Assembly (NCBI GenBank): GCA_030648295.1
Contig: JAUSID010000141.1
Coordinates: 1 to 64,000 of the forward strand
Length of the DNA stretch: 64,000 nucleotides
Reading direction: 5' to 3'
Origin: Opitutaceae bacterium
GTDB taxonomy: Bacteria > Verrucomicrobiota > Verrucomicrobiia > Opitutales > Opitutaceae
The notes below the pieces were generated by a model. It was not told the origin of the DNA, did not search any database, and saw nothing but the letters and a program-made list of their open reading frames with translations. The translations under genes and the position numbers were made by a program. This document shows, piece by piece, positions 1 through 64,000 of this stretch (position 1 is the stretch's first letter; each line of letters starts with the position of its first letter).

Positions 1-22
1 CCCGCGTTCATGCGGGCTAAAT

Positions 23-46
23 GCATTCTGCTGGCCAGCAGAATGC
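23..46. repeat. 24-bp perfect palindrome in the 1-419 spacer
   Basis: Positions 23-46 form a perfect palindrome centred between 34 and 35, with core CTGCTGGCCAGCAG. The same core lies inside the dispersed repeat at 29538-29710 and, slightly degraded, in the one at 52537-52695. A second inverted pair, TTAGCCGGGAAAT (50-62) and ATTTCCCGGCTAA (130-142), encloses 63-129. I see no gene between 1 and 419; this palindrome and the repeat at 143-319 account for most of that stretch. Confidence 0.85.
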
Positions 47-142
47 CCTTAGCCGGGAAATCGTGGAGCGCGCGCCGGCGCACGGCGCAAGCCAACACGC
101 TGTGCTTTCGCAGCGGAGCAGAGTGTGAAATTTCCCGGCTAA

Positions 143-319
143 GCCGTATTGATTCAGAGGACAACCGCGAATGAACCCGAATGGACGCAAATTCCAGAGG
201 AGGAGGGGGAGCATTGCCCAAATGAAACCATGGTCACCGTTTGGTTGATTGTTTCCATGCTCCCCAAAGACCCCCTCTCCATTCGCGTGAATTGGCGTCT
301 ATTCGCGGTTAAACTGAAT
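143..319. repeat. Dispersed ~175-bp repeat, copy 1 (terminal inverted repeats)
   Basis: This element begins near ACCGCGAATGAACCCGAATG and ends with the reverse complement of the same motif (ATTCGCGTGAATTGGCG, then ATTCGCGGTT), so it has terminal inverted repeats around a unique centre containing CCATGGTCACC and GTTTCCATGCTCCCCAAAGA. A clearly homologous full copy is at 22879-23049, and half copies are at 34366-34640 and 52747-52782. No reading frame is shared by the copies, so it is non-coding and MITE- or BIME-like. Confidence 0.85.
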
Positions 320-419
320 GGTTCCGTTCATGCCGGGAAACGGTCAAAACGCCGCGGAAAGCTTTTGGCTTGGTCATTCGCGGAATTCGTGTGTTTGGTC
401 GGGTTTCCTTCCCTCCATC

Positions 420-857
420 ATGCCGAAAATCGACGTCAGCAAAGTCGCTGAGATTCTAAAGAAGAACGATATCTCCCCTGCCGTGCTGCGCCGCGTCATC
501 GAAGAGATGAACCTCGCGGTCCAGCCCGACCCCACCGACGAGGAAAAACCGCCGGTGGTGAAGAAGCAGTTCATCATTCTCCTGAGCGATCCCGACGGCA
601 GGCTGCCCAAGCACGATTTTGTCGGCTGGGTGCTGCAGATTCCGGAGGACGACAGCCCGGCGACGACGCAGGATCGGATTTTCCGCGGCAGCTACGATTT
701 CAACTCGAGCAAGAAGGGCCGGCTGTTGCCCGTGAAAACCGTAGGCGAGGCAATCGAGAATGTACCCGCGAAGTTCTTCAAGGAAGCCGACGTGTGGGTG
801 AAGACCAAAACACCCGTACTCGTGCTGAAGACGGATAACGAGATTCCCAAGGAGTAA
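420..857 (+). CDS. Hypothetical protein, 145 aa
   Basis: I do not recognise a family. The start at 420 (MPKIDVSKVAEILKK) is preferred because the upstream in-frame extension to 318 runs into the dispersed repeat and looks non-coding. The N-terminal 35 residues look helical (SKVAEILKKNDISPAVLRRVIEEMNL), followed by a proline-rich acidic linker (about 35-45) and a mixed alpha/beta part with KKQFIILLSDPDGRL and GWVLQIPEDD. There is no signal peptide or membrane segment, so it is probably cytoplasmic. It stands alone, and a heptamer repeat array begins 20 bp after its stop. The codon use is like that of the neighbouring genes. Confidence 0.7.
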   Translation: MPKIDVSKVAEILKKNDISPAVLRRVIEEMNLAVQPDPTDEEKPPVVKKQFIILLSDPDGRLPKHDFVGWVLQIPEDDSPATTQDRIFRGSYDFNSSKKGRLLPVKTVGEAIENVPAKFFKEADVWVKTKTPVLVLKTDNEIPKE

Positions 858-877
858 CGCCCGGCGTGCCGCCGGCC

Positions 878-996
878 GTTCTGGGTTTTGGGTTCTGCGT
901 TCTGAGTTTCGAGTTTCGCGTTCTTGTCTGACCTCTGACCTCTGACATCTGACATCTGACATCTGACATCTGACATCTGACATCTGTCCTCTGGCT
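878..996. repeat. Degenerate heptanucleotide tandem array (17 units)
   Basis: From 878 to 996 the sequence can be cut into 17 consecutive 7-bp units without losing phase. The unit drifts from GTTCTGG/GTTTTGG through GTTTCGA to TCTGACC and then a run of six identical TCTGACA units (941-982), ending TCTGTCC, TCTGGCT. It fills the space between the convergent genes ending at 857 and 1011. The strict period with a changing unit resembles the cyanobacterial STRR heptamers. Confidence 0.9.
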
Positions 997-1010
997 TCAG
1001 CCCGCTGGCC

Positions 1011-1487
1011 TCAGGGTTCCGTTTCCGTCTCGGGTTTCAACGGTCCGTAATTGCCGCTCTCGGCGGCCTTCACGAATCCTTCGGTGACGCTCTTCAATTC
1101 CTCCCAGCGCCGGCGGATCGTCTTCGCCTCGTCCTTTGAAATCGCGTTGTCCGCCGAGGCTCGGGCGATCGTCGCGAGCATGTCGGCAAACTCCTGCACA
1201 ATGTCGTTGGTCACAGGGATCAGCGTGACCGTCGGCGGCAGGTTGTGCGGATTGCGGATATAAAATCCGTCCGCCTGTTCGCAGACCCACTGTGCGATTC
1301 GCACGTCATTCGTGATCCGGATCAGCTGTCCCACGCGGTCGAGCGGGCTGCTCGCGCCGCTGCCGCTGTCGTCCTCCGGGGGCTCCGCCCACTTGTAGAT
1401 CAGCGACAACGACAGGTTCATATCCGACGCGACTTGCTTCGCGCTCGTTTTCTTCAACACCTCTCTCATCACCTCGTGTGATTGCAT
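1011..1487 (-). CDS. Phage CII-like regulatory protein, 158 aa
   Basis: The N-terminal part contains a helix-turn-helix-like segment (SAKQVASDMNLSLSLIYKWAE, residues about 13-33) followed by a GSGASSPLDRVGQLIRITND stretch and a helical C-terminus (EFADMLATIARASADNAISKDEAKTIRRRWEELK). This layout matches the phage regulatory CII family known mostly from P2-like phages, here as an isolated chromosomal gene. The start at 1487 (MQSHEVMREVLKK) is chosen over two upstream in-frame ATGs because it begins the helical domain. It is transcribed away from sucC, so it could act on that promoter, but nothing in the sequence proves this. No other phage gene is nearby. Confidence 0.65.
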   Translation of the reverse strand: MQSHEVMREVLKKTSAKQVASDMNLSLSLIYKWAEPPEDDSGSGASSPLDRVGQLIRITNDVRIAQWVCEQADGFYIRNPHNLPPTVTLIPVTNDIVQEFADMLATIARASADNAISKDEAKTIRRRWEELKSVTEGFVKAAESGNYGPLKPETETEP

Positions 1488-1634
1488 GGGGTCGGAATCG
1501 TGCGTCTGCATTAGCGAAACGCAAACCCTCAACCTCAGGGGCTAACAAGGTCTTTTAGCGCCACCGCCGGGTCGTTTTTTGCGTGCCTCCCCCGCCCCGC
1601 GTCTGGCTTACTCGTCGCTCCTTTTCTTTCTCAA

Positions 1635-2819
1635 ATGAACATTCACGAGTATCAGGCCAAGGCTCTCTTCGAGAAATACGGCGTGCCGGTGCCGAAGGGC
1701 GCACCCGCCAAAACGCCGGAGGATTTCATCACCGCACTCGCCCAGCTGCCCGATGGCCCGACGATGGTGAAGTCGCAAATCCACGCCGGCGGCCGCGGCA
1801 AGGGTACCTTCACAAACGGATTCAAAGGCGGCGTGAAGTTCTGCAAGACCAAGCACGAGGCGCGCGAGTTCGCGGAGAAGATGCTCGGCAACACCCTCGT
1901 CACGCTCCAGACCGGCCCCGCCGGCCGGAAGGTCCAGACCGTCTACTTCACGGTCGCGAGCGAAATCAAAAAGGAATACTACCTCGCCATCCTGCTCGAT
2001 CGCACGACCTCGCGGCCGGTGATTGTCGCCTCGACGGAGGGCGGCGTCGAAATCGAGAAGGTCGCGCACGACACACCGGAAAAAATCCACAAGGTTTTCG
2101 TCGACCCGGCCGTTGGGCTCGCTGACTTCCAGGTGCGTGAGCTGATCTTCAAACTCGGCTTCACCGGCGCCGAGGCCAAGAACGCCGGCAAGCTCATCCG
2201 CAACTTGTACCAGTGCTACTGGGAAACCGACGCGGCGATGGTGGAGGTCAACCCGCTGATCACCACGCCGGCCGGCGAAGTCCTCGCGCTCGACGCCAAG
2301 GTGTCGTTCGACGACAATGCGCTTTTCCGCCACCCGGAAATCGTGTCGCTGCGCGACCTGAACGAGGAGGACCCGAAGGAAATCGAGGCCTCGAAGCACG
2401 CGCTTAACTACATCGCGCTCGACGGCAACATCGCGTGCCTCGTGAACGGCGCCGGGCTCGCCATGAGCACGATGGACATCATCAAGCATTTCGGCGGCAC
2501 CCCGGCAAACTTCCTCGATGTCGGCGGCGGCGCCTCCCGCGAACAGGTCGTCGCCGCGTTCAAGATCATCCTTGGCGACGCGAACGTGAAGGGGATCCTC
2601 GTGAACATCTTCGGTGGCATCATGGACTGCAACGTGATCGCCCAGGGAATCGTCGATGCGGTGAAGGAGGTCGGGCTGAAGCTGCCACTGGTCGTCCGAC
2701 TCGAGGGCAACAACGTCATCGCCGGCAAGGACACGCTCGCCAATTCCGGCCTGAAGCTCGTCTCCGGCGACTCGATGGCCGACGCCGCGCAAAAAATCGT
2801 GAAGCTCGTCGCCGCCTGA
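1635..2819 (+). CDS. sucC: Succinyl-CoA synthetase beta subunit (ADP-forming)
   Basis: Catalyses, with SucD, the reversible conversion of succinyl-CoA, ADP and phosphate to succinate, CoA and ATP in the citric acid cycle. The 394-residue length is close to the usual 385-400. The N-terminus MNIHEYQAKALFEKYGVPVP is typical, an ATP-grasp domain follows with the glycine-rich segment GGRGKG (about 54-59), then EVNPLITTPAGEVLALDAKV with the nucleotide and metal contacts near residue 203-222. The C-terminal CoA-ligase domain contains NGAGLAMSTMD and LVNIFGGIMDCNVIAQGIV. No clear Shine-Dalgarno sequence precedes the ATG. sucD follows after 121 bp on the same strand, so the two are very likely co-transcribed. 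Confidence 0.97.
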   Translation: MNIHEYQAKALFEKYGVPVPKGAPAKTPEDFITALAQLPDGPTMVKSQIHAGGRGKGTFTNGFKGGVKFCKTKHEAREFAEKMLGNTLVTLQTGPAGRKVQTVYFTVASEIKKEYYLAILLDRTTSRPVIVASTEGGVEIEKVAHDTPEKIHKVFVDPAVGLADFQVRELIFKLGFTGAEAKNAGKLIRNLYQCYWETDAAMVEVNPLITTPAGEVLALDAKVSFDDNALFRHPEIVSLRDLNEEDPKEIEASKHALNYIALDGNIACLVNGAGLAMSTMDIIKHFGGTPANFLDVGGGASREQVVAAFKIILGDANVKGILVNIFGGIMDCNVIAQGIVDAVKEVGLKLPLVVRLEGNNVIAGKDTLANSGLKLVSGDSMADAAQKIVKLVAA

Positions 2820-2846
2820 GCGGGCATTCCCTTCGCAACCTTGCGC

Positions 2847-2920
2847 CGCGAATCACGCCAACAAACGCGACTTCCCTACCAGCCGCCTGCCTGAATTCGC
2901 GCTGATTCGCGTGATTCGCG
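2847..2920. repeat. Inverted repeat in the sucC-sucD spacer
   Basis: CGCGAATCACGC (2847-2858) and its exact reverse complement GCGTGATTCGCG (2909-2920) flank about 50 bp, so the spacer can fold into a hairpin with a large loop. The arms resemble the ends of the dispersed repeat at 143-319. No T-run follows, so it is unlikely to be an intrinsic terminator; it could tune sucD expression or mRNA stability. Confidence 0.6.
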
Positions 2921-2940
2921 GGCCAAAACTCCTGATTCAA

Positions 2941-3864
2941 ATGTCAATTCTCGTTTCTCCCGACACCAAGATCCTCATCCAGGGCATCACCGGTGAATTC
3001 GGTGCCCGCCACACGAAACTGTCGCTCGACTACGGCACGAAAGTCGTCGCCGGGGTGACGCCCGGCAAGGGCGGCCAGTTCTTCGAGCACGGCAGCCACA
3101 AGGTCCCGATCTTCAATTCGGTTTCCGATGCCGCACGCGCCACCGGCGCGACCGTATCGGCGATCTTCGTCCCGCCGCCCTTCGCGGCGGACGCGATTCT
3201 CGAGTGCGTCGATGCCGATCTGAATCTCGCGGTGGCCATCACCGAGGGCATTCCGATCCGCGACATGGTGCGCGTGAAGCGCGCGATGACCGGCCGCCAG
3301 ACGCGGCTCGTGGGGCCGAACTGCCCCGGGATCGTGACGCCGGGCAAGGGCCCGCAGTCGAGCGGCGGCTGCCGGATCGGCATCGCGCCGGGATACATTC
3401 ACAAGTCCGGTCACGTGGGTGTCGTGTCGCGCTCCGGCACGCTGACCTACGAGGCAGTTTATCAGCTCACGGTCAAAAACATCGGCCAGACCACGTGTGT
3501 CGGGATTGGCGGCGACCCAGTCAACGGCACGTCTCACCTCGATGTGATCAAGATGTTCAACGACGATCCGGAGACCCATGGCATCATCATGATCGGCGAG
3601 ATCGGCGGCAACGCCGAGGTGGAGGCTGCCCGCTGGGTGAAGGCCAACTGCAAGAAACCGGTCGCGGGCTTCATCGCCGGCGCGACCGCCCCGGTCGGCC
3701 GGCGGATGGGCCACGCCGGCGCGATCGTCGGTGGCACCGAGGACACCGCTGCCGCGAAAATCGCGGTCTTCAAGGAGTGCGGTATCGAAGTGGCCGTTAC
3801 GCCGAGCGACATGGCCGACGCGCTGCTTCGCGCCGCCAAGGCCAGGAGCGTGACGCTCTCGTAG
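2941..3864 (+). CDS. sucD: Succinyl-CoA synthetase alpha subunit
   Basis: Partner of SucC; binds CoA and carries the phosphorylated histidine. The start at 2941 (MSILVSPDTKILIQGITG) matches the family N-terminus; an in-frame ATG at 2911 would add ten residues read from the spacer hairpin and is not used here. The 307 residues include the CoA-binding Rossmann domain (QGITGEFGARHTKLSLDYG), the segment LVGPNCPGIVTPGK, and the active-site histidine in MGHAGAIVGG (His258). The protein is slightly longer than the E. coli enzyme (289), mostly through an insertion around KGPQSSGGCRIG. It is the second gene of the sucCD unit. Confidence 0.97.
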   Translation: MSILVSPDTKILIQGITGEFGARHTKLSLDYGTKVVAGVTPGKGGQFFEHGSHKVPIFNSVSDAARATGATVSAIFVPPPFAADAILECVDADLNLAVAITEGIPIRDMVRVKRAMTGRQTRLVGPNCPGIVTPGKGPQSSGGCRIGIAPGYIHKSGHVGVVSRSGTLTYEAVYQLTVKNIGQTTCVGIGGDPVNGTSHLDVIKMFNDDPETHGIIMIGEIGGNAEVEAARWVKANCKKPVAGFIAGATAPVGRRMGHAGAIVGGTEDTAAAKIAVFKECGIEVAVTPSDMADALLRAAKARSVTLS

Positions 3865-3958
3865 TTGATCGACGTCCGCAGTCGACGGGCAAGCTCGCTG
3901 GAGTCGCAGCAGTCCCCGCCGCGGCTCTTGCATTTCCAGCGATCGTCCGTGTCCGTCC

Positions 3959-4043
3959 CGTTCTCTTTCTCTTAATCGTTCTCTTTCTCTCCTTTTCCTC
4001 CGGCCAATCCAGGAGAACGAGAAAGAATAAGAGAAAGAGAACG
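3959..4043. repeat. Long inverted repeat between convergent genes
   Basis: CGTTCTCTTTCTCTTA (3959-3974) is exactly complementary to TAAGAGAAAGAGAACG (4028-4043), with a second imperfect arm just inside. The hairpin lies between the end of sucD and the end of the convergent gene at 4102, a good place for a bidirectional transcription barrier, although there is no clean T-run. Related CGTTCTC-rich tracts occur at 8279-8313 and, again as an imperfect inverted repeat, at 39154-39202. Confidence 0.7.
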
Positions 4044-4101
4044 ATGACGGCTGCCGCCGGTAAATTGAACCGGACCGGGGCCCGCGCTCGAAGGCGCGCC
4101 G

Positions 4102-6402
4102 TTACTGCAGGATCTTGAACATGCTCGCGTAATCGTCGGTCCAGAGCGGAACGTCCGCGCGCACGGTGGCGGACGGACTCGCGGCATAACGCAGCGCACT
4201 TTTCTGCATGAATTCGTGGTTGCGGCTGAGAATCATCCACGCGGAGGAATAGAGCCACCAACCGCCCTCGCCCATGTCGTCGTATTCGCTGGTTTCGTCG
4301 TTGTTGATGTGGTGCGCCTCAAAACCAAACTCCCGGGCGGCGTTCTCCACCACCGGCCGCAGGTCGAGATAGCGGTTCGAAATGTTCACGAGGATGACGC
4401 CATCCGGCTTCAGGTGCCGCTGATAAATTTCGAACGCCTCCCGGGTCAGCAGATGCACCGGCACGGCGTCGCTGCTGAATGCGTCCATGATCAGGAAATC
4501 GAACTCCTGCGGCGGCTCGTTCTCCATCGAGAGCCGCGCATCACCCATGATGATGTCGACCTTGGCCTCGCAGCGCGGAACGTAGGTGAACGGCTTTTCC
4601 GCAATCTGCTTCACCTGCGGATTGATCTCGTAGACGCGGAACGTATCGCCGGGCCGCCCGTAGCCGGTCACGGTACCGACGCCGAGTCCGAGCAGGCCGA
4701 CGCGCCGGTTCTGCTGGCGCGGGAAATTTCGAAACGCCAGCCCGAGTCCGCTCGAGGAGCCGAAATACGAAGTGATCAACCGCTCGCGGCTTGGCGTGGC
4801 GAATTGCAGCCCGTGCGTGATCCGGCCGTGTTGCAGCAGATAATAACGCGAGTCGGTGCCGCCATCGGTGTATTCAAAAACCGAGAGCACGCCATAAAAG
4901 TTGCGCGCGCTGAGGACCGAGTCGCGCAAAGCGTCGCGAATCTGGAGGCCGAGTGCCACGACCAGCGCACCGAGCCCGGCGCCGAGCAGCCCGCAGGTCA
5001 TCCGGTGCCAGTCGAGCGGTCGCGCCGCGCGGCGGCGCCGAAACCAGGCCGCGGCGACCACGCCGGCCGCAATACCCCACACGAGCCAGTGCAGCCACGC
5101 GTTCGCCGTCCAGTCCCAGAGCCGCGGCACCGAGGGCGGCGACAGCATCTCGCGTTGCCGCAGCCAGTCCGCGCCTGCGCTCACGGCGCGGTCGGCGCCG
5201 TAAAGCGTGGCAACGGCGAGCAGGCCGAAGAGGACTCGCCACCGACCCGGACTCAATGCGCCCCGATCGCGCCACGAGATTAGCAGCAGCAGGAACACGA
5301 TCAGCGCGAGGCTGAGGTGCATCTCGTAAAAGTTACTGAAGACCGAGGGTGCAATCAGCGCGACAAAGAGTCCGCCAATGGCACCACCCGCCGCAATCAT
5401 GAGGTAAAACGACGTGAGATGTCTCGGGTGCGGTTTCAGCCGGTAGAGTTCACCGTGACAAATCATGCAGCCGACAAACAGGGTCGCGGAGTAAATCACG
5501 ACCTGTCGCACGATCGGCATGTCGGCGCCCTCGAACAACGCGCGGCAGATGGCGATCATCGCGCCGGCGAGTGCCAGGGTGTAGAAGAATCGTGAATACC
5601 AGCGCGGGCTGTCGAACGAGATGATGAACGATGCGAGATACAGCCCCAGCGGCAGCACCCAGAGGAACGGGATGACCGCCACGTCCTGGCACATCTTGTT
5701 CGTGACCGCGAGCAGGAGGATCGAAGCGCACGCGGGCAGCGATACCCAGAAGAGCCGTTGCGGCCACGAGGGCGCCGGCGCCGCCGCATCGGCCTCCCTC
5801 TGTTCGACGGGCCCGGCGGGCGAGTGTCGCCAGATCCGCCACGCACAATACCCACACCCGAGCGCATAAACCACCAGTCCCCACGACCAGAACTGCGCCT
5901 GTGCCTGCCGGGTGAAATGGGTTTCGAAGTAAAAGGGATAACTAATCAATGCCAGCAGCGATCCGACGTTGGAAAGGGCATACAAGCGATACGGTGACGC
6001 CCCAGGCGTCAGCCGCCGGAACCATTCCTGCAGCAGCGGACCCGTGGCCGACAGCACGAGGTAAGGCACGCCGAGGCTGACGGTGAGCAGCGCGAGGATG
6101 TGCCAGGTGGGCGCGTCGGCCGCGCGGGGTTTCCACGTGTCGGCCGGCGTGATCGGCAGCATGGCCAGCGCCGCCACGAGCAGCAGCAGGTGCACCACCG
6201 CTTGCGTGCGCGGCTTGAGCCGGCGGCTCAGTGCGTGGGCATAGGCATAGCCGCCGAGCAGGAGCACCTGGAAAAACAACATGCAGGTCGTCCACACGCC
6301 CGGACTGCCGCCGAACCAGGGCAGAATGTATTTGCCGATGAGCGGCTGTACTTGGAAGAGGAGGAACGCTCCGGCGAAGATCGTCAGGGCAAAAGCGGGC
6401 AT
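4102..6402 (-). CDS. Membrane protein with C-terminal spermidine-synthase-like domain
   Basis: A 766-residue fusion. From residue 1 to about 500 it is mostly transmembrane helices beginning MPAFALTIFAGAFLLFQVQPLIGKY, which resembles the N-terminus of 'fused MFS/spermidine synthase' proteins. The C-terminal part is a Rossmann-fold methyltransferase-like domain: the nucleotide-binding glycine motif LLGLGVGTVTGYG (about 565-580), an acidic residue in RVYEINPQ, GDAR, and DAFSSDAVPVHLLT (about 637). The family is thought to make polyamine-like or unknown products at the membrane; the true substrate is not known. The start at 6402 is chosen because the upstream open frame (to 6813) reads through palindromic repeats and the divergent gene's leader. 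It is a single gene, divergent from the oxidoreductase at 6780. Confidence 0.85.
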   Translation of the reverse strand: MPAFALTIFAGAFLLFQVQPLIGKYILPWFGGSPGVWTTCMLFFQVLLLGGYAYAHALSRRLKPRTQAVVHLLLLVAALAMLPITPADTWKPRAADAPTWHILALLTVSLGVPYLVLSATGPLLQEWFRRLTPGASPYRLYALSNVGSLLALISYPFYFETHFTRQAQAQFWSWGLVVYALGCGYCAWRIWRHSPAGPVEQREADAAAPAPSWPQRLFWVSLPACASILLLAVTNKMCQDVAVIPFLWVLPLGLYLASFIISFDSPRWYSRFFYTLALAGAMIAICRALFEGADMPIVRQVVIYSATLFVGCMICHGELYRLKPHPRHLTSFYLMIAAGGAIGGLFVALIAPSVFSNFYEMHLSLALIVFLLLLISWRDRGALSPGRWRVLFGLLAVATLYGADRAVSAGADWLRQREMLSPPSVPRLWDWTANAWLHWLVWGIAAGVVAAAWFRRRRAARPLDWHRMTCGLLGAGLGALVVALGLQIRDALRDSVLSARNFYGVLSVFEYTDGGTDSRYYLLQHGRITHGLQFATPSRERLITSYFGSSSGLGLAFRNFPRQQNRRVGLLGLGVGTVTGYGRPGDTFRVYEINPQVKQIAEKPFTYVPRCEAKVDIIMGDARLSMENEPPQEFDFLIMDAFSSDAVPVHLLTREAFEIYQRHLKPDGVILVNISNRYLDLRPVVENAAREFGFEAHHINNDETSEYDDMGEGGWWLYSSAWMILSRNHEFMQKSALRYAASPSATVRADVPLWTDDYASMFKILQ

Positions 6403-6779
6403 GAGGGGGCGTCGGACGCCGGGCGAAGGACAAAGCGGAAACCGTGACGCGAAGCCAGCCGCAACCGGAAACGACGGCGAGGTTTGAAGCGGCACGGGCA
6501 TCTTGCCCGTGATTAACGTTCTTGGCGGCGCGCGGCGCCGGCAACATGGGCGGGACGCCCATGCCACACCCAAGCCGGGATTCACTGCGGTCCCGAGTGC
6601 CACGCTCAAACCGGAATGCACGGCGGCAGCTCGAAGCGCCCCTCGGACCATGGCCGCGCCGCGCAACTCCGCGTTGATTGTCAAGATCGCTGCGGGTATT
6701 GCGCTCGCTGAAGGTGTTCCTTGCGACGCGCCGGAAGGCCCGCCACGCTGCGCGCCGACTTTCAACCCCGAAGGAAAAC
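6403..6779. other. Divergent spacer with hairpin repeats
   Basis: 377 bp between divergent genes. I see no gene in it. At 6491-6512 and 6548-6573 are two short hairpins of the type GGCACGGGCATCTTGCCCGTG and ATGGGCGGGACGCCCAT, the same family as three copies at 36206-36280. Promoters for both flanking genes must lie here, but I cannot pick convincing -35/-10 boxes by eye. Confidence 0.6.
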
Positions 6780-8228
6780 ATGAAATCCACCCCCCCGCTG
6801 TCACGCCGGACATTCCTCAAACTCAGTGCGCTCGGTGCCGGCGCAATTGGCTTCCCGCAGATTCTCCCGTCGAGCGCATTCGGTGCGCAGTCGGCGAACA
6901 AGCGGCTCAACGTCGCCATCATTGGCTGCGGCAATCGCGCGAAGCAGGACCTGCCCGCGGTGATTGAGGAGGGGGACAACATCGTCGCGATGTGCGACGT
7001 CGATTCGGCGGCGCTGGCAAGCATGAAGGCCGGCGAGCCGAACCCGCGCGACCGCCGCGAGAAAAAAGGCGGCAAGCCGTCGAAGGCGCTGACGGCGGCG
7101 CTGGCAAACGCGAGGGAGTACGATGATTTTCGGCGGTTGCTGGAGCGCGAGAAATCGGTCGATGCCGTCATCATCGCCACGGGCCAGCGCTGGCACATGC
7201 CGATCAGCAAGGCCGCCCTCCAGGCCGGCAAGCATGTGTTCTGCGAAAAGCCACTGGCGCACAGCGTGGCGGAGGCGCGCGACATCGCGCAGTTCATGCG
7301 CGGCAACAAACTGGTCACGCAAATCGGCACCCAGGGCGGCGCCACGAACACGTTCCGCCGCAGCATGGAGATCATCCAGGCCGGGCTGCTCGGCCAGGTG
7401 CGCGAAGTTTATTGCTGGATGGATCGCACGTTCCCGCCGAGCGAAGTCGTGGCGAAGAGCGCCGACCGGATCCCGGCGGGCCTCAACTGGGACGCGTGGT
7501 GCGGGCCGTCGCCCGTGCATCCCTTCAAGGACTACTATCTGGGCGGCTGCCTCGCGTGGGGCCGCTGGCTGGATTACGGCGACGGCCACCTCGCCGACAT
7601 GGGCGCGCACGCGCACAACCTTCCGCTGCGCGCGCTGGAACTCGGGCCGCCGATTCGCGTGTCGGTCGAGTCGTCCGAGCCGGCGAAGGACAGTTATCCG
7701 GCGCGGAACAAGTTCCGCTGGGACTTCGCCGCCCGCGGCAAGTACAATCCGGTAGCGGTGTGGTGGATTGACGGGCCGGACGCCGGGCCGCCGGAGCAAT
7801 TCACGGCCGACATTCGGGCGACCTACAACGGCAAGGTGCCCACGAACGGCTGCCTGTTCATCGGCGAAAAGGGCATCCTGCTTGCGGATGCGTGGGGCAA
7901 GGGCGGCGTCATGCGGCTCAAAAAGGACGGGAGCCCGAAGTGCCGGGGCGTGCTCGATCACGAGGCGGCGAAGTCGCTGGCGGAGGTTTATCCGCGGGCG
8001 CCGGGCCAGAACCACATGAAGGAATTCCTCGATGCGTGCAAAGGCGGGCCCAAGACCTTCCAGCCCTTCGACATCGCGGCGCGGGCGGCCGAATTCGCAA
8101 TGTCCGGCATGGTCGCGCTCCGCGTCGGCCAGCCGCTCGAGTGGGACAGCGCCAACTTGAAGGCGAAAGGCTGCCCCGCTGCGGATCGCTGGATTCACCT
8201 GCCGCAGCGGAAGAAGTGGCTGGTATAG
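6780..8228 (+). CDS. Tat-exported Gfo/Idh/MocA family oxidoreductase
   Basis: NAD(P)-dependent sugar-type dehydrogenase, 482 aa. The N-terminus carries a twin-arginine signal (SRRTFLKLSALGAGAIGF, residues about 8-25) so the protein is probably exported folded with its cofactor. The Rossmann motif is VAIIGCGNRAKQDLP (about 45-59), followed by the family hallmark EKPLAHSVAEARDIAQ (about 155-170). The C-terminal domain has GRWLDYGDGHLADMGAHAHN, the usual substrate-side histidine region. The start at 6780 is used because it begins the Tat signal; the upstream ATG at 6678 adds low-quality sequence. The second oxidoreductase of the region lies at 10812, so both may act on products of the hydrolase between them. 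Confidence 0.92.
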   Translation: MKSTPPLSRRTFLKLSALGAGAIGFPQILPSSAFGAQSANKRLNVAIIGCGNRAKQDLPAVIEEGDNIVAMCDVDSAALASMKAGEPNPRDRREKKGGKPSKALTAALANAREYDDFRRLLEREKSVDAVIIATGQRWHMPISKAALQAGKHVFCEKPLAHSVAEARDIAQFMRGNKLVTQIGTQGGATNTFRRSMEIIQAGLLGQVREVYCWMDRTFPPSEVVAKSADRIPAGLNWDAWCGPSPVHPFKDYYLGGCLAWGRWLDYGDGHLADMGAHAHNLPLRALELGPPIRVSVESSEPAKDSYPARNKFRWDFAARGKYNPVAVWWIDGPDAGPPEQFTADIRATYNGKVPTNGCLFIGEKGILLADAWGKGGVMRLKKDGSPKCRGVLDHEAAKSLAEVYPRAPGQNHMKEFLDACKGGPKTFQPFDIAARAAEFAMSGMVALRVGQPLEWDSANLKAKGCPAADRWIHLPQRKKWLV

Positions 8229-8368
8229 CCCGCGGATCTTTTGCGCTCGGAGCCGCATCCCGAAGGATTTCGTCCGCGTTCGTTCTCGTTCCTCCTTCTC
8301 GTTATCGTTCTCGGCGGCGGCTCACAGCCACGCAGACAACGATGCGAGAACGCATGATCAAATCCGAC

Positions 8369-8431
8369 CTGGGAGCGCGGGCGTCCCGCCCGCAAACGGT
8401 GAATGCGGGCCGGAGGCCCGCGCTCCCAGGG
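8369..8431. repeat. REP-like double hairpin in the 8229-8543 spacer
   Basis: A nested inverted repeat: CTGGGAGCGCGGG at the left pairs with CCCGCGCTCCCAG at the right, and inside are GCGGGCGTCCCGCCCGC and GCGGGCCGGAGGCCCGC. Single copies of the same unit (GGGAGCGCGGGC followed by a short loop and GCCCGC) are at 33466-33491, 34414-34439, 38914-38939, 39097-39121, 48159-48183, 60567-60591 and 60687-60712. The rest of 8229-8543 holds a CGTTCTC-rich tract (8279-8313) and no gene. Confidence 0.88.
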
Positions 8432-8543
8432 CCGACCAAGCTCAAGCACCCATGCGCTCCCGGGGCTCGACTCAAATCCGACAGCAGATTGGATGAGGTC
8501 CCGTCACGCTGGACTACCCTGCGCGGCGCCACCCCCGCCTCCT

Positions 8544-10790
8544 GTGAACCACCGCCATCTTTTCGCCCCGCGTTTCGGCTCTGTCACGCGCGCCCTTAGG
8601 TTTAACGCCATCGCGATGGCGCTCCTGAGTATCGGCCAGCTCGCTGCCGACCCACTTCATTGCGATCTTGCCGGCTACAAGCCGCAGCCGGGCCTCACCG
8701 CCAGCTTCGAGCGCGACGTCCTCACCGTCTCCTGGCAGGGCTCCGCCGGCACGGAAGTGCGCAGCCGCTACGGCATCGACGGCGGGCAGCCGGTCATCCG
8801 TGAACTGGCCGTGCGAGCCGCCGGCGGCAAGTGGTCGGTCGTTGGCGAAAACCTGGCGCCTGACTTCACGGTACAAACGGGAAGGCGCCGGATCGATTTC
8901 ACGGCGCTGAAACCGCTCCAGGCGCTCGGCATCGACGTGAGCTCGCGCGAGGTGATCGAGCGGCAGGGTTGGGCCGCGTTTTGGGACGCGCCGTTCGTGA
9001 TTCCCGGCGAGGCGAAACGCAATGTCGACATGCCGCGGCAGCCCGAGGAAATCCAGCGCGCGGCCGCGGTTTACCGTTCGACGTCGTGCGAGGTGAAGAC
9101 CGACGGAGCGAGGCTCGAGGTGAATTTTCCCGGGCTGTCGATCGGCATCTTTGCCGGCGGGCTGCGCTTCACGCATTATCGCGGCACGAACCTGCTGCGG
9201 CTCGAGGCAATCGCGAAAACCGGGCAGAACCTCGTCGCCTATAAATACGACGCCGCCCTGAAGGGTTTCTCCACCAAGCTCCTGCCGCGCGTGCGGTGGC
9301 ACGATACCGGCGGCAACGCCCAGGAATACCGCTTCGGCGGGGCCCGCCACGACGCACCGGTCACGACGCGCGCGAAAAACCGGGTGATGATTGCCGAGGG
9401 ACCCGCGGGCTCCGTCGCCGTGTTTCCGCCGCCGACGGTGTTCTTTCCGGCTCGCGAGGTGGACACCAATCTCGGCTACGTGTGGTATCGGAAAGATGGC
9501 GACACGGCCTACGCCTTGGGCGTAAAGCAGGCGGAGCACGAGGACGACCAGCGGTACCTCCAGAACTTTGCGCTCTACAATGCGCCGCCGGGCACGTGGC
9601 AGCGGATGGCGACTTACTTTTATGTCAGTCCCGCCGGCGCCGCCGCCACGCGCGAAGCCGTGCTCACATTCACGCACGGCGACACGTTCCGGGCGATCCC
9701 GGGCCACAAGACGATGGTGAACCACTTTCATCTGCAGTTCACCGACCGGCTGCGCGCCGCGGGTTCGTTGTCCGAGACGATTCCGGACCTCGCGGCGATG
9801 CGGGCGCTTGGATTGAACATCATCGGGCTGAGCGATTTTCATGCGGACAAACTTCGCGCCGGCGATTCCGGCCCGGGCCGTTTCGCTGATCAGAAGGAAT
9901 ACTTCGAGGCCTGCCGCCGCGCCTCCGATCTCGATTTCCTCGTCGCGCCCTGGGAGGAGCCGAGCGCGTATTTTGGCGGCCACTACAACCTGATCAATCC
10001 GCGGCCACTCTTCTATTCGAAGGTCCGGAAATCAGGACAGCCGTTTACCGAACCGGATCCAGCTTTCGGCCAGGTTTACCACCTTGGTGGCCCCGAGGAC
10101 GCCCAGCAGATGCTGGACGCGGAAAACGCGTTTTGGTACACGGCGCATCCGCGGTCGAAGGCGTCCGCCGGCTATCCAGAGGGATTCGAGGACAAGCCGT
10201 ACGCGCGCAACGATCGGTTCCTCGGCATCGCGTTCAAGCCCGGCATGGGCATGGATCTCTCCGAAATCCGGCTGGCCGAGGGCAGGACCTTCGACGCGAT
10301 CGATCGGCTGAACAACCGTTACGCCGGCTCGGGCCTGCGGCCGAAGTATCTCATCGGTGACGTCGACACGTATCAGAAATGGCCGCACGACGATCTGTTT
10401 CCCGGCTTCACGGTGAATTACCTCCAACTGGAGCGGGTGCCCGGGCCGGATGAGGACTGGAGCCCGATTCTGCGCGCGCTGCGAGAGGGCAAGTTCTTTG
10501 TCACCACCGGCGAAATCTTCATCCGCAACTACCGCGTCACCGGTCGCGGCAACCGCCGCGCGATCGAAGCCGATGTGGATTGGACCTTCCCACTCGAGTT
10601 CGTCGAGGTCGTCTGGGGCGACGGAAAAGACGTGGGCCGCGAGGTCATCCGCGCGACCGAACTGCCGCCGATGGGGACGAAGCATTTTTCGATTCCGTTC
10701 GATGCCACCGGGAAAAAGTGGGTACGGTTCGCCGTCTGGGATTCTGCGGTGAACGGGGCGTTCGTGCAGCCGGTGTGGCTCGAGCGCTGA
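8544..10790 (+). CDS. Secreted PHP-like (CehA/McbA-type) metallohydrolase
   Basis: About 748 aa; function unproven. The C-terminal half contains MVNHFHLQFTDR (His-x-His at about 394-396), a second cluster GLSDFHADK (about 429) and downstream ENAFWYTAHPRSK, a histidine pattern like PHP-domain metallohydrolases. CehA-type proteins act on esters and phosphoesters, but here the partner genes are sugar oxidoreductases, so a glycan role is as likely. The N-terminal 350 residues look like beta-rich sugar-binding structure. The start is uncertain: GTG at 8544 gives a basic n-region and hydrophobic stretch (FNAIAMALLSIGQLAA) like a signal peptide; ATG at 8616 would remove the basic part, and an ATG at 8403 lies within a hairpin repeat. 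The next gene starts 21 bp after its stop. Confidence 0.7.
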   Translation: MNHRHLFAPRFGSVTRALRFNAIAMALLSIGQLAADPLHCDLAGYKPQPGLTASFERDVLTVSWQGSAGTEVRSRYGIDGGQPVIRELAVRAAGGKWSVVGENLAPDFTVQTGRRRIDFTALKPLQALGIDVSSREVIERQGWAAFWDAPFVIPGEAKRNVDMPRQPEEIQRAAAVYRSTSCEVKTDGARLEVNFPGLSIGIFAGGLRFTHYRGTNLLRLEAIAKTGQNLVAYKYDAALKGFSTKLLPRVRWHDTGGNAQEYRFGGARHDAPVTTRAKNRVMIAEGPAGSVAVFPPPTVFFPAREVDTNLGYVWYRKDGDTAYALGVKQAEHEDDQRYLQNFALYNAPPGTWQRMATYFYVSPAGAAATREAVLTFTHGDTFRAIPGHKTMVNHFHLQFTDRLRAAGSLSETIPDLAAMRALGLNIIGLSDFHADKLRAGDSGPGRFADQKEYFEACRRASDLDFLVAPWEEPSAYFGGHYNLINPRPLFYSKVRKSGQPFTEPDPAFGQVYHLGGPEDAQQMLDAENAFWYTAHPRSKASAGYPEGFEDKPYARNDRFLGIAFKPGMGMDLSEIRLAEGRTFDAIDRLNNRYAGSGLRPKYLIGDVDTYQKWPHDDLFPGFTVNYLQLERVPGPDEDWSPILRALREGKFFVTTGEIFIRNYRVTGRGNRRAIEADVDWTFPLEFVEVVWGDGKDVGREVIRATELPPMGTKHFSIPFDATGKKWVRFAVWDSAVNGAFVQPVWLER

Positions 10791-10811
10791 AACGCCTTCA
10801 CCGCTGCCGCA

Positions 10812-12014
10812 ATGAATCGCAGGACATTTCTCCAGTCCGGCAGCGTCGCCGCCGCAGCAGCGGCGGCGAGCGCGCGCTTGAGTTTCGCCAGTGCCCCGCC
10901 CTCGCGACGTAAAATCCGCATCGGCGTCGTCGGCGGGCGGTTCGGTCTCACGTTTTATTTTCATCAGCACCCGGACTGCGTGGTCGAGGCCGTCAGCGAT
11001 CTGCGACGCGATCGTCGCGATGCGCTGATGAAAACCTACCGCTGCGGCCGCAGCCATGAATCGCTGGAAAAACTGATCCTCGATCCGGCGATCGACGCGG
11101 TGTTCATCGCGACGCCCGCGCCGGACCATGTGCGGCACGGCGTCATGGCGCTGAAAGCCGGCAAGCACGTCCTCAGCGCCGTGCCGGCGGCCATGAGCCT
11201 CGAGGAGTGCGAACTCCTGCTCGCGACGGTGAAGTCGACGGGACTGACGTACATGATGGCGGAGACGAGCTACTGGGGCCAGTCGACCATCTCGGCGCGA
11301 AAATTTTTCGAGCAGGGAAAATTCGGCGACATCTACTGCACGGAGTCGATGTACCACCACGCCGGCCTCGAGTCGCTGTTCTTCGAGGATGGCCGGCGGA
11401 CGTGGCGACATGGACTGCCGCCGATGCACTACCCGACTCACTGCACCTCGCATCTCATCAGTGTGACCGGCGAGCGACTGACCGACGTGAGCTGCCTCGG
11501 CTGGGGCGACGACGATCCGATCCTAAAGGACAACGCCTATCACAACCCGTTTTGGAACGAGACGGCGCAGTTCAAGACGAACCGTGGAAACGCGATGCGC
11601 GTCGACGTGTGGTGGAAGGGAGCTCATCGCGGCTGCGAACGCGCCGAGTTCTACGGCGACAAAATGAGTTACCTTTATCCTGACCCGAACGGGGTCGACG
11701 CGTTGATTCTTCGGTCGGGCAAGCAGACGGAGCGTGACGACGCCGGGTTCGTTCGGGAACTGCCGGGGCTCGAAAAGTATCAAGTGCCGCAATGGTGGAA
11801 GACCGACGCGCTCCCAGAACCGCTGCGCCACTCGAGCGGCCACGACGGCTCGCACACGTTCATCACGCACGAATTCGTCGACGCGCTGGTCAACCAGCGA
11901 ACGCCGGCGGTGAACGTGCATGAGGCCGTCGCCTATACCGCTCCCGGAATCATCGCCCATCAATCCGCCATCAAAAGCGGCGAGTGGCTGAAGATTCCGT
12001 CATTTGACGGTTGA
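10812..12014 (+). CDS. Tat-exported Gfo/Idh/MocA family oxidoreductase
   Basis: A 400-residue oxidoreductase with a twin-arginine signal at the very start (MNRRTFLQSGSVAAAAAAAS). The Rossmann motif is divergent, IRIGVVGGRFGLTFYFH, where the usual GxGxxG is replaced by GVVGGRFG; the second hallmark is AGKHVLSAVPAAMSLEECE instead of the common EKP motif, so the catalytic lysine of the canonical EKP is replaced by V-P. It may therefore bind cofactor differently or act on a different sugar than the enzyme at 6780. It lies 21 bp after the PHP-like gene and is probably in the same transcript. A broken small gene begins 20 bp after its stop. Confidence 0.85.
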   Translation: MNRRTFLQSGSVAAAAAAASARLSFASAPPSRRKIRIGVVGGRFGLTFYFHQHPDCVVEAVSDLRRDRRDALMKTYRCGRSHESLEKLILDPAIDAVFIATPAPDHVRHGVMALKAGKHVLSAVPAAMSLEECELLLATVKSTGLTYMMAETSYWGQSTISARKFFEQGKFGDIYCTESMYHHAGLESLFFEDGRRTWRHGLPPMHYPTHCTSHLISVTGERLTDVSCLGWGDDDPILKDNAYHNPFWNETAQFKTNRGNAMRVDVWWKGAHRGCERAEFYGDKMSYLYPDPNGVDALILRSGKQTERDDAGFVRELPGLEKYQVPQWWKTDALPEPLRHSSGHDGSHTFITHEFVDALVNQRTPAVNVHEAVAYTAPGIIAHQSAIKSGEWLKIPSFDG

Positions 12015-12034
12015 GCGGTTTCTACATCGGGCGG

Positions 12035-12287
12035 ATGGCGGAAAAATGACCCGCCACCGAAGCGCGATCAACGGGTCAGTTTCGGCAAACGCGAGGAGGC
12101 ACCATGGAATCTTTCGTCTCATCAGGGAATCAGCGCCGAACGGCTCGAGCAAATTCGCGCGCAGGTGACGGTGTCCGCGCCGGAGGTGGCTGCGGCCAAG
12201 GCGAAGACCGAAACTCCGGAGAGGAATAAAGAAGAGCGTCCGCTGGAGCCAACAGGACGACCGAGCACGACCGAGCGGAAACGTTAG
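12035..12287 (+). pseudogene. Frameshifted small gene, about 83 aa when repaired
   Basis: From 12015 to 12287 one frame stays open with protein-like composition but has no usable start until a GTG at 12168. In another frame an ATG at 12035 reads MAEK and then hits TGA (12047). Removing one base from the A5 run at 12042-12046 joins them into a single 83-residue protein: MAEK, then DPPPKRDQRVSFGKREEAPW, a helix-like SAERLEQIRAQVTVSAPEVA and a charged tail ending ERKR. I do not recognise the family. It may be a true frameshift, a homopolymer sequencing error, or slippage. A second start with a strong GAGGAGG site at 12103 opens only a 41-codon frame and is considered chance. Confidence 0.5.
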
Positions 12288-12293
12288 CGCGGA

Positions 12294-12419
12294 GGGTTCT
12301 GGGTTCTGGCTTCCGGGTTTCGCGTTCCGAGTTTCGGGTTTCGCATTTCGCGTTCCGAACTCTGACATCTGACATCTAACGTCTGGCTTCTGGCCTCTGG
12401 CTTCCGGCCTTTGGTTTCA
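12294..12419. repeat. Degenerate heptanucleotide tandem array (18 units)
   Basis: Exactly 126 bp that divide into 18 heptamers in one phase: GGGTTCT twice, GGCTTCC, GGGTTTC, GCGTTCC, GAGTTTC, GGGTTTC and so on, through GACATCT twice, to GGCTTCT, GGCCTCT, GGCTTCC. The units share families with the array at 878-996 (both contain GTTCTGG-type and GACATCT-type units). It fills the space between the broken gene and the sulfatase. Confidence 0.9.
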
Positions 12420-12468
12420 GCTTGGCGCTTGTCGTGCCCGCCGCCGCGGTCCAGATCGTGCTCTCTGC

Positions 12469-13962
12469 ATGAAACGACTGTTGCTGCCGCTCCTGTTCGC
12501 CGCCCTTACCTTTTCGACCGCGTCCGCCGCGACGAACCGCCCCAACTTCATCATCCTGATCTCCGATGACGTGAGCCACGACGATCTCGGTTGTTACGGC
12601 AGCCTCTCCGCGCGCACCCCGGCCATCGACAGCCTCGCCGCGTCAGGACTGCGATTCAACCAGGCCTACCTGCTCGCGAGCAGCTGCAGCCCGAGTCGCT
12701 CCAGCATCATTTCCGGAAGGTACCCGCACAATCTTGGCCAGGCGGCGGAATTGCACCGGCCCATCTCCGGGCACCTGCCGTCGATTGCGGGGCTGCTCCG
12801 CGATGCCGGCTATCACACTGCACTGGCCGGAAAGAACCACCTGTCGTGGACGCCCGTACCCGAGGGGACCACGAAGCCGACGCCCGCGTTCGTCAAAATA
12901 TATGACGCGAAGGTCGACGGGAATTCCGGCGGCCACGGAAATTGGATCAAGGCGCTCGAGGAGTGCCCGTCCGGCTCGCCGTTTTTTCTGTGGCTCGCGG
13001 CGCTTGACGCGCATCGATCATGGGATGGCGACGAAGAATGGGATGCCGCGCGCTTCGGCCCGAAACACGATCCCGCGACGGTAATCCTGCCGCCAGCGCT
13101 CGCCGACACTCCGGCCACGCGTGCGGACTTTGCTTCGTATTTAAACGAGATCACGCGCTTCGATCATTTCGTCGGCCGCGTCGTCGAGTGGCTGAAGCAA
13201 AAGGGGCAGTTCGAAAACACGTATGTTTTCGTGCTGGCGGACAACGGCCGTTCGTTTCCGCGCGCGAAGACGCGGCTTCACGACGATGGCATGAAGACGC
13301 ATCTCATCGTGAACGGGCCGGGAATGACGGCAAAAGGCCGTGCTTCGGATTCACTCGTGAGCGTGATCGACATCGCGCCCACCGTCGCCGAGTTCGCGGG
13401 CATCAAGAAGAGCGCGACGTTTCAGGGCCGCAGCCTGGCCGGCGTGTTGAAGGATCCCGCCGCCACGGTGCGACCCCTCGCGTTTTCAGAGCACAACTGG
13501 CACGATTACGAAGCGCATGGCCGCGCGGTGCGTGACGGGCGTTTTCTTTTCATCCGCAACTTCCGGCCGAAACTGGCGTGGCAGGGACCGGCGGACTCCG
13601 TCCGCTCGCCCTCGCACCAGGCGCTGCGGAAGGCGCGCGCCGAATCCCAAACCCTGCCGCCGATTCAGCAGGACGTGTTTCTCGCCCCGCGGCCGGAGGC
13701 TGAACTCTACGACACGCGTGCGGATCCGCATCAAATCAGCAACCTCGCCGGCAAACCCGAATTTGCCGCGATCGAAAAACGTCTTTCCGCCGCGCTCGAG
13801 CGGTGGATGGACCAGACCGGCGATTCCGTGCCGGATCAGATTTCACCGGACATGTTCAATCGCGAAACCGGCGCGCCGCTACCCGGCCGTCGAGCGGACA
13901 CCTACCTCGCGCCCGCGGGCGCGAGCCGCGGCGCCGATCGGATCAACGCGGACGGGTTATGA
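12469..13962 (+). CDS. Secreted sulfatase
   Basis: A 497-residue arylsulfatase-family enzyme that removes sulfate esters, probably from sulfated polysaccharide. It has a signal peptide (MKRLLLPLLFAALTFSTASA). The metal-binding aspartates are in LISDDVSHDDLGCYG (Asp33, Asp34). The active-site motif is CSPSR at 73-77, so Cys73 would need conversion to formylglycine by an anaerobic (anSME) or aerobic maturase, which is not in this window. The C-terminal part keeps LVSVIDIAPTVAEFAG and the typical RDGRFLFIRN strand. It is slightly longer than the core family through a basic tail. It appears to be a single gene, with the short ORF at 14012 convergent behind it. Confidence 0.93.
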   Translation: MKRLLLPLLFAALTFSTASAATNRPNFIILISDDVSHDDLGCYGSLSARTPAIDSLAASGLRFNQAYLLASSCSPSRSSIISGRYPHNLGQAAELHRPISGHLPSIAGLLRDAGYHTALAGKNHLSWTPVPEGTTKPTPAFVKIYDAKVDGNSGGHGNWIKALEECPSGSPFFLWLAALDAHRSWDGDEEWDAARFGPKHDPATVILPPALADTPATRADFASYLNEITRFDHFVGRVVEWLKQKGQFENTYVFVLADNGRSFPRAKTRLHDDGMKTHLIVNGPGMTAKGRASDSLVSVIDIAPTVAEFAGIKKSATFQGRSLAGVLKDPAATVRPLAFSEHNWHDYEAHGRAVRDGRFLFIRNFRPKLAWQGPADSVRSPSHQALRKARAESQTLPPIQQDVFLAPRPEAELYDTRADPHQISNLAGKPEFAAIEKRLSAALERWMDQTGDSVPDQISPDMFNRETGAPLPGRRADTYLAPAGASRGADRINADGL

Positions 13963-14011
13963 GTGGCGGTACTTTCCGCCGCGGTCGTCCGACGGGTTGC
14001 CAGCCGTGGGC

Positions 14012-14206
14012 TTACGAAGTCGCGGCTTTCGGAGATGGCGCGGCTCCGTCCCCGACGGGGGTGTGAGAGGCGCGTGCGGGCAAATGGGCGATGCCGAACC
14101 AGACAAGTCCCGCCAGGAGGAAGAGAATCACAATGGCCACCGGCAGTGGCACGGTGCGCGTGGCAGGCTTCAGTCCCAGTTCTTTAGTGTAATCGCGACT
14201 AACCAT
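14012..14206 (-). CDS. Small single-pass membrane protein, 64 aa
   Basis: A 64-residue protein with a short charged N-terminus (MVSRDYTKELGLKPATRTVP), one hydrophobic helix (PVAIVILFLLAGLVWFGIA, about 21-39) and a soluble tail rich in Ala, Ser and Pro. I recognise no family. It is convergent with the sulfatase and on the same strand as the secreted protein at 14344, from which it is separated by 137 bp. The clean helix and charged N-terminus make a real gene more likely than chance, but the evidence is limited to composition. Confidence 0.5.
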   Translation of the reverse strand: MVSRDYTKELGLKPATRTVPLPVAIVILFLLAGLVWFGIAHLPARASHTPVGDGAAPSPKAATS

Positions 14207-14343
14207 AGGAGCGGTGATGGTACATCTGGGACAACCATTCGTGCTGCGCGTTCGTTGTTAAATTCGAGGCACGAATTGGAACCTGGAGCGCGAAGTCTGG
14301 CGTGCGTGTTTCCCCCCCCACTTCGAAGCACGATCTCGCGCGG

Positions 14344-15690
14344 TCACTTCCGATATCGCACCACCAGCGCCGGCCCCGGTGAAAGCAACTCGATCCCGTG
14401 CTCCTTGGTGTCGGAAAGCACCTCGATCGTGTTGTCACCTTGTCGCAGCAACGATAGCTCTACGGGAAAGACCGTATACTGCGTGCGGTGGTCATGGCCC
14501 TCGGCGACCGCGAAGTGGCGGTTGTTGAGCTTGAAGTACTCCTTCACCTCACCGGGTCCGCCCGTCCAGGAAACGGTGTGCAGCGCGGCACGCTCGATTT
14601 TTCCCGGGTCGATGGGCACCGCAATGACGGCCGTCTTCGGTTTGCTGTCCCGCGACCAGAAACGTTTGGGCAGCTCGGTCACCGGAAAGACGCCCACCTC
14701 GACGCCCGGCCGCGCGGTGATTTCCAGACCGCCGAGCACAGGGGTGCGGTAGACGAGCGCCGGGACCGACTTGAATCGCACCACCGCGCGCATGGCCACG
14801 TCGCGCTGCGCCGGGATCATGGCGACGTCCCACCTTGCCTGATACGGCGGCGTCCGGGCCGTACCAACGTGGCCCAGGGTCTCGCGTCTTTTGGTGAAAC
14901 CATGCCATTGCGGACCGGCACCCGCGCCACACTCGTCATAGCCGGCGTAGAAAGCGTGGTACTCGACGGACTCGATGTCGGCCGCCGAACCCGCCAGCGT
15001 CGGAACGAGCGACACCACCATCGTCTCCCCATCGGGTCGCACGTCCACCCGCGCGGCGAAACCATCCCGGTGCGCGGCGGCCAACGCCGCATGCCCCACC
15101 GGCAACTCGAAGCGCAGGCACGCTTCGTCGACAATGAAGTGGCCCCAGAACGAACCACCGCGATCGCAGGCGAACTGGAAGGCGTTATGGCCGCGGATGA
15201 CGTCGGTGATGCGGAGGGGAATCGAGGGATACTGATGCGTGCACTCGTGCGCCGCCGTGCCGTTTTCCGGTATCACGTACACCGTGCGACCATTGGCGGT
15301 CACGCGCTTGTTCGCCGTTCCCGCATGCCCGCCCCATAGTTCGAGGTAAAGCTCGGCCGCGCGTATCGTTGTCACGTCGAGGTCCGCGGCGATCTGCATC
15401 ATGCCGTTGGCGCGAACCTCCTTGCGATCCTTGAAGTTCTTTTGAAAGGCGGCGAAGGGATCGTTGACGCGAAACCGCGCGCTCACCGGCGGATTTCCCG
15501 CCTCGAGCGTCCGCTCGAACCAGTGCTCGAACCAAAACCCGCTCGCTGGCTGATCCGTCGCAAACACGGCCGACGCCGGCGGTGCGCCATCGAGTGCGGG
15601 TGGCGGCACGGAAGCGCCGGATGGCTGGGCGACCGAGCGCGTGGCCAGGCAGCCGAGGATGAACACAAAGAAGGCCCGGGTGATTTTCAT
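14344..15690 (-). CDS. Secreted protein of unknown function, 448 aa
   Basis: It begins with a signal peptide (MKITRAFFVFILGCLATRSVAQ). The mature protein is beta-rich, with segments such as RAAELYLELWGGHAGTANKRV, AFQFACDRGGSFWGHFIVDEACLRFELP and a C-terminal NTIEVLSDTKEHGIELLSPGP that look like jelly-roll (galactose-binding-like) strands; several cysteines could form disulfides. I see no catalytic motif I can name. A polysaccharide-binding or lyase-like role is a guess from the neighbours (sulfatase, TonB receptor). It is transcribed from the spacer containing the hairpin repeat at 15722-15790, and the TonB receptor gene is upstream on the same strand. Confidence 0.75.
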   Translation of the reverse strand: MKITRAFFVFILGCLATRSVAQPSGASVPPPALDGAPPASAVFATDQPASGFWFEHWFERTLEAGNPPVSARFRVNDPFAAFQKNFKDRKEVRANGMMQIAADLDVTTIRAAELYLELWGGHAGTANKRVTANGRTVYVIPENGTAAHECTHQYPSIPLRITDVIRGHNAFQFACDRGGSFWGHFIVDEACLRFELPVGHAALAAAHRDGFAARVDVRPDGETMVVSLVPTLAGSAADIESVEYHAFYAGYDECGAGAGPQWHGFTKRRETLGHVGTARTPPYQARWDVAMIPAQRDVAMRAVVRFKSVPALVYRTPVLGGLEITARPGVEVGVFPVTELPKRFWSRDSKPKTAVIAVPIDPGKIERAALHTVSWTGGPGEVKEYFKLNNRHFAVAEGHDHRTQYTVFPVELSLLRQGDNTIEVLSDTKEHGIELLSPGPALVVRYRK

Positions 15691-15721
15691 ATCGAGAGAT
15701 AATGCGAGCGCAGCACGGAGT

Positions 15722-15790
15722 GTGGCAGCCGACGTCAGGAGGCTGGCGACAGCCGAGTGAGCACTCCAGCCTCGCCACCCCGGCTGCTAC
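15722..15790. repeat. Dispersed hairpin repeat (CAGCC-GAGGCTGG family), copy
   Basis: An inverted repeat with arms GTGGCAGCC...AGGAGGCTGG and CCAGCCTCG...CGGCTGCTAC. The right arm matches, in reverse complement, GTAGCAGCCGAGGTGNCGAG seen at 46165-46255, 44498-44587, 20861-20919 and 61606-61632. It occupies the spacer between the TonB receptor and the secreted protein at 14344. Confidence 0.8.
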
Positions 15791-15821
15791 GAATGCGATC
15801 GGAGCCGACCGTATGGTTCAT

Positions 15822-18800
15822 TCACAGGTCGAATGTCGCGCTCAGGATGAACTGCCGCGGCGCGATGATCCGGAAACTGTTCGGCGTGCCGTCGGGGAAC
15901 GCCGCGATCGGCTGCAGCCGGCCACCTTCCTGGATGTTGCGGACGTTGAGCTGGAACATCGCGCCGACCTTGTTCCCCCAAAGCCGCGTGCGATAGCCGA
16001 TGAACCCGTCGACGTACACGTGCTCCTTGTCCCAGATCGGCCGGTTGATGTCGTAATCCTCGATGATCGCCGGGAGTTGCTGCACGCCATAATAGCCGAT
16101 GGCGCCCTTGCTTTCGTACCGCACCGCCCCGCCGACATTGATCGCACGCAGGACCCACTGTTCCGTGATCCCGGCGAGGCGGAAATTGGTCGTCAACGTT
16201 CCGCCATACCGGCGCAACTGCGGGCGCGCCAGCCCTTCGGTGGTCTTCGCCACTTTGAGCGAGTTGGAAAACACGCGCCGATAATACGCGAACGGCGTCT
16301 CGGAGCCGCCGTATTGCGTCGTCCACCAGAGGCCGCCATTGCGCGGGTCGACGACCGTGGTCCAAATCGGTTCCCGTTGGGCGGCGTAGATGGTGACGTT
16401 GGGCGCGAGCCGGGAGTTGATCGTCTGCTTCTCCGTGAAACTGCCCTGCACCGTCCAGTACCGGGTGGGGTTGAAGTGAATCTCCACCTCGTGGCCGCGG
16501 CCGACGATGTCGTCGGTCTCCGAGGTGGGAATCGCGTTGATCTCGCCGCGATCGCGCGGCGGCACTCCCATCACCTTCGTCAATTCCGCGTCCAGTTCCG
16601 CCTGGGTCAGCGTGCGGCCCGCCGCGGTCGCCGCCTCCGTGATCCACTCGGTCGCCTCCTGCTGGAGTCCGAACGCCGTGCTGATATAGTCCATGCTCCA
16701 AAGCGTCTTGGCGAATCCCGCCGAGGCGCCGCTGCGCGAGTTGATCTGCTTCGTCTCGTACTTGTTCACGCGGATCACGAACTTCCCGTCCGCCAGGTTG
16801 AGCGCGAAGCCGTAGTCCTTGCCCTTGCCACCTGGATCCGGCAGCCACTCCCCGAACACATTCTGCGCGGGTGCCGCAGGCTTGAAGCTGTCGGACCGGT
16901 TGTAGTGCACCGAAAGTCCCCGCAACGCGTCGGCGAAGAAGCGCGTCAGACCCGCGCCTCCCTCCGCCCGGCGATCGAGGAAGCCGAGTCCGCGGAAGGG
17001 CTTCGCCACGACGCCGCGCTGCTCCGTCCGGCCGTCGCGGAGCTGCCAGTCTTCGTCGCGCCAGTGGTTCATGTATTCGTAGTCGTAGGTGGAGCCGCGT
17101 TCGGCCAGCCGGGTGGGATTCTGCAACTTGGTGTGATGCCGGTCCTCCCGGATGCCAAACGTCGCCACGATCCGGCCCTGCAGCAGCCGGCTCTGCAGAA
17201 TCGCTCCGCCCGTGCGCTGCACCGACCGCGAGCCGTTGGCGCCGCCGCCGGGAATTTCGCCGAGGGTAATTGGTTCGCGCCGGACGGCGCCGGTAACCGC
17301 GTTGCCCCACATGTAGGTGTAGTCGCCATAGCCGTAATCGCCCGGCTCGTAATCGACATTGTTGCCCTGGTTGTCGCCGACATAGAGGCGCATGTTGGAG
17401 CGCATGACGGCATTGGTCGTGCGGCTGGTCCCGTCGGCGGAGTAGACCCACGGATTGTCGCTCACGATGCCCTGCTGGAAACGATAGCTGCGCTGCACGC
17501 GATCCTTGTACTCCGCGTAGCCGACCAGACTGTGCGCACCGAGCCACCGGCGGAGGCCTGTGTCGCGGGAGAAGTCGACTTTGTAGGCAAACTGACCGCG
17601 GTAGGTGTCGTTGCGCAGCGGGGCCCGCATCAATCGCGGGTCGGTCTGCGCCATCGCCGGCCGCATGAAAAACGGGTTGGGCGTGCCGTCCAGCAGCCGC
17701 TCGTTGACATCGACCACGAGCTGCCCCGTCGGCCCCGAGGTCGCGCCGTCGTTGATCAGGTAGCGGGTGTAGCGCTCCGAGTCCTCCTTGAACCAGCCGA
17801 CCTGGGCCGCCAGCGACTGGCGCGGCGTCTCGAAGATCACCTGATCCAGCGTCACGCGCGACGTATCGGTTTCATCCGCGAACCGGTTGGGCGCGGCGAT
17901 GTTGATCGAGGTCCAGTCGTAAATGCTGCGATCCGAGATCATCTTGACGCGCCGCGCGATCAGCGGCTGCGCGTCAGTCACGCGGGCGCGCGTCACGACG
18001 ATTTTCCGGTCGGCCTGGATGGCTCCGGTCGGCGTCGCGGCCGCGGTGCCGTAGGAGGCGCTCCACAGATTGATCCCGTCGCGGTCGACGAAGACCTGGC
18101 CGAAATTGTTGGCCTGGGTATAGAGGTACGCCGGGGTGCCGGTGCGGACGAAGACGCCGTTTAGCTTCATCGTGTTCGTCGGCGGATCCCAGGTTGGCGA
18201 TCCGGCGTCGGTCCAGCCCGACATCCCGTCGAGGGGCGGCAGCGAGTTGGCCCGGTTGCCCTGCGCGCGGTAATGCTGGAACGACGCCTTTATCGTCGTG
18301 CCCTTGAAAGGACGAAACTGCACCATGCCGTTGTAGCGGTCCGTGTTCACGCCGGAGGGCTTGAGATCGAACCCGTCGTGCTGGCGCGCCACGCTCATGC
18401 GCACAGCCAGCTGATTCTTCATCAGCACGCGGTTCAGGTCGAGGCTGCTGCGCCAGCCGTCGAAGCTGTCGGCGCGAAAAGCCACCTGGGAACGGCTGCG
18501 CTGCAGGTTGGCGGCCGCGCTGATAATGTTGACCGTGCCCGAGGCGTTGCCGAGGCCGAAGATGTTGGCGTTGGGGCCGCGGCTGATTTCGACGCCGTCG
18601 GCATCGAGGGGATCGATGGGCACGCGATTGCTGGTCTCGAAGTTGCCATTCGAGACGTTGGCATTGCCAATGCCGCGGACGCGATTGGCGTTGGCGGGAT
18701 CGCCGGCGACATTGTCGGAGATGTTGCCCTGGCCGTCCTCCGCCACGAAGTCCGTGAAGGTGCCGGTGCCCTCCGTGTTGGCCCCGTAGAGGAACACGTC

Positions 18801-19205
18801 GTTGATATCGAGCATCGCGAAGTCGGCCATCTGCTCCTTCGTGATGACCGTGATCGCCGACGCGAGATCCTCGAGCTTGGTGTTGAGCCGCGTGCCGGAC
18901 ATCGTGTTCGCCGCGAAATAGCCCTTCGTGTCGGCGACGACCTCGAACGGCGACAGCATCACCGCCTCCTCGCGTGCAGCCGGCGTCGCCTCCACCGGAA
19001 CGATTTTCCTCCGGTCGGCCTCGAGCGCGGCGAGTTCCTCCGGATCGAGCCGGCCATTCTGATTGCGATCGTAGCGCGCCCGCGTCACCGCGTCGGGTGC
19101 GGCGGTCGTCGCAACCTGGGCGGCGACAGGGCAGGCTGAAACCAGCAGGCACGCATGCGCCACCAGCAGGCGCAGGCAAGACCAATCCGTGTCGTTGTGA
19201 TTCAT
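15822..19205 (-). CDS. TonB-dependent outer-membrane receptor with EF-hand-like N-terminus
   Basis: A 1127-residue transporter for active uptake of large substrates (glycans or siderophores) across the outer membrane. The start at 19205 gives a signal peptide (about 1-29, ending CPVAAQ). Residues about 41-57 contain an EF-hand loop, DRNQNGRLDPEE, with acidic or amide side chains at the calcium positions. Next comes VMLSPFEVVAD, the likely TonB box, then the plug (SGTRLNTKLEDLASAITVITKEQM; VEISRGPNANIFGLGNASGTVNII). The rest is a 22-strand type barrel ending in the aromatic-rich FILSATFDL. Its neighbours suggest a glycan substrate, but nothing specifies which. An upstream in-frame ATG (19307) is not used because it lacks a signal peptide. 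Confidence 0.93.
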   Translation of the reverse strand: MNHNDTDWSCLRLLVAHACLLVSACPVAAQVATTAAPDAVTRARYDRNQNGRLDPEELAALEADRRKIVPVEATPAAREEAVMLSPFEVVADTKGYFAANTMSGTRLNTKLEDLASAITVITKEQMADFAMLDINDVFLYGANTEGTGTFTDFVAEDGQGNISDNVAGDPANANRVRGIGNANVSNGNFETSNRVPIDPLDADGVEISRGPNANIFGLGNASGTVNIISAAANLQRSRSQVAFRADSFDGWRSSLDLNRVLMKNQLAVRMSVARQHDGFDLKPSGVNTDRYNGMVQFRPFKGTTIKASFQHYRAQGNRANSLPPLDGMSGWTDAGSPTWDPPTNTMKLNGVFVRTGTPAYLYTQANNFGQVFVDRDGINLWSASYGTAAATPTGAIQADRKIVVTRARVTDAQPLIARRVKMISDRSIYDWTSINIAAPNRFADETDTSRVTLDQVIFETPRQSLAAQVGWFKEDSERYTRYLINDGATSGPTGQLVVDVNERLLDGTPNPFFMRPAMAQTDPRLMRAPLRNDTYRGQFAYKVDFSRDTGLRRWLGAHSLVGYAEYKDRVQRSYRFQQGIVSDNPWVYSADGTSRTTNAVMRSNMRLYVGDNQGNNVDYEPGDYGYGDYTYMWGNAVTGAVRREPITLGEIPGGGANGSRSVQRTGGAILQSRLLQGRIVATFGIREDRHHTKLQNPTRLAERGSTYDYEYMNHWRDEDWQLRDGRTEQRGVVAKPFRGLGFLDRRAEGGAGLTRFFADALRGLSVHYNRSDSFKPAAPAQNVFGEWLPDPGGKGKDYGFALNLADGKFVIRVNKYETKQINSRSGASAGFAKTLWSMDYISTAFGLQQEATEWITEAATAAGRTLTQAELDAELTKVMGVPPRDRGEINAIPTSETDDIVGRGHEVEIHFNPTRYWTVQGSFTEKQTINSRLAPNVTIYAAQREPIWTTVVDPRNGGLWWTTQYGGSETPFAYYRRVFSNSLKVAKTTEGLARPQLRRYGGTLTTNFRLAGITEQWVLRAINVGGAVRYESKGAIGYYGVQQLPAIIEDYDINRPIWDKEHVYVDGFIGYRTRLWGNKVGAMFQLNVRNIQEGGRLQPIAAFPDGTPNSFRIIAPRQFILSATFDL

Positions 19206-19463
19206 GTTCAGTTCGGGTTGGCCCACCTCCGTGCACCACGCGAAGCGGGCGAAATAAGCAACGCGCGGAGCGGCAGGGTCAGCAGCATCCATCGCGATAC
19301 GGTCCATGATGGCAGCACGGTAAGCGAACCGGCCGGATAGCGTATTTAGCCCCGGTGGAAATTTCCTGCGCTGGCGCGGAACGGTTCAACCCATCTCACC
19401 GGATCGTCCTGAACGCAGAACCTTGTTGGATGCGGCGTCGGCGCCGTCACGAAAAAACTGCAC

Positions 19464-20627
19464 CTACAGCCGTACGAATACCTTCGTTCGATACAGCCAG
19501 TACAAAAACACCCACACCACCACCGCGCTGCCCATCGCCACCAGCACCGGACCAAACGCGTCGAGATGCCGTCCGAGCCCGCCGAGGAGCCGGTTGGACA
19601 CGTGCTGGAACGACGGCATGAAATGGCACGCGATCACGTAGGCCACGATTGAGTTGCTGCCGATCACCACGAAGGGAAACGCCCACCGCCGCCAGCCGCG
19701 CAGGTCGGTTGCCCAATAAAACAGCGCCAGCAGCAGGAAGCTCCAGCCACCGGCGAACAGGACGTACGAGCTCGTCCACCGGGTCTTCACGATCGGATAT
19801 TGCAGGCTCCACAACCACCCGGCAAGCAGCCCTCCGAGTCCGAGAATCGCAAACCAGCGCAGCCGGCGTGCCGGCGTCGATTCCGCCTGGAGCATCTCGC
19901 CCGCAAACACGCCGAGCATCGCGGTCGCGCTGTGGGCCAGCGCGCCCTCCACGATCCATCCGATTTGCCAGGGCCCGCGCAGATCACCCAGCACGATCGC
20001 GTTGAACCAGTCGCCGAAATTGCGGCCGGCCGCGTATACGCCAATCTCGTGACCCGGCACCGGCACGAACGTTTCCAGCGCCCAATAGAGCACGAGGCTG
20101 AGTGCGCACCACCAGAGCCGGATGCGCAGGGAAAAATTCAGATAGAGGATCGCCGCGACGGCATAACCGTAGGCGAGCATCTGGAGCACGCTGTAGCTGA
20201 GCTGGAACTTGCTGCGATCAAACGTGAGCAGGTTGCCGTTGATCGTCATCCCGATGACCACCATCAGCGCCACGCGCAAAGCGATGTGCCGGTAGATCGA
20301 CGCGTTACTCTCGCTGCGTTCGCGACGACGACGCAACGCAAACGGAATCGAGCAGCCAATCAGGAAGAGGAAGAGCGGGAAGATCAGATCGTAGAAGGTG
20401 AAACCGGCCCATGTCGCGTGTTCGAACTGGCCCTGCAGCACGCCGACCCAGCCGCCAGGTTCTCCCGCGGGCAGCGCGCGCACGATCTGCTGGCCGCCCG
20501 CGAGCCAGAACATGTCGAACCCGCGCAACGCATCGATCGCGACAATCCGCCCGGGCCGAATCGCGGCAATCGACGTCGCGGCCGTTCGCGCGGTGGGCGA
20601 CGCGGTGACTTCGGGTGCAGTACTCAC
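19464..20627 (-). CDS. Acyltransferase-like membrane protein (DUF5009/HGSNAT type)
   Basis: A 387-residue polytopic membrane protein. The motif RIVAIDALRGFDMFWLAGG (about 27-45) and YDLIFPLFLFLIGCSIPFAL (about 79-98) are typical of the family related to heparan-alpha-glucosaminide N-acetyltransferase. These proteins are predicted to transfer acyl groups across the membrane to sugars; the acyl donor and acceptor are unknown. About ten hydrophobic helices are visible, ending in VVVWVFLYWLYRTKVFVRL. It is on the same strand as, and upstream of, the TonB receptor, 258 bp away; I see nothing else in that spacer. Confidence 0.82.
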   Translation of the reverse strand: MSTAPEVTASPTARTAATSIAAIRPGRIVAIDALRGFDMFWLAGGQQIVRALPAGEPGGWVGVLQGQFEHATWAGFTFYDLIFPLFLFLIGCSIPFALRRRRERSESNASIYRHIALRVALMVVIGMTINGNLLTFDRSKFQLSYSVLQMLAYGYAVAAILYLNFSLRIRLWWCALSLVLYWALETFVPVPGHEIGVYAAGRNFGDWFNAIVLGDLRGPWQIGWIVEGALAHSATAMLGVFAGEMLQAESTPARRLRWFAILGLGGLLAGWLWSLQYPIVKTRWTSSYVLFAGGWSFLLLALFYWATDLRGWRRWAFPFVVIGSNSIVAYVIACHFMPSFQHVSNRLLGGLGRHLDAFGPVLVAMGSAVVVWVFLYWLYRTKVFVRL

Positions 20628-20718
20628 GCGGCCGGCACGGTGTCCGGATCCGCGGCGAATGACAATGCCAGGCAGGTAGCGCCGTACTTCGGCGGCGGTG
20701 TGGAAGATGGTTGCCTTA

Positions 20719-20836
20719 TGTAGCCTGCTTGCAGGCGAATGGATTGGATGGGAGCGCGACCGCCCTCGGTCGCAAGGATCTCTAGGCGACCGAGGGCGGT
20801 CGCGCTCCCGAATCGCCTGCGAGCAGGCTTCCTACA
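20719..20836. repeat. REP-like long imperfect palindrome, copy A
   Basis: The element runs from TGTAGCCTGCTTGCAGGCGA (20719-20738) to TCGCCTGCGAGCAGGCTTCC plus TACA (20813-20836), with inner arms TGGGAGCGCGACCGCC and GGCGGTCGCGCTCCC. Each end is itself a small hairpin. Copy B, at 57188-57317, has the same plan with an extra AG. The 5' end (TGTAGG plus a GC hairpin) has the shape of Pseudomonas REP sequences. The spacer 20628-21031 contains this and the repeat at 20861-20919, and no gene. Confidence 0.88.
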
Positions 20837-20860
20837 AAGACGGGACATTCGTGCGACACC

Positions 20861-20919
20861 GCGGCTCCATTCACCAGGTGGTGAACCGAAAAATCCAGCC
20901 TCGTCACCTCGGCTGCTAC
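20861..20919. repeat. Dispersed hairpin repeat (CAGCC-GAGGCTGG family), reverse copy
   Basis: Contains GCGGCTCCATTCACC, GGTGGTGAACC, then CCAGCCTCGTCACCTCGGCTGCTAC. In reverse complement it matches the left two thirds of the copies at 46165-46255 and 44498-44587. It starts 25 bp after the REP-like element A, so two different repeat families sit side by side. Confidence 0.8.
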
Positions 20920-21031
20920 GAGATTCGGCCGACTCCTACTCTCCAAGACATCTCGAATCCGAATGACCGATGGCTGTAGCACCACGTTAACCGGCTCGAC
21001 ACCGGCATCCGCAGTCGAAATTTTCGCGCTC

Positions 21032-22732
21032 ATGATGTGCCGGGCGAAAGCCGTAACCGTGCCATGGTTTCTCGTCATTGCGCTGACCTGCGCATCGACG
21101 TCGGCGAGCACCGGCGCTTCGGTCGACCGTCCGGCTGGCGATCCCGCCGGCCCAAATCGCGTCGCGATCGTCAGTGGCGGATATGACGCGCTGCTGCTGC
21201 GGGTTCACCTCATCCGGCAGGCGAAGGCGTCGATCGCGATCCAGACTTTCATCTGGACGAACGACGAGTGCGGTCGGCTGATGATCTGCGAACTGATCGA
21301 GGCGGCGCGCCGGGGCGTGAAAGTACGAATCATCGCGGATCACATGTTTTCGGATCAGGATCCGGACACGGTGGCTTTCCTCGCGACGGTGCACCCGAAT
21401 TTCGAGGTGAAGCATTACCGGCCGTCGACGGAGCGGATGAAACCCTCGTTGTTCCGCCGCGTGCTCGCGGGGCTGCGCTCGTTTCACGAGCTGAATCAGC
21501 GGATGCACAACAAGGTGATGATTGTCGACGAGGGCATCCTGCTCACCGGCGGACGGAACATCGAAAACACCTATTTTGATCACTCGACCGGGCTGAACTT
21601 TCGCGACCGCGACGTGCTCGCGGTCGGGCCGGTCGCCCGCGCCGCGGCCGAATCGTTCGAGGAGTATTGGCGATACCGACATTCCGTTTCGAGCCGCGCG
21701 CTCGCCGATGTCGACGCCGCGATTCGGAAAGGAACCTTCCGGCGCTACCCCACCCGCGCGGATTACGACTTTGGCCCGTATTTTAAAACCTTGGACGAGG
21801 ACGTGAACGCAATCGACGGCGCTGCCGCGCGTTTCATGGCGCGTTTGCGTCCTGCGCGCCGGGTCGAATTCATCGCCGACAAGCCGGGAAAGTCGGATCG
21901 CTCGACGGCAACCACCGCGCGGCTCACCGGGGAACTTGCCGGCATGCTCCAGCGCGCGACGACGTCGGTCGTGATCCAGACACCATATCTCGTGTTGAGC
22001 CCGCCAGCCCGGAAACTTTTCCGCGACATCCAGGACCGTCACCCCGGACTGCGAATCCGGATCTCGACGAACAGCTTCGCCTCGACGGACAACATTTTTG
22101 CGTACTCCGCGAATTACCGGCTGCGAAACGAGTACGTGCAGCATCTCGGATTGCTCGTGCACGAGTTCAAACCGCACCCCGCATCGATGCCGGCGCTGTT
22201 TCCGCGGTTCGCGCTCATGAATGAGCGGTCGCAGGCAACGACGCAGGCCGGCCCGCGTACCCGCCCACCGTTCCTTTGCGTCCATGCCAAGTCACTTGTG
22301 ATTGACGACCAGATCGCGTTCATCGGCTCCTACAACCTCGATCCGCGCTCGGAAAACCTGAACACCGAAGTGGGGCTGCTGATCGACGACCCGGCGCTCG
22401 CGCAGGAGCTCCGCACCGAGATCGAACGCGACCTGCTGCCGGAAAACAGCTGGGTGATCGCGCGACGTGCGCTGCCGGTCGGAGTCGAGACGGTGAACGG
22501 ATGGATCGACGGGATTCTCTCGCTGAGCCCGGTCGACATCTGGCCGATTCAAAACACGAGCAGTTTCGAACTTCGACGTGGCGCCACGCCCGTGCCCCCA
22601 GAGCATCCGTCGTTTCACCAGCACTACCTCGAAGTCGGGTCCTTTCCCGGGACGGACGGATTGCTCTCGACCAAGGAGATTCTCACCCGGCTCTACAAGG
22701 CCGTCGGCGCGCCGCTGACGCCGATTCTGTAG
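21032..22732 (+). CDS. Phospholipase D family protein (cardiolipin-synthase-like)
   Basis: A 566-residue enzyme with two HKD motifs: HNKVMIVDEGILLTGGRN (His159, Lys161, Asp166) and HAKSLVIDDQIAFIGSYN (His418), so both halves of the active site are present. Such enzymes exchange or hydrolyse phosphodiester bonds, most often in phospholipids. The start at 21032 gives a signal-like N-terminus (MMCRAKAVTVPWFLVIALTC); the next CASTSAST could be a lipobox or a simple cleavage site. There are no additional membrane helices as in classic cardiolipin synthase, so it is likely periplasmic. It stands alone, in front of the repeat-rich spacer 22733-23156. Confidence 0.88.
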   Translation: MMCRAKAVTVPWFLVIALTCASTSASTGASVDRPAGDPAGPNRVAIVSGGYDALLLRVHLIRQAKASIAIQTFIWTNDECGRLMICELIEAARRGVKVRIIADHMFSDQDPDTVAFLATVHPNFEVKHYRPSTERMKPSLFRRVLAGLRSFHELNQRMHNKVMIVDEGILLTGGRNIENTYFDHSTGLNFRDRDVLAVGPVARAAAESFEEYWRYRHSVSSRALADVDAAIRKGTFRRYPTRADYDFGPYFKTLDEDVNAIDGAAARFMARLRPARRVEFIADKPGKSDRSTATTARLTGELAGMLQRATTSVVIQTPYLVLSPPARKLFRDIQDRHPGLRIRISTNSFASTDNIFAYSANYRLRNEYVQHLGLLVHEFKPHPASMPALFPRFALMNERSQATTQAGPRTRPPFLCVHAKSLVIDDQIAFIGSYNLDPRSENLNTEVGLLIDDPALAQELRTEIERDLLPENSWVIARRALPVGVETVNGWIDGILSLSPVDIWPIQNTSSFELRRGATPVPPEHPSFHQHYLEVGSFPGTDGLLSTKEILTRLYKAVGAPLTPIL

Positions 22733-22878
22733 TGAGACGCGGCCTCAGGTTCCACGTGGCGGCTCCAATTGAATGAACCCCGTGATGCGCGCCTCGCCCG
22801 GTGCCCTCCCCTTTCGCTCGTCGCCGCGGCTCTTTTGATATCTGCCAGCTTGCGCAAACCGCCCCGCGGTTTTGCCTA

Positions 22879-23049
22879 TGCCGTATCGATTCAGTGGGAA
22901 ACCGCGAATGAACGCGAATGGACGCAAATTCCAGAGGAAGAAGGAGAGGATTTGGAACCATGGTCACCTCTTGGTTGATCGTTTCCATGCTCCCCAAAGA
23001 CGTCCTCTCCATTCGCGTGAATTGGCGTCCATTCGCGGTTGAACTGAAT
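22879..23049. repeat. Dispersed ~175-bp repeat, copy 2
   Basis: Full-length homologue of the element at 143-319, with the same terminal inverted repeats (ACCGCGAATGAACGCGAATG and ATTCGCGTCC/ATTCGCGGTT types) and the same centre (CCATGGTCACC, GTTTCCATGCTCCCCAAAGA). The two differ by scattered substitutions and a few small indels. Both copies are followed or preceded by a TTAGCC/GGCTAA motif. The 424-bp stretch 22733-23156 holds this copy and no gene. Confidence 0.88.
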
Positions 23050-23156
23050 TCTTCCGGCTAAGCCCGCATGATCGGCTGATACGCGGCGGCCGAAGCAAGC
23101 GACGAGGACAATAACGATGGAGCGGCAGAAACCGGCTGAAAAATGCGGGCTTGGGC

Positions 23157-24047
23157 TCACGCCGCGTGCTTGTGGGTGCCGCGTTTTTTCCCGCCGGATT
23201 TCGTCGCGCCGCGCTTCGTGGCCACGGGCGAGCGGCGCTTCACCCGGTTCGCCGCCGGCGCGGACCGGCCGCCGGATTCGGCCAGACTCTTCTGCAGCAC
23301 CTCTACCAGATCGATGACGTTGCTCGGCGCCGGCGCGTGACGCTTCGCCGCACCCGGGAGTTCCTTCCCGCCCGCTTCAACCTTCCGCTCGATCAGCTTC
23401 ATCACGGCGGTGGCGTAATCGTCGGAGTACTTCTCGGGGTCCCACTCCGCCGACATCTGCGCCACGAGCTGGCGCGCCATGCCAAGCGCGCGTTCGTTCG
23501 TCTCCTTGACGGCTGGCACCTTGACGGTATCGGCCGGCGTTATCTCCGACGCGAAATGCATCAGCTCGAGCACCAGCAGCGAACCGTTCGCCTTCACCGC
23601 CGCCAGGTGCTGACGGTTCCGGATCACCACCTTGGCGATGCCGATTTTTTCCGTGTCCGCCAGCACGTCACGCAAAAGTGCATACGCACTCGCTCCACCC
23701 TTCATCGGCTCGATGTAATACGGTTTGTGGAAATAGATCGGGTTCACCCCGCTCTCGTCGACGAAGTCGAGGATTTCGATGCTGTCCGTGCCCTGGAGCT
23801 CGACCTTGTCGAAATCCTTTTCCTCCATCACGACGAACTTGCCCTTCTCGTACTCGAAGCCCTTCACGATGTCATCCCACGGCACTTCCTTGCCGTCGAC
23901 CTCCGCCACCCGCTTGTAGTTGATTGCGCTCAGGTCCTGCTTCCGCAGCATCCGGAACTTCAACTCTTCGTGTCGTGTGGCGTTGAGAATCTGGACTGGG
24001 ATCGTCACCAGCCCGAATGAAATGGCACCTTTCCAAATTGGCCTCAT
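23157..24047 (-). CDS. ku: Ku protein (non-homologous end joining)
   Basis: Bacterial Ku binds DNA ends as a homodimer and recruits LigD for end joining. The 296-residue length is typical. The N-terminus MRPIWKGAISFGLVTIPVQI is a strong family signature, followed by FRMLRKQDLSAINYKRV, a conserved GFEYEKGKFVVMEEKDFD and the LMHFASEI and KETNERALGMARQLVAQM regions. The C-terminus (from about 255) is rich in Lys and Arg, as in Ku proteins that thread along DNA. No ligD is present in the window. Its start overlaps the stop of a short upstream frame by four bases (ATGA). Confidence 0.96.
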   Translation of the reverse strand: MRPIWKGAISFGLVTIPVQILNATRHEELKFRMLRKQDLSAINYKRVAEVDGKEVPWDDIVKGFEYEKGKFVVMEEKDFDKVELQGTDSIEILDFVDESGVNPIYFHKPYYIEPMKGGASAYALLRDVLADTEKIGIAKVVIRNRQHLAAVKANGSLLVLELMHFASEITPADTVKVPAVKETNERALGMARQLVAQMSAEWDPEKYSDDYATAVMKLIERKVEAGGKELPGAAKRHAPAPSNVIDLVEVLQKSLAESGGRSAPAANRVKRRSPVATKRGATKSGGKKRGTHKHAA

Positions 24048-24250
24048 TTGCCGGATAGACAGTTGCTAACAACCGGCGGGGCCTGGTTGTGAATAACTTT
24101 ATCCGATGCCCGGTGTCTGAGCCCGGCCGGCCAGCCCACCGACTTCACGTCGCGGGGTGAAGGATACGTTATGTGCTCGTCGCGCGTTGGTTCGATCAGC
24201 ATGCACGACCGGTCCCCGATTTGGTTAACCTCAACTCGCGTCTTCGCCAT
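24044..24250 (-). CDS. Possible small protein coupled to ku, 68 aa
   Basis: A 68-residue frame (MAKTRVEVNQIGDRSCMLIE...) whose stop overlaps the ku start as ATGA, the usual geometry for translational coupling. An AGGGAG sequence lies about nine bases before its ATG. I do not recognise a family; it has no membrane helix. It could be a genuine small gene, a leader peptide, or chance. The frame stays open further upstream to 24307, but the extension looks less protein-like. Confidence 0.35.
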   Translation of the reverse strand: MAKTRVEVNQIGDRSCMLIEPTRDEHITYPSPRDVKSVGWPAGLRHRASDKVIHNQAPPVVSNCLSGK

Positions 24251-24373
24251 GAACTCGCGCTCCCTGATGCGACACCCGTAGGCATGCGCCTCTCTTGGCG
24301 GATCCATAACCGGAAGGTTGAAAACGGTTCTGCATAGTTCAGGGCCTGCCTTCCACCCGTCCCCCTCGCCCCC

Positions 24374-25471
24374 TCACCCCGCCCACGTCTTCAACGTCGT
24401 GATTCGCGGCAGCTGGCCGGGGAGCTGGCGCCAGGTTTCGCCGTCATCGTTCGAAGCGAACACCTCGCCCATCGTCGTGCCGAGATATACGCCCGCGGGC
24501 GAAAACGGATCCGACGCCATCGCGTCCCGCAACACGCCCACGAAATGCGATTCCTGCGGCAGCCCGCTCGTCATCGCGCGCCACGTCCGCCCCTGATCGC
24601 GCGAGCGCCACACCTTCAGCGCTCCATCCGGCACGACACGGTTCTCGTCACTCAACAGCGGCACCACGAACAAATCGCCGCGCGCCGTCAGCGCCATCGG
24701 GAATCCGAAATCATGCGGCAGCCCCGCCGAGATCCGCGTCCACGTGTCCGCGCCGTCCTCCGACTTGAACACACCGCCGTGATATTGAATGTACAGCACG
24801 CCCAGCCGCTGCGGATCGACGACCATCTTGTGCACGCACCGGCCCATGTCCGTATCGGTGATGAAGCCCGGCGCGACGTTGTGCAGGCCTTCGTTGCACA
24901 GCTTCCACGTTTCGCCGCCGTCGTCGCTGCGAAACACGCCGACGGAGGAAATCCCCACCCACAAGCGGCGCGGGTTGGAGGGGTCGACAAGGATGGAATG
25001 CAGGCATAGCCCGCCAAAACCGGGCGTCCATCGCGGCCGCGTGGGATGACGCGTCAACCCGTCGAGTTCGCTCCACGTCTGGCCTTCATCGCGGCTGACG
25101 AACAGCGCCGCATCGTCGACGCCGGCATACCACGTGCCGGGCTCGGACGAATGCCCGGGCACGATTTGCCAGATGTGATTGAGCTTGAAACTGGAATCCT
25201 TGGGAAACGCGGGGTCGCGCGCCACCGGTTCCCACGTCGCGCCGTCGTCGCGCGAAGTGCGCAGCGTCGCGCCGTGCATGAAGTGATCCGTGCCCGCGAT
25301 GATCCGGTGGTTCCGGCTGTCGCCGCACAGACTGAAAATCTCCCAGCCGCCAAGGTGCGGACCGGTCAGTGTCCAGTCCGCGCGGGTCTCATCGCTGCGG
25401 TAAATAAACACGCCCTTGACCGTGCCGATGAGCAGCAGGATCGGGCGCGGGGTGGCGCTCGTGGGGTCCAT
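24374..25471 (-). CDS. Asp-box (BNR) repeat beta-propeller protein
   Basis: A 365-residue protein with at least six Asp-box motifs: SRDDGATW, SRDEGQTW, SDDGGETW, SEDGADTW, SRDQGRTW and SNDDGETW, evenly spaced as in sialidase or Vps10-like propellers. There is no signal peptide with this start (MDPTSATPRPILLLIGTVKG), so it may be cytoplasmic; the frame is open upstream to 25888 but that part looks non-coding. Catalytic residues of true sialidases (arginine triad) cannot be assigned, so the enzyme activity is unknown. Similar proteins are often annotated as exo-alpha-sialidase. The divergent toxin-antitoxin remnant begins 122 bp away. Confidence 0.8.
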   Translation of the reverse strand: MDPTSATPRPILLLIGTVKGVFIYRSDETRADWTLTGPHLGGWEIFSLCGDSRNHRIIAGTDHFMHGATLRTSRDDGATWEPVARDPAFPKDSSFKLNHIWQIVPGHSSEPGTWYAGVDDAALFVSRDEGQTWSELDGLTRHPTRPRWTPGFGGLCLHSILVDPSNPRRLWVGISSVGVFRSDDGGETWKLCNEGLHNVAPGFITDTDMGRCVHKMVVDPQRLGVLYIQYHGGVFKSEDGADTWTRISAGLPHDFGFPMALTARGDLFVVPLLSDENRVVPDGALKVWRSRDQGRTWRAMTSGLPQESHFVGVLRDAMASDPFSPAGVYLGTTMGEVFASNDDGETWRQLPGQLPRITTLKTWAG

Positions 25472-25592
25472 CGGCCCGATATGGCGGGCCCCGATTCGAC
25501 ACGCGAGCCGTTTCTGTACCTGACGCTGCGGCGACCGGCTGCTCGTGACCGCTCGTTGACACCCCGTGCAACCGGACGCACCGTATTGGTCC

Positions 25593-25778
25593 ATGGCCAA
25601 GCCGCGCAAAGTCGAAGACCCAGCGGGCGCATACTCGGTGTCGGGGAAATCAGACGCCAAGCAGGCTCCTCGCGCCCTTGGATCGCCCGCTCGCCGCGTC
25701 GACGGCACAACGTTTCGAAAGGCAGCCGAAAAAGTCTTCAAAACGCATCGCGAGCTTCTTCGTCGCCTGGCGCAGTGA
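25593..25778 (+). CDS. Likely antitoxin of a Doc-type toxin-antitoxin pair, 61 aa
   Basis: Small basic protein. The N-terminal half is polar (MAKPRKVEDPAGAYSVSGKS) and the C-terminal half, RRVDGTTFRKAAEKVFKTHR followed by ELLRRLAQ, looks like a single helix. Such proteins are often found directly before Doc (death-on-curing) toxins. The following frame starts with GTG overlapping this stop by four bases, as in intact pairs. The start at 25593 is preferred over an in-frame upstream codon at 25566. I infer the role from context and layout; no biochemical motif proves it. Confidence 0.6.
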   Translation: MAKPRKVEDPAGAYSVSGKSDAKQAPRALGSPARRVDGTTFRKAAEKVFKTHRELLRRLAQ

Positions 25779-25900
25779 ACGAACCAGTCTTCCTGTCGCG
25801 CGAACAGGTGCTTGAGCTGCATCGCGCGTTCGGCCTCGCCGAGAAACGGCTCGACAAACCCGGGCTCGCCGCGGTCTTTCGTCAGCAACTTTCCCTGTGA
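25775..25900 (+). pseudogene. Internally deleted Doc/Fic toxin remnant, 41 codons
   Basis: Reads VNEPVFLSREQVLELHRAF and then GLAEKRLDKPGLAAVFRQQL before the stop. The first part resembles the N-terminus of death-on-curing toxins, the second resembles their last helix. The middle, including the Fic catalytic motif HPFxxGNKR, is absent, and the two ends are joined in frame. Intact Doc proteins have about 125 residues, so roughly 85 have been lost. The fragment overlaps the antitoxin stop (GTGA) and its own stop overlaps the GTG start of the FAH hydrolase (GTGA), so translation could be coupled across all three. Confidence 0.55.
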
Positions 25901-26700
25901 AAATCATCCGACATCTCTCCTCGGGGGGCCCCGCTTATGCCGCCCTGCAATCCGACGGCTCCGCCCGCGAAATCGCGGGGGACATCTATGGCGACTTTCA
26001 CGTCACCGATCGGGTCGTGCAGCCGGGCAAGCTGCTCGCGCCCGTGGTGCCGACGAACATCCTGTGCATCGGGCTGAACTACAAGCGGCACGCGGCGGAG
26101 AGCAAACTGCCGCCCCCGGCCCAGCCGGTGCTGTTCGTCAAGAACACCGCCTCGGTCCAGAACCCAAACGATCCGATCGAAATCCCGGTGAAGCTGGCGA
26201 GCACGAAGGTGGACTACGAATGCGAGCTCGCGGTCGTGATCGGCAAACGGTGCAAGAACGTGTCGCGCGAACGCGCGCTCGACTACGTCCTCGGCTACAC
26301 CTGTGGCAACGACGTGTCGGCGCGCGACTGGCAGCGTGATTTCGGCGGCGGTCAGTGGTGCCAGGCGAAGAGCTTCGACACGTTTTGCCCGCTCGGTCCC
26401 GTCCTCGTAACGCGGGACGAGATTCCAAATCCCAACGAGCTGCGGATTCGCACCCTGCTCAACGGCGAGGCGATGCAGGACTGGAACACCAACGACATGG
26501 TGTTCGACGTGCCGGCGCTGATCGAATTCCTCAGCGGCAGCAAGACGCTCCTGCCCGGCACGGTGATCATGACAGGGACGCCGCACGGCGTCGGATTCGC
26601 GCGGAACCCGCCGGTGTGGTTGAAAGCGGGAGACACCGTCACGATTGAGATCGAGAAGATCGGCGCGCTGACGAACCCGGTGGTGAACGAGCGGGTTTGA
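25897..26700 (+). CDS. Fumarylacetoacetate hydrolase family protein
   Basis: A 267-residue FAH-family enzyme of the 2-hydroxyhepta-2,4-diene-1,7-dioate isomerase or 2-oxo-acid hydratase group, cleaving or hydrating C-C bonds of oxo-acids. The metal site is visible as YECELAVVIGK (Glu-x-Glu, about 107-112) and GNDVSARDWQ (Asp about 139-145). The substrate loop MTGTPHGVGFARNPPVWLKAGD and the C-terminal EIEKIGALTNPV are typical. The start is GTG at 25897, overlapping the toxin remnant; no other start fits. Members act in degradation of aromatics, uronic or deoxy sugars; given the sugar genes around it, the last is a reasonable guess. Confidence 0.9.
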   Translation: MKIIRHLSSGGPAYAALQSDGSAREIAGDIYGDFHVTDRVVQPGKLLAPVVPTNILCIGLNYKRHAAESKLPPPAQPVLFVKNTASVQNPNDPIEIPVKLASTKVDYECELAVVIGKRCKNVSRERALDYVLGYTCGNDVSARDWQRDFGGGQWCQAKSFDTFCPLGPVLVTRDEIPNPNELRIRTLLNGEAMQDWNTNDMVFDVPALIEFLSGSKTLLPGTVIMTGTPHGVGFARNPPVWLKAGDTVTIEIEKIGALTNPVVNERV

Positions 26701-26926
26701 TCGCGAGCGCGGCGCAGCTGGAACCCAAGTAATTGGTTTCGTCGTGTCCTGCGCCGCGGACAAGACAGGGACAAAAGGCCCGCGCCCGACCAAGCGCGGC
26801 AACCTCGCCAAGGGCTCGCGCACCGGCGTGAACCGCAGCGGGCGGTGAGGGCTGGGTATTTTCGGCGCAAATACGGGCTCGACCCCAGTGCTGCGGCCGG
26901 CAGGCAGCGGTACGCTCGGGAGTGAC

Positions 26927-27442
26927 ATGAACGCGCTCCCCGCCGCTGTTTCAACCCGTTCAAAACGAAAGCCCAAGGCCAGCCGTCGCGCCACCCCGGC
27001 GGTGGCAATGCCGTTTCGCGCGTTGATCGCGTATGCGGACATCCCGGCGGCCCGGCGGGCAATGAGCGAGATTCGCGACGTACTCGCCGCGACGCGACGA
27101 GGCTACGAATTGCACCCGATGCTCTGGCGATTTGATCAACTGGGAGCGCCCAGCTGGAGGGAGGTTGCGTTGCGCGACGCCGCGAATGCCGCGGTCGTGG
27201 TGCTGGCCGGCAGCGAGCCCGGTTCCTTGCCTGCCTCGCTGGAGCGGTGGGTCTCCACCCTCCTCTCGCGCAAGGAAGGGCGGCCAACAACCATCGTCGC
27301 CGTATTGGGCGCGACGGACGCGTGGACAATCACGATTGAAAAACCGGCTACCGCTGCCGCCGCCCTTACCCAATCGCGCGCGGCTGAACCCAAGGCTCTC
27401 CCGCACGTGGTCATGGAAGCGTCGGCCGCCTGCGCGGCGTGA
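26927..27442 (+). CDS. Hypothetical protein, 171 aa
   Basis: No family recognised. The start at 26927 (MNALPAAVSTRSKRKPKASR) has a GGGAGTG sequence just upstream. After a basic N-terminus of about 30 residues comes a compact alpha/beta region (FRALIAYADIPAARRAMSEI, AANAAVVVLAG, GRPTTIVAVLG) whose strands alternate with helices as in receiver-like folds, but the phosphoacceptor pattern is not evident. It is probably cytoplasmic. The upstream 226 bp hold a short open frame encoding a basic 34-residue peptide (VSCAADKTGTKGPRPT...) that I do not count as a gene. Confidence 0.6.
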   Translation: MNALPAAVSTRSKRKPKASRRATPAVAMPFRALIAYADIPAARRAMSEIRDVLAATRRGYELHPMLWRFDQLGAPSWREVALRDAANAAVVVLAGSEPGSLPASLERWVSTLLSRKEGRPTTIVAVLGATDAWTITIEKPATAAAALTQSRAAEPKALPHVVMEASAACAA

Positions 27443-27457
27443 TTGGCGAAGACCCAT

Positions 27458-27520
27458 CCGACTGATCGGACCGATCTAACCGATCTGACCGATCGGGCGG
27501 ATCCGACCGATCCGGCGGAT
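27458..27520. repeat. 9-bp tandem array (7 units)
   Basis: Seven consecutive 9-bp units of the type CCGACTGAT, CGGACCGAT, CTAACCGAT, CTGACCGAT, CGGGCGGAT, CCGACCGAT, CCGGCGGAT. The last three bases (GAT) never change. It lies in the spacer between the hypothetical gene and the fragment at 27548. As the period is a multiple of three it stays open in some frames, but no gene uses it. Confidence 0.85.
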
Positions 27521-27547
27521 CCGCCGCCGCTCCTGGGACCGCGGGCC

Positions 27548-27853
27548 TTACGGCAGCTCGTAGACCTCCACGAGGGTCACGCCGTCGCCGCCGTTCGCCC
27601 CCACCTGCGCGCCATAGGCGCCGGGCGGGAGCGTGACGAGCAGCGCGGCATCGAGGCTGCCGGCATTCAAGTTGAACGCTCCCACTCGCGTCCACGCGGC
27701 GCGCATCTCGGCGCTGTCGACCCAGTTGTCGTTCTCGATCAGCAGCCGGTCGCCCGAGAATATCCGCAGCACCAGGTGACGGTCTTTGGAACCGCGCCCG
27801 CCATGCCGGCGCCGACGGAAGTTCCCCGCAGCCCGGATTTTTCCCACCGACAT
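27548..27853 (-). pseudogene. C-terminal fragment of a secreted surface protein
   Basis: The last 75 residues, LRIFSGDRLLIENDNWVDSA then RAAWTRVGAFNLNAGSLDAA followed by LLVTLPPGAYGAQVGANGGD and ending EVYELP, look like the beta-sandwich that ends many large Opitutaceae extracellular proteins. The part before it (MSVGKIRAAGNFRRRRHGG) is unrelated and basic, there is no signal peptide, and the ORF is far too short for such a protein. I read it as the surviving 3' end of a deleted gene. The similarity is from memory of the motif and needs a search. Confidence 0.55.
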
Positions 27854-27974
27854 TATCGGAGCGCGCCGTGGCCGCGGTGGAACTAATGACCGTTCGGGGG
27901 GCCAAAAAATTCCACCCCGGCGGCGGAAGTGAGCGACGGAACGGCAACCACCCTTGAACCGACTGGCGGCACGG

Positions 27975-28208
27975 ATGTCTGCAGCGCACCCTTACTTCAT
28001 CATGGCTGCATCTCCTGGATCCACTGGCAACGTCATTGCCGCGCTCGCCAGCTTCTTCATTCCCGGGCTCGGGCAACTGCTGCAGGGGAAACTTTTCCGG
28101 GCGCTGATCATGTTCGTGCTGGCAGCCGCGCTGTGGTTTTTCTTCCTCGGCTGGATTATCCACCTTTGGTCCATCATCGATGCAGCGCTTTATAAAAGGC
28201 CGGCTTGA
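27975..28208 (+). CDS. Small membrane protein, 77 aa
   Basis: Two adjacent hydrophobic segments: NVIAALASFFIPGLGQLLQG and ALIMFVLAAALWFFFLGWII, followed by HLWSIIDAALYKRPA. The motif FIPGLGQLLQGK and the late WSIIDA are typical of small TM2/DUF5683-like membrane proteins of unknown function. The start could be 27975 (MSAAHPYFIM), an upstream TTG at 27954, or ATG at 28002. It is followed after 58 bp by the DUF4112-like gene and probably forms a transcript with it. Confidence 0.75.
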   Translation: MSAAHPYFIMAASPGSTGNVIAALASFFIPGLGQLLQGKLFRALIMFVLAAALWFFFLGWIIHLWSIIDAALYKRPA

Positions 28209-28266
28209 CGCCGGAGGCGGGCGCGAGTTCGGCGTGGCCACGCCGATCCCACGAACGCCGCCCCCG

Positions 28267-28731
28267 ATGTCGGCGGCAAAGCGGCTGCGGCGGCTGCGCG
28301 GGCTCGCCTGGTTTCTCGATCGTTCGATTCCGATCGGACGCTGGCGGATTGGAGTCGATCCCATCCTGGGGCTCCTGCCTGGTGCCGGTGACTGGCTCGG
28401 GGCCGTGCTCTCGCTCTACGTGCTCTACGAAGGCGCCCGCCTGGGCATGCCTCGCGGCGTACTCACGCGGATGGGCGGAAACATCCTCGTCGAGACGATC
28501 GTAGGCGCGGTGCCGGTGCTCGGGGATCTCTTCGATTTCGCATGGCAGGCAAACACCCGGAACCTCGCCCTGATCGAGCGGCATTATCATCCCGGTTTCG
28601 AACCGCGCTCGCTCGGCCGGATCTGGTTTGCCGTCGCGTTGTTTGGTGTACTGGTGATGGCGCTCCTTGCCGCGCTGATCTACGCCGCGGTCAAACTCGC
28701 CGCCGCCGGTTTCGGCATCCATACGCCGTAA
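28267..28731 (+). CDS. DUF4112-like membrane protein, 154 aa
   Basis: Residues 1-20 are basic, followed by LDRSIPIGRWRIGVDPILGL and LPGAGDWLGAVLSLYVLYEG, the conserved pattern of DUF4112 (a membrane family of unknown function), then GNILVETIVGAVPVLGDLFD and WQANTRNLALIERH. A C-terminal helix (FAVALFGVLVMALLAALIYA) completes it. The start at 28267 begins the basic segment; the upstream frame to 28180 overlaps the previous gene and is not used. Position suggests co-expression with the small membrane protein before it. Confidence 0.82.
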   Translation: MSAAKRLRRLRGLAWFLDRSIPIGRWRIGVDPILGLLPGAGDWLGAVLSLYVLYEGARLGMPRGVLTRMGGNILVETIVGAVPVLGDLFDFAWQANTRNLALIERHYHPGFEPRSLGRIWFAVALFGVLVMALLAALIYAAVKLAAAGFGIHTP

Positions 28732-28773
28732 CGTCCGGTTGACTCGGCGGGCGGTTCGCGGCGGGTTTGCACC

Positions 28774-29457
28774 ATGCGGATTCACCTTCTCATTGGCCTG
28801 CTGCCGTTGTGCCTTTCCGCGTGCGGCGGAATTTCAGGTGGCGTGCCGGCCATGGCGGCGGTGACAGAACCAACCGCCGATCTCAGCCAGTGGGCGATTG
28901 AACAAATGCCGGGCGGCACGGTCACGACACGCGACGGCGCGCTCGTGATCGAGGACAGTGCGGGTTGCACGGTTTGGCTTCGCCGCCAGCTCACCGCGCC
29001 CGTGGCCATCAGCTACGATGTGACGGTCGTCTCGCGCGGCGGCCCGCATGATCGCGTCTCGGATCTGAATTGTTTTTGGATGGCAACCGATCCCAGGAAT
29101 CCCGACGCGCTCCCCGCCGGTCGCAGCGGACGGTTCGCCGATTACGACTCGCTCCTCACGTATTACGTCGGCTACGGCGGCAACAACAACTCGACGACGC
29201 GTTTCCGCCGCTACGACGGCACGCTGGCCCGGCCGCTCCTGCCCGAACATGATCGGCGCGAACGGAAATTCCTCCTCGAGCCCAATCGCGTCTATCACAT
29301 CCGATTGGTCGCGCGCGAAGGCACGGCGGAATTCTGGCGCGATGGAGAAAGGATTTTTTCCTTTCCCGATCCCGCGCCGCTGACCCAAGGCTGGTTCGCG
29401 TTTCGCACCGTGCGAAGCCACCTCGAAATCCGAAATTTTCGAATCACGAAAGCGTAG
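28774..29457 (+). CDS. Lipoprotein with DUF6250-like domain
   Basis: A 227-residue protein with a lipoprotein signal (MRIHLLIGLLPLCLSACGG; lipobox LSAC, Cys17). The mature part is a beta-sandwich containing SYDVTVVSRGGPHDRVSDLN and a C-terminal HIRLVAREGTAEFWRDGERI with FRTVRSHLEIRNFRI, the pattern of DUF6250 and DUF1080-type concanavalin-like domains found with polysaccharide-degrading enzymes. It is therefore probably anchored to a membrane and binds or cleaves sugar polymers. It starts 42 bp after the DUF4112-like gene. Confidence 0.8.
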   Translation: MRIHLLIGLLPLCLSACGGISGGVPAMAAVTEPTADLSQWAIEQMPGGTVTTRDGALVIEDSAGCTVWLRRQLTAPVAISYDVTVVSRGGPHDRVSDLNCFWMATDPRNPDALPAGRSGRFADYDSLLTYYVGYGGNNNSTTRFRRYDGTLARPLLPEHDRRERKFLLEPNRVYHIRLVAREGTAEFWRDGERIFSFPDPAPLTQGWFAFRTVRSHLEIRNFRITKA

Positions 29458-29537
29458 CGCGCGACCCGGCCGCGACCAAAGGCAGCATGGACGTCGTAAC
29501 AATGCAGTGGAGCCCGTTCCGTATTGGAATAACGTCA

Positions 29538-29710
29538 CCACTGAAAGGTGGAGCGGTCTGCTGGCCAGCAGACCTCCCCAACGCGGTAGATCCGTTCACT
29601 CGAAAATAAGCGGCTTGAGGAGCCTCTCGACCAGCTCGAGGCCTCTCGGTCGATTGCGCGATTGGCCGTGAGCCTGTCGAACCGGCAAGCCGCGCCACCT
29701 CGACCGCATG
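29538..29710. repeat. Dispersed repeat (CTGAAAGGTGGAGCGG family), copy A
   Basis: Starts CCACTGAAAGGTGGAGCGG, includes the palindrome CTGCTGGCCAGCAG, GTTCACTCGAAAA, AGCGGCTTGAGGAG, and ends near GGCAAGCCGCGCCACCTCGA. Copy B is at 52537-52695. The ends (GGTGGAGCGG and CCGCTCCACC) are inverted repeats, so the whole can fold back. At 29779-29844 another family begins (GAGCGTTTCGCCGAATGGCA and ACGCGTTCCGCTAC), shared with 48245-48354. No gene lies between 29458 and 30043. Confidence 0.85.
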
Positions 29711-29863
29711 GACCGGGCTTCTCCACCGTTTTCACACTCACGTCCAGTTGCGCGGCGATTTCCTTGTTCCGTAGCGGCACCCGTGAGCGTTTCGCCGAAT
29801 GGCATTCAGAAAAACGAAACGCTTACGCGTTCCGCTACACCGGTTGCCGCGCCCGCGCTCCCA

Positions 29864-29903
29864 GGGAAAACAGAACGCCGGACCGCGAAATGCGGCCCGG
29901 CGT
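29864..29903 (-). terminator. Intrinsic terminator for the secreted peptidase gene
   Basis: A 12-bp stem with one mismatch (ACGCCGGACCGC and GCGGCCCGGCGT) around a GAAAT loop, at 29875-29903. Read on the minus strand it is followed by TCTGTTTTCCC. It is 140 bp downstream of the gene's restored stop at 30044. Confidence 0.7.
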
Positions 29904-30043
29904 CTGTTGCTATGTTCGAACCCGGTGTGCAGCCGGGCCGAAAGTTGATGCCTGGATCTGGTATGCCTTGCTTTCGTTCGTACGCACCGGGCGGCGAACC
30001 GGCCGGTGCGTCCAACCCGCCGGCACCACGCTGGAGCGTGATG

Positions 30044-33000
30044 CTAGCGGGAAATTTTGCCGGTCTTGTCGTACGTCACGCGACCGTCGTAGGTGCTGAA
30101 GCACATCGCCTGCACCGTGACGCCCTCGAGCGCGACCGCGCTCGCGGGAACCTCGAGCCGCACCCACTTGGCCGGCCGCCGGCAGCGCGCCCGCGTAATA
30201 GCGCCCCGGCGTGCCGCGCGTGCCATAGTTGATCTTGTCGGCGCCCCAATAGGCGCGGTGCTCCCAGTTGCCGGCACCCCAGCTCAACATGATCGCCGTG
30301 GGCGGGTTCGCCGGATCAATGTAGACGTAAGCGTAGAGCCTGTCGCCCGTCGCCACCGTCATCGTCTCCGTGGCCCAGTTGAAATAATGTTCATGCAAAC
30401 CCGACGCGACGGTGGATTGGTGCGCGCGGCTGCCGGAGAACGGAGCCGGACTCGCGCTCGTCCAGTTCCAGCTGTCGCCGCCCGCCCCGCTGCCGCTCGC
30501 GCCGGCGGGAAGCGAATCGTCGAGCCACGCCCATTCCGTGCCCGTCGTCGTCGAAGGGGTTGAGGTCGTCGGTGACGTGGTGGTCGTCGAACTGCTCGAG
30601 GCGGCGGACTTGCCCGTCTTGTCGAACGTCACGCGTCCATCGACGGTGCTGAAGCACATGCCTTCGATCCGCGAGCCTTCGAGCGCGACCGCACTCGCCG
30701 GAACTTCGAGCCGGACCCACTGGCCGGCCGCTGGCAACGCACCCATGTTCACGCGACCCGGCGAGTTGTTGGTGCCGTAATCGATCTGGTTCGCACCCCA
30801 GTAGGCGCGGTGCTCCCAGTTCGACGACGCCCAGCTCAACATGATCGTCGTCGGCGTGTTCGCCGGGTCGAGGTATACATACGTGACGAGAATCTCGCCG
30901 GAATTGACCGTCATCGGCGCGGCCCAGTTGAAATAGTGTTCGTGCAAACCCGACCCGAGCGTCGACTGGTGAGCCTTGCCGCCAGAGAACGGCGCCGGAC
31001 TCGCGGAAACCCAATTCCAACCATCGCCACCGCCACCCGCGCCGCTCGCCCCGGTCGGCAGTGCGTCGTCGAACCAGAGGGAAATGCCACTCGTCGTGGT
31101 CGTCGTCGTGCCTGAGGTCGTCGTGCCACCCGAGGTCGTCGTGGTGCCCGACGTCGTCGTGCCACCCGACGTGGTCGTCCCACCGGAAGTTGTCGTGCCC
31201 GAAGTCGTCGTGTCGGTCGGGGTCGACGTGGTCGGGGATGTCGTGGCCGGCGGCGTGCTGCTGCTGCCCCCCATGGTGTAGAACACACCCTGGCTCGCGT
31301 TCAAGTAGCTGCCGCTCGCCGTGCTCTCGAGCTTGATCGCGCGGACCATGTAGGTGGAGCCGGAGGTCGCGCTGCTATCGGTGAAATTCAAAGCCGGGAT
31401 CGGCGAACTCGTCAGCCGCGTGAACGGGCCTGCGGCGGAAGACGCGCGGTAAACATGGTACCCGACCAGATTCGAATCCGACGAGGCTCCCCATGCCAGC
31501 GAAACGGAGAAGCCGCTCACAGTGCCGCCGAGGCTCGCGACGGGCGCGACCGGGTGCAGCCGCAGCGTCGGGTCACCCATGAGCGCGATGTGAATCCGAT
31601 TGGCCGAGCTGTTGATCTGCGTCTCGTAAAGTCCGTTGTTGTTCTGCGTGAGCCGCGCGGCGTAGCCGACAGTTTCACCGAGGCCCATCGGGTGCATGAA
31701 CCAGTGCGGCCGGCCGGACCAGACCGAGACGAGCCCGTTGGTGGTGGCGAGCGGCGCGCGCAGGATGCTGTCCTCGTGATCCCAATCGCCGAGCCAGGAG
31801 CCGAAGAGGAGGTTGAACACGCCGCGAACATTGCTGCTCACGAGCTCGGTCGTGGTACCGGTGTTGTAAATCCCGCTGTTGCCGATGCCGGCGATGCTCG
31901 AGTAGCTGCCGGCGCCGCAGGCGTAGGCGAGCAGGTAGTCGGTTGACGCGGCCTGCGGAATCCACACGCCGCGCTGGTCGTTGAACTCTGTATTAAGATT
32001 CCGGATGTTGTTCGCACCCACGAGTGGCGCGAAGCTGCGAAACCCGCTGGCCGCGAACGCCTCGCCGCCACGCGCGCCGAAGTAGTCGCCGAGGATCGCG
32101 CGCCGCGCCGGATTGAACGTACGGTGGCGGAAATTGTGATCGCGATTCAGATACGCGCGGAGCAGCTCCGTCTCGTTCGGAAACGTCGCCGGTCCGCCCC
32201 AAGTCAGGCGGCCGGGCAAGTTGGAAAGGTCGACGCGGCCCACCTCGAGCTCCACCGCGGAGGGAATCTGCGTCTGGTCGAACTTGCCGTCGCCGGGCCG
32301 GTTGGTGAGCCGCGCCGCATCCGCGGGATCGGTGTTCAGCGACTGGGTGACGTTCACCCAGCTGTCGGTCCAGCTGCCATCGATGTCGCCGTAATACACG
32401 TCGGCCGGCCAGGCGCCCTGGTGATCCGGATGACCGTCGGGATAAAGGTTGCCGGAGTACGGCACCGGCACGTGGCCGACGAGGAACACGGAGCGCACGT
32501 TCGCGGGATCCGCGTTGTAATCGGCGCCAATGAGATTCTTGACGTTCGCGGCCGAATCGCTGCGCGAGACGTCGTGGCGAATGACGGTCCAGCCGTCGCC
32601 CGCGAGGTCGCGTTGAAGCTGCGCGAGTTCGGCCGCGAGGCTCGAGGTGAACGTGTTGTCGACGATCAGGATGACCTTCCCGCGGTTATCGACGAGCGGC
32701 GCACTCACGCCGGCCTGCACGTAGCCGTAGCCCATGTAGCCGCCGGCGGATTTGGCCACGCGGTACTCATGCGCCGTGCCGGCGCTGACGCTGGTGTCGG
32801 TGTAGGACGTGGTGGAACCGGGGAGCGTCGTGAGCGTAGCCCACGAGCCGGAGTTCGGAGCTTTGCGGGAAATGGTGTAGCTGGCGGGAACGCCATTCGT
32901 GTCCTGCGGCCAGGCCAGGGTGATCGTGGCCGGCGAGGTCTGAATGGTGGCGCTGACCCGGACGGAGTAATCCCACGTATTTTCGACGGCGTAGGTTGCC

Positions 33001-33059
33001 CCGGTGAAGATGAGGATGATTCCAAGCAGCAGAATCGCTGCGGCACTTTTGACCTTCAT
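30044..33059 (-). pseudogene. Secreted C25-like peptidase with duplicated C-terminal domain (one frameshift)
   Basis: About 1000 residues if the frame is restored. It starts at 33059 with a signal peptide (MKVKSAAAILLLGIILIFTG). Domain order: a fibronectin-III-like domain (about 30-115); a gingipain/C25-like region (about 120-470) with KVILIVDNTFTSSLAAELAQ, VRSVFLVGHVPVPYSGNLYP, WPADVYYGDIDGSW and LLAYACGAGSYSS; a second FnIII-like domain (about 475-590); a Thr/Ser/Gly linker (about 596-660); then two copies of a roughly 155-residue domain (WFDDALPTGAS..., HEHYFNW..., WEHRAYWGA..., WVRLEVPASAV). In copy 2 an extra base at 30168/30169 (CCCACTTGG instead of CCCACTGG) shifts the frame after ALPAAGQ; the correct continuation is in the next frame to the stop at 30044. 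Confidence 0.75.
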
Positions 33060-33520
33060 AGCGCCGCCAGCATGAAGGAAGCGCCGGGTTCCCATTATCC
33101 GCACTGGTCTGATAAACCTGTCAGTGTGCCGGACGGCGACGTGTCCGTGTTTGTCTGACAAAATCAGGGTGTGCAGCAGCTGGGCGCCACGGGCACCGTC
33201 GTCACTGCGCAACTCCGCTGGAAACAACGAGCTGCCGTTTGAAGCTGAGACCTGAGTGGCCGAACACCGGTGCGGGATGGAAGCCCGCGCCGGTCGAGGG
33301 CAGGACGAGTGACGGGGCGAACCGCCGCGGGCGAGCGAATTGCAGCGGGCGGATCGCGACCTCGCGGCACGCAATCATTTACTCCAAAAAAAACGCGGTG
33401 TGTATTCGGATTCCGGCGACTCGAAGTGGCTGCGAGATCCCGTTCGGCTTTCCGAACCAATCCATGCGGGCGGGACGCCCGCGCTCCCAGGCGACCGAGC
33501 CGCCCTGCCGCTCCACCGGC

Positions 33521-33615
33521 ACCGTCTCACCGTTTCACCGACCACCGCCTCACCGCCTCACCGCCTCACCGCTTCACCGCCTCACCGCCTCACCGCTTCA
33601 CCGCCCCACCGTTTC
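33521..33615. repeat. 8-bp tandem array (about 12 units)
   Basis: Units of ACCGCCTC with variants ACCGCTTC, ACCGTTTC, ACCGCCCC, in phase apart from one 7-bp unit at 33537-33543. It ends four bases before the stop of the DUF1080 gene on the minus strand. The 559-bp stretch 33060-33618 also contains a REP-like hairpin (33466-33491) and no gene. Confidence 0.87.
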
Positions 33616-33618
33616 CTC

Positions 33619-34278
33619 TTACGGCAGAACCCGGACCTTGATGTTCTTGTACATCACCTTGCTCTCGGGGTCGTGGCCTTGGATCGCAAGAGTGCCGTGC
33701 GAAATCAGCCGGCCCTTCATGTTGGGCGGCCGCTCCGCGTTCGGCTCTTCCGTGTAGTCGACGATTTTCCTGCCGTTCACGAACGTCTGGACGTGCTTTC
33801 CCTCGACCTTGATTCGCATCGTGTACCATTCGCCGTCCTTGGCCGGAGCTTCGAAATTATCCTGGATCGAGTAGAGCCCGGCGCCTTTTTTCTTGTCCGA
33901 GTGCGTGTTGTTCACCTGGACCTCGTAGCCCTTTTCCGGCCAGCCGGTCTCCTGATATTGAGTGTGAAAATAGACCCCGCCGTTCGCTTTGGGGAAGGTC
34001 TTGATGTCGAGCTGGAGTTCGAAGTTCTTGAAGTCGTGGTTCGCCACCGGTCCTTCGTAGAACAGGTGCGAGCGCTTGCCGAAAGCGACGAGGAGGCCGT
34101 CCTGGACGGTGAACGTGCCCTTGTTCTCGCTCGGCTTCCAGCCATCGAGTGACTTGCCGTCGAAGAGCAGTTTCCAGCCGGCGGATTTCTCCGCGGCGGT
34201 GAGCGTGTTCGCCTCCGCCGCGAATGTGCGGCTGAGTGCGAAGGCGGACAGGATAAGTATGGAAAGAATGCGTTTCAT
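33619..34278 (-). CDS. Secreted DUF1080 protein (3-keto-disaccharide hydrolase family)
   Basis: A 219-residue exported protein (signal MKRILSILILSAFALSRTFA). The mature part is one concanavalin-like DUF1080 domain: GWKLLFDGKSLDGWKPSENK, FKNFELQLDIKTFPKANGGV, YEVQVNNT, and LAIQGHDPESKVMYKNIKVR. Members of this family hydrolyse 3-keto-glycosides after oxidation by Gfo/Idh/MocA dehydrogenases, or bind glycans. The start at 34278 begins the signal peptide. It is divergent from the second DUF1080 gene at 34795, with repeat DNA between. Confidence 0.9.
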   Translation of the reverse strand: MKRILSILILSAFALSRTFAAEANTLTAAEKSAGWKLLFDGKSLDGWKPSENKGTFTVQDGLLVAFGKRSHLFYEGPVANHDFKNFELQLDIKTFPKANGGVYFHTQYQETGWPEKGYEVQVNNTHSDKKKGAGLYSIQDNFEAPAKDGEWYTMRIKVEGKHVQTFVNGRKIVDYTEEPNAERPPNMKGRLISHGTLAIQGHDPESKVMYKNIKVRVLP

Positions 34279-34365
34279 GGGGAAATGGCGCGCCGACGTT
34301 GAGCAACCCTCCGCGCCAGCGCGAGTCTGCGTTTTGTCTTTTAACCGCCAATTCCAAGGCACGAT

Positions 34366-34640
34366 TAACCGCGAATGAACGCGAATGCAGAAGCCATACA
34401 GAATCCGCCTTCCCTGGGAGCGCGGGCAGCCTGCCCGCCGAAGCCTCTGGCGAAGGAGGGTCTCGCCCGAATGGTTTACCGCGAACGAATGCAGTTAGGA
34501 ATCGCTGCAATCGCCCAACCAAGGCAGGACAACCGCGAATGGACGCGAATCAACGCGAATTCGGAGGGACCATGCTCTTAAGAGGGGGAAAGCACCGCTA
34601 CGCCTTGCCTCTGAATTCGCGTTCATTCGCGGTTAACCAG
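34366..34640. repeat. Half copies of the dispersed ~175-bp repeat plus REP hairpin
   Basis: Contains TTAACCGCGAATGAACGCGA at 34366, AACCGCGAATGGACGCGAAT at 34534 and the inverted TTCGCGTTCATTCGCGGTTA at 34616, so these are ends of the element seen complete at 143-319 and 22879-23049. A REP-like unit (GGGAGCGCGGGC...GCCCGCC) is inserted at 34414-34439. I see no gene in 34279-34794. Confidence 0.75.
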
Positions 34641-34794
34641 AATTGGAATCCTTTATTTGCATCCCTTCATGGTTCCACCGCCGAACGCTCAATTCGTGGT
34701 TCCGACAGAAATTCGTTTGCGGTGCCGAAGTAACTTGGTAGTTCACCCGCTGCCCTGCGCCCAGGCAACCTGAGGCGCGAAGACTTCACCTCCG

Positions 34795-36156
34795 ATGCGC
34801 TGCCCTCCCCTGCGACTTTCGACGTTAATTGCCTTTTGCGGCCTCGCCGCCGTGGCCCAAGCCGCCCAGCCGCCCGCCGGCTTCACCGCCCTCTTCAACG
34901 GCCGCGATCTCGCCGGCTGGCGCGGCGGCACCACCTATGACCACCGTGAGCTGCTGTCGCTGCCAGCCGCCGAGCGCGACGCGCTGATCGCGAAATGGAC
35001 CGCCAGCCTCACCGAGCTCAAGGATGGCAAGCCTCACTGGCGCGCCGAGGGCGGCGCTTTGGTGAACGATGGATTTGGCGGTTATGCCACGACCGAACGC
35101 GACTACGGCGACTTCGAATTGCGGCTCGAATATAAACTCGCGGCGGGCGCCGACTCCGGCGTTTACCTGCGCGGCGTCCCCCAAGTTCAGATTTGGGATG
35201 CGACCATGCCCGATCCGAAGGGCCACGGTTATGTGAAGGGCTCGGGCGGCCTCTGGAACAACACCAAGGACACGCCCGGCCGCGACCCGATGGTCCGCGC
35301 CGACCGGCGGATTGGTGATTGGAACAAGCTGCGCGTCACGATGGTAGGCAGCCGCGTGAGTGTGTGGCTGAACGACAAACTCGTCGTCGATCACGTGGTG
35401 CTCGAAAACTACTACGACAAAGCCAACAAGAAGCTTGCGCCCGGGCAGCGCCGGCCGGTGCCGCCGAAGGGCCCGATCCAGCTCCAGACGCACGGCGGCG
35501 CCACGCACTGGCGGAACATCTTCATCCGGGAAATCCCCGGCGACGAAGCGAACAAGCTGCTCGCCGGCCGCAACCACAAGGGATTTGAACGCATCTTCAA
35601 CGGCCAGACGCTCGACGGCTGGGCCGGCGCGACCGACGCCGTCGAGGTGAAGGGCGGCGCGATGGTGTGGCGGGAGAAGAAAGGCGGGGTGCTTTACTGG
35701 AACCATGACCTGGCCGACTTTCAGACGCGACTTCAGTTCAAGCTGCCGAAGGCGGGCAACAACGGACTCGCCATCCGGTATCCGGGAACGGGTGACGCCG
35801 CGTATATGGCCATGTGCGAACTGCAAATCCTCGACGACAACTACGAGCAGAACAAACCGGCCAAGATCGATCTGCGCCAGGCGCACGGTTCGGCCTACGG
35901 GATGGTCGCCGCCGCGCGTGGTTATCAGCGACCGCTCGGCGAATGGAATTTCGAGGAGGTCACAGTCAGGGGCTCGACGATCACCGTCGAGCTCAACGGG
36001 ACCATCATTCTCGATACCGACCTGAGCAAGGTGGACATGAGCAGCGTGATGGGCAACAAGGCGCACCCTGGAAAGGATCGGAAGAGTGGGTTCTTCGGTT
36101 TCGCGGGCCACAACGATCCGGTGCAGTTCCGTGAGATCGCGATTAAGCGACTTTGA
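34795..36156 (+). CDS. Secreted protein with two DUF1080 domains
   Basis: 453 aa, signal peptide about 1-24 (ending AAVAQAA). Domain 1 (about 28-245): FTALFNGRDLAGWRGGTTYD, YGDFELRLEYKLAAGADSGV, IQLQTHGGATHWRNIFIREI. Domain 2 (about 262-453): FERIFNGQTLDGWAGATDAV, FQTRLQFKLPKAGNNGLAIR, FFGFAGHNDPVQFREIAIKR. Tandem DUF1080 proteins are common in Verrucomicrobiota and Bacteroidota glycan clusters. With the oxidoreductase at 37547 and the isomerase at 36558 it suggests oxidation-based glycoside cleavage in the periplasm. The 401-bp spacer after it holds three short hairpins of the GGGCGTCCCGCCC type (36206-36280) and no gene I can support. Confidence 0.9.
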   Translation: MRCPPLRLSTLIAFCGLAAVAQAAQPPAGFTALFNGRDLAGWRGGTTYDHRELLSLPAAERDALIAKWTASLTELKDGKPHWRAEGGALVNDGFGGYATTERDYGDFELRLEYKLAAGADSGVYLRGVPQVQIWDATMPDPKGHGYVKGSGGLWNNTKDTPGRDPMVRADRRIGDWNKLRVTMVGSRVSVWLNDKLVVDHVVLENYYDKANKKLAPGQRRPVPPKGPIQLQTHGGATHWRNIFIREIPGDEANKLLAGRNHKGFERIFNGQTLDGWAGATDAVEVKGGAMVWREKKGGVLYWNHDLADFQTRLQFKLPKAGNNGLAIRYPGTGDAAYMAMCELQILDDNYEQNKPAKIDLRQAHGSAYGMVAAARGYQRPLGEWNFEEVTVRGSTITVELNGTIILDTDLSKVDMSSVMGNKAHPGKDRKSGFFGFAGHNDPVQFREIAIKRL

Positions 36157-36205
36157 CGCCAGTGGAAGAGAGATTCCTCCGGGACCCGAGCGTGGCTTGC
36201 GCTTG

Positions 36206-36280
36206 GCACTGGCGTCCCGCCCGTGGGTTGCGGTGGCACGGGCGTCCCGCCCGTGGATTTACCGTGGCATGGGCGTCTCC
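36206..36280. repeat. Cluster of GGGCGTCCCGCCC hairpins
   Basis: Three closely spaced units: CACTGGCGTCCCGCCCGTGG, CACGGGCGTCCCGCCCGTGG and GGCATGGGCGTCTCC, the first two folding as short hairpins. The third runs into CTCGACAGGCTCGGGACCC, a piece of the family at 52537-52695. Similar units are at 6491-6573. The core GGGCGTCCCGCCC is shared with the GGGAGCGCGGGC REP-like family. The rest of 36157-36557 shows no gene. Confidence 0.75.
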
Positions 36281-36557
36281 CTCGACAGGCTCGGGACCCT
36301 GAGCCGGTTCGACCGGGCTCACGGCCATCTGTGATTTCGACTGAAAGGCCTCGAGCTTGCCGAGAGGCTTGCCGAACGGGCCGCCCATGTTGAATCGCCG
36401 GTTTTGCGCGCTCGACGGCCAGCACACCCCCTCCCGCTCTCAATCTCGGCCGAATCCCGACTTGCACGCATTTGATCCCTTGATCCCCTCCGCTCGATAG
36501 GCGCATCGTTCCTTCCCTGCCAAGCCGGCATCCCGGCATCACGCCCCGTTTCCCCGC

Positions 36558-37508
36558 ATGAATCGTCGTTCGTTCCTCGCCTCTTCCGCCGCCGCCGCGG
36601 CACTCGCGCCGCTCGCCATGTCCGCGGCCGAGAAGAAAAAGAAGTCGTCCGCCCCGCCGGCGCCCCCGGCACCCACGCGCACCACGCCGCGCCCGAACAA
36701 AAAAGGGTTCATGTTCAACACCCTCAACGGCGCCACGGCAAACAAGCTGAGCACGAAGGAAAAATTCCAGCTGCTGCACGATGCGGGATTCGCCGGGGTC
36801 GAGGTCCGCAGCGGCATGCCGCAGGACGAAGTCCTCGCCGCGCGCGACGCGGCGGGCTTGCAGATCCCGAGCGTCCTCGTCTCGACCCACTGGACGCATC
36901 CGCTCTCCTCGCCCAACCCGTCGGCCCGCGAGACCACGGTGGAGTCACTCAAGCAGGCGCTGCGCGACGGCAAAGCCTACGGCGCGACCTCCGTTCTCCT
37001 CGTGCCGGCTGTGGTGACCAAGGAGGTGAGCTACACCGACGCCTACAAGCGCTCGGTCGAGGAAATCAAGAAATGCGTGCCGCTGGCGGAGGAACTCGGC
37101 GTCGCGATCGCAATCGAGAATGTCTGGAATCAATTTCTGCTTAGTCCGCTCGAGGCGGTCGAATACGTGGACTCGTTCAAGTCGCCAATGGTTCAGTGGC
37201 ATTTCGACGTCGGCAACATCGTCAACACCGGCTGGCCGGAACAATGGGCGCGAATCCTCGGCCCGCGCATCGCCAAGGTGCACGTGAAGGAATTCAGCCG
37301 GAAGCTGCGCGACGAAGAGGGACTGTGGGCTGGATTCAAGGTCGACCTGATGCAGGGCGACAGCGACTGGCGGGCGGTCATGGCCGCATTCGATGACGTG
37401 AAATACACCGGCTGGCTGATCACGGAACAGTATCGCTCCCCCGGGTTGACCGATGCCCAATATCTCTCCCAACTTTCCCAAAAGCTCGACGCCATCCTCG
37501 TCGCCTGA
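36558..37508 (+). CDS. Tat-exported sugar isomerase/epimerase (TIM barrel)
   Basis: 316 aa of the xylose-isomerase-like TIM-barrel family, which isomerises or epimerises sugars and keto sugars or cleaves keto-glycosides. A twin-arginine signal opens it (MNRRSFLASSAAAAALAPLA), followed by a lysine- and proline-rich linker (about 25-48). Core motifs: EKFQLLHDAGFAGVEVRSGM, AIAIENVWNQFLLSPLEAVE, VQWHFDVGNIVNTGWPEQWA and IAKVHVKEFSRK, which provide the usual Glu, His and Asp metal ligands. The next gene, a Tat-exported oxidoreductase, starts 38 bp after its stop, so the two are very likely co-transcribed. Confidence 0.9.
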   Translation: MNRRSFLASSAAAAALAPLAMSAAEKKKKSSAPPAPPAPTRTTPRPNKKGFMFNTLNGATANKLSTKEKFQLLHDAGFAGVEVRSGMPQDEVLAARDAAGLQIPSVLVSTHWTHPLSSPNPSARETTVESLKQALRDGKAYGATSVLLVPAVVTKEVSYTDAYKRSVEEIKKCVPLAEELGVAIAIENVWNQFLLSPLEAVEYVDSFKSPMVQWHFDVGNIVNTGWPEQWARILGPRIAKVHVKEFSRKLRDEEGLWAGFKVDLMQGDSDWRAVMAAFDDVKYTGWLITEQYRSPGLTDAQYLSQLSQKLDAILVA

Positions 37509-37546
37509 GCCAGCTCATCCCACCCTCTCCAAACCACGAAAAAAAC

Positions 37547-38842
37547 ATGAACTCCCCGTCCGCAATCCCAACCACGCCGGCGACCCTGATGCCGCGCCGT
37601 GACTTCCTGAAAACATCCGCCGGCCTCGCCGCCACGGCCACACTGGCGCGTCCGCTGACCGCGGCCGAGCGCAAGCGCTCCATCGGCGCGAACGATCGAA
37701 TCCGCATTGCCCAGATCGGCTGCGGTAACCGCGGGCAGAGCGCGCACATGACGGGCGTGTACAAGCACGTCAAAGAAACCAATTTCGAATACGTCGCGGT
37801 GGCGGACACCTGGCGGGTGCATCGGGAGCAGGCGGCCGCGAAGGCGAAGGAGTGGTTCGGCAAGGACGTGAAGCAGTTTGCGTCCTACAAGGACGTGCTC
37901 GCGATGAAGGACGTCGACGCCGTGATGATCGCGACGCCGGATCACCTGCACACCACGCACCTGGAGGCGGCAGCGAAGGCCGGCAAACACATTTACATCG
38001 AGAAGCCGCTCGCCACGGAATTCGACAAGCTGGTGCGGGCGGTCGATGCGGTGAAGGCGGCCGGCACGGTCGTGCAGTGCGGGACCCAACTCCGCAGCTA
38101 TCCCGGCATCGTCGGCGCCCGCGAAGTGATGCGCAGCGGCATCCTCGGCAAAGTATCGAAGGTCGAGGAGAACCGGAACGGCACCAAGCCGTATTGGTAT
38201 CAGTACCTGGAGCGCGATGTGAAGGAGGCGGATGTGGACTGGAAGGCGTTCCTCGGCGACCGCCCGATGCGCAAGTTCAATCCCGAGATGTACGCCGCGT
38301 GGTATGGCCACTACGACTTCTGCCAGGGCCCGGTACCGCAATGGGGCGCCCACTTCCTGGATACGGTGCACTACATCCTCGATTCGAAATTCCCGGAATC
38401 CTGCATGTGCACCGGCGGCGTGCTCACCTGGAAGGACGAGCACAAATTCACGACGCCCGACTGCGTGAGCGCGACCTGGATGTACCCGGAGGGCTACATG
38501 ATCACGAGCGCGAACAATTTCGGCAACGGCGGCGGCAGCGGGCGCAAGATCTTCGCCGCCAACGGCACGATGGACATCCAGAACACGAACGCCCCGAGCT
38601 ACAGCGCCGACGGCGGACTGAAGCGCGGCGGCGAAATCCGCGGCAAGGTCGAAGTCCCGCTGAAGGAGCACCCGGATCATTTCCTGAACTGGCTGCAATG
38701 CATGCGCACGGGCGAGACGCCCAACGCCTCGATCGAAGCCGGCTATCTCCACGCCGTCGCCGTGCTGATGGCAGTTGTCTCGTACGAGACCGGTAAGAAG
38801 ACGGTTTACGATTCCACCAAGCGCGCGCTGCGGACCGTGTAA
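37547..38842 (+). CDS. Tat-exported Gfo/Idh/MocA family oxidoreductase
   Basis: 431 aa with a twin-arginine signal (PRRDFLKTSAGLAATATLA, about 16-34). The dinucleotide motif is RIAQIGCGNRGQSAHMTG (about 54-71) and the catalytic EKPLATEFDKLVRA has the canonical Glu-Lys-Pro (about 148-161). The C-terminal domain contains GHYDFCQGPVPQWGAHFLDT, with the active-site histidine of periplasmic members. Related periplasmic enzymes oxidise glycosides at C3. It closes the cluster with the TIM-barrel and DUF1080 genes, and a strong terminator follows 27 bp after its stop. Confidence 0.94.
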   Translation: MNSPSAIPTTPATLMPRRDFLKTSAGLAATATLARPLTAAERKRSIGANDRIRIAQIGCGNRGQSAHMTGVYKHVKETNFEYVAVADTWRVHREQAAAKAKEWFGKDVKQFASYKDVLAMKDVDAVMIATPDHLHTTHLEAAAKAGKHIYIEKPLATEFDKLVRAVDAVKAAGTVVQCGTQLRSYPGIVGAREVMRSGILGKVSKVEENRNGTKPYWYQYLERDVKEADVDWKAFLGDRPMRKFNPEMYAAWYGHYDFCQGPVPQWGAHFLDTVHYILDSKFPESCMCTGGVLTWKDEHKFTTPDCVSATWMYPEGYMITSANNFGNGGGSGRKIFAANGTMDIQNTNAPSYSADGGLKRGGEIRGKVEVPLKEHPDHFLNWLQCMRTGETPNASIEAGYLHAVAVLMAVVSYETGKKTVYDSTKRALRTV

Positions 38843-38868
38843 GGTTCGGCCGAAACGTTTTCACCAAA

Positions 38869-38898
38869 GGCGCGGCCAGTGTGGCCGCGTCTTTTTTT
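38869..38898 (+). terminator. Strong intrinsic terminator
   Basis: Perfect 8-bp stem CGCGGCCA / TGGCCGCG with a GTG loop (38869-38887), followed by TC and a run of nine T. It ends the transcript of the isomerase and oxidoreductase. Confidence 0.92.
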
Positions 38899-38976
38899 TT
38901 GCATGCGGTGCGTCCCTGGGAGCGCGGGCGTCTCGCCCGCAGTGGTCGAGAGGCTGCGGTCGCCGACCGATGCTCG

Positions 38977-39071
38977 GATGATCAGATGATCAGATGGTCG
39001 GATGGTCAGTGGTCAGTGGTCAGTGGTCAGTGGTCAGTGGTCAGTGGTCAGTGGTCGGTGGTCGGTGGTCG
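38977..39071. repeat. 8-bp then 7-bp tandem array
   Basis: Four 8-bp units (GATGATCA twice, GATGGTCG, GATGGTCA; 38977-39008) pass directly into nine 7-bp units: GTGGTCA six times, then GTGGTCG three times (39009-39071). The change of period by loss of one base inside the same motif is visible. REP-like units flank it at 38914-38939 and 39097-39121. Confidence 0.92.
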
Positions 39072-39124
39072 GTAAAGCGGTAGGAGGCTCGCTCGCCTGG
39101 GAGCGCGGGCGTCTCGCCCGCAAC

Positions 39125-39417
39125 GTGGCTGCGGCTTCCAGCCGCAGATGATTAGGAAAAAGAGAACGAAGTACCTTCCCCGACTCGTTCTCTTTTCCTC
39201 TTTCTCTTTCTCGTTCTGTTCCCCTTCGTTCGAAGCGGCAGACGGATGCCGAATGAGTTCACGACCCCTCTGCGGCTGGAAGCCGCAGCCACTTCAGAGC
39301 ACCTAGGTTCGACCCAAGAAATCGGCTGCGCAATCGTCCGCCGTGGCTGCGGCATCCTGCCGCAGTGACTTTCGAACGAAACTTTCGATCCCCTCTGCGG
39401 CTGGACGCCGCAGCCAC
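39125..39417. repeat. Four alternating GTGGCTGCGGC hairpins
   Basis: Four copies of one hairpin in alternating orientation: GTGGCTGCGGCTTCCAGCCG (39125), its reverse-complement type CTGCGGCTGGAAGCCGCAGC (39270), GTGGCTGCGGCATCCTGCCG (39343) and CTGCGGCTGGACGCCGCAGC (39395). An imperfect inverted repeat of AGGAAAA(A)GAGAACGA type lies between the first two (39154-39202). With the tandem array and REP units before them, these fill 38899-39503; I see no gene there. Confidence 0.85.
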
Positions 39418-39503
39418 TTTGCCGGAAAACCGATCCCTTCGCTGTCTCGTCAACCGGCCCCGTTTCAATCCGGCCATGCGTCGGCACGCCCGCGCTCCCG
39501 GGC

Positions 39504-39764
39504 TCAATCCGGTGCCAGCTCCAACACGTATTTGCCGCGGTAAAAATCGTGCGTCGCAACGTACCGACCCGGTTTCTCGAGCTGTACGTGATAACCGAGC
39601 ATCCGCTCCAATCGCGCCGCCTCCGCGTGGAGATCGTCCAGCGACGCTTCGCGTTTCAGCACCACGCGATCGCCGCCGTTCATCTGTCGTTTCACGAGCT
39701 TCACCGTACAATCAATACCAACGACCCCGACGCGAAGCAACCGGCGGTTTTCGATGAATGTCAC
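39504..39764 (-). CDS. Hypothetical small protein, 86 aa, behind palindromic operator-like sites
   Basis: Frame from a GTG at 39764 (reading TFIENRRLLRVGVVGIDCTV...) to 39504; a shorter version would start at the ATG at 39683 (MNGGDRVVLKREASLDDLHA). The C-terminal half has a helix (LDDLHAEAARLERMLGYHV) and a small sheet. I recognise no family. If the GTG is used, the start lies inside the palindrome at 39758-39778; if the ATG is used, the palindrome is 75 bp upstream. The paired palindromes suggest a tightly regulated or autoregulated gene. Confidence 0.5.
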   Translation of the reverse strand: MTFIENRRLLRVGVVGIDCTVKLVKRQMNGGDRVVLKREASLDDLHAEAARLERMLGYHVQLEKPGRYVATHDFYRGKYVLELAPD

Positions 39765-39825
39765 GTATTACGTGACATCGCCCGCGTCCCTCGGCTCGAG
39801 GAATATGTCACGTAATACATGACAT
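39758..39825. promoter_or_regulatory. Pair of 21-bp palindromes, likely operators
   Basis: Site 1 (39758-39778) is a perfect 21-bp palindrome around a single central base: half-site ATGTCACGTA, its complement TACGTGACAT. Site 2 (39805-39825) is the same but for one mismatch (ATGTCACGTA and TACATGACAT). Centres are 47 bp apart, between four and five helical turns. They lie at the 5' end of the minus-strand gene at 39504-39764. Two near-identical operators at this spacing are typical of a dimeric repressor binding cooperatively. Confidence 0.7.
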
Positions 39826-39871
39826 GTTCGCCTGGCGAGGCGCAGCCTAAGTCCCGACACAATTCCCGGTT

Positions 39872-39957
39872 TGTCATTCTGAGGCTTGGCGAAGAATCCA
39901 GCTCGATGCTCGCAGCCGGACGCGCCACTGGATTCTTCGGCGGCCCTCAGAATGACA
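39872..39957. repeat. Inverted repeat with TGTCATTCTGAGG ends
   Basis: Left arm TGTCATTCTGAGG and CGAAGAATCCAG; right arm CTGGATTCTTCG and CCTCAGAATGACA; about 25 bp loop. The arms pair over nearly 30 bp with a small bulge. This TGTCATTCTGAG/CGAAGAATC theme is known as a dispersed intergenic repeat in many environmental genomes. It is the main content of 39826-40068; no gene is seen there. Confidence 0.8.
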
Positions 39958-40068
39958 GTTTAGGAATTCTCGAAAACCCTGGCCGCCTTCGGCGCCGCCA
40001 AAGGCGGGCAAGCTTGACCTGTTCACAACGAGTTTCGGAGTTCAAGGAGTCTGGACACCGCACGCCGG

Positions 40069-43000
40069 CTACTCGTTCACGAATGTCACCGCGGCGGAGC
40101 TGACCTTCACGGCCTCGGGCAAATTCGTTTCGTCGATCCGGACCACGATCGTGTTTGGACCCGGCCTCGTCGCGGCGGTGAATTGCCCGGCCGGCTTGAT
40201 CAACTCGCCGTTGACCCACACGTCCTTCGCCTGGCCGTCGAGCGAGAACGTCACCGGCCCGCCCTTGGGCGAGTTGAACTGGGCGCCGGCAAAGAGTCCG
40301 CGCGCATTGAACCGATTCGGATATACGCCCTCGATCACGTCCTTTGAAAGCGCTCCGCTCACGAGCGAGAACGCCGGCGTCCAGTCCGGCAGCGTGAAGT
40401 CGCCGCGCGCCACGCGCTCGACGCCGAGGTGCTCGTTCCGGCTCACGATCAGATACAGCTTCCACGCGCGCGCGACGCCGCCCTTCGCCGCGTCGTAGTC
40501 GCCCGGCTTCCCGAGCGACGCGAGAAACTTGATCAGGTCCAGCCGCTCCTCCGGCACCAAGGTGTCGATGAGTCCGGCGGGCATCAGCGAGCCGATGTTC
40601 GTGCGCTTCGCGATGTTCTGCGTGGCGATCGAAACTTCCTGGTTGGCGGCGTTGCGCAGCACGACCTGCGCGGCGTCCTCCTTCACCACCATGCCGCTGA
40701 GCTCCTGGTTGTCGCGCGTGCTGATGAGCACGGCGTGATAACCTTCCTTGATTTTCGCGTTCGGGTAGAGCAGCGCCTCGACGACGTAGTCGGGCGGTGC
40801 ACTCGCGCCGATGCTCGTGAGATCCGGCCCCACCTTTCCGCCCGCGCCGCCAATCGCGTGACACGCCATGCACGCGAGATCGGCGCGGCGGTAAACCGCT
40901 TCGCCGCGCGCCGCATCGCCGCGGGCGAGCGCATCCTGCGCGAGCTTCTGCAATTCCGCCGGCGACAACGGCACGGTGGAAAGCGTCAGCCCCGCGAGTT
41001 TCAGCAGCGCCTGCACGAGCGGCTGATTCTGGCTCCCTTCCCGCGCGGGCCTCAGCCCCGCGCGGGCCACCTCGGGCGGCACCGGCAATTTCGGCAACTC
41101 GGCCGTCAGCCGCGCGCCCGCGTTGCGGATCGTCAGCAGCAAACGCCAGATCGCCTGCGCCTCGGTTTCGTCCGGGGTCGCCTTGAGCAGCGCGATCACG
41201 ACGGGCAGCGCGGCGTGCAAGTCCAGCGTCGCGAGCGTCAGCGCCGCCTCACGACGCACCTCGAGTGGCGCCGGCGCCGCGGTCAATTTTTTCAGCTCGG
41301 CGGTGACCCGCGGTCCACCGATGTCGCGCAGGGCAGTGAACGCGGCGTGGCGCTCGTCCGCGGACCCGCCCGCATTTCCCGCCAGCTGGACGAGTCGCGG
41401 CGTGAACGCCGTGAGCTTCCACGCGCCGGCAAGCTGAATCGCTCCAAGCCGCAGCTTCTCGTTCCGCGATTCCAGCAGGCCGGCGAGTGCCGTGGGATCA
41501 TCATCGGTCTTGATGCTGCGCAGTCGCATCGCCTCGCCCAGGGCGGCGAGCGCGCGCAACGCCGCATCATCGGTGAAGCCACCCCGTATCAGTTGATCGA
41601 ACACGAGCCGGATCTCGGCCGCGCCGCCGGCCGCGCCCACGAGTTCGAGCCATGGTCCCGCACCCTCGCGTGAAAGTCCGCGCGCCGCGAGCAACCGGCC
41701 GAGCACCTCGCTTGCTTTTTCGGGCTCGATCGCCTTCAGGGCGAACTCGAGCTGCTTCTCGCGGCCGTCGATTTTCCAGCCGCCACTCTTCACCGCGGCC
41801 AGCCAGGGCTCCGCCAGTTCGTTGATCGTGAGCCAGAGCGCGTAATCCAGGAATGGATCCACCGGCCGATCGAGCACGCTCAAGGCGAGCTCCGCCGCGC
41901 GGGCGTTCCCCTGTTTGCCCAGCTGCCGCAGGGCCTCGACCCGGACGCGTGGATGCCCATCGGCCACCAGCTTCGCGAGTTTCTCCAGCTGCTCGCCGGC
42001 GGGCAGCGCGCGAACTGCCGCCGCGCGAATCCGCGCGTCCTTTGCCGCGAGCAGTTCGTCGTGCAGCGCCACGGGCACGCGGTCGAGCGCCTGATACATC
42101 CACATTGCCTGGAGCCGCGCCGGTTCATCCGGACGACTTCGCGTCCACGCGCCGAGATCCGCCAGGACCGCGGACGCGCCCCGCTCCACCAGCACGCGCT
42201 TCGCGTGTTCGAGCTCGTAACCATTGTGCGCCAGCAGCCGATCGAGCAGCTGCGGATTGCCGAGCTTCGTGAGATCCGTCTTCGCCAGCGGCGCGCGACC
42301 TTTCGGCGCAATTCGCCAGATGCGCCCGTGCTCCTTGTCGCGACGCGGATCGCGGAAATCCACCTCGCCGTGCTGGATGATCGGGTTGCTCCAGTCCGCC
42401 ACGTAGAGTGCGCCGTCGGGCCCCATCCGCACATCAATTGGCCGGAACGAATCCGTCGTTGTGCGCAGCAGGTCGGGCATCTCGCGCGTGACGTAGCCCG
42501 CGCCCTGCTCGGTGACCTTATAGCGGACGACGCGGTGGGCGCGAAAATCGGCGGTGATGACATCGCCCTGCCACTCCTCCGGAAACAGCGCGCTGCGTAC
42601 GATTTCGATGCCGCAGAATTTCGGGTAATTTCCCGGACTGATGCTCGGCAGCTGCCGCCGGCTGGGGGCGAGCGTGAAGTACGTGGCACCGGGCACGCCC
42701 CAGCTAATCCCCTGGAAACCCGCGCCATCAGTCAGGAACGATTGCCCGAAGTCGTCGAACTGGTGGCCCCAGGTGTTGACCCAGCCGCGGTACAAAATCT
42801 CCATCCGCTGATCGCGCGGATCGAAGCGAAACACGCCGCCCGCCTTGAGCCGCACGACGCCATGCGGCGTCTCCGTGTTGGTGCGCGTGTAGACCGACTG
42901 ATTCAGGTACAGCCGACCGTCCGGCCCCCAGCGCAGCGTGTGCAGGTTGTGGTGCGTGTCCTCCGTGCCGAAGCCGCGCAGCACGGCGCGGCGGAGGTCC

Positions 43001-44352
43001 GCCTTGCCGTCGCCGTCCGTGTCCTGGAAATGCAGCAGCTCCGTGCTCTGCGCGACATACACGCCGCGGTCGCCGACCTCGAGTCCGGTCGGAATCAACA
43101 GACCATCGGCGAACACCGTCGCCTTGTCGGCGTGCCCGCCACCGGTGGTATCTTCGAGCACGATGATTTTGTCCGTCGCGGCCTGGCCGGGTTCGATTTG
43201 TGGATACAGCTCCGAGCTTGCGACCCACAGCCGGCCGCGGGCGTCGAAGTTCATCTGCACCGGCTTGTGCAGCAGCGGGTTTTCCGCCCAGAGCGTGGCC
43301 TCGAAGCCCTCCACCACCTCGAACTTCGGGTGCGGCTGCGGCGTGTGTTTCGCCGTCAGGTTGCCGACGTGCCGCGGGATTTCCGGCACCTTCGCGGGCC
43401 GGAGCGCCCGCAACTGCGCGATCCGTTTTTCCTCGGCCGCGATGAACTCGTCGAACTTCAGCACCTCGACCGCGTTTTTCCCCTGCTCGCGCCGGCGGAA
43501 GCCGAAGATATACGCCATGTTCGCCGGCCGGGAGCGGTGAAAAAACCACTCGTTCTTCCGCCGGATCGCCTGCCGCAGCGGCTCCGCCTGCGCGCTCGAG
43601 CGCCACGGGCCGGCATTCGCGAAAAGTTTCTCCTCGATGATTTCCGCGACCGCGCGATAACCCGCGCCCGTCAGCTGAATGCCATTGCGCGTCAGCTTCT
43701 CCCGCGCCGCGCCGCCCTCCATCCGCGGCTGCAATGCGTCGAACAGCGGGATGGCCGTGAGCTTCCGTTCCGTCGCGATGTCCGCGATCGCCCTCGCCAA
43801 GGCGGCCAGCTGCTGGTTGTGACCCGATGGTTCCGGCCACGGCGCACCGAGGTTCTCGTGACGAATCGGACTCAGCAGAATCACGCGGGCCCCGGGCGAC
43901 ACGCGCGCAATCGAATCGAGCAACCGGCGGTAATCCGCCTGGAACACGGGCAGCCCGGCGTGGACGTCGAACGAACTCGCCATCCCGTATCCCACGAAAA
44001 CGACGGAGGCCTTCGCCTCCTCGATTTGCTTCACCAGCTGCGTCCAGCCTTCATCCGCCGGTTCGCGTCCAGCCTGGAGCAGGCTCAAGCCGAAGCGCGA
44101 GTCACCGGCCGGCGTGTCACCGTTCCAGCCGAGATTGCGAAACGTGATATGGCGCTCGGGGAAGCGCGCGGTGAGCATGACTTCGATCCATCCTTCGTAT
44201 TGCTCGCCCTCGATGAACCCGTCGCCGAGGAACACGACGCGGTCGCCGGATTTGAGTTCAAATGACGGCGGACGATCGGCCGCGTGAACAGCGGCACCGA
44301 AAAAAACCAACGCGAGAAGGGCGACAGGGAACGTCAGGACGCGGAGTGGCAT
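40069..44352 (-). CDS. Giant secreted PVC-type dehydrogenase with SGNH-like, HEAT-like and cytochrome c domains
   Basis: 1427 aa with a signal peptide (MPLRVLTFPVALLALVFFGA). Residues about 30-240 resemble an SGNH hydrolase, but the first block is FLGDGF instead of GDS and the last is NGIQLTGAG instead of DGxHL, so both catalytic residues seem lost. Residues about 340-700 form a beta-propeller glucose-dehydrogenase-like domain (GFEATLWAENPLLHKPVQMN, DTDGDGKADL). About 720-1130 is HEAT-like helical repeats. A cytochrome c site, CMACHAIGGAGGKVGPDL, lies near 1160, and a C-terminal beta domain ends the protein. The family is typical of Verrucomicrobiota and Planctomycetota; it probably passes electrons from a periplasmic sugar oxidation to a haem. 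The start at 44352 is chosen because it begins the signal peptide. Confidence 0.92.
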   Translation of the reverse strand: MPLRVLTFPVALLALVFFGAAVHAADRPPSFELKSGDRVVFLGDGFIEGEQYEGWIEVMLTARFPERHITFRNLGWNGDTPAGDSRFGLSLLQAGREPADEGWTQLVKQIEEAKASVVFVGYGMASSFDVHAGLPVFQADYRRLLDSIARVSPGARVILLSPIRHENLGAPWPEPSGHNQQLAALARAIADIATERKLTAIPLFDALQPRMEGGAAREKLTRNGIQLTGAGYRAVAEIIEEKLFANAGPWRSSAQAEPLRQAIRRKNEWFFHRSRPANMAYIFGFRRREQGKNAVEVLKFDEFIAAEEKRIAQLRALRPAKVPEIPRHVGNLTAKHTPQPHPKFEVVEGFEATLWAENPLLHKPVQMNFDARGRLWVASSELYPQIEPGQAATDKIIVLEDTTGGGHADKATVFADGLLIPTGLEVGDRGVYVAQSTELLHFQDTDGDGKADLRRAVLRGFGTEDTHHNLHTLRWGPDGRLYLNQSVYTRTNTETPHGVVRLKAGGVFRFDPRDQRMEILYRGWVNTWGHQFDDFGQSFLTDGAGFQGISWGVPGATYFTLAPSRRQLPSISPGNYPKFCGIEIVRSALFPEEWQGDVITADFRAHRVVRYKVTEQGAGYVTREMPDLLRTTTDSFRPIDVRMGPDGALYVADWSNPIIQHGEVDFRDPRRDKEHGRIWRIAPKGRAPLAKTDLTKLGNPQLLDRLLAHNGYELEHAKRVLVERGASAVLADLGAWTRSRPDEPARLQAMWMYQALDRVPVALHDELLAAKDARIRAAAVRALPAGEQLEKLAKLVADGHPRVRVEALRQLGKQGNARAAELALSVLDRPVDPFLDYALWLTINELAEPWLAAVKSGGWKIDGREKQLEFALKAIEPEKASEVLGRLLAARGLSREGAGPWLELVGAAGGAAEIRLVFDQLIRGGFTDDAALRALAALGEAMRLRSIKTDDDPTALAGLLESRNEKLRLGAIQLAGAWKLTAFTPRLVQLAGNAGGSADERHAAFTALRDIGGPRVTAELKKLTAAPAPLEVRREAALTLATLDLHAALPVVIALLKATPDETEAQAIWRLLLTIRNAGARLTAELPKLPVPPEVARAGLRPAREGSQNQPLVQALLKLAGLTLSTVPLSPAELQKLAQDALARGDAARGEAVYRRADLACMACHAIGGAGGKVGPDLTSIGASAPPDYVVEALLYPNAKIKEGYHAVLISTRDNQELSGMVVKEDAAQVVLRNAANQEVSIATQNIAKRTNIGSLMPAGLIDTLVPEERLDLIKFLASLGKPGDYDAAKGGVARAWKLYLIVSRNEHLGVERVARGDFTLPDWTPAFSLVSGALSKDVIEGVYPNRFNARGLFAGAQFNSPKGGPVTFSLDGQAKDVWVNGELIKPAGQFTAATRPGPNTIVVRIDETNLPEAVKVSSAAVTFVNE

Positions 44353-44497
44353 GGCAAAACGACGGAACGATTCGGGGAAAACGCGAAAACGGTGGGACGG
44401 TTGTGATGGCGTGAACCATGGTGGCGATGCAAGCCAGCCGTGCAGCATGCGAGCAAATTCCGGGGCGAAGTTCCTCAGTTGAACCCGATCGGATTTC

Positions 44498-44587
44498 GGA
44501 GCAGCCGGGGTGACGAGGCTGGATGACTCTGTTCACCATCCGGTGAATGGAGCCGCGGCGCCCCCGCCGCGGATGTGAGCACGACGT
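44498..44587. repeat. Dispersed hairpin repeat (CAGCC-GAGGCTGG family), full copy 1
   Basis: GGAGCAGCCGGGGTGACGAG, GCTGG, then TTCACCATCCGGTGAA (a hairpin) and GGAGCCGCGGCGCCCCCGCC ending GCGGATGTGAGCACGACGTT. The second full copy, 46165-46255, is nearly identical, and the two bracket the FG-GAP gene. The rest of the spacer 44353-44760 holds no gene I can support. Confidence 0.88.
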
Positions 44588-44760
44588 TACGCAATCTGAC
44601 GCAACCATCCGGCGGTTTGTTCCTGCTCCCTGCTCCCTGCTCCGCGGAGCATCAGTCGGAAACACGCGCTACTTCGGTGTCGGCTGCGCCGCACTGGGCC
44701 CATCCGAGTATCCGGCCATCATACCAATGCGGGCCAGAGGCCCGCGCCCTCACGGCAATC

Positions 44761-46014
44761 CTACTTCCCCTGGTTCCAAAGCACGTGTGTGCCGCTCTTG
44801 CCGGACACGACGATGTCTTTCCAACCGTTGCCATCGAGATCGGCAACGCGGATCTGGAGCCCGATGCCGGGGCCGTTCTCCGCCACGATGAATTTGCTGA
44901 ACCGCCGGCCGGCCTTGTCCCACTTGTAATAGTACACGCAGCCGGGCTCGTTGTCGCCCGGGTCATTGCCGCTATGTGCCTTCACGCGGCGGCCCGTGAT
45001 CAGTTCCGGCTGGCCATCATTGTCGATGTCCTCCCACGCGAGGCAGTGTACCTGCGATACGCGATCGTCGATCAGGTTGTGGCGCCAGTTCGTGCTCCCG
45101 TCCTTGTTGTCGTCGCGCCGCTCCTCCCAATACAGCCCGTAATTGTGGCCATGGCCCCAGATGAAATCGTTGCGCCCGTCTCCCGTGAGATCGACGACGA
45201 GCATCGGGGTGCTGGCGTGCGGGAAAATCCAGTCGGGGTGCCGGATCCAAGGCTGGGTCATGGCGCCCTGCTTCGGGCGCTCATACCATCCGTTGCCGTA
45301 CAGCATGTCCTCGAGGCCGTCGCCATTGACGTCCCCGAACCCGATTCCGTGTCCGTTCACAAACGGGGCGCCCGCCTGGATCGTCCACGGCTTCAGCACC
45401 GGCTGGTTGTTTTCGTCCCGGGCAAACTGATACGCCATCATGGCGTTCGCCGGCCCGTAGGAATTGACGATGTATTCCGGCCGGCCGTCGCCATTGAGAT
45501 CGCGCATCGTCGTCCATTCGTTCTGGGCCAGCTTCGTGTCGATCAGCACGTGCCGCGGCCAGAGCGCGCCGGACTTCAGCCCGTCGGCGCGGGGATTCTC
45601 ATACCAGCAGATATTCGAGTCCATGAACGCGCCACTGACGATGTCCGGCCAGCCGTCGCCGTTCACGTCATACGCGTGCTCCCCGCAGTTGGTCATGTAA
45701 TCCTTGCCGAACGGCTCGAGCTTGCGCAGCGGCTTCTTGTCCTTGAACGACGGACCGGGGTACCAGAATTCGCCCGCACTGATGTCGAGTTTGCCGTCGC
45801 GATTGAAATCGGCGACGTCGCAGCCCTCGTTGTTGTCCAGGTGCAGTTGCTGCACCCGGAACTTCACGCCCACGGCGGCCGCGGCCTTCTTCGCCGCGCC
45901 GGCCTTTTTCGCCGGGGGCGCTTTCGCATCGTTCGCCGCCGGGAGTGGCGCCGGCATCACCGCCAGCGTCAGCAGCGTCAAGCCCAGCACAGCGGAAAGG
46001 GGTGTTCTTTTCAT
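44761..46014 (-). CDS. Secreted FG-GAP/VCBS repeat protein
   Basis: 417 aa, signal peptide about 1-26 (ending MPAPLPAA), then an Ala/Lys linker (AKAPPAKKAGAAKKAAAA). The mature protein contains many calcium-loop motifs of the integrin-like FG-GAP type: DFNRDGKLD, DVNGDGWPD, DLNGDGRPE, DVNGDGLED, DLTGDGRND, DIDNDGQPE and DLDGNGWKD, seven repeats fitting a seven-blade propeller. It is likely a binding or scaffold protein outside the cell. It lies between two copies of one hairpin repeat, same strand as the giant dehydrogenase downstream. Confidence 0.93.
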   Translation of the reverse strand: MKRTPLSAVLGLTLLTLAVMPAPLPAANDAKAPPAKKAGAAKKAAAAVGVKFRVQQLHLDNNEGCDVADFNRDGKLDISAGEFWYPGPSFKDKKPLRKLEPFGKDYMTNCGEHAYDVNGDGWPDIVSGAFMDSNICWYENPRADGLKSGALWPRHVLIDTKLAQNEWTTMRDLNGDGRPEYIVNSYGPANAMMAYQFARDENNQPVLKPWTIQAGAPFVNGHGIGFGDVNGDGLEDMLYGNGWYERPKQGAMTQPWIRHPDWIFPHASTPMLVVDLTGDGRNDFIWGHGHNYGLYWEERRDDNKDGSTNWRHNLIDDRVSQVHCLAWEDIDNDGQPELITGRRVKAHSGNDPGDNEPGCVYYYKWDKAGRRFSKFIVAENGPGIGLQIRVADLDGNGWKDIVVSGKSGTHVLWNQGK

Positions 46015-46164
46015 GATGTTTGCGCTCCGAGCGAAACCCATTTTCCGCCCGATGTCTTGCTCCAACATGCGCGATGCCACGTTTTTTTTGATCCGGCCGG
46101 CCCAGCGATTTCGGGCCGAGCACGCGCTTAGCCGTAACGATGCAGTCAAAAACGATCCGACTTC

Positions 46165-46255
46165 GTAGCAGCCGAGGTGGCGAGGCTGGAAAACTCGGTT
46201 CACCATCCGGTGAATGGAGCCGCGGCGCCCCCGCCGCGGATGTGAGCACAACGTT
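46165..46255. repeat. Dispersed hairpin repeat (CAGCC-GAGGCTGG family), full copy 2
   Basis: Same structure as 44498-44587 in the same orientation: GTAGCAGCCGAGGTGGCGAG, GCTGG, TTCACCATCCGGTGAA, GAGCCGCGGCGCCCCCGCCG, and GTGAGCACAACGTT. It is followed by another hairpin, CGCGGCGAGGGCGCCGCG (46268-46285). The 421 bp between 46015 and 46435 hold these and no gene. Confidence 0.88.
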
Positions 46256-46435
46256 CTACCGTCGGACGCGGCGAGGGCGCCGCGTCTCCAGTGAACGATC
46301 GTCGTGCGAGTTTAACTGCATCGTTCCGGCTTCGGCCAACGCACGATCGATTCCCGTCCAGGCGCGGAACTCGGAGGATCATCCCGGGTCGGTCCTTCCG
46401 CGTCGCAATTAGCTAAACGCGAGAAAAAAAACATC

Positions 46436-46615
46436 ATGAGGACGAGCACGAAAGACAGAGTCAGCGGCATCGCCAAACAAGCCAGTGGCAAGGCGAAGAT
46501 CGCCGCCGGTCGCGCGACCGGCAATACCCGCGTCAGAGCCCGGGGCCACGCCGAACGGATTGCCGGCAAGGTGCAGAAAAAAATGGGTGACCGCGAACGC
46601 GCCCGCGGCCGCTAA
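46436..46615 (+). CDS. CsbD family small stress protein, 59 aa
   Basis: A basic, helical 59-residue protein (MRTSTKDRVSGIAKQASGKA, then KIAAGRATGNTRVRARGHAE, ending RIAGKVQKKMGDRERARGR). The repeated GxAKxxxGK and AERIAGKVQ patterns are typical of CsbD-like proteins, general stress proteins of unknown mechanism. The ATG follows a long A-rich stretch (GAGAAAAAAAACATC) with GAG as a weak ribosome-binding site. A strong terminator follows 22 bp after the stop, so it is a one-gene transcript. Confidence 0.85.
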   Translation: MRTSTKDRVSGIAKQASGKAKIAAGRATGNTRVRARGHAERIAGKVQKKMGDRERARGR

Positions 46616-46636
46616 CCATCGCGCCGGTTGGAGTCG

Positions 46637-46664
46637 GCCGCGCTCGTGGAGCGCGGCTTTTTTT
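46637..46664 (+). terminator. Intrinsic terminator after the CsbD gene
   Basis: Perfect 8-bp stem GCCGCGCT / AGCGCGGC with a CGTGG loop (46637-46657) and a run of seven T. Confidence 0.92.
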
Positions 46665-46760
46665 CCTGCGGACGTCCGGCGGCGCAGTTCAGTCGCACCC
46701 GCCCCGATTCGCGCTCCGCGCTTGTGGACGGACGGGCACTGCCGCTATCAACGGCATCGC

Positions 46761-48155
46761 ATGAAAAGGATCACCCCTCCGCTCCGCGCGCTTCTCCTTG
46801 GCTTCGTGGCCATGCTGCCATTGAGCGGCGGTGCCGCGCAAAATCCGGACCGCGCCCCCGTCGTGATCCTGATCAGCGTCGATGGCCTCGCGGCGTTTCA
46901 TCTCAACGATCCCCGCAGCGACATCCCCACGATTCGCTGGATGGCGGAAAACGGCGCGCGCGCGGAGCGCATGCAGACTTCGTTTCCCAGCGTGACGTGG
47001 CCCACGCACACGAGTCTCGTCACGGGAGTCCGGCCCGGGCGCCATGGCGTGCTCGCAAACAGCTATTACGATCGCGAGCAGAACAAGAAGGTTCCGCTGA
47101 TCATGGATCCGCTGTTCGACAAAGAGGAGCTGGTGAAAGTACCGACGATTTATGACGTCGCCCACCTCGCGGGGTTGAAGACGGCGGGAGTCAACTGGCC
47201 GGCCAGCCGCAACGCCCGGCACCTCGACTGGCAGATGCCCGATGTCGGCGACGGCGCAATCCACGCGCGCTCGACGACGCCGTCGCTGCTGGCCGAACTG
47301 AAAGCGAGGGGAATTCCGGTCGAGCAGCAGCCGGAGTGGGTCAAGGCGCCCGCCGGCAAAGCGATGCGCGACTGGCTGTATACGCGGGTGGCGGAGCACA
47401 TCCTGCGCACGCATCGCCCCAACGTGCTGGTCATTCACCTCGTGACGGTCGACTCGTTCGCCCACCAGAACGGCGGCCGGAGCCCGGAGGTAGCCTGGGC
47501 CTGCAACGACTCCGATCATCGGATACGCGAGCTGGTCGAAACGGTGAAGGCGGCGGGACTCGCGGACCGGACGACATTCTTTGTCACCGCCGACCACGGC
47601 TTCGCCGACTACACGAAGAATATCAACCCGAACGTGCTCCTCCGTGAGAAGGGCTGGCTCAAGACGGCCGGCAACGCCATCGTCGAAAGCAAGGTTCATT
47701 TCCTCGCGGAAGGCGGCGCGGGGTTCTTCTACATCCGCGACCGGGCCCAGCGGGAAACGATCATGGCCGAACTCGTGTCGGCGCTGAAAGCGGTCGAGGG
47801 CATCGAGGCGGTGATTCCATCCGGCGAGTTCGCCAGTGTCGGCCACGTCACGGCCGACCAGAATCCGCACGAGCCCGACGTCATGGTGGCGGCAGCCGCG
47901 GGTTACTCGTTCGCCGAGAGTCCAGCGTCGAAGGAATTGATCGTTCCCACCGGCGCGGTGAAAGGCACGCATGGCAATCACCCGGACAATCCGCTCCTGG
48001 ATGCGACGTTCGTCGCGTGGGGCGCGGCGATCAAACCCGGAGCGAAGCTCGGCGCCATTCGCAATATCGACGTCGCGCCGACGATGGCCGCGGTCCTGGG
48101 ATTGAAAATGGAAAACGTCGAGGGCCGGGTCCTGACGGAGATCCTGAAGAAATAG
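46761..48155 (+). CDS. Secreted alkaline phosphatase superfamily phosphodiesterase (NPP-like)
   Basis: 464 aa, signal peptide about 1-25 (ending SGGAAQ). Zinc-site motifs of nucleotide pyrophosphatase/phosphodiesterases are all present: LISVDGLAAFH (Asp), SFPSVTWPTHTSLVTG with the nucleophile Thr, HLVTVDSFAHQNG (Asp, His), TADHGFADY (Asp-His) and GTHGNHP (His). It should hydrolyse phosphodiester or phosphomonoester bonds outside the cytoplasm. The start at 46761 is the only one giving a signal peptide. It is a single gene, with a REP-like hairpin 4 bp after its stop. Confidence 0.92.
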   Translation: MKRITPPLRALLLGFVAMLPLSGGAAQNPDRAPVVILISVDGLAAFHLNDPRSDIPTIRWMAENGARAERMQTSFPSVTWPTHTSLVTGVRPGRHGVLANSYYDREQNKKVPLIMDPLFDKEELVKVPTIYDVAHLAGLKTAGVNWPASRNARHLDWQMPDVGDGAIHARSTTPSLLAELKARGIPVEQQPEWVKAPAGKAMRDWLYTRVAEHILRTHRPNVLVIHLVTVDSFAHQNGGRSPEVAWACNDSDHRIRELVETVKAAGLADRTTFFVTADHGFADYTKNINPNVLLREKGWLKTAGNAIVESKVHFLAEGGAGFFYIRDRAQRETIMAELVSALKAVEGIEAVIPSGEFASVGHVTADQNPHEPDVMVAAAAGYSFAESPASKELIVPTGAVKGTHGNHPDNPLLDATFVAWGAAIKPGAKLGAIRNIDVAPTMAAVLGLKMENVEGRVLTEILKK

Positions 48156-48158
48156 CCC

Positions 48159-48183
48159 CTGGGAGCGCGGGCGTCCCGCCCGC
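48159..48183. repeat. REP-like hairpin unit
   Basis: CTGGGAGCGCGGGCGTCCCG followed by CCCGC, four bases after the stop of the phosphodiesterase gene. At 48245-48354 a second family appears, with ends GTAGCGGAACGCGTAAGCG and CACGCGTTCCGCTAC and an inner hairpin CCCGCCTTCGGCGGG; its other copy is at 29779-29844. The 282-bp spacer holds no gene. Confidence 0.85.
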
Positions 48184-48437
48184 AATGCCTTTCGATCGCC
48201 CGGGGTTCGACCGGCCCTTCACTCTGTTCAGCATGACGCCAACCCGTGTAGCGGAACGCGTAAGCGTTTCGACTTTCCGAATGCCATTCGGCGAAACCCG
48301 CCAGAGGCGGGCAAGCGTTTACCCGCCTTCGGCGGGCTCACGCGTTCCGCTACCTGTAGCGACGAACGCCCGCGAGTCGACTCGCCGCGTCAATGATTCA
48401 TCGGCTCGCTGGCCGCGCGCCGCAATGAAAGCTGCCG

Positions 48438-48881
48438 CTACAGCGGCACCTCGTGGTACTCGAGCGCCCATTCCTTCATGTAGCGCACGTGCACGGGCAC
48501 GATTCGGTACACGATTAGCGCCGGGTTGGTGATGGAACCGAGATATTGGCGGAGCAGCGGATTCGCGTCCCAAATTGATTGCAGCAGGGCGGAATCCGTC
48601 AGCACTTCCGCCGTGCCGGTGATCCGGACCTGGTTGTGACCCTCGTCGAGATAACACAGTTCGACCCGGGAGTTGGCCGCGATTTCGGCGGTCTTGTGAT
48701 ACATCCGCAGGTTGGCGACGTAGACGACGAATCCATCGGTTCGCACCGGCGACACCGGCCGCACCCGCGGCTGCGCCCCGTCGCTCGTCGCCAGCATCGG
48801 GAACTTGGCCAAACGCATCGTCGCCTGGGCCAGCGCGCCGAGTTCTTCCGGGGGAATCGGCCTCGTTTCGGGTCGGTCCAT
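48438..48881 (-). CDS. Pyridoxamine 5'-phosphate oxidase-like flavoprotein
   Basis: 147 aa with the split-barrel flavin-binding fold: FPMLATSDGAQPRVRPVSPV, DGFVVYVANLRMYHKTAEIA, NSRVELCYLDEGHNQVRITG and LIVYRIVPVHVRYM. Members bind FMN or F420 and reduce or oxidise small molecules; substrate unknown. There is no signal peptide, so it is cytoplasmic. It is 54 bp downstream of the YchJ gene on the same strand and may be co-transcribed with it. Confidence 0.9.
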   Translation of the reverse strand: MDRPETRPIPPEELGALAQATMRLAKFPMLATSDGAQPRVRPVSPVRTDGFVVYVANLRMYHKTAEIAANSRVELCYLDEGHNQVRITGTAEVLTDSALLQSIWDANPLLRQYLGSITNPALIVYRIVPVHVRYMKEWALEYHEVPL

Positions 48882-48935
48882 GATGGAATCAGACGAGTCG
48901 CGCGGAATTGCGGCCGGGAAAAACGCAACTGCCGC

Positions 48936-49451
48936 TCAACGTCCGCAGCAGTGTTTGTACTTCTTGCCGCTGCCACAGGGGCACGGATCGTTGCGACCGA
49001 CCTTCGGATGCGACGACTTGATCGGCGGTGGGCCGGTGCGAACCGCCCGCGTGTATAACCAGCGGCCGTCCTGCCGGACGAACTCGGCCTTTTCCTGCAA
49101 CGCCTGCTCGGCGTCTCCATCCTGATAATACGCGCTGAAATCCACGAACGCCGTGTCGGGCTTCAACCCGGCCTCGTGCGCATGCACCACCAGCCGCGTC
49201 CAGGTGATGTTCGCGGCGTCGGTTTCCTCCCGGTACGGCTGGCGCGACGTCGGCAGGTAGGTGCGGTGCAGATGCCGGTAATCGCGCACCACGTGCGCGG
49301 TGAACCGCGACCGCATGAGTTCCTCCGCCGTCGCGGGCACGCGTTTTTGTTCCAGCACCGGACCGCAACATTCGCCGAAAGTTCGGCCGCTGCCGCAGGG
49401 GCAGGGCGAGTCGGCGGTGGGCAGCGGCGGAACGGCGGGCGTCGGGCTCAT
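48936..49451 (-). CDS. YchJ family protein with two SEC-C motifs
   Basis: 171 aa (UPF0225/YchJ family). A first zinc-binding SEC-C motif is at 17-29 ([13 protein letters not shown]) and a second at the C-terminus ([15 protein letters not shown]), both with the Cys-x-Cys...Cys-Cys pattern. Between them is an NTF2-like domain ([46 protein letters not shown]). The molecular role is not known. The second SEC-C motif is like the one in SecA. Confidence 0.95.
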
Positions 49452-49608
49452 GGTGCAAACGGAGGCAAGTGGCTGACCATCAGGCGAGCTCGAATTCGTC
49501 CCCGCCGTCCCGGCCCGCCGGACCGGGAACGACCGGGCCGCCGGTCGGTCTGTCGCACGTTAACGGGGGCACAATGTCTCCGCCATTAACAACTGGGAGG
49601 ACATCGTC

Positions 49609-49812
49609 ATGCTCAAGTGGGCTCTTATTGCATTCATCGTCGCCATCATTGCTGGCGCGCTCGGGTTTACGGGCGTCGCCGGCGCCGCCGCTGGAATCGC
49701 GAAGTTCCTGTTCTTCGCCTTCCTCGTGCTCTTCGTGATCATGCTGATCGCAGGGCTCGCGGCGGGGCGCAAGGTCTCGACCACCGTCAGGGATACGATC
49801 GACAGGCCATAG
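49609..49812 (+). CDS. DUF1328 (UPF0391) membrane protein, 67 aa
   Basis: Small membrane protein with [40 protein letters not shown] and [15 protein letters not shown], the usual DUF1328 sequence. A GGGAGG ribosome-binding site lies 11 bp before the ATG. The family is widespread and tied to stress in some bacteria, with no known mechanism. A long terminator follows, so it is a single-gene transcript. Confidence 0.93.
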
Positions 49813-49828
49813 TTTAATCAGGCAACGC

Positions 49829-49884
49829 GAGAGAACGGACGCGGGGCGCTCCGAATTTCCGGCCCCGTTCCGTTCTCTTTTTTT
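49829..49884 (+). terminator. Long intrinsic terminator after the DUF1328 gene
   Basis: Stem AGAGAACGGA plus CGGGG (49830-49845) pairs with CCCCG plus TCCGTTCTCT, followed by TTTTTT. The other strand of this DNA is the 3' end of the kinase remnant, whose frame it disrupts. Confidence 0.92.
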
Positions 49885-50121
49885 GTGCCCGCGGGCTCGG
49901 GCCGGATGCCAATGCCGTTGTCCTGAAACCACAGCCGGATGCCGTTCGGCGTGCGCTCGAAACCGACGCGCACGCGCGGCCGCGCGCTGGGCGGCACAAA
50001 CTTGACCGCGTTGCTGAGTAAATTGGGCGTAACCGCGCATCGCGCGCACCGGCGCCCGCAGATCGTGCGAGACGCTGTAGGAAATTTTCCGAATCGCCGT
50101 CTCGCCAAATCTTCCTTTCAC
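49885..50121 (-). pseudogene. Sensor histidine kinase remnant
   Basis: On the minus strand the H-box region reads AIRKISYSVSHDLRAPVRAM followed by RGYAQF (50103 to about 50025). Directly after it, in the next frame, comes NLLSNAVKFVPPSARPRVRV and LWFQDNGIGIRPE, the N-box and G1 box. Normally these are separated by about 75 residues, so an internal deletion with a frame change has fused them. After G1 the kinase sequence stops at the terminator of the opposite gene. No start or sensor domain is seen upstream before the ytfQ homologue at 50146. Confidence 0.75.
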
Positions 50122-50145
50122 TGCGCGACTCTCATTCTCCCCATA

Positions 50146-51096
50146 ATGAACCGTCCACGTTTCCCCCTGTTCGCCCTCGCCTTGCTGGCCGGGGTCGCCC
50201 TCATTGGATGCAGTAAATCCGCCCCGAAGCTTCGCGTCGGCTTCGCCCAGACCGGTGCCGAGAGCGCGTGGCGCACGGCCAATTCCGAATCAATGAAGTC
50301 GGAAGCGGCCAAACGCGGGATTGAGCTCAAATTCTCCGACGCCCAGGGCAAGCAGGAGAACCAGATTCGCGCGATCCGTTCCTTCATCGCCCAGGGCGTC
50401 GACGCCATCGTGGTCGCGCCGATCGTGGAGACCGGATGGGACCCGGTGTTGCGGGAAGCGAAGCAAGCGAAAATCCCGGTCATCCTCACCGATCGGACGA
50501 TTCAAACCTCCGACGAATCGCTCTATGTGTGCTTCATCGGTTCGGATTTCTACGAGGAAGGGCGGATGGCGGCGAACTGGCTGGCGAAACACGTCGACGG
50601 CAAGGGCAACATCGTCGAACTCCAGGGCACGCCCGGCTCCGCCCCGGCCAACGAGCGGCGCAAGGCTTTCGCCGATGGGATCGCCAAGTTCCCCGGGTTG
50701 AAAATCATCGACTCGCAGAGCGGCAACTTCGAACGCAGCACCGGCAAGCAGGTGATGCAGGCCTTCCTCAAGAAGCACGGCAAGGCGATGAACATCGTGT
50801 ATGCACATAATGACGACATGGCGCTCGGTGCCGCGCAGGCGATCGAGGAAGCCGGGCTCAAGCCCGGCAAAGACATCGTGCTGGTGAGCATCGACGCGAT
50901 CGGCGAGGCGGTGAAGGCGGTCGCGGAAGGCCGGCTCAACTGCACGGTCGAGTGTTCGCCGCTCTTCGGCCCGAAGGTGTACGACACGATCGAGAAAATC
51001 CGCGCCGGTGAGAAGGTCCCGAAGAAGTCCTTCAACCAGGACGAACTCTTCGACTCGACCAACGCCGCCGCGGCCCTGCCGACCCGCAAGTACTGA
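50146..51096 (+). CDS. ytfQ: Galactofuranose-type ABC transporter substrate-binding protein
   Basis: 316 aa lipoprotein (LAGVALIGC lipobox). The mature sequence, LRVGFAQTGAESAWRTANSE, KQENQIRAIRSFIAQGVDAI, VAPIVETGWDPVLREAKQAK, NIVYAHNDDMALGAAQAIEE and SIDAIGEAVKAVAEG, matches E. coli YtfQ, which binds galactofuranose. It probably captures a furanose sugar in the periplasm for the transporter encoded by the ATPase and two permeases downstream. A glycosidase gene lies between it and the ATPase. The start at 50146 begins the signal; the upstream frame runs through the kinase remnant. Confidence 0.93.
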   Translation: MNRPRFPLFALALLAGVALIGCSKSAPKLRVGFAQTGAESAWRTANSESMKSEAAKRGIELKFSDAQGKQENQIRAIRSFIAQGVDAIVVAPIVETGWDPVLREAKQAKIPVILTDRTIQTSDESLYVCFIGSDFYEEGRMAANWLAKHVDGKGNIVELQGTPGSAPANERRKAFADGIAKFPGLKIIDSQSGNFERSTGKQVMQAFLKKHGKAMNIVYAHNDDMALGAAQAIEEAGLKPGKDIVLVSIDAIGEAVKAVAEGRLNCTVECSPLFGPKVYDTIEKIRAGEKVPKKSFNQDELFDSTNAAAALPTRKY

Positions 51097-51257
51097 CGCT
51101 TCGCGTCCGGATTCCGTTCGCGGCGCCAGCGGCGGCTCGGAACCGGGGCCGGATTCCAAGCCGCCGGCACCGCGGCACGGCTCATCGGAGCCGGACTCGT
51201 ATTCGCCGCCCCACCCTTTCCCCCCTCTGCCCCGCTTCGCTCCGGTTTCCAAATTCC

Positions 51258-52388
51258 ATGGTCATCTCCCTTCCCCGACTTCGCACCGCCGGTTGCCGCG
51301 CGGCGCTGTTCGTCGCGCTGACGATTTCCGCCGTCGCGGCACCGGCGGCACGCTGGTCCGAGGCGCAGGCGCACGCCTGGATGAAGGGCCGGCCGTATCT
51401 GGCGGGCGGAAACTACCTGCCCAGCACCGCGATCAACCAGCTCGAGATGTGGCAGCCGGACACGTTCGATCCGGCAACCATCGACCGGGAACTCGGCTGG
51501 GCGCAGGACATCGGGTTCAATTGCATGCGGGTGTTCCTCCACAACCTGCCGTGGCGCGATGACCCGAAAGGCTTCCTGCAGCGCGTGGACACGTTTCTCG
51601 GCCTGGCGGAGAAGCACCGGGTCTCGGTTCTGCTGGTGTTTTTCGACGCCTGCTGGGACCCGTATCCACGAAGTGGACCGCAACGCCCGCCCAAGCCCCA
51701 TGTGCACAACTCGGGCTGGGTGCAGAGTCCCGGGCTCGAACTGCTGATGAACGGCCGGGCGCATGGCGAACTCGAGGCCTACGTGAAGGATGTCCTCACC
51801 CGGTTCAAGGACGACCGCCGGATCCTCGGCTGGGATCTTTTCAACGAGCCGAACAACCCCAACGCGAGTGCCTACGGCACGATCGAGACGCCCTACAAGC
51901 CGGAGTATGGCATGATCCTTTTGAAGGAGGCGTTTCGCTGGGCGCGTGAAATCAACCCCACCCAGCCGCTGACTGCCGGCCCCTGGGAAGGCGACTGGAC
52001 GCCGGGAAAACAGAGCCCGATCAACGCGTACATGCTCGAGAACTCCGACCTGATCTCGTTTCACTGTTACGATCCGCTGGACAAAATGCGCGCACGCATC
52101 GAGCTGCTCGAAAAGCTGGGCCGGCCGATGCTGTGCACCGAGTTCATGGCGCGTCCGCAAGGCAGCCGCTTCGAAACGCATTTGCCGCTGCTGAAGCAGA
52201 AAAACGTCGCCGCCGTCGCCTGGGGCTTCATCGCGGGCAAGAGCCAGACCAATTATCCGTGGGACTCGTGGAAGAAAGTCTACACCGCCGAGCCGCCGGA
52301 ATGGTTTCACGATGTGCTGCGCGCCGATGGCAGCGCGTACAAACCCGACGAGGTCGCGTTCCTGCAGCGGCTGCTGCGGCCGCAATAG
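51258..52388 (+). CDS. Secreted GH5-like glycoside hydrolase
   Basis: 376 aa, signal peptide about 1-27 (TISAVAAPAA). TIM-barrel cellulase-type enzyme: WAQDIGFNCMRVFLHNLPWR, ILGWDLFNEPNNPNASAYG (acid/base Glu), SFHCYDP and GRPMLCTEFMARPQGS (nucleophile Glu), both catalytic glutamates present. Such proteins are often annotated as cellulase, mannanase or 1,4-beta-xylanase, but the substrate is not settled. It lies inside the sugar importer locus, between the binding protein and the ATPase, so its products may be the imported sugar. Confidence 0.87.
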   Translation: MVISLPRLRTAGCRAALFVALTISAVAAPAARWSEAQAHAWMKGRPYLAGGNYLPSTAINQLEMWQPDTFDPATIDRELGWAQDIGFNCMRVFLHNLPWRDDPKGFLQRVDTFLGLAEKHRVSVLLVFFDACWDPYPRSGPQRPPKPHVHNSGWVQSPGLELLMNGRAHGELEAYVKDVLTRFKDDRRILGWDLFNEPNNPNASAYGTIETPYKPEYGMILLKEAFRWAREINPTQPLTAGPWEGDWTPGKQSPINAYMLENSDLISFHCYDPLDKMRARIELLEKLGRPMLCTEFMARPQGSRFETHLPLLKQKNVAAVAWGFIAGKSQTNYPWDSWKKVYTAEPPEWFHDVLRADGSAYKPDEVAFLQRLLRPQ

Positions 52389-52536
52389 CCGACGGGTCGG
52401 CGAAGCCGCAGGGCAATCGCGAATCGCCCCGAACACGCGCTGATTTCTAAGCGGACTAAACAAAACCGAAGCGCGCTGCCGCTCCGCCCCAGCCGGAACG
52501 ATGCAGTCGGAGTGCTGTTTCGGTCCGAAATCGAAT

Positions 52537-52695
52537 CCACTGAAAGGTGGAGCGGTCTGCTGGCCAGCACTCTGCTGTCCAGCAGAGCCAACGCGCATGA
52601 ATCGTTCACTCGAAAAAAGCGGCTTGAGGAGTCCCTCGACAGGCTCGGGACCCTGAGCCCGTCGAACGGGCAAGCCGCTCCACCTCGACTGCATG
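52537..52695. repeat. Dispersed repeat (CTGAAAGGTGGAGCGG family), copy B
   Basis: Second copy of the element at 29538-29710, including CCACTGAAAGGTGGAGCGGT, CTGCTGGCCAGCA, GTTCACTCGAAAAAAGCGGC, CTCGACAGGCTCGGGACCCT and GGCAAGCCGCTCCACCTCGA. It also carries CTGCTGTCCAGCAG, an extra hairpin not in copy A. At 52747-52782 a half copy of the 175-bp repeat follows. The 494 bp between 52389 and 52882 hold these repeats and no gene. Confidence 0.85.
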
Positions 52696-52882
52696 ACTAC
52701 GGCTCAGCTGGTTTATCCGAAACTTCCCCTCCCGGATTGGTTTTCATTCGCGTCCATTCGCGTTCATTCGCGGTTAAACCGAATTGGCCGGGCTACGCCC
52801 GTTTCAAGGTCATGACATCACAATTTCTCCACCGGTTTTTTTGGCGTTTGGAATTTCGCGATTTGTGATTTCGCATCCTGCT

Positions 52883-54399
<1,517 letters not shown>

Positions 54400-54403
<4 letters not shown>

Positions 54404-55419
54404 ACCCCGCCGAGTCATCCCGTCCCCGGCGTCCGCTCTCGCCGCTCGTCTGGCTCTGCCTTGGCCTGACCGCGCTCGTGCTGTGGAACGTGGTCAGCAA
54501 TCCCGCGTTTCTCGCCGTGACGTTGCGCGACGGCCATGTGTACGGCGTTCCGATCGACATCTTCACCCAGGCGTCACGCACGATGCTCGTGGCCCTCGGC
54601 ATGACGCTCGTGATCGCGACCGGCGGCGTCGATCTTTCGGTCGGCTCAGTCGTCGCGATCGCCGGCGCCGTGTGTGCGTTGACTCTCGGTCACGGGGCCG
54701 GGCTGCCGCTGACAATCGCGGCGGCGATCGCCGTCGGGGCGGCCGCCGGCGCGGTCAATGGGCTGCTCGTGGCGCGCCTCGCGATCCAGCCCATCGTGGC
54801 GACACTCATCCTGATGGTCGCAGGCCGCGGCATCGCCCAGCTTCTATCCGGCGGCCAGGTGCTGATCATCGCGGACAAGAGCTTCGAGTTTCTCGCCAAC
54901 GGGTTCGTGCTCGGCCTGCCGTTCGCGCCGCTGCTCGTCGCGGCGCTGTTCCTGGCCGCGCACCTGGCGCTGCGCCGTTCCGCCCTGGGACTCTTCATCG
55001 AAGCCGCCGGCGACAACGAAACCGCCAGTCGTTTCGCCGGTCTCGCCGCGGCGCGAATCAAGTGGCTCGTCTACGTGTTCAGCGGCGCGTGTGCCGGCCT
55101 CGCCGGTGTGCTGACCGCGTCCAACATTCGCGCGGCCGACGCCAACCGCGCCGGTGAAAACGCCGAACTGGACGCGATCTTCGCCGTCGTCGTCGGCGGC
55201 ACGGCTCTGACGGGCGGCCGGTTTTCCATCCTCGGCACGTTTCTCGGCGCGCTCCTGATCCAGACTCTCGCGACCACGATGTACTATCGTGGCGTCCCGC
55301 CGGCGGTCGCGCCGGTGCCGAAGGCGCTGCTCATCGTCGCCGTGTCGCTGCTCCAGTCGGAGAAACTGCGCAACCGCATCTCGGCGCTCTGGCGCAAACC
55401 GCGAAAGGTGGCCGCATGA
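54400..55419 (+). CDS. ytfT: Galactofuranose-type ABC transporter permease
   Basis: 339 aa, about ten membrane helices. GMTLVIATGGVDLSVGSVVA, NGLLVARLAIQPIVATLILM, VAGRGIAQLLSGGQV and RGADANNAG-like IRAADANRAGENAELDAIFA match E. coli YtfT closely. It pairs with the second permease to form the channel. Overlaps the ATPase gene by four bases and the next permease by four bases. Confidence 0.95.
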
Positions 55420-56390
55420 TTGCCCGCTCGCTCTCCACCCGCTACCTGCCGCTGATTGCGACCAGCGGGATTTTCCTCGTGCTGTTCATCACCGCCTCGG
55501 TGTTGAATGAGGGATTCTTCTCCGGCCGCGTGATCGTGAATCTGCTCTCCGACAATGCGTTTCTCGGCATTGCCGCGGTGGGCATGACGCTCGTGATCTT
55601 TTCCGGAGGCATCGATCTGTCCGTCGGCTCGGTCATCGGGTTCACCTCGATTTTCAGCGCGACGATAATCGCGGGCCACGGCGTGCACCCGGCCATCGCC
55701 TGGATCGCGGCCGTGATTCTCGGCGCGCTGCTCGGCGCGGCGATGGGCACGCTCATTCACGTTTTCGAGCTGCCTCCATTCCTGGTCACGCTCGCCGGTA
55801 TGTTCCTCGCGCGCGGTTCCGCGTTCTGGCTCAACACCGAGTCAGTCGGAATCTCGCATCCGTGGTACGATGGTCTTTCGAACTTCGCGCTGTCGCTGGG
55901 CCCAATCCAGGTTTCCGCCGCCGCGCTGTTGCTGCTCGCGACCGCGCTCGCCGGCTACGTGGTGGCGCACCACACGCGTTTCGGCCGCAACCTGCTCGCG
56001 ATCGGTGGCAGCGAACAATCGGCGCTGCTGATGGGACTGCCTGTCGGCGCGGCGAAGATCGCGGTCTACACTGTCAACAGCGCCTGCGCCGCTTTCGCCG
56101 GATTGGTGGCGACGCTCTACACGGGCTCGGGCAATCCGAGCATGGGCATCGGACTGGAACTCGATGCGATCGCCGTCGTGGTAATCGGTGGCACGTTGCT
56201 CACCGGCGGCCGCGGACATCTTTTTGGCACGGTGCTCGGGCTGCTGATTTTCGGAACGATCCAGGCCGCGATTCTGTTCGACGGCCGGCTGAGCTCGTGG
56301 TGGATGCGGATCGTGGTGGGCGCGCTGCTCCTCGTGTTCATCCTGCTCCAGCGGCTGTTGGTCCGCGGTGAAACTCGCGCGGGGCATTGA
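55416..56390 (+). CDS. yjfF: Galactofuranose-type ABC transporter second permease
   Basis: 324 aa membrane protein. NLLSDNAFLGIAAVGMTLVI, FSGGIDLSVGSVIGFTSIFS, HPWYDGLSNFALSLGPIQVS, VELDAIA-like GLELDAIAVVVIGGTLLTGG and FDGRLSSWWMRIVVGALLLV match YjfF. Two different permeases plus one ATPase and one binding protein reproduce the E. coli ytfQRT-yjfF set, with only the glycosidase inserted. It ends the locus; no regulator of the set is adjacent. Confidence 0.95.
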   Translation: MIARSLSTRYLPLIATSGIFLVLFITASVLNEGFFSGRVIVNLLSDNAFLGIAAVGMTLVIFSGGIDLSVGSVIGFTSIFSATIIAGHGVHPAIAWIAAVILGALLGAAMGTLIHVFELPPFLVTLAGMFLARGSAFWLNTESVGISHPWYDGLSNFALSLGPIQVSAAALLLLATALAGYVVAHHTRFGRNLLAIGGSEQSALLMGLPVGAAKIAVYTVNSACAAFAGLVATLYTGSGNPSMGIGLELDAIAVVVIGGTLLTGGRGHLFGTVLGLLIFGTIQAAILFDGRLSSWWMRIVVGALLLVFILLQRLLVRGETRAGH

Positions 56391-56458
56391 CGCGCCCGCG
56401 GCGGTGGGAGCACGGCGAAGCGAAATCTCCCCGCGGCGGTGTCGGCTCGACAAAACGG

Positions 56459-57061
56459 CTACGGCGTCGCCGGCTCGGTGCACGCGACCGATACGACCGC
56501 CGGCGGCGTGCCATTTCGCAGCACCAACGGGATTCGCACGTCGCGATAACCTTTGCGCTGCCCGACGATTTCATAGTCACCCGGCAGTATCTTCACCTTC
56601 GTTTCCGTGAAGGTGCGCAACGGCTTGAAATTGCTGATCGTGACAAAGGTCGCGCCGTCGGACTTGAACGTCACTTCGAGCGGCTCGTTCTGCGCCTGCA
56701 ATGTCGCCTGAAGTTGTTTCACGTCCGGCGTAACCGGCAGATCCGCGGGCTTCAGCTGCATCGCTTCGTTGTAGCGGCGAACCGCCCATTGGAATTCAGC
56801 CCGCGCCAGATACTGCCGGGCCTGCTCAAGCAACGCGTGGTACTGCCGCTCGGCCGGCCAGGTTGAGCGCTCCTGATCGAACCTCGCGCGCGCCTTCGCC
56901 TCCTCCGCGCGCCGCCGCGCCAAATCCTGCTGGTAGGCGCGCTCGTAGTTGAGCTGCTCGTCATTCGCCGGGGGCGATGCCGGCTGCGCCGACAGCAGCG
57001 CGACAAAAACAAGGATGAGGGCGGTCCCAATCGTGAGTCTGGCGTAGCGCAGCGTTTTCAT
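56459..57061 (-). CDS. Membrane-anchored protein with PEGA-like C-terminus
   Basis: 200 aa. An N-terminal hydrophobic segment (ARLTIGTALILVFVALLSAQ) is a signal peptide or anchor. Residues about 45-110 are charged helices (DLARRRAEEAKARARFDQER), possibly coiled coil, including a TPR-like AEFQWAVRRYNEAMQLKP. The last 60 residues, TKVKILPGDYEIVGQRKGYR and VRIPLVLRNGTPPAVVSVAC, look like a PEGA domain, a surface-layer or envelope module. The start at 57061 begins the hydrophobic segment. Confidence 0.78.
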   Translation of the reverse strand: MKTLRYARLTIGTALILVFVALLSAQPASPPANDEQLNYERAYQQDLARRRAEEAKARARFDQERSTWPAERQYHALLEQARQYLARAEFQWAVRRYNEAMQLKPADLPVTPDVKQLQATLQAQNEPLEVTFKSDGATFVTISNFKPLRTFTETKVKILPGDYEIVGQRKGYRDVRIPLVLRNGTPPAVVSVACTEPATP

Positions 57062-57187
57062 GGGGTGAGCGAGCCAACGCACCGGGGTTCAATCACTGAT
57101 CGCTCGATTCGGCACGGACAAACCGCAGCGGAGTGCAAGGGAAAGTGAGAGTCAGGGTGAGAGCGTGTCGGTCGAGTGTAGCGCGGA

Positions 57188-57317
57188 TGTAGGAGCCTGC
57201 TTGCAGGCGATTGGTTTGGTTCGGTGGGAGCGCGACCGCCCCCGGTCGAAACGATCAAAAGCGACCGAGGGCGGTCGCGCTCCCAACCGATCATCGCCTG
57301 CAAGCAGACTCCTACAA
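57188..57317. repeat. REP-like long imperfect palindrome, copy B
   Basis: From TGTAGGAGCCTGCTTGCAGG (57188) to CCTGCAAGCAGACTCCTACA (57298-57317), with inner arms TGGGAGCGCGACCGCC and GGCGGTCGCGCTCCC around a loop containing AAACGATCAAAA. Its layout equals copy A at 20719-20836. It is followed directly by the heptamer array at 57325-57450. No gene lies in 57062-57446. Confidence 0.88.
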
Positions 57318-57324
57318 AACCGCC

Positions 57325-57450
57325 GTCATTGGTCATTGGTCATTGATCATTGGTCATTGGCCATTGCCCATTCGTCTCCGGTGCCCTGGTCCCGAATCTC
57401 CAGTTTCCAGTTTCCGGTCTCCGGTCTCCGGTTTCCGGTCTCCCGTCTAC
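57325..57450. repeat. Degenerate heptanucleotide tandem array (18 units)
   Basis: 126 bp in one phase: GTCATTG three times, ATCATTG, GTCATTG, GCCATTG, CCCATTC, then GTCTCCG, GTGCCCT, GGTCCCG, AATCTCC, AGTTTCC twice, GGTCTCC twice, GGTTTCC, GGTCTCC, CGTCTAC. Two different unit families meet without a break in phase. The same total length (126 bp, 18 units) occurs in the array at 12294-12419. Its last bases overlap the stop of the sialidase-like gene. Confidence 0.88.
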
Positions 57451-58487
57451 AGCCGCTCCGGCTCCAGCACCACATGCTTCACGCGCTGCCGCTTCCACGT
57501 ATACGTGATGTGCACGCGTCGGTCTGAAGTCTGGATCACCGCGGGATACGAATATTCGCCCGGCTCCGTTTCGAGCACGACGACATTGCGCCAGTCGCGA
57601 CCGTCGCGGGACAGCGCGACGTTCAACGGCGTGCGCCCCTTCGGCGTATCATTGTAGACCACCAGGTGCCGCCCATCCTTCAATGTGACCGCATCGATGC
57701 CGGAATTCGGATTCACGAGCATGGTTAACGACATCGGGCCCCACGTGCGGCCGCCGTCCTCCGACCAGGTTTGGAAAATCTTCCCCTGCCGCGTGCGGCC
57801 CACGGCCTGGAGCTTCGCGCCGCCATGAAAAAGGATGCTCGGCTGGATCGCCGCGAGTTTGAGCCCGTCGTTGAGCGGCGGCGTCGCCGTCCACGTTTTC
57901 CCGTTGTCGCTGCTGCGTTCGAAATGCACGCGCCATATGCTCGGCCGCTCGTTGCTCTCCGTGCTGGTGGGCGAAAGAATCGTCCCGTCGGCCAGCTGGA
58001 CCGGCTTGTTCTTGATCGGCCCGAGAATCCCGTCGGGCAGCCGCCGCGCCGCATTCCAGGTCCGGCCTTCATTGGTGCTCGTGCGCACTTCACCCCACCA
58101 GGTCTGCGGCGACGGGCCCACCTTGTAGAAAAGCATCAACGGCCCGCTCTTCGGTTGAAACAAGACCGGGTTCCACGTCGGATGCCGCGTCCCATCCGCT
58201 TGGATACCATTCGCGACTTCCACGCCCGGACTCCACCGGTCCTTCTCGCGCCGCGACACCCAGATTCCCACGTCGGGATTTTTCTCCGCCGTCCCGCCAA
58301 ACCACGCCGCGACGAGCTGCCGGTTTGGCGTTTCGACCATCGTCGACGCATGGCACGACGGATACGGGGCCTGCTCGTAGATGAATTCGGTCAAGACAAT
58401 CGCGGGTTCCGCCGCGGCGGCACCGCCGATGCAAAGCGCCGAGCCGGGGAGAAGCAGAAGACAAAGGAGCCGGGTGTTTGGGGTCAT
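57447..58487 (-). CDS. Secreted sialidase-family (BNR) protein
   Basis: 346 aa with a signal peptide (MTPNTRLLCLLLLPGSALCI, to about 26). Asp-box motifs STNEGRTW, SSDNGKTW, SEDGGRTW and SRDGRDW show a sialidase-type propeller. CHASTMVETPNRQLVAAWFG near the N-terminus resembles the first strand of GH33-like and BNR_2 proteins. True sialidase activity is uncertain because the three catalytic arginines cannot be placed; other members act on galacturonan or rhamnogalacturonan. The start at 58487 begins the signal peptide; the frame is open to 58604, which reads into the divergent spacer. Confidence 0.83.
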   Translation of the reverse strand: MTPNTRLLCLLLLPGSALCIGGAAAAEPAIVLTEFIYEQAPYPSCHASTMVETPNRQLVAAWFGGTAEKNPDVGIWVSRREKDRWSPGVEVANGIQADGTRHPTWNPVLFQPKSGPLMLFYKVGPSPQTWWGEVRTSTNEGRTWNAARRLPDGILGPIKNKPVQLADGTILSPTSTESNERPSIWRVHFERSSDNGKTWTATPPLNDGLKLAAIQPSILFHGGAKLQAVGRTRQGKIFQTWSEDGGRTWGPMSLTMLVNPNSGIDAVTLKDGRHLVVYNDTPKGRTPLNVALSRDGRDWRNVVVLETEPGEYSYPAVIQTSDRRVHITYTWKRQRVKHVVLEPERL

Positions 58488-58642
58488 AAGCACGACGCAA
58501 TCAACAGCGGGACAATGCGGTTTCGGCAACGCGGAACATTTCCGCGGCGCGGGCCTCGGCTCCGAAATCGACCTGGCGCCATACGCCCGGCCCGAGCAGG
58601 TCAACTTGTGTTTTCGCGTGACCGCGGGAAGGCTGCGCGGCC

Positions 58643-60559
58643 ATGTCGCGTCGCAATCCCACCCCGGAACAAATGGCCCGCGACCGTTTGCCCAAGGTGC
58701 CGCTGACCCGTGAAGGCGTGCGGGAAATGCTCGCGTTCGCGCGGTACCTCCGGCCCTACCGCGGGCGATTCGCCTTCGGCCTGGCTGCGCTCTTCCTCGG
58801 CGCGGTGCTCGGTCTCGCCTTTCCCCTGCTCGCGGGCGCCCTCATCGACGCCGCCATCGGCTCCGGCACCACCGGGCTGCCGGGAATCGGCCGGCTCGCG
58901 CGCAACGACGTTGCCCTCCTGCTGGCGGCGACCGTCACGCTTCAGGCGATCGCCTCGTTCAACAGCGCGCTCGTTTTCAATCGCGTGGGCCAGCGAGCCC
59001 TCGCCGATCTGCGGCGCGATTGTTACGCGCGGCTGATTTCGCTGCCGATGACGTTCTTTGCGCAACGGCGGGTCGGCGAGCTGACCAGCCGGATCTCGGC
59101 CGACGTCGCGCAAATGGAGGGCGCCCTCGTGTTTGCGCTGCCGCAGATGTGCCGCCAGGCCGTGTTTCTGCTCGGCGGCGTGACGCTCGTTGCGCTCACC
59201 TCGCTGAAGCTGACGGCCGTCATGCTCGGGACGCTGCCGTTGCTGATTGCCGCCGCGGTATTCTTTGGCCGGCGGCTTCGGCGCTACTCGCGCGAAACGC
59301 AGGATCAACTCGCGGCCACCCAGACGATTGTCGAAGAAACGCTGCAGGCCATCGCCAGCGTGAAGGCGTTTGCCAACGAGGCGTTCGAGCTTCGCCGGTA
59401 CGAGCGTGGCAACGACCTCGTGTTGGACGCCGCCATGAAAGCCGCGCGGTGGCGCGCCGCGTTCGTCGCGTTCTTCATCGTGGCGCTGTTCGGCGGCATC
59501 GTGATCGTGCTCTGGTTCGGCGCCGGGCTTCTCGCGGGCGGCGAAATCACCGCCGGCGAACTCACGCGGTTTGTGCTCTACTCGACCTTCGTGGCCGGCG
59601 CGATGGGCCAGGCGGCAGAGCTGTTCAGCCAGATCCAAAAAACCGTCGGTGCCACGCAACGCGTCCGCGAGCTGCTGCGCGAGCCCACTGAATTTGGGTG
59701 CAGCCGTGGTCACGAGGCGGGGATCGCCGGAGCGGCGGCCGGGCGGGCAAACGCGACCCAGGGTGCGATCCCGGGCCCGCGGGCGCGGTTGCGCGGCGAG
59801 GTGGTCTTCGACGCGGTGGGATTTCGGTATCCGTCGCGGCCTGACGTTGCTGTTCTGCACGACATCACGCTCACGGCGCAACCCGGCGAACGGATCGCGC
59901 TCGTCGGTCCCAGCGGCGCGGGCAAATCCACGCTGACCGCGCTGCTGCTGCGCTTCTACGAACCGGATCAGGGCCGGCTGTTGATCGACGGCCGGGAGGC
60001 GCGGGAGTATCCGCTCGGCTGGCTGCGCGGCCAGATGGCGCTCGTGCCGCAGGACATCGTGCTTTTCGGCGGCACGATTGAGGAAAACATCGTCTATGGC
60101 CGGCCGGACGCCACGGCGGCGGAAGTTCGCGCCGCCGCCGCGCTCGCGAATGCCGACGAGTTCATCCGCACGTTTCCCGAGGGTTACGCCACGGTCGTCG
60201 GCGAACGCGGCATCAAGTTATCCGGCGGCCAGCGGCAGCGCGTGGCCATCGCGCGCGCCATCCTGAAAAATCCGGCCATCCTCATCCTCGACGAGGCGAC
60301 AAGCTCGCTCGACAGCGAGAGCGAGCGGCTCGTTCAGATCGCGCTCGAGCGGCTGATGCAGGGCCGCACGACGTTCATCATCGCCCACCGGCTCGCGACC
60401 GTCCGCCACGCCGACGCGATCGCGGTCATCGATGCGGGCCGGGTCGTCGAGCTCGGCACGCACGACGAACTCTCCGCGCGGCCCGAGGGGCTTTATCGCC
60501 GGCTGAGCGCGCTGCAGTTCGGCGAAACCGCCCGCGACGAAAACGCGGAATGGGTCTGA
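58643..60559 (+). CDS. ABC exporter, ATPase-permease fusion (MsbA/HlyB type)
   Basis: 638 aa. A six-helix membrane domain (about 30-335) is followed by a nucleotide-binding domain (about 385-620): Walker A VGPSGAGKSTLTALLLRFY (about 422), Q-loop LVPQDIVLFGGTIEENIVYG, signature KLSGGQRQRVAIARAILK, Walker B ILILDEATSSLDSESE and H-loop IIAHRLATVRHADAI. Works as a homodimer and pumps lipids, peptides or drugs out of the cytoplasm; the substrate cannot be told. A 25-residue Gly/Ala/Arg insert (about 355-380, EAGIAGAAAGRANATQGAIP) separates the two domains. Start 58643 is the first in-frame ATG with MSRRNPTPEQMARDRLP. Confidence 0.95.
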   Translation: MSRRNPTPEQMARDRLPKVPLTREGVREMLAFARYLRPYRGRFAFGLAALFLGAVLGLAFPLLAGALIDAAIGSGTTGLPGIGRLARNDVALLLAATVTLQAIASFNSALVFNRVGQRALADLRRDCYARLISLPMTFFAQRRVGELTSRISADVAQMEGALVFALPQMCRQAVFLLGGVTLVALTSLKLTAVMLGTLPLLIAAAVFFGRRLRRYSRETQDQLAATQTIVEETLQAIASVKAFANEAFELRRYERGNDLVLDAAMKAARWRAAFVAFFIVALFGGIVIVLWFGAGLLAGGEITAGELTRFVLYSTFVAGAMGQAAELFSQIQKTVGATQRVRELLREPTEFGCSRGHEAGIAGAAAGRANATQGAIPGPRARLRGEVVFDAVGFRYPSRPDVAVLHDITLTAQPGERIALVGPSGAGKSTLTALLLRFYEPDQGRLLIDGREAREYPLGWLRGQMALVPQDIVLFGGTIEENIVYGRPDATAAEVRAAAALANADEFIRTFPEGYATVVGERGIKLSGGQRQRVAIARAILKNPAILILDEATSSLDSESERLVQIALERLMQGRTTFIIAHRLATVRHADAIAVIDAGRVVELGTHDELSARPEGLYRRLSALQFGETARDENAEWV

Positions 60560-60566
60560 TCCGCCC

Positions 60567-60712
60567 CTGGGAGCGCGGGCGTCCCGCCCGCCACGACATT
60601 TCGGATTGCGGATTGCGGATTGCGGATTCGCGAGCCCGCGAGTGCTGCACCCGCGGAACCGGCAACACCTCCGCGCGTCCCGAGTTGCGGGCAGGATGCC
60701 CGCGCTCCCGGG
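60567..60712. repeat. Two REP-like units and a short heptamer array
   Basis: A REP-like unit at 60567-60591, heptamers GGATTGC three times then GGATTCG and CGAGCCC (60603-60637), and a second REP-like unit in opposite orientation at 60687-60712 (GCGGGCAGGATGCCCGCGCT). This fills the space between the ABC exporter and the esterase. Confidence 0.8.
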
Positions 60713-61714
60713 TCACGGCAGTCGATCCAGCCAGGACAGGAACACGTCCTTCCACACCTCGGAGGGTGTTCCCGGCCCGCGGCCGAGTCCGAAGCCATGG
60801 CCGCCGGTTTCGACCAGCAGCAATTCCACCGGCACGTGCGCCGCTTTCAAGGCCGCCGCGAGCAGTTCGCTGTTCTGCGGCGGCACGCCGGTGTCGTCCT
60901 TCGCGTGCAACAGAAAAAATGGCGGTAGTTCCGGCCGGGCGCGGCGCTCGAGCGAAAATTCCGCCATGCGGGCCGGCGACGGCGACGGGCCGAGCAGCTT
61001 GTTGCGCGATCCCTTGTGGGCGTACGGCCCTTCCATGCAGACCACCGGGTAAAGCAGCGTCACGAAATCGGGGCGCGTTCCCGCCGCCGCATCGCCGAGT
61101 ATTCCCACGTTCCCGGCAAGGTGGCCGCCCGCCGAGCAGCCGAGGATCCCGACGCGCCTGGGATCGACGCCCCACTCCTTCGCGTGGTCGCGCACGAACT
61201 TCACCGCGACCAGCGCGTCATCCTGTGAATACGGCAGTCCTTCCTTCGTCGCGGCGGGATCCGGCAGCCGGTATTTCAGGATCGCGACCGTGAGGCCGCG
61301 CGCGGAAAAATAACGACCCATCCAGTAGCCCTCACGATCCATCGCAATGTACCCGTATCCGCCGCCCGGGCACACAATCAGCGCCGCGCCGCGATGCTCC
61401 GGCCTGGCCGGCCGGTACACCGTGAGAGTCGGCACCGTGACCTTTTGTACCACGCGATTGAACCCGCGGTCATCGTAGTTGTTGTGCCGGTAGATGACCT
61501 CCTCGATCGTCGGCGCCGTGTTCGCCGGCAGCGGCGGACGGAGCGGAAGCTCTTCGACGGTCTGGGCGGAGAGGTAGCTGGCCGATGCCGCGACGATCAA
61601 AGCCCGTAGCAGCCGAGGTAACGAGGCTGAGGCGATAGCGAAAACCGCACCTGGCAACCTTACGTCGGCCGTAACGCCGCACGAGGCTTGGATCGAATCG
61701 CAACCTGCATTCAT
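60713..61714 (-). CDS. Secreted alpha/beta hydrolase (esterase), start uncertain
   Basis: Up to 333 aa. Alpha/beta-hydrolase of the BD-FAE or esterase type: the oxyanion segment ALIVCPGGGYGYIAMDREGY, nucleophile elbow ILGCSAGGHLAGN (Ser), LLHAKDDTGVPPQNSE (Asp) and ETGGHGFGLG (His) complete a catalytic triad. It should cleave acetyl or feruloyl esters from plant polysaccharide. The 5' end is ambiguous: an ATG at 61714 gives an N-terminus encoded partly by the GTAGCAGCCGAGG repeat (61606-61632), while an in-frame TTG at 61600 (LIVAASASYLSAQ) would start a short signal sequence. It follows the sialate O-acetylesterase gene after 4 bp. Confidence 0.85.
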   Translation of the reverse strand: MNAGCDSIQASCGVTADVRLPGAVFAIASASLPRLLRALIVAASASYLSAQTVEELPLRPPLPANTAPTIEEVIYRHNNYDDRGFNRVVQKVTVPTLTVYRPARPEHRGAALIVCPGGGYGYIAMDREGYWMGRYFSARGLTVAILKYRLPDPAATKEGLPYSQDDALVAVKFVRDHAKEWGVDPRRVGILGCSAGGHLAGNVGILGDAAAGTRPDFVTLLYPVVCMEGPYAHKGSRNKLLGPSPSPARMAEFSLERRARPELPPFFLLHAKDDTGVPPQNSELLAAALKAAHVPVELLLVETGGHGFGLGRGPGTPSEVWKDVFLSWLDRLP

Positions 61715-61718
61715 CGCG

Positions 61719-63293
61719 TCACCAGTTGTCCGACCGGAAAGGCGCGGCCGGAAGTCCGGCGCCATTGAACAGCCGCGCGTCGGGGGAATTCCGCCACGCA
61801 TAGCGCACGGCGACCGGTTGCGCGACCGAGTCGGCGCTGACGATCACGGCCTGCCCGTCCACGCGCGCGGTCGCGGAGACGAACTTGCGATCCTCACCGG
61901 CGACCTCGAATGAGATCAGGCCGTCGTCTTTCGCCGGGTCCAGCCGCAGCCCCGCCGCATGCGTGAAGCTGACGCGCATGCCCTTGCCGTCGCGCTTCGC
62001 CGCCTTGAACAGCGGGCCATCCGTCTCGATCTTTTCGCGGAAAAGCTGCTGCCGGGCGTGCAGCGCGAGCCGGTGGCCGACGTCCTGCTTGTTCTTCGGA
62101 TGAATGTCCTTCGGCGCTCCGATGTCGATCGTCACCGCCATGCCGGTCTTCGGCAGCGCGAGGGCCCTCGTCTGCGCCTCGCGCAGATAGGCCCAGACGT
62201 CCCCCGTGTTGCCCGCGCCGCTCTCGAAATTCGCCAGCTGCACGAAATAGAACGGCAGCGGCTGGTCGAATTCGCGGCGCCACTGTTTGATCATGTCGGT
62301 GAACAGCGAGCTGTACTCGGCGTGCCGCGCGGCGTTGCTTTCCCCCTGATACCAGATTGCGCCCGCCAACCCGTATGGCACCAGCGGCGCGATCATGCCG
62401 TTGTAGAGGGAAGCCGGCAGCCACCGGCTGCCGGGGCCCTCGGGTGCGACCGGAGCGCGCGCCGTGAAGGGCTGGCCGGCGGCTTTGGCCGCGGCCTGGT
62501 TCGCCTTCCATTTCTCCATCGCCGCGGCATGCGCCGTCTGCCGCGCCGGAAAATCCGCCAGCGTTTTTTCCCAGCGCGCAAAAATCCCCTTCGCCGCCGG
62601 GTTCGCCCGCAGCATCGGCTCGCTCATCCAGGATTCGATCTGCGTGCCGCCCCACGAGCTGTTCACGATCCCGATCGGCACCTGGAGCTTCTGGTGGAGA
62701 TCCCGCGCGAAGAAAAACGCGACTGCGGAGAAATTTCCGACCGTCGCCGGTGAGCACGGTGCCCAATCGCCCTTCACATCGTCCTTCGGCTGCTCGGCCG
62801 CCGTGAGCGTCACCTTGAACTGGCGAATCAAGGGAAAGTTCGCCGCGGCGATTTCCGCCTCCGCGCGCTCGGCGTTGCGAACGATGAACCCCATGTTCGA
62901 CTGGCCGGAACAGAGCCACACGTCGCCGACGAGCACGTCGCGCACGCGCACCGTATTCGTGCCGGTGACCACCAGCTCGGCGGGCTGGGCCGAAATCTTC
63001 AGCGGCTTCAACATGGCTTTCCAATGCCCGTCGGCGGGCGTCGTCACCGCCACCGTCTGGTTGCCGAACTTCACCTGGACCTTCTCCGCCGGAGCCGCGC
63101 GACCGAAGATCGCGATCGCCTGACCGCGCTGGAGCACGGCGCCATCGCGGAACAGCGGGGCGAGGGTGACATCGGCATGGGCGCGCAGCGCGGCGGCGAG
63201 CAGAACCGCCGCATACGTTGCGCGTCGGATACAAAACGCCGCGAGCGATGCCCGCAAAATGCCGGGACGAGAGGACACGAGGTGCGATTTCAT
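61719..63293 (-). CDS. Secreted sialate O-acetylesterase
   Basis: 524 aa, signal peptide about 1-40 (ATYAAVLLAAALRAHA). SGNH-hydrolase fold of the SASA family: block I WLCSGQSNMGF (nucleophile Ser), GIVNSSWGGTQIESWMSE, AIWYQGESNAARHAEYSSLF and the C-terminal DIGAPKDIHPKNKQDVGHRL with the Asp-x-x-His-like pair. Removes O-acetyl groups from sialic acid or xylan. The start at 63293 is the first in-frame ATG that gives a signal peptide; further codons upstream look like spacer. With the esterase 4 bp downstream and the MFS gene 51 bp upstream, all on one strand, it likely forms a deacetylation and uptake operon. Confidence 0.93.
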   Translation of the reverse strand: MKSHLVSSRPGILRASLAAFCIRRATYAAVLLAAALRAHADVTLAPLFRDGAVLQRGQAIAIFGRAAPAEKVQVKFGNQTVAVTTPADGHWKAMLKPLKISAQPAELVVTGTNTVRVRDVLVGDVWLCSGQSNMGFIVRNAERAEAEIAAANFPLIRQFKVTLTAAEQPKDDVKGDWAPCSPATVGNFSAVAFFFARDLHQKLQVPIGIVNSSWGGTQIESWMSEPMLRANPAAKGIFARWEKTLADFPARQTAHAAAMEKWKANQAAAKAAGQPFTARAPVAPEGPGSRWLPASLYNGMIAPLVPYGLAGAIWYQGESNAARHAEYSSLFTDMIKQWRREFDQPLPFYFVQLANFESGAGNTGDVWAYLREAQTRALALPKTGMAVTIDIGAPKDIHPKNKQDVGHRLALHARQQLFREKIETDGPLFKAAKRDGKGMRVSFTHAAGLRLDPAKDDGLISFEVAGEDRKFVSATARVDGQAVIVSADSVAQPVAVRYAWRNSPDARLFNGAGLPAAPFRSDNW

Positions 63294-63343
63294 TTGAGAG
63301 TGCGAAAACACTTTGGCCGGCTTTAGGGCAACCGCGCAACCCA

Positions 63344-64000
63344 TCATGCCGGGATTGCCGCAATCCGTGGCTCCTCCCGCGGCTTGATCATGAGCACAAT
63401 GAACACAGAGAGCAGCGCCACCCCGGCGAACACACCGAAGATCACGTTGAGCGGGACATGGCGATCGCGCAGCGAACCGAAGGCCCAGTCTCCGAAACCG
63501 CCGCAGCTGATGCTGACGAGGTTCATGATGCCGTAGCCGGTGGCGCGCCACTCGGGTCGCGCGATCTGGCAAAGGATCGGCATGTTGTTGCAGTCGAAAA
63601 ATCCCCAGCCGAGCCCGAAGATGATCAGTCCGACGATGGCGACCGTGAGCGTTCCGGCATTGCCGACGCTAAAGAGCGCCGGAAGGAACATCATCATCCC
63701 GATCGCGCTGGTGAAGATCCGGCCCCGTGACGTCGTCCGCATCCATCGGTCCGCCAGCGCGCCGCCGAGCAGCGCACCGACGAGAGAGGCGATCTGCACG
63801 TAGAGGATCGCGCTGACGCCGGCCTTGCCCTGGCCGAGATGGAATTTCTCCCGCAGAATCTCGGGCATCCAGTCGCGGACGACCCAGCCCGCGATCGCGG
63901 GCAGCGTGAAGTACAATACGAGCAGGAGGAAATTGCGGTTGCCGAGCAGCGCGCGAAAAACGTTGGCGTCCGGCTTCGACTCGTCCGGTTCGGACTTCGG
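63344..64000 (-). CDS. MFS transporter (5' end outside the window)
   Basis: The frame is open from 63344 to the end of the window, so only the C-terminal 218 residues are seen. They contain membrane helices and the MFS loop LGGALADRWMRTTSRGRIFT, then FGLGWGFFDCNNMPILCQIA, ARPEWRATGYGIMNLVSISC and VIFGVFAGVALLSVFIVLMI. The first visible part (SEPDESKPDANVFRALLGNR) fits the central loop of a hexuronate or oligosaccharide carrier. It is the upstream gene of the acetylesterase operon; the true start lies beyond 64000. Confidence 0.92.
   Translation of the reverse strand, partial: PKSEPDESKPDANVFRALLGNRNFLLLVLYFTLPAIAGWVVRDWMPEILREKFHLGQGKAGVSAILYVQIASLVGALLGGALADRWMRTTSRGRIFTSAIGMMMFLPALFSVGNAGTLTVAIVGLIIFGLGWGFFDCNNMPILCQIARPEWRATGYGIMNLVSISCGGFGDWAFGSLRDRHVPLNVIFGVFAGVALLSVFIVLMIKPREEPRIAAIPA

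What the first reader, a model, noticed from the sequence alone, without database searches (positions are those of the whole stretch)
878..57450. Strict-phase degenerate heptanucleotide arrays like cyanobacterial STRRs
At 878-996 (17 units), 12294-12419 (18), 57325-57450 (18), 39009-39071 (9) and 60603-60637 (5) the spacer DNA can be cut into 7-bp units with no phase loss, although the unit changes along the array (GTTCTGG, then TCTGACA; GTCATTG, then GGTCTCC). Two arrays share unit types, and two have the same length, 126 bp. Random drift of a simple repeat would not keep phase over such divergent units, so replication slippage, a bound protein reading a 7-bp frame, or recombination between arrays may be at work. 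Heptamer STRRs are known from filamentous cyanobacteria; I do not know of them in Verrucomicrobiota.
Basis: partly seen in the sequence, partly recalled or inferred. Interest (0 to 1): 0.75.

Follow-up and report, generated by a model that had tools for sequence, protein, structure and literature searches.

The report
Oriented seven-base repeats between genes
The window holds real arrays of seven-base repeats between its genes, a kind of simple repeat already known from many bacteria, and what stands out is that after the ends of genes they mostly point the same way.

Summary
The arrays are real. In 38 spacers of the window six 7-bp-periodic stretches (482 bp) stand against none in 100 dinucleotide shuffles. 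Genome-wide, (TCTGACA)3 with up to 2 mismatches has 104 overlapping places, its reversed control none. Seven is the commonest period, but 6-, 8- and 9-bp arrays also exceed chance. Phase is kept mostly within a unit family, not at joins between families, so "no phase loss although the unit changes" holds only in part. These are heptanucleotide simple sequence repeats, a known class; a weak excess in Verrucomicrobia is already in print (PMC4060949), and TCTGACN arrays occur in at least ten phyla by record title. What remains open: within 50 bp of stop codons the G-rich strand is the coding strand in 49 of 58 lag-7 arrays here and 25 of 27 in a second species (array-free windows 154 of 302). A like rule is published for quadruplex-forming heptamers of Xanthomonas and Nostoc (PMC4692102); here it also holds for arrays without any GGG (20 of 25; 18 of 20), so three-tier quadruplexes are not the general reason. 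Best reading: slippage-grown repeats filtered by orientation at gene ends. Function was not shown.

The parts
878..922 (+). G-rich heptamer block GTTCTGG then GTTTCGN, 20 bp after the stop codon of the + gene ending at 857 (convergent spacer 858-1010)
   Evidence: GC skew +0.36
927..1015 (+). C-rich heptamer block TCTGACC/TCTGACA then TCTGGCT; antisense to, and reaching, the 3' end of the - gene 1011-1532 (weak PF06892 match)
   Evidence: GC skew -0.29
12294..12434 (+). composite array, blocks GTTCTGG, GTTTCGN, TCTGACA, TCTGGCY with one stray TCTGGC-type unit among the first two, about 35 bp before the + sulfatase gene 12469-13962
   Evidence: GC skew +0.16 for 12294-12358 (against the orientation rule) and -0.10 for 12359-12434
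38969..39007 (+). 8-bp array GATGATCA that passes directly into the 7-bp array
39003..39073 (+). heptamer array TGGTCAG, nearly perfect, convergent spacer 38843-39503, G-rich strand = coding strand of the upstream gene
   Evidence: GC skew +0.53
57325..57448 (+). heptamer array GTCATTG then GGTCTCC, antisense to the BNR_2 gene 57447-58604(-) and reaching its stop codon
   Evidence: GC skew 0.00 for 57325-57373 and -0.23 for 57374-57448
60598..60628 (+). short heptamer array ATTTCGG/ATTGCGG in convergent spacer 60560-60712, with inward-facing REP-like palindromes on both sides
   Evidence: GC skew +0.47

Best explanation
These are dispersed heptanucleotide simple sequence repeats of the STRR/LSSR class. 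Inferred: units multiply by polymerase slippage in non-coding DNA; the vocabulary of units differs between species and spreads to new spacers by an unknown copying route. Shown: within a family the 7-bp frame is mostly kept while units diverge; arrays are scarce between divergent genes and enriched between convergent ones; close downstream of stop codons the G-rich strand is mostly the coding strand. Inferred: that orientation is imposed by selection or by transcription-linked expansion at gene 3' ends (untranslated RNA leaving the gene is G-rich; RNA entering the gene antisense is C-rich), so most arrays are tolerated spacer filler whose wrong orientations were lost, not dedicated parts of one machine.
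For: Excess over shuffles. Unit identity decays with distance within arrays of 63 bp or more: 0.80 to 0.53 over 8 units in G000 (57 arrays), 0.75 to 0.64 in G022 (28 arrays); off-phase 0.24 and 0.23. Species-patchy vocabulary in the genus: TCTGACA in 2 of 25 genomes, GTTCTGG in 7 of 27, GGATTGC in 13 of 27. G000 lag-7 arrays: of 150, 25 lie in called genes and 3 at edges; of the other 122, 36 lie in convergent spacers, which hold 15% of intergenic bases, and 9 in divergent ones, which hold 28%. Orientation within 50 bp of a stop: 49 of 58 in G000, 25 of 27 in G022, 38 of 56 in 80 named loci; array-free windows of G000 and G022 154 of 302. Convergent lag-7 arrays of G000 obey in 35 of 36. The rule does not depend on GGG tracts.
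Against: Slippage alone does not explain why the same units sit at so many places, why G022 identity levels off near 0.63, nor the block order. Near start codons the orientation is largely background (array-free windows 399 of 506; arrays 21 of 23 in G000, 5 of 5 in G022). For 8- and 9-bp arrays of G000 it is weaker near stops (16 of 23 within 50 bp; 21 of 33 at all distances), and lag-7 arrays 51-150 bp from a stop obey in 9 of 13 (G000) and 1 of 3 (G022). Lag-6 arrays do not show it. In the window itself 12294-12358 goes against it. TCTGACN arrays lean against the local contig skew (21 same, 35 opposite), so a replication effect is not fully excluded. No strain-level comparison was possible. 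Genes were called by my own codon-model script.
Confidence: 0.6

Rival explanations
1. Gene-boundary elements: the C-rich strand points into the gene at its 3' end, so that antisense or read-through RNA entering the gene carries a C-rich repeat, with a pyrimidine-C pair in most unit types (by reading, not counted), which could load Rho and stop that transcript.
For: Orientation at stops; enrichment in convergent spacers; rho family matched in 27 of 27 genomes of the genus, over the curated cut-off in 16; many arrays are long enough for a rut site (recalled).
Against: The lean is also present in cyanobacterial loci (TCTGAC 12 of 16; any 7-bp array 35 of 51) and published for Nostoc (PMC4692102), and cyanobacteria are held to lack Rho (recalled, not settled here: the family also rings in Synechococcus elongatus and in two archaea among the controls, score not shown). 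No transcript data.
Confidence: 0.17
2. Hairpin or terminator elements: inverted pairs of arrays (GGATTGC..GCAATCC, GTTCTGG..CCAGAAC, GRCCAGA..TCTGGCY) fold into long stems at the 3' ends of convergent genes.
For: Multi-array spacers run G-rich then C-rich 27 times against 1 reversed in G000 and 12 against 1 in G022; some spacers such as L095:3662-3829 fold almost entirely into one stem; arm matching in G000 is slightly above permutation (P = 0.04, 32 spacers).
Against: In G022 arms of one locus match no better than arms of different loci (P = 0.38, 14 spacers); many G..C pairs are of unlike units that cannot pair, the window's 878-1015 among them; spacers with a single array (periods 6-9) obey the rule as well (71 of 93; 23 of 26).
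Confidence: 0.12
3. A composite mobile element (blocks in fixed order) that copies itself into spacers.
For: Block order GTTCTGG/GTTTCG before TCTGAC/TCTGGC in 16 of 18 spacer strands of G000, mixed in 2, reversed in 0; same units at many places.
Against: With arrays masked, spacers with 7-bp arrays share sequence with other spacers about as often as spacers without (47 of 90 against 282 of 581); no terminal motif seen; block order may just follow from G-rich-left, C-rich-right.
Confidence: 0.06
4. A protein reads the DNA in 7-bp steps and selection keeps the frame.
For: In-phase gaps 21 of 29 and 27 of 34; in G022 TCNGNCN units vary at positions 3, 5, 7 (the pattern that collected the units fixed the other positions).
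Against: Phase is not fixed between unit families (10 joins) and 6-, 8- and 9-bp arrays coexist; substitutions outnumbering indels plus whole-unit slippage keep phase without a protein.
Confidence: 0.05

Closest known systems
Cyanobacterial STRRs (short tandemly repeated repetitive heptanucleotides)
   Same: degenerate 7-bp tandem arrays, intergenic, many copies; the unit at 57325 is a rotation of TTGGTCA (STRR unit recalled)
   Different: other host; other main units (TCTGACN, GTTCTGG, GGATTGC); several unit families joined in one array
Long simple sequence repeats of prokaryotes (Mrazek 2007 as described in PMC4679880; Mrazek and Huang 2014, PMC4060949)
   Same: heptanucleotide arrays in excess, patchy among relatives; Verrucomicrobia already score above zero for 7-bp repeats
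   Different: the 2014 pattern counts units repeated in a row (7n3); these arrays are degenerate and were read for orientation
GGGNATC / GGGGA(C/T)T heptamers of Xanthomonas and Nostoc (PMC4692102)
   Same: same placing: G-rich strand on the coding strand just after stops, on the non-coding strand just before starts; under-represented between divergent genes
   Different: discussed there as G-quadruplex formers; here the rule also holds for arrays with no GGG
TAACTGA direct repeats of Beggiatoaceae (PMC4679880)
   Same: 7-bp intergenic direct repeats, patchy across distant phyla
   Different: one unit, 2-6 copies per set in the Orange Guaymas genome, mostly just before start codons; suggested there as translational sites

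Membership tests
Heptanucleotide simple sequence repeats (LSSR class) | tandem 7-bp units longer or more frequent than chance | tested here: met
Heptanucleotide simple sequence repeats (LSSR class) | intergenic preference and patchy presence among relatives | tested here: met
Heptanucleotide simple sequence repeats (LSSR class) | copy number changes between strains by slippage | not testable with these tools
   one genome per species held; only the indirect sign
Cyanobacterial STRR | degenerate heptanucleotide tandem arrays dispersed in spacers | tested here: met
Cyanobacterial STRR | one of the classical units (CCCCAGT, TTGGTCA, CAACAGT; recalled) | tested here: inconclusive
   among the window arrays only 57325 carries a rotation of TTGGTCA
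Quadruplex-forming heptamers (Xanthomonas, Nostoc) | a tract of three or more G per unit, four units in a row | tested here: not met
   not met for the class as a whole: of 58 lag-7 arrays near stops in G000 16 have four or more GGG tracts, 17 have one to three, 25 have none; of 27 in G022 none has four. GTTCTGG arrays do meet it
Quadruplex-forming heptamers (Xanthomonas, Nostoc) | G-rich strand coding-side after stops, under-represented between divergent genes | tested here: met
   published rule read
CRISPR | repeats separated by unique spacers | tested here: not met
   head-to-tail units without spacers
REP / BIME | palindromic units | tested here: not met
   the heptamers are direct repeats; REP-like palindromes lie beside two window arrays but are not clearly associated (8 of 90 spacers with 7-bp arrays against 36 of 581 others)

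The most novel reading that the evidence does not exclude
Bacterial heptamer arrays of quite different sequence and phylum obey one handedness at gene ends (G-rich strand leaving the gene, C-rich strand entering it) because they act as, or grow by, a general transcription-boundary process that needs no quadruplex and no hairpin. They would be a common, overlooked class of polar gene-boundary DNA.
Probability: 0.2. Interest if true: 0.7.

Novelty: new member of a known kind. Interest (0 to 1): 0.36.

Why it matters
Heptamer repeats are spread over many phyla; the papers read here give no settled account of their unit length, dispersal or function. The placing rule found here is shared with quadruplex heptamers but holds in arrays without GGG and in spacers without a partner arm. 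That weakens two standing explanations and makes the question testable with strand-specific RNA data in a culturable carrier.

Tried and rejected
Hairpin pairing as the general cause: not supported, since arms within a locus match little (G000, P = 0.04) or no (G022, P = 0.38) better than arms between loci. Replication-strand bias: orientation against local contig GC skew is near even for most unit types, TCTGACN leaning 21 same to 35 opposite, TGGTCAG 0 to 4. Flanking mobile element: masked spacers with arrays share sequence about as often as those without. Ortholog comparison: the gene 1011-1532 has a match in 24 other genomes of the genus; none carries a 7-bp array downstream at the working threshold (one weak 7-bp stretch of 23 bp in L144, one weak 6-bp stretch in L158; two loci end within 420 bp), but the neighbour gene differs in G000, so no clean empty site was obtained. 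Ortholog loci for the sulfatase gene were fetched but not analysed. Vocabulary against phylogeny: on one short, weakly resolved gene tree, GGATTGC-rich genomes need 5 changes against 5.5 in shuffles, so no clustering is shown. Cross-phylum test of orientation: the first, crude ORF version gave 28 of 43 (P = 0.07); the codon-model version gave 38 of 46 (P = 9e-6). Both are reported; the second was a repeat with better gene calls. By side the second splits into 25 of 32 near a stop and 13 of 14 near a start (my reading of the table). Of its 86 TCTGAC clusters, 25 fell in called genes, 14 at edges and 1 in a spacer over the 1500-bp limit; these were dropped.

Known biases: 31 of the G000 stretches and all 19 G022 stretches were chosen because they hold TCTGACA hits, and the contigs of the first 864 kb because they hold at least one. 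TCTGAC contains TGA, so a called start tends to fall just after a sense array (this favours the rule near starts) and a called stop just before one (this works against the rule near stops). GTTCTGG and GGATTGC units hold no stop codon on either strand (by reading). Blocks and arrays of one spacer are not independent, so P values are optimistic.

Full report
WHAT IS THERE. The window (G000:C267:1-64000; genome 9.12 Mb in 294 contigs; G+C 64% in the 864 kb read) carries 7-bp arrays at all five places named. They lie in spacers. By my gene calls those at 878, 39003 and 60598 lie between convergent genes, 12294 before a sulfatase gene, and 57325 against the stop of a BNR-domain gene (gene families). 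The window's spacers give 6 lag-7 stretches against none in 100 shuffles. In 864 kb of the genome, 40 lag-7 arrays stand against 0 in one shuffle, and (TCTGACA)3 with up to 2 mismatches has 104 overlapping places genome-wide, with 0 for the reversed control. Periods 6, 8 and 9 are also in excess, with unit families of their own (examples): 6, CTCTTT; 8, AAGGGACC or TCCCTCAC; 9, GTCTTCCGC.

PHASE. Within arrays of 63 bp or more, unit identity falls from 0.80 to 0.53 over eight units in G000 (57 arrays) and from 0.75 to 0.64 in G022 (28 arrays; level from the fifth unit on), against 0.24 and 0.23 off phase. Where diverged units interrupt a family, the spacing is still a multiple of 7 in 21 of 29 and 27 of 34 cases. 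At joins between the GTTCTGG/GTTTCG and TCTGAC families it is not fixed (10 joins). Substitutions outnumbering frame-breaking indels, plus whole-unit slippage, can account for this. A frame-reading protein is not required.

BLOCK ORDER. Of 18 spacer strands of G000 that hold both GTTCTGG/GTTTCG-type and TCTGAC/TCTGGC-type tokens, the first type lies wholly 5' of the second in 16, the two are mixed in 2 (C23:63789-63985 and the window's 12015-12468) and the order is reversed in none; with clusters of two or more tokens it is 16 of 17, the exception being in L078, where the left gene lies outside the stretch read (sequences). The order agrees with the orientation rule below, since the first type is G-rich and the second C-rich, so it need not mean a common ancestor element.

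ORIENTATION RULE. Left of the spacer's middle arrays tend to be G-rich, right of it C-rich: G000 lag 7, 46 of 52 and 53 of 68 (Fisher P = 1e-13), convergent spacers 35 of 36; lag 8, 16 of 20 and 19 of 26; lag 9, 7 of 8 and 8 of 11; G022 lag 7, 18 of 20 and 20 of 23; lag-6 arrays do not show it (G000 3 of 6 and 9 of 10; G022 10 of 15 and 0 of 3). Spacers with one array (periods 6-9) obey in 71 of 93 (G000) and 23 of 26 (G022). Among spacers with more, G000 has GC 27, CG 1, GG 7, CC 6 and seven longer strings, of which five begin with G and end with C; G022 has GC 12, CG 1, GG 3, CC 2 and two longer ones. Split by gene end: within 50 bp of a stop, lag-7 arrays obey in 49 of 58 (G000) and 25 of 27 (G022), with 154 of 302 for skewed array-free windows; at 51-150 bp 9 of 13 and 1 of 3; 8- and 9-bp arrays of G000 16 of 23 within 50 bp. 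Within 50 bp of a start, 21 of 23 and 5 of 5, but background is already 399 of 506. The rule is therefore a property of the arrays close to 3' ends and largely background at 5' ends. By unit type in convergent spacers of G000 (blocks of one spacer are counted apart): GTTCTGG sense to the nearer gene in 10 of 10, GTTTCGN 13 of 14, GGATTGC 10 of 10, GTGACGA 3 of 3; TCTGACN antisense in 10 of 10, TCTGGCY 5 of 5; G022 TCTGACN antisense 13 of 15, TCTGGCY 11 of 13. By G tracts within 50 bp of stops: arrays with four or more GGG 13 of 16, with one to three 16 of 17 (G000) and 7 of 7 (G022), with no GGG 20 of 25 (G000; two of these have no GG at all, both obey) and 18 of 20 (G022). Three-tier quadruplexes are thus not needed; two-tier ones are not excluded. 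In the window itself six of the seven skewed pieces measured agree with the rule, 12294-12358 does not, and 57325-57373 has no skew.

RELATIVES. In the genus, TCTGACA arrays occur in 2 of 25 genomes, GTTCTGG in 7 of 27 and GGATTGC in 13 of 27 (several with one or two places only). About 150 kb from three other members holds no lag-7 array, apart from a run of N. Over the phylum, TCTGACN x3 occurs in 35 of 288 genomes, and the window's genome has the most places (139). By record title these cover at least ten phyla, among them Verrucomicrobia, Cyanobacteria, Acidobacteria, Bacteroidota, Chloroflexi, Nitrospirae, Planctomycetota and Proteobacteria. In these the TCTGAC strand points at the nearer gene in 38 of 46 spacers with codon-model gene calls and in 28 of 43 with crude ORFs. 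Cyanobacterial loci (21 by title) 12 of 16, others 26 of 30; any 7-bp array 35 of 51 and 42 of 62.

LITERATURE. PMC4692102 (abstract and the introduction, intergenic-repeat and discussion sections read) reports the same placing for quadruplex heptamers. PMC4060949 (passages read) gives 7-bp repeats a positive phylum score in Verrucomicrobia (0.50), Planctomycetes (2.00), Chloroflexi (1.00), Deferribacteres (1.00) and Bacteroidetes (0.75). PMC4679880 (abstract, introduction and one closing section read) describes TAACTGA repeats and cites the 2007 survey in which heptanucleotides were the most abundant class in most genomes. PMC12699852 (passages read) holds no word beginning with 'hepta'. In the listings (titles and starts of abstracts; most lists were capped) I saw no other paper that states the orientation rule; subscription journals are largely not held.

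MECHANISM. Shown: excess, phase within families, species-patchy vocabulary, convergent enrichment, orientation after stops. Inferred: slippage as the growth process, an unknown dispersal route, and orientation set by selection or by transcription at gene ends. Hairpin pairing, flanking mobile DNA and replication direction were tested and do not carry the rule, with the reservations given under tried and rejected. A Rho-site reading fits this genus, which has rho, but fits cyanobacteria badly if, as recalled, they lack it.

VERDICT. The class is known, also in Verrucomicrobia. What is worth keeping is the orientation rule freed from GGG quadruplexes.

Noticed in passing
window 38915-38940, 39096-39121, 60566-60591, 60685-60712: REP-like palindrome CCTGGGAGCGCGGGCGTCTCGCCCGC and close variants, shared with dozens of spacers of the sample read, in direct or facing pairs around two of the arrays.
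   Followed up: partly
window 22903-22929, 34534-34560, 52745-52772: A 10-bp repeat family (CGCGAATGAA, variants and complement) of which longer forms recur in many spacers of the genome.
   Followed up: no
window 33520-33611: 8-bp array CACCGCCT, 11.6 copies, in the spacer between the - gene calls 29910-33059 and 33619-34278.
   Followed up: no
L095:3662-3829, L096:4174-4426, L097:8630-8796 (second species, G022): Convergent spacers of about 170-250 bp that fold for the most part into one hairpin with heptamer-repeat stems; L095 also has a nested GATAACTCGCC..GGCGAGTTATC palindrome.
   Followed up: partly
window 1011-1532: Gene with a weak Phage_CP76 match, one match each in 25 of 27 genomes of the genus; in many relatives the spacer behind it leads to what looks like an rph-type gene (recognised by eye, not searched), in this genome to another gene, so the array at 878 may lie at a break of gene order.
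   Followed up: partly
G017 and G006 (listing): GGATTGC arrays in inverted pairs tens to hundreds of bases apart, G-rich arm first in the pairs that I noted in the capped listing.
   Followed up: no
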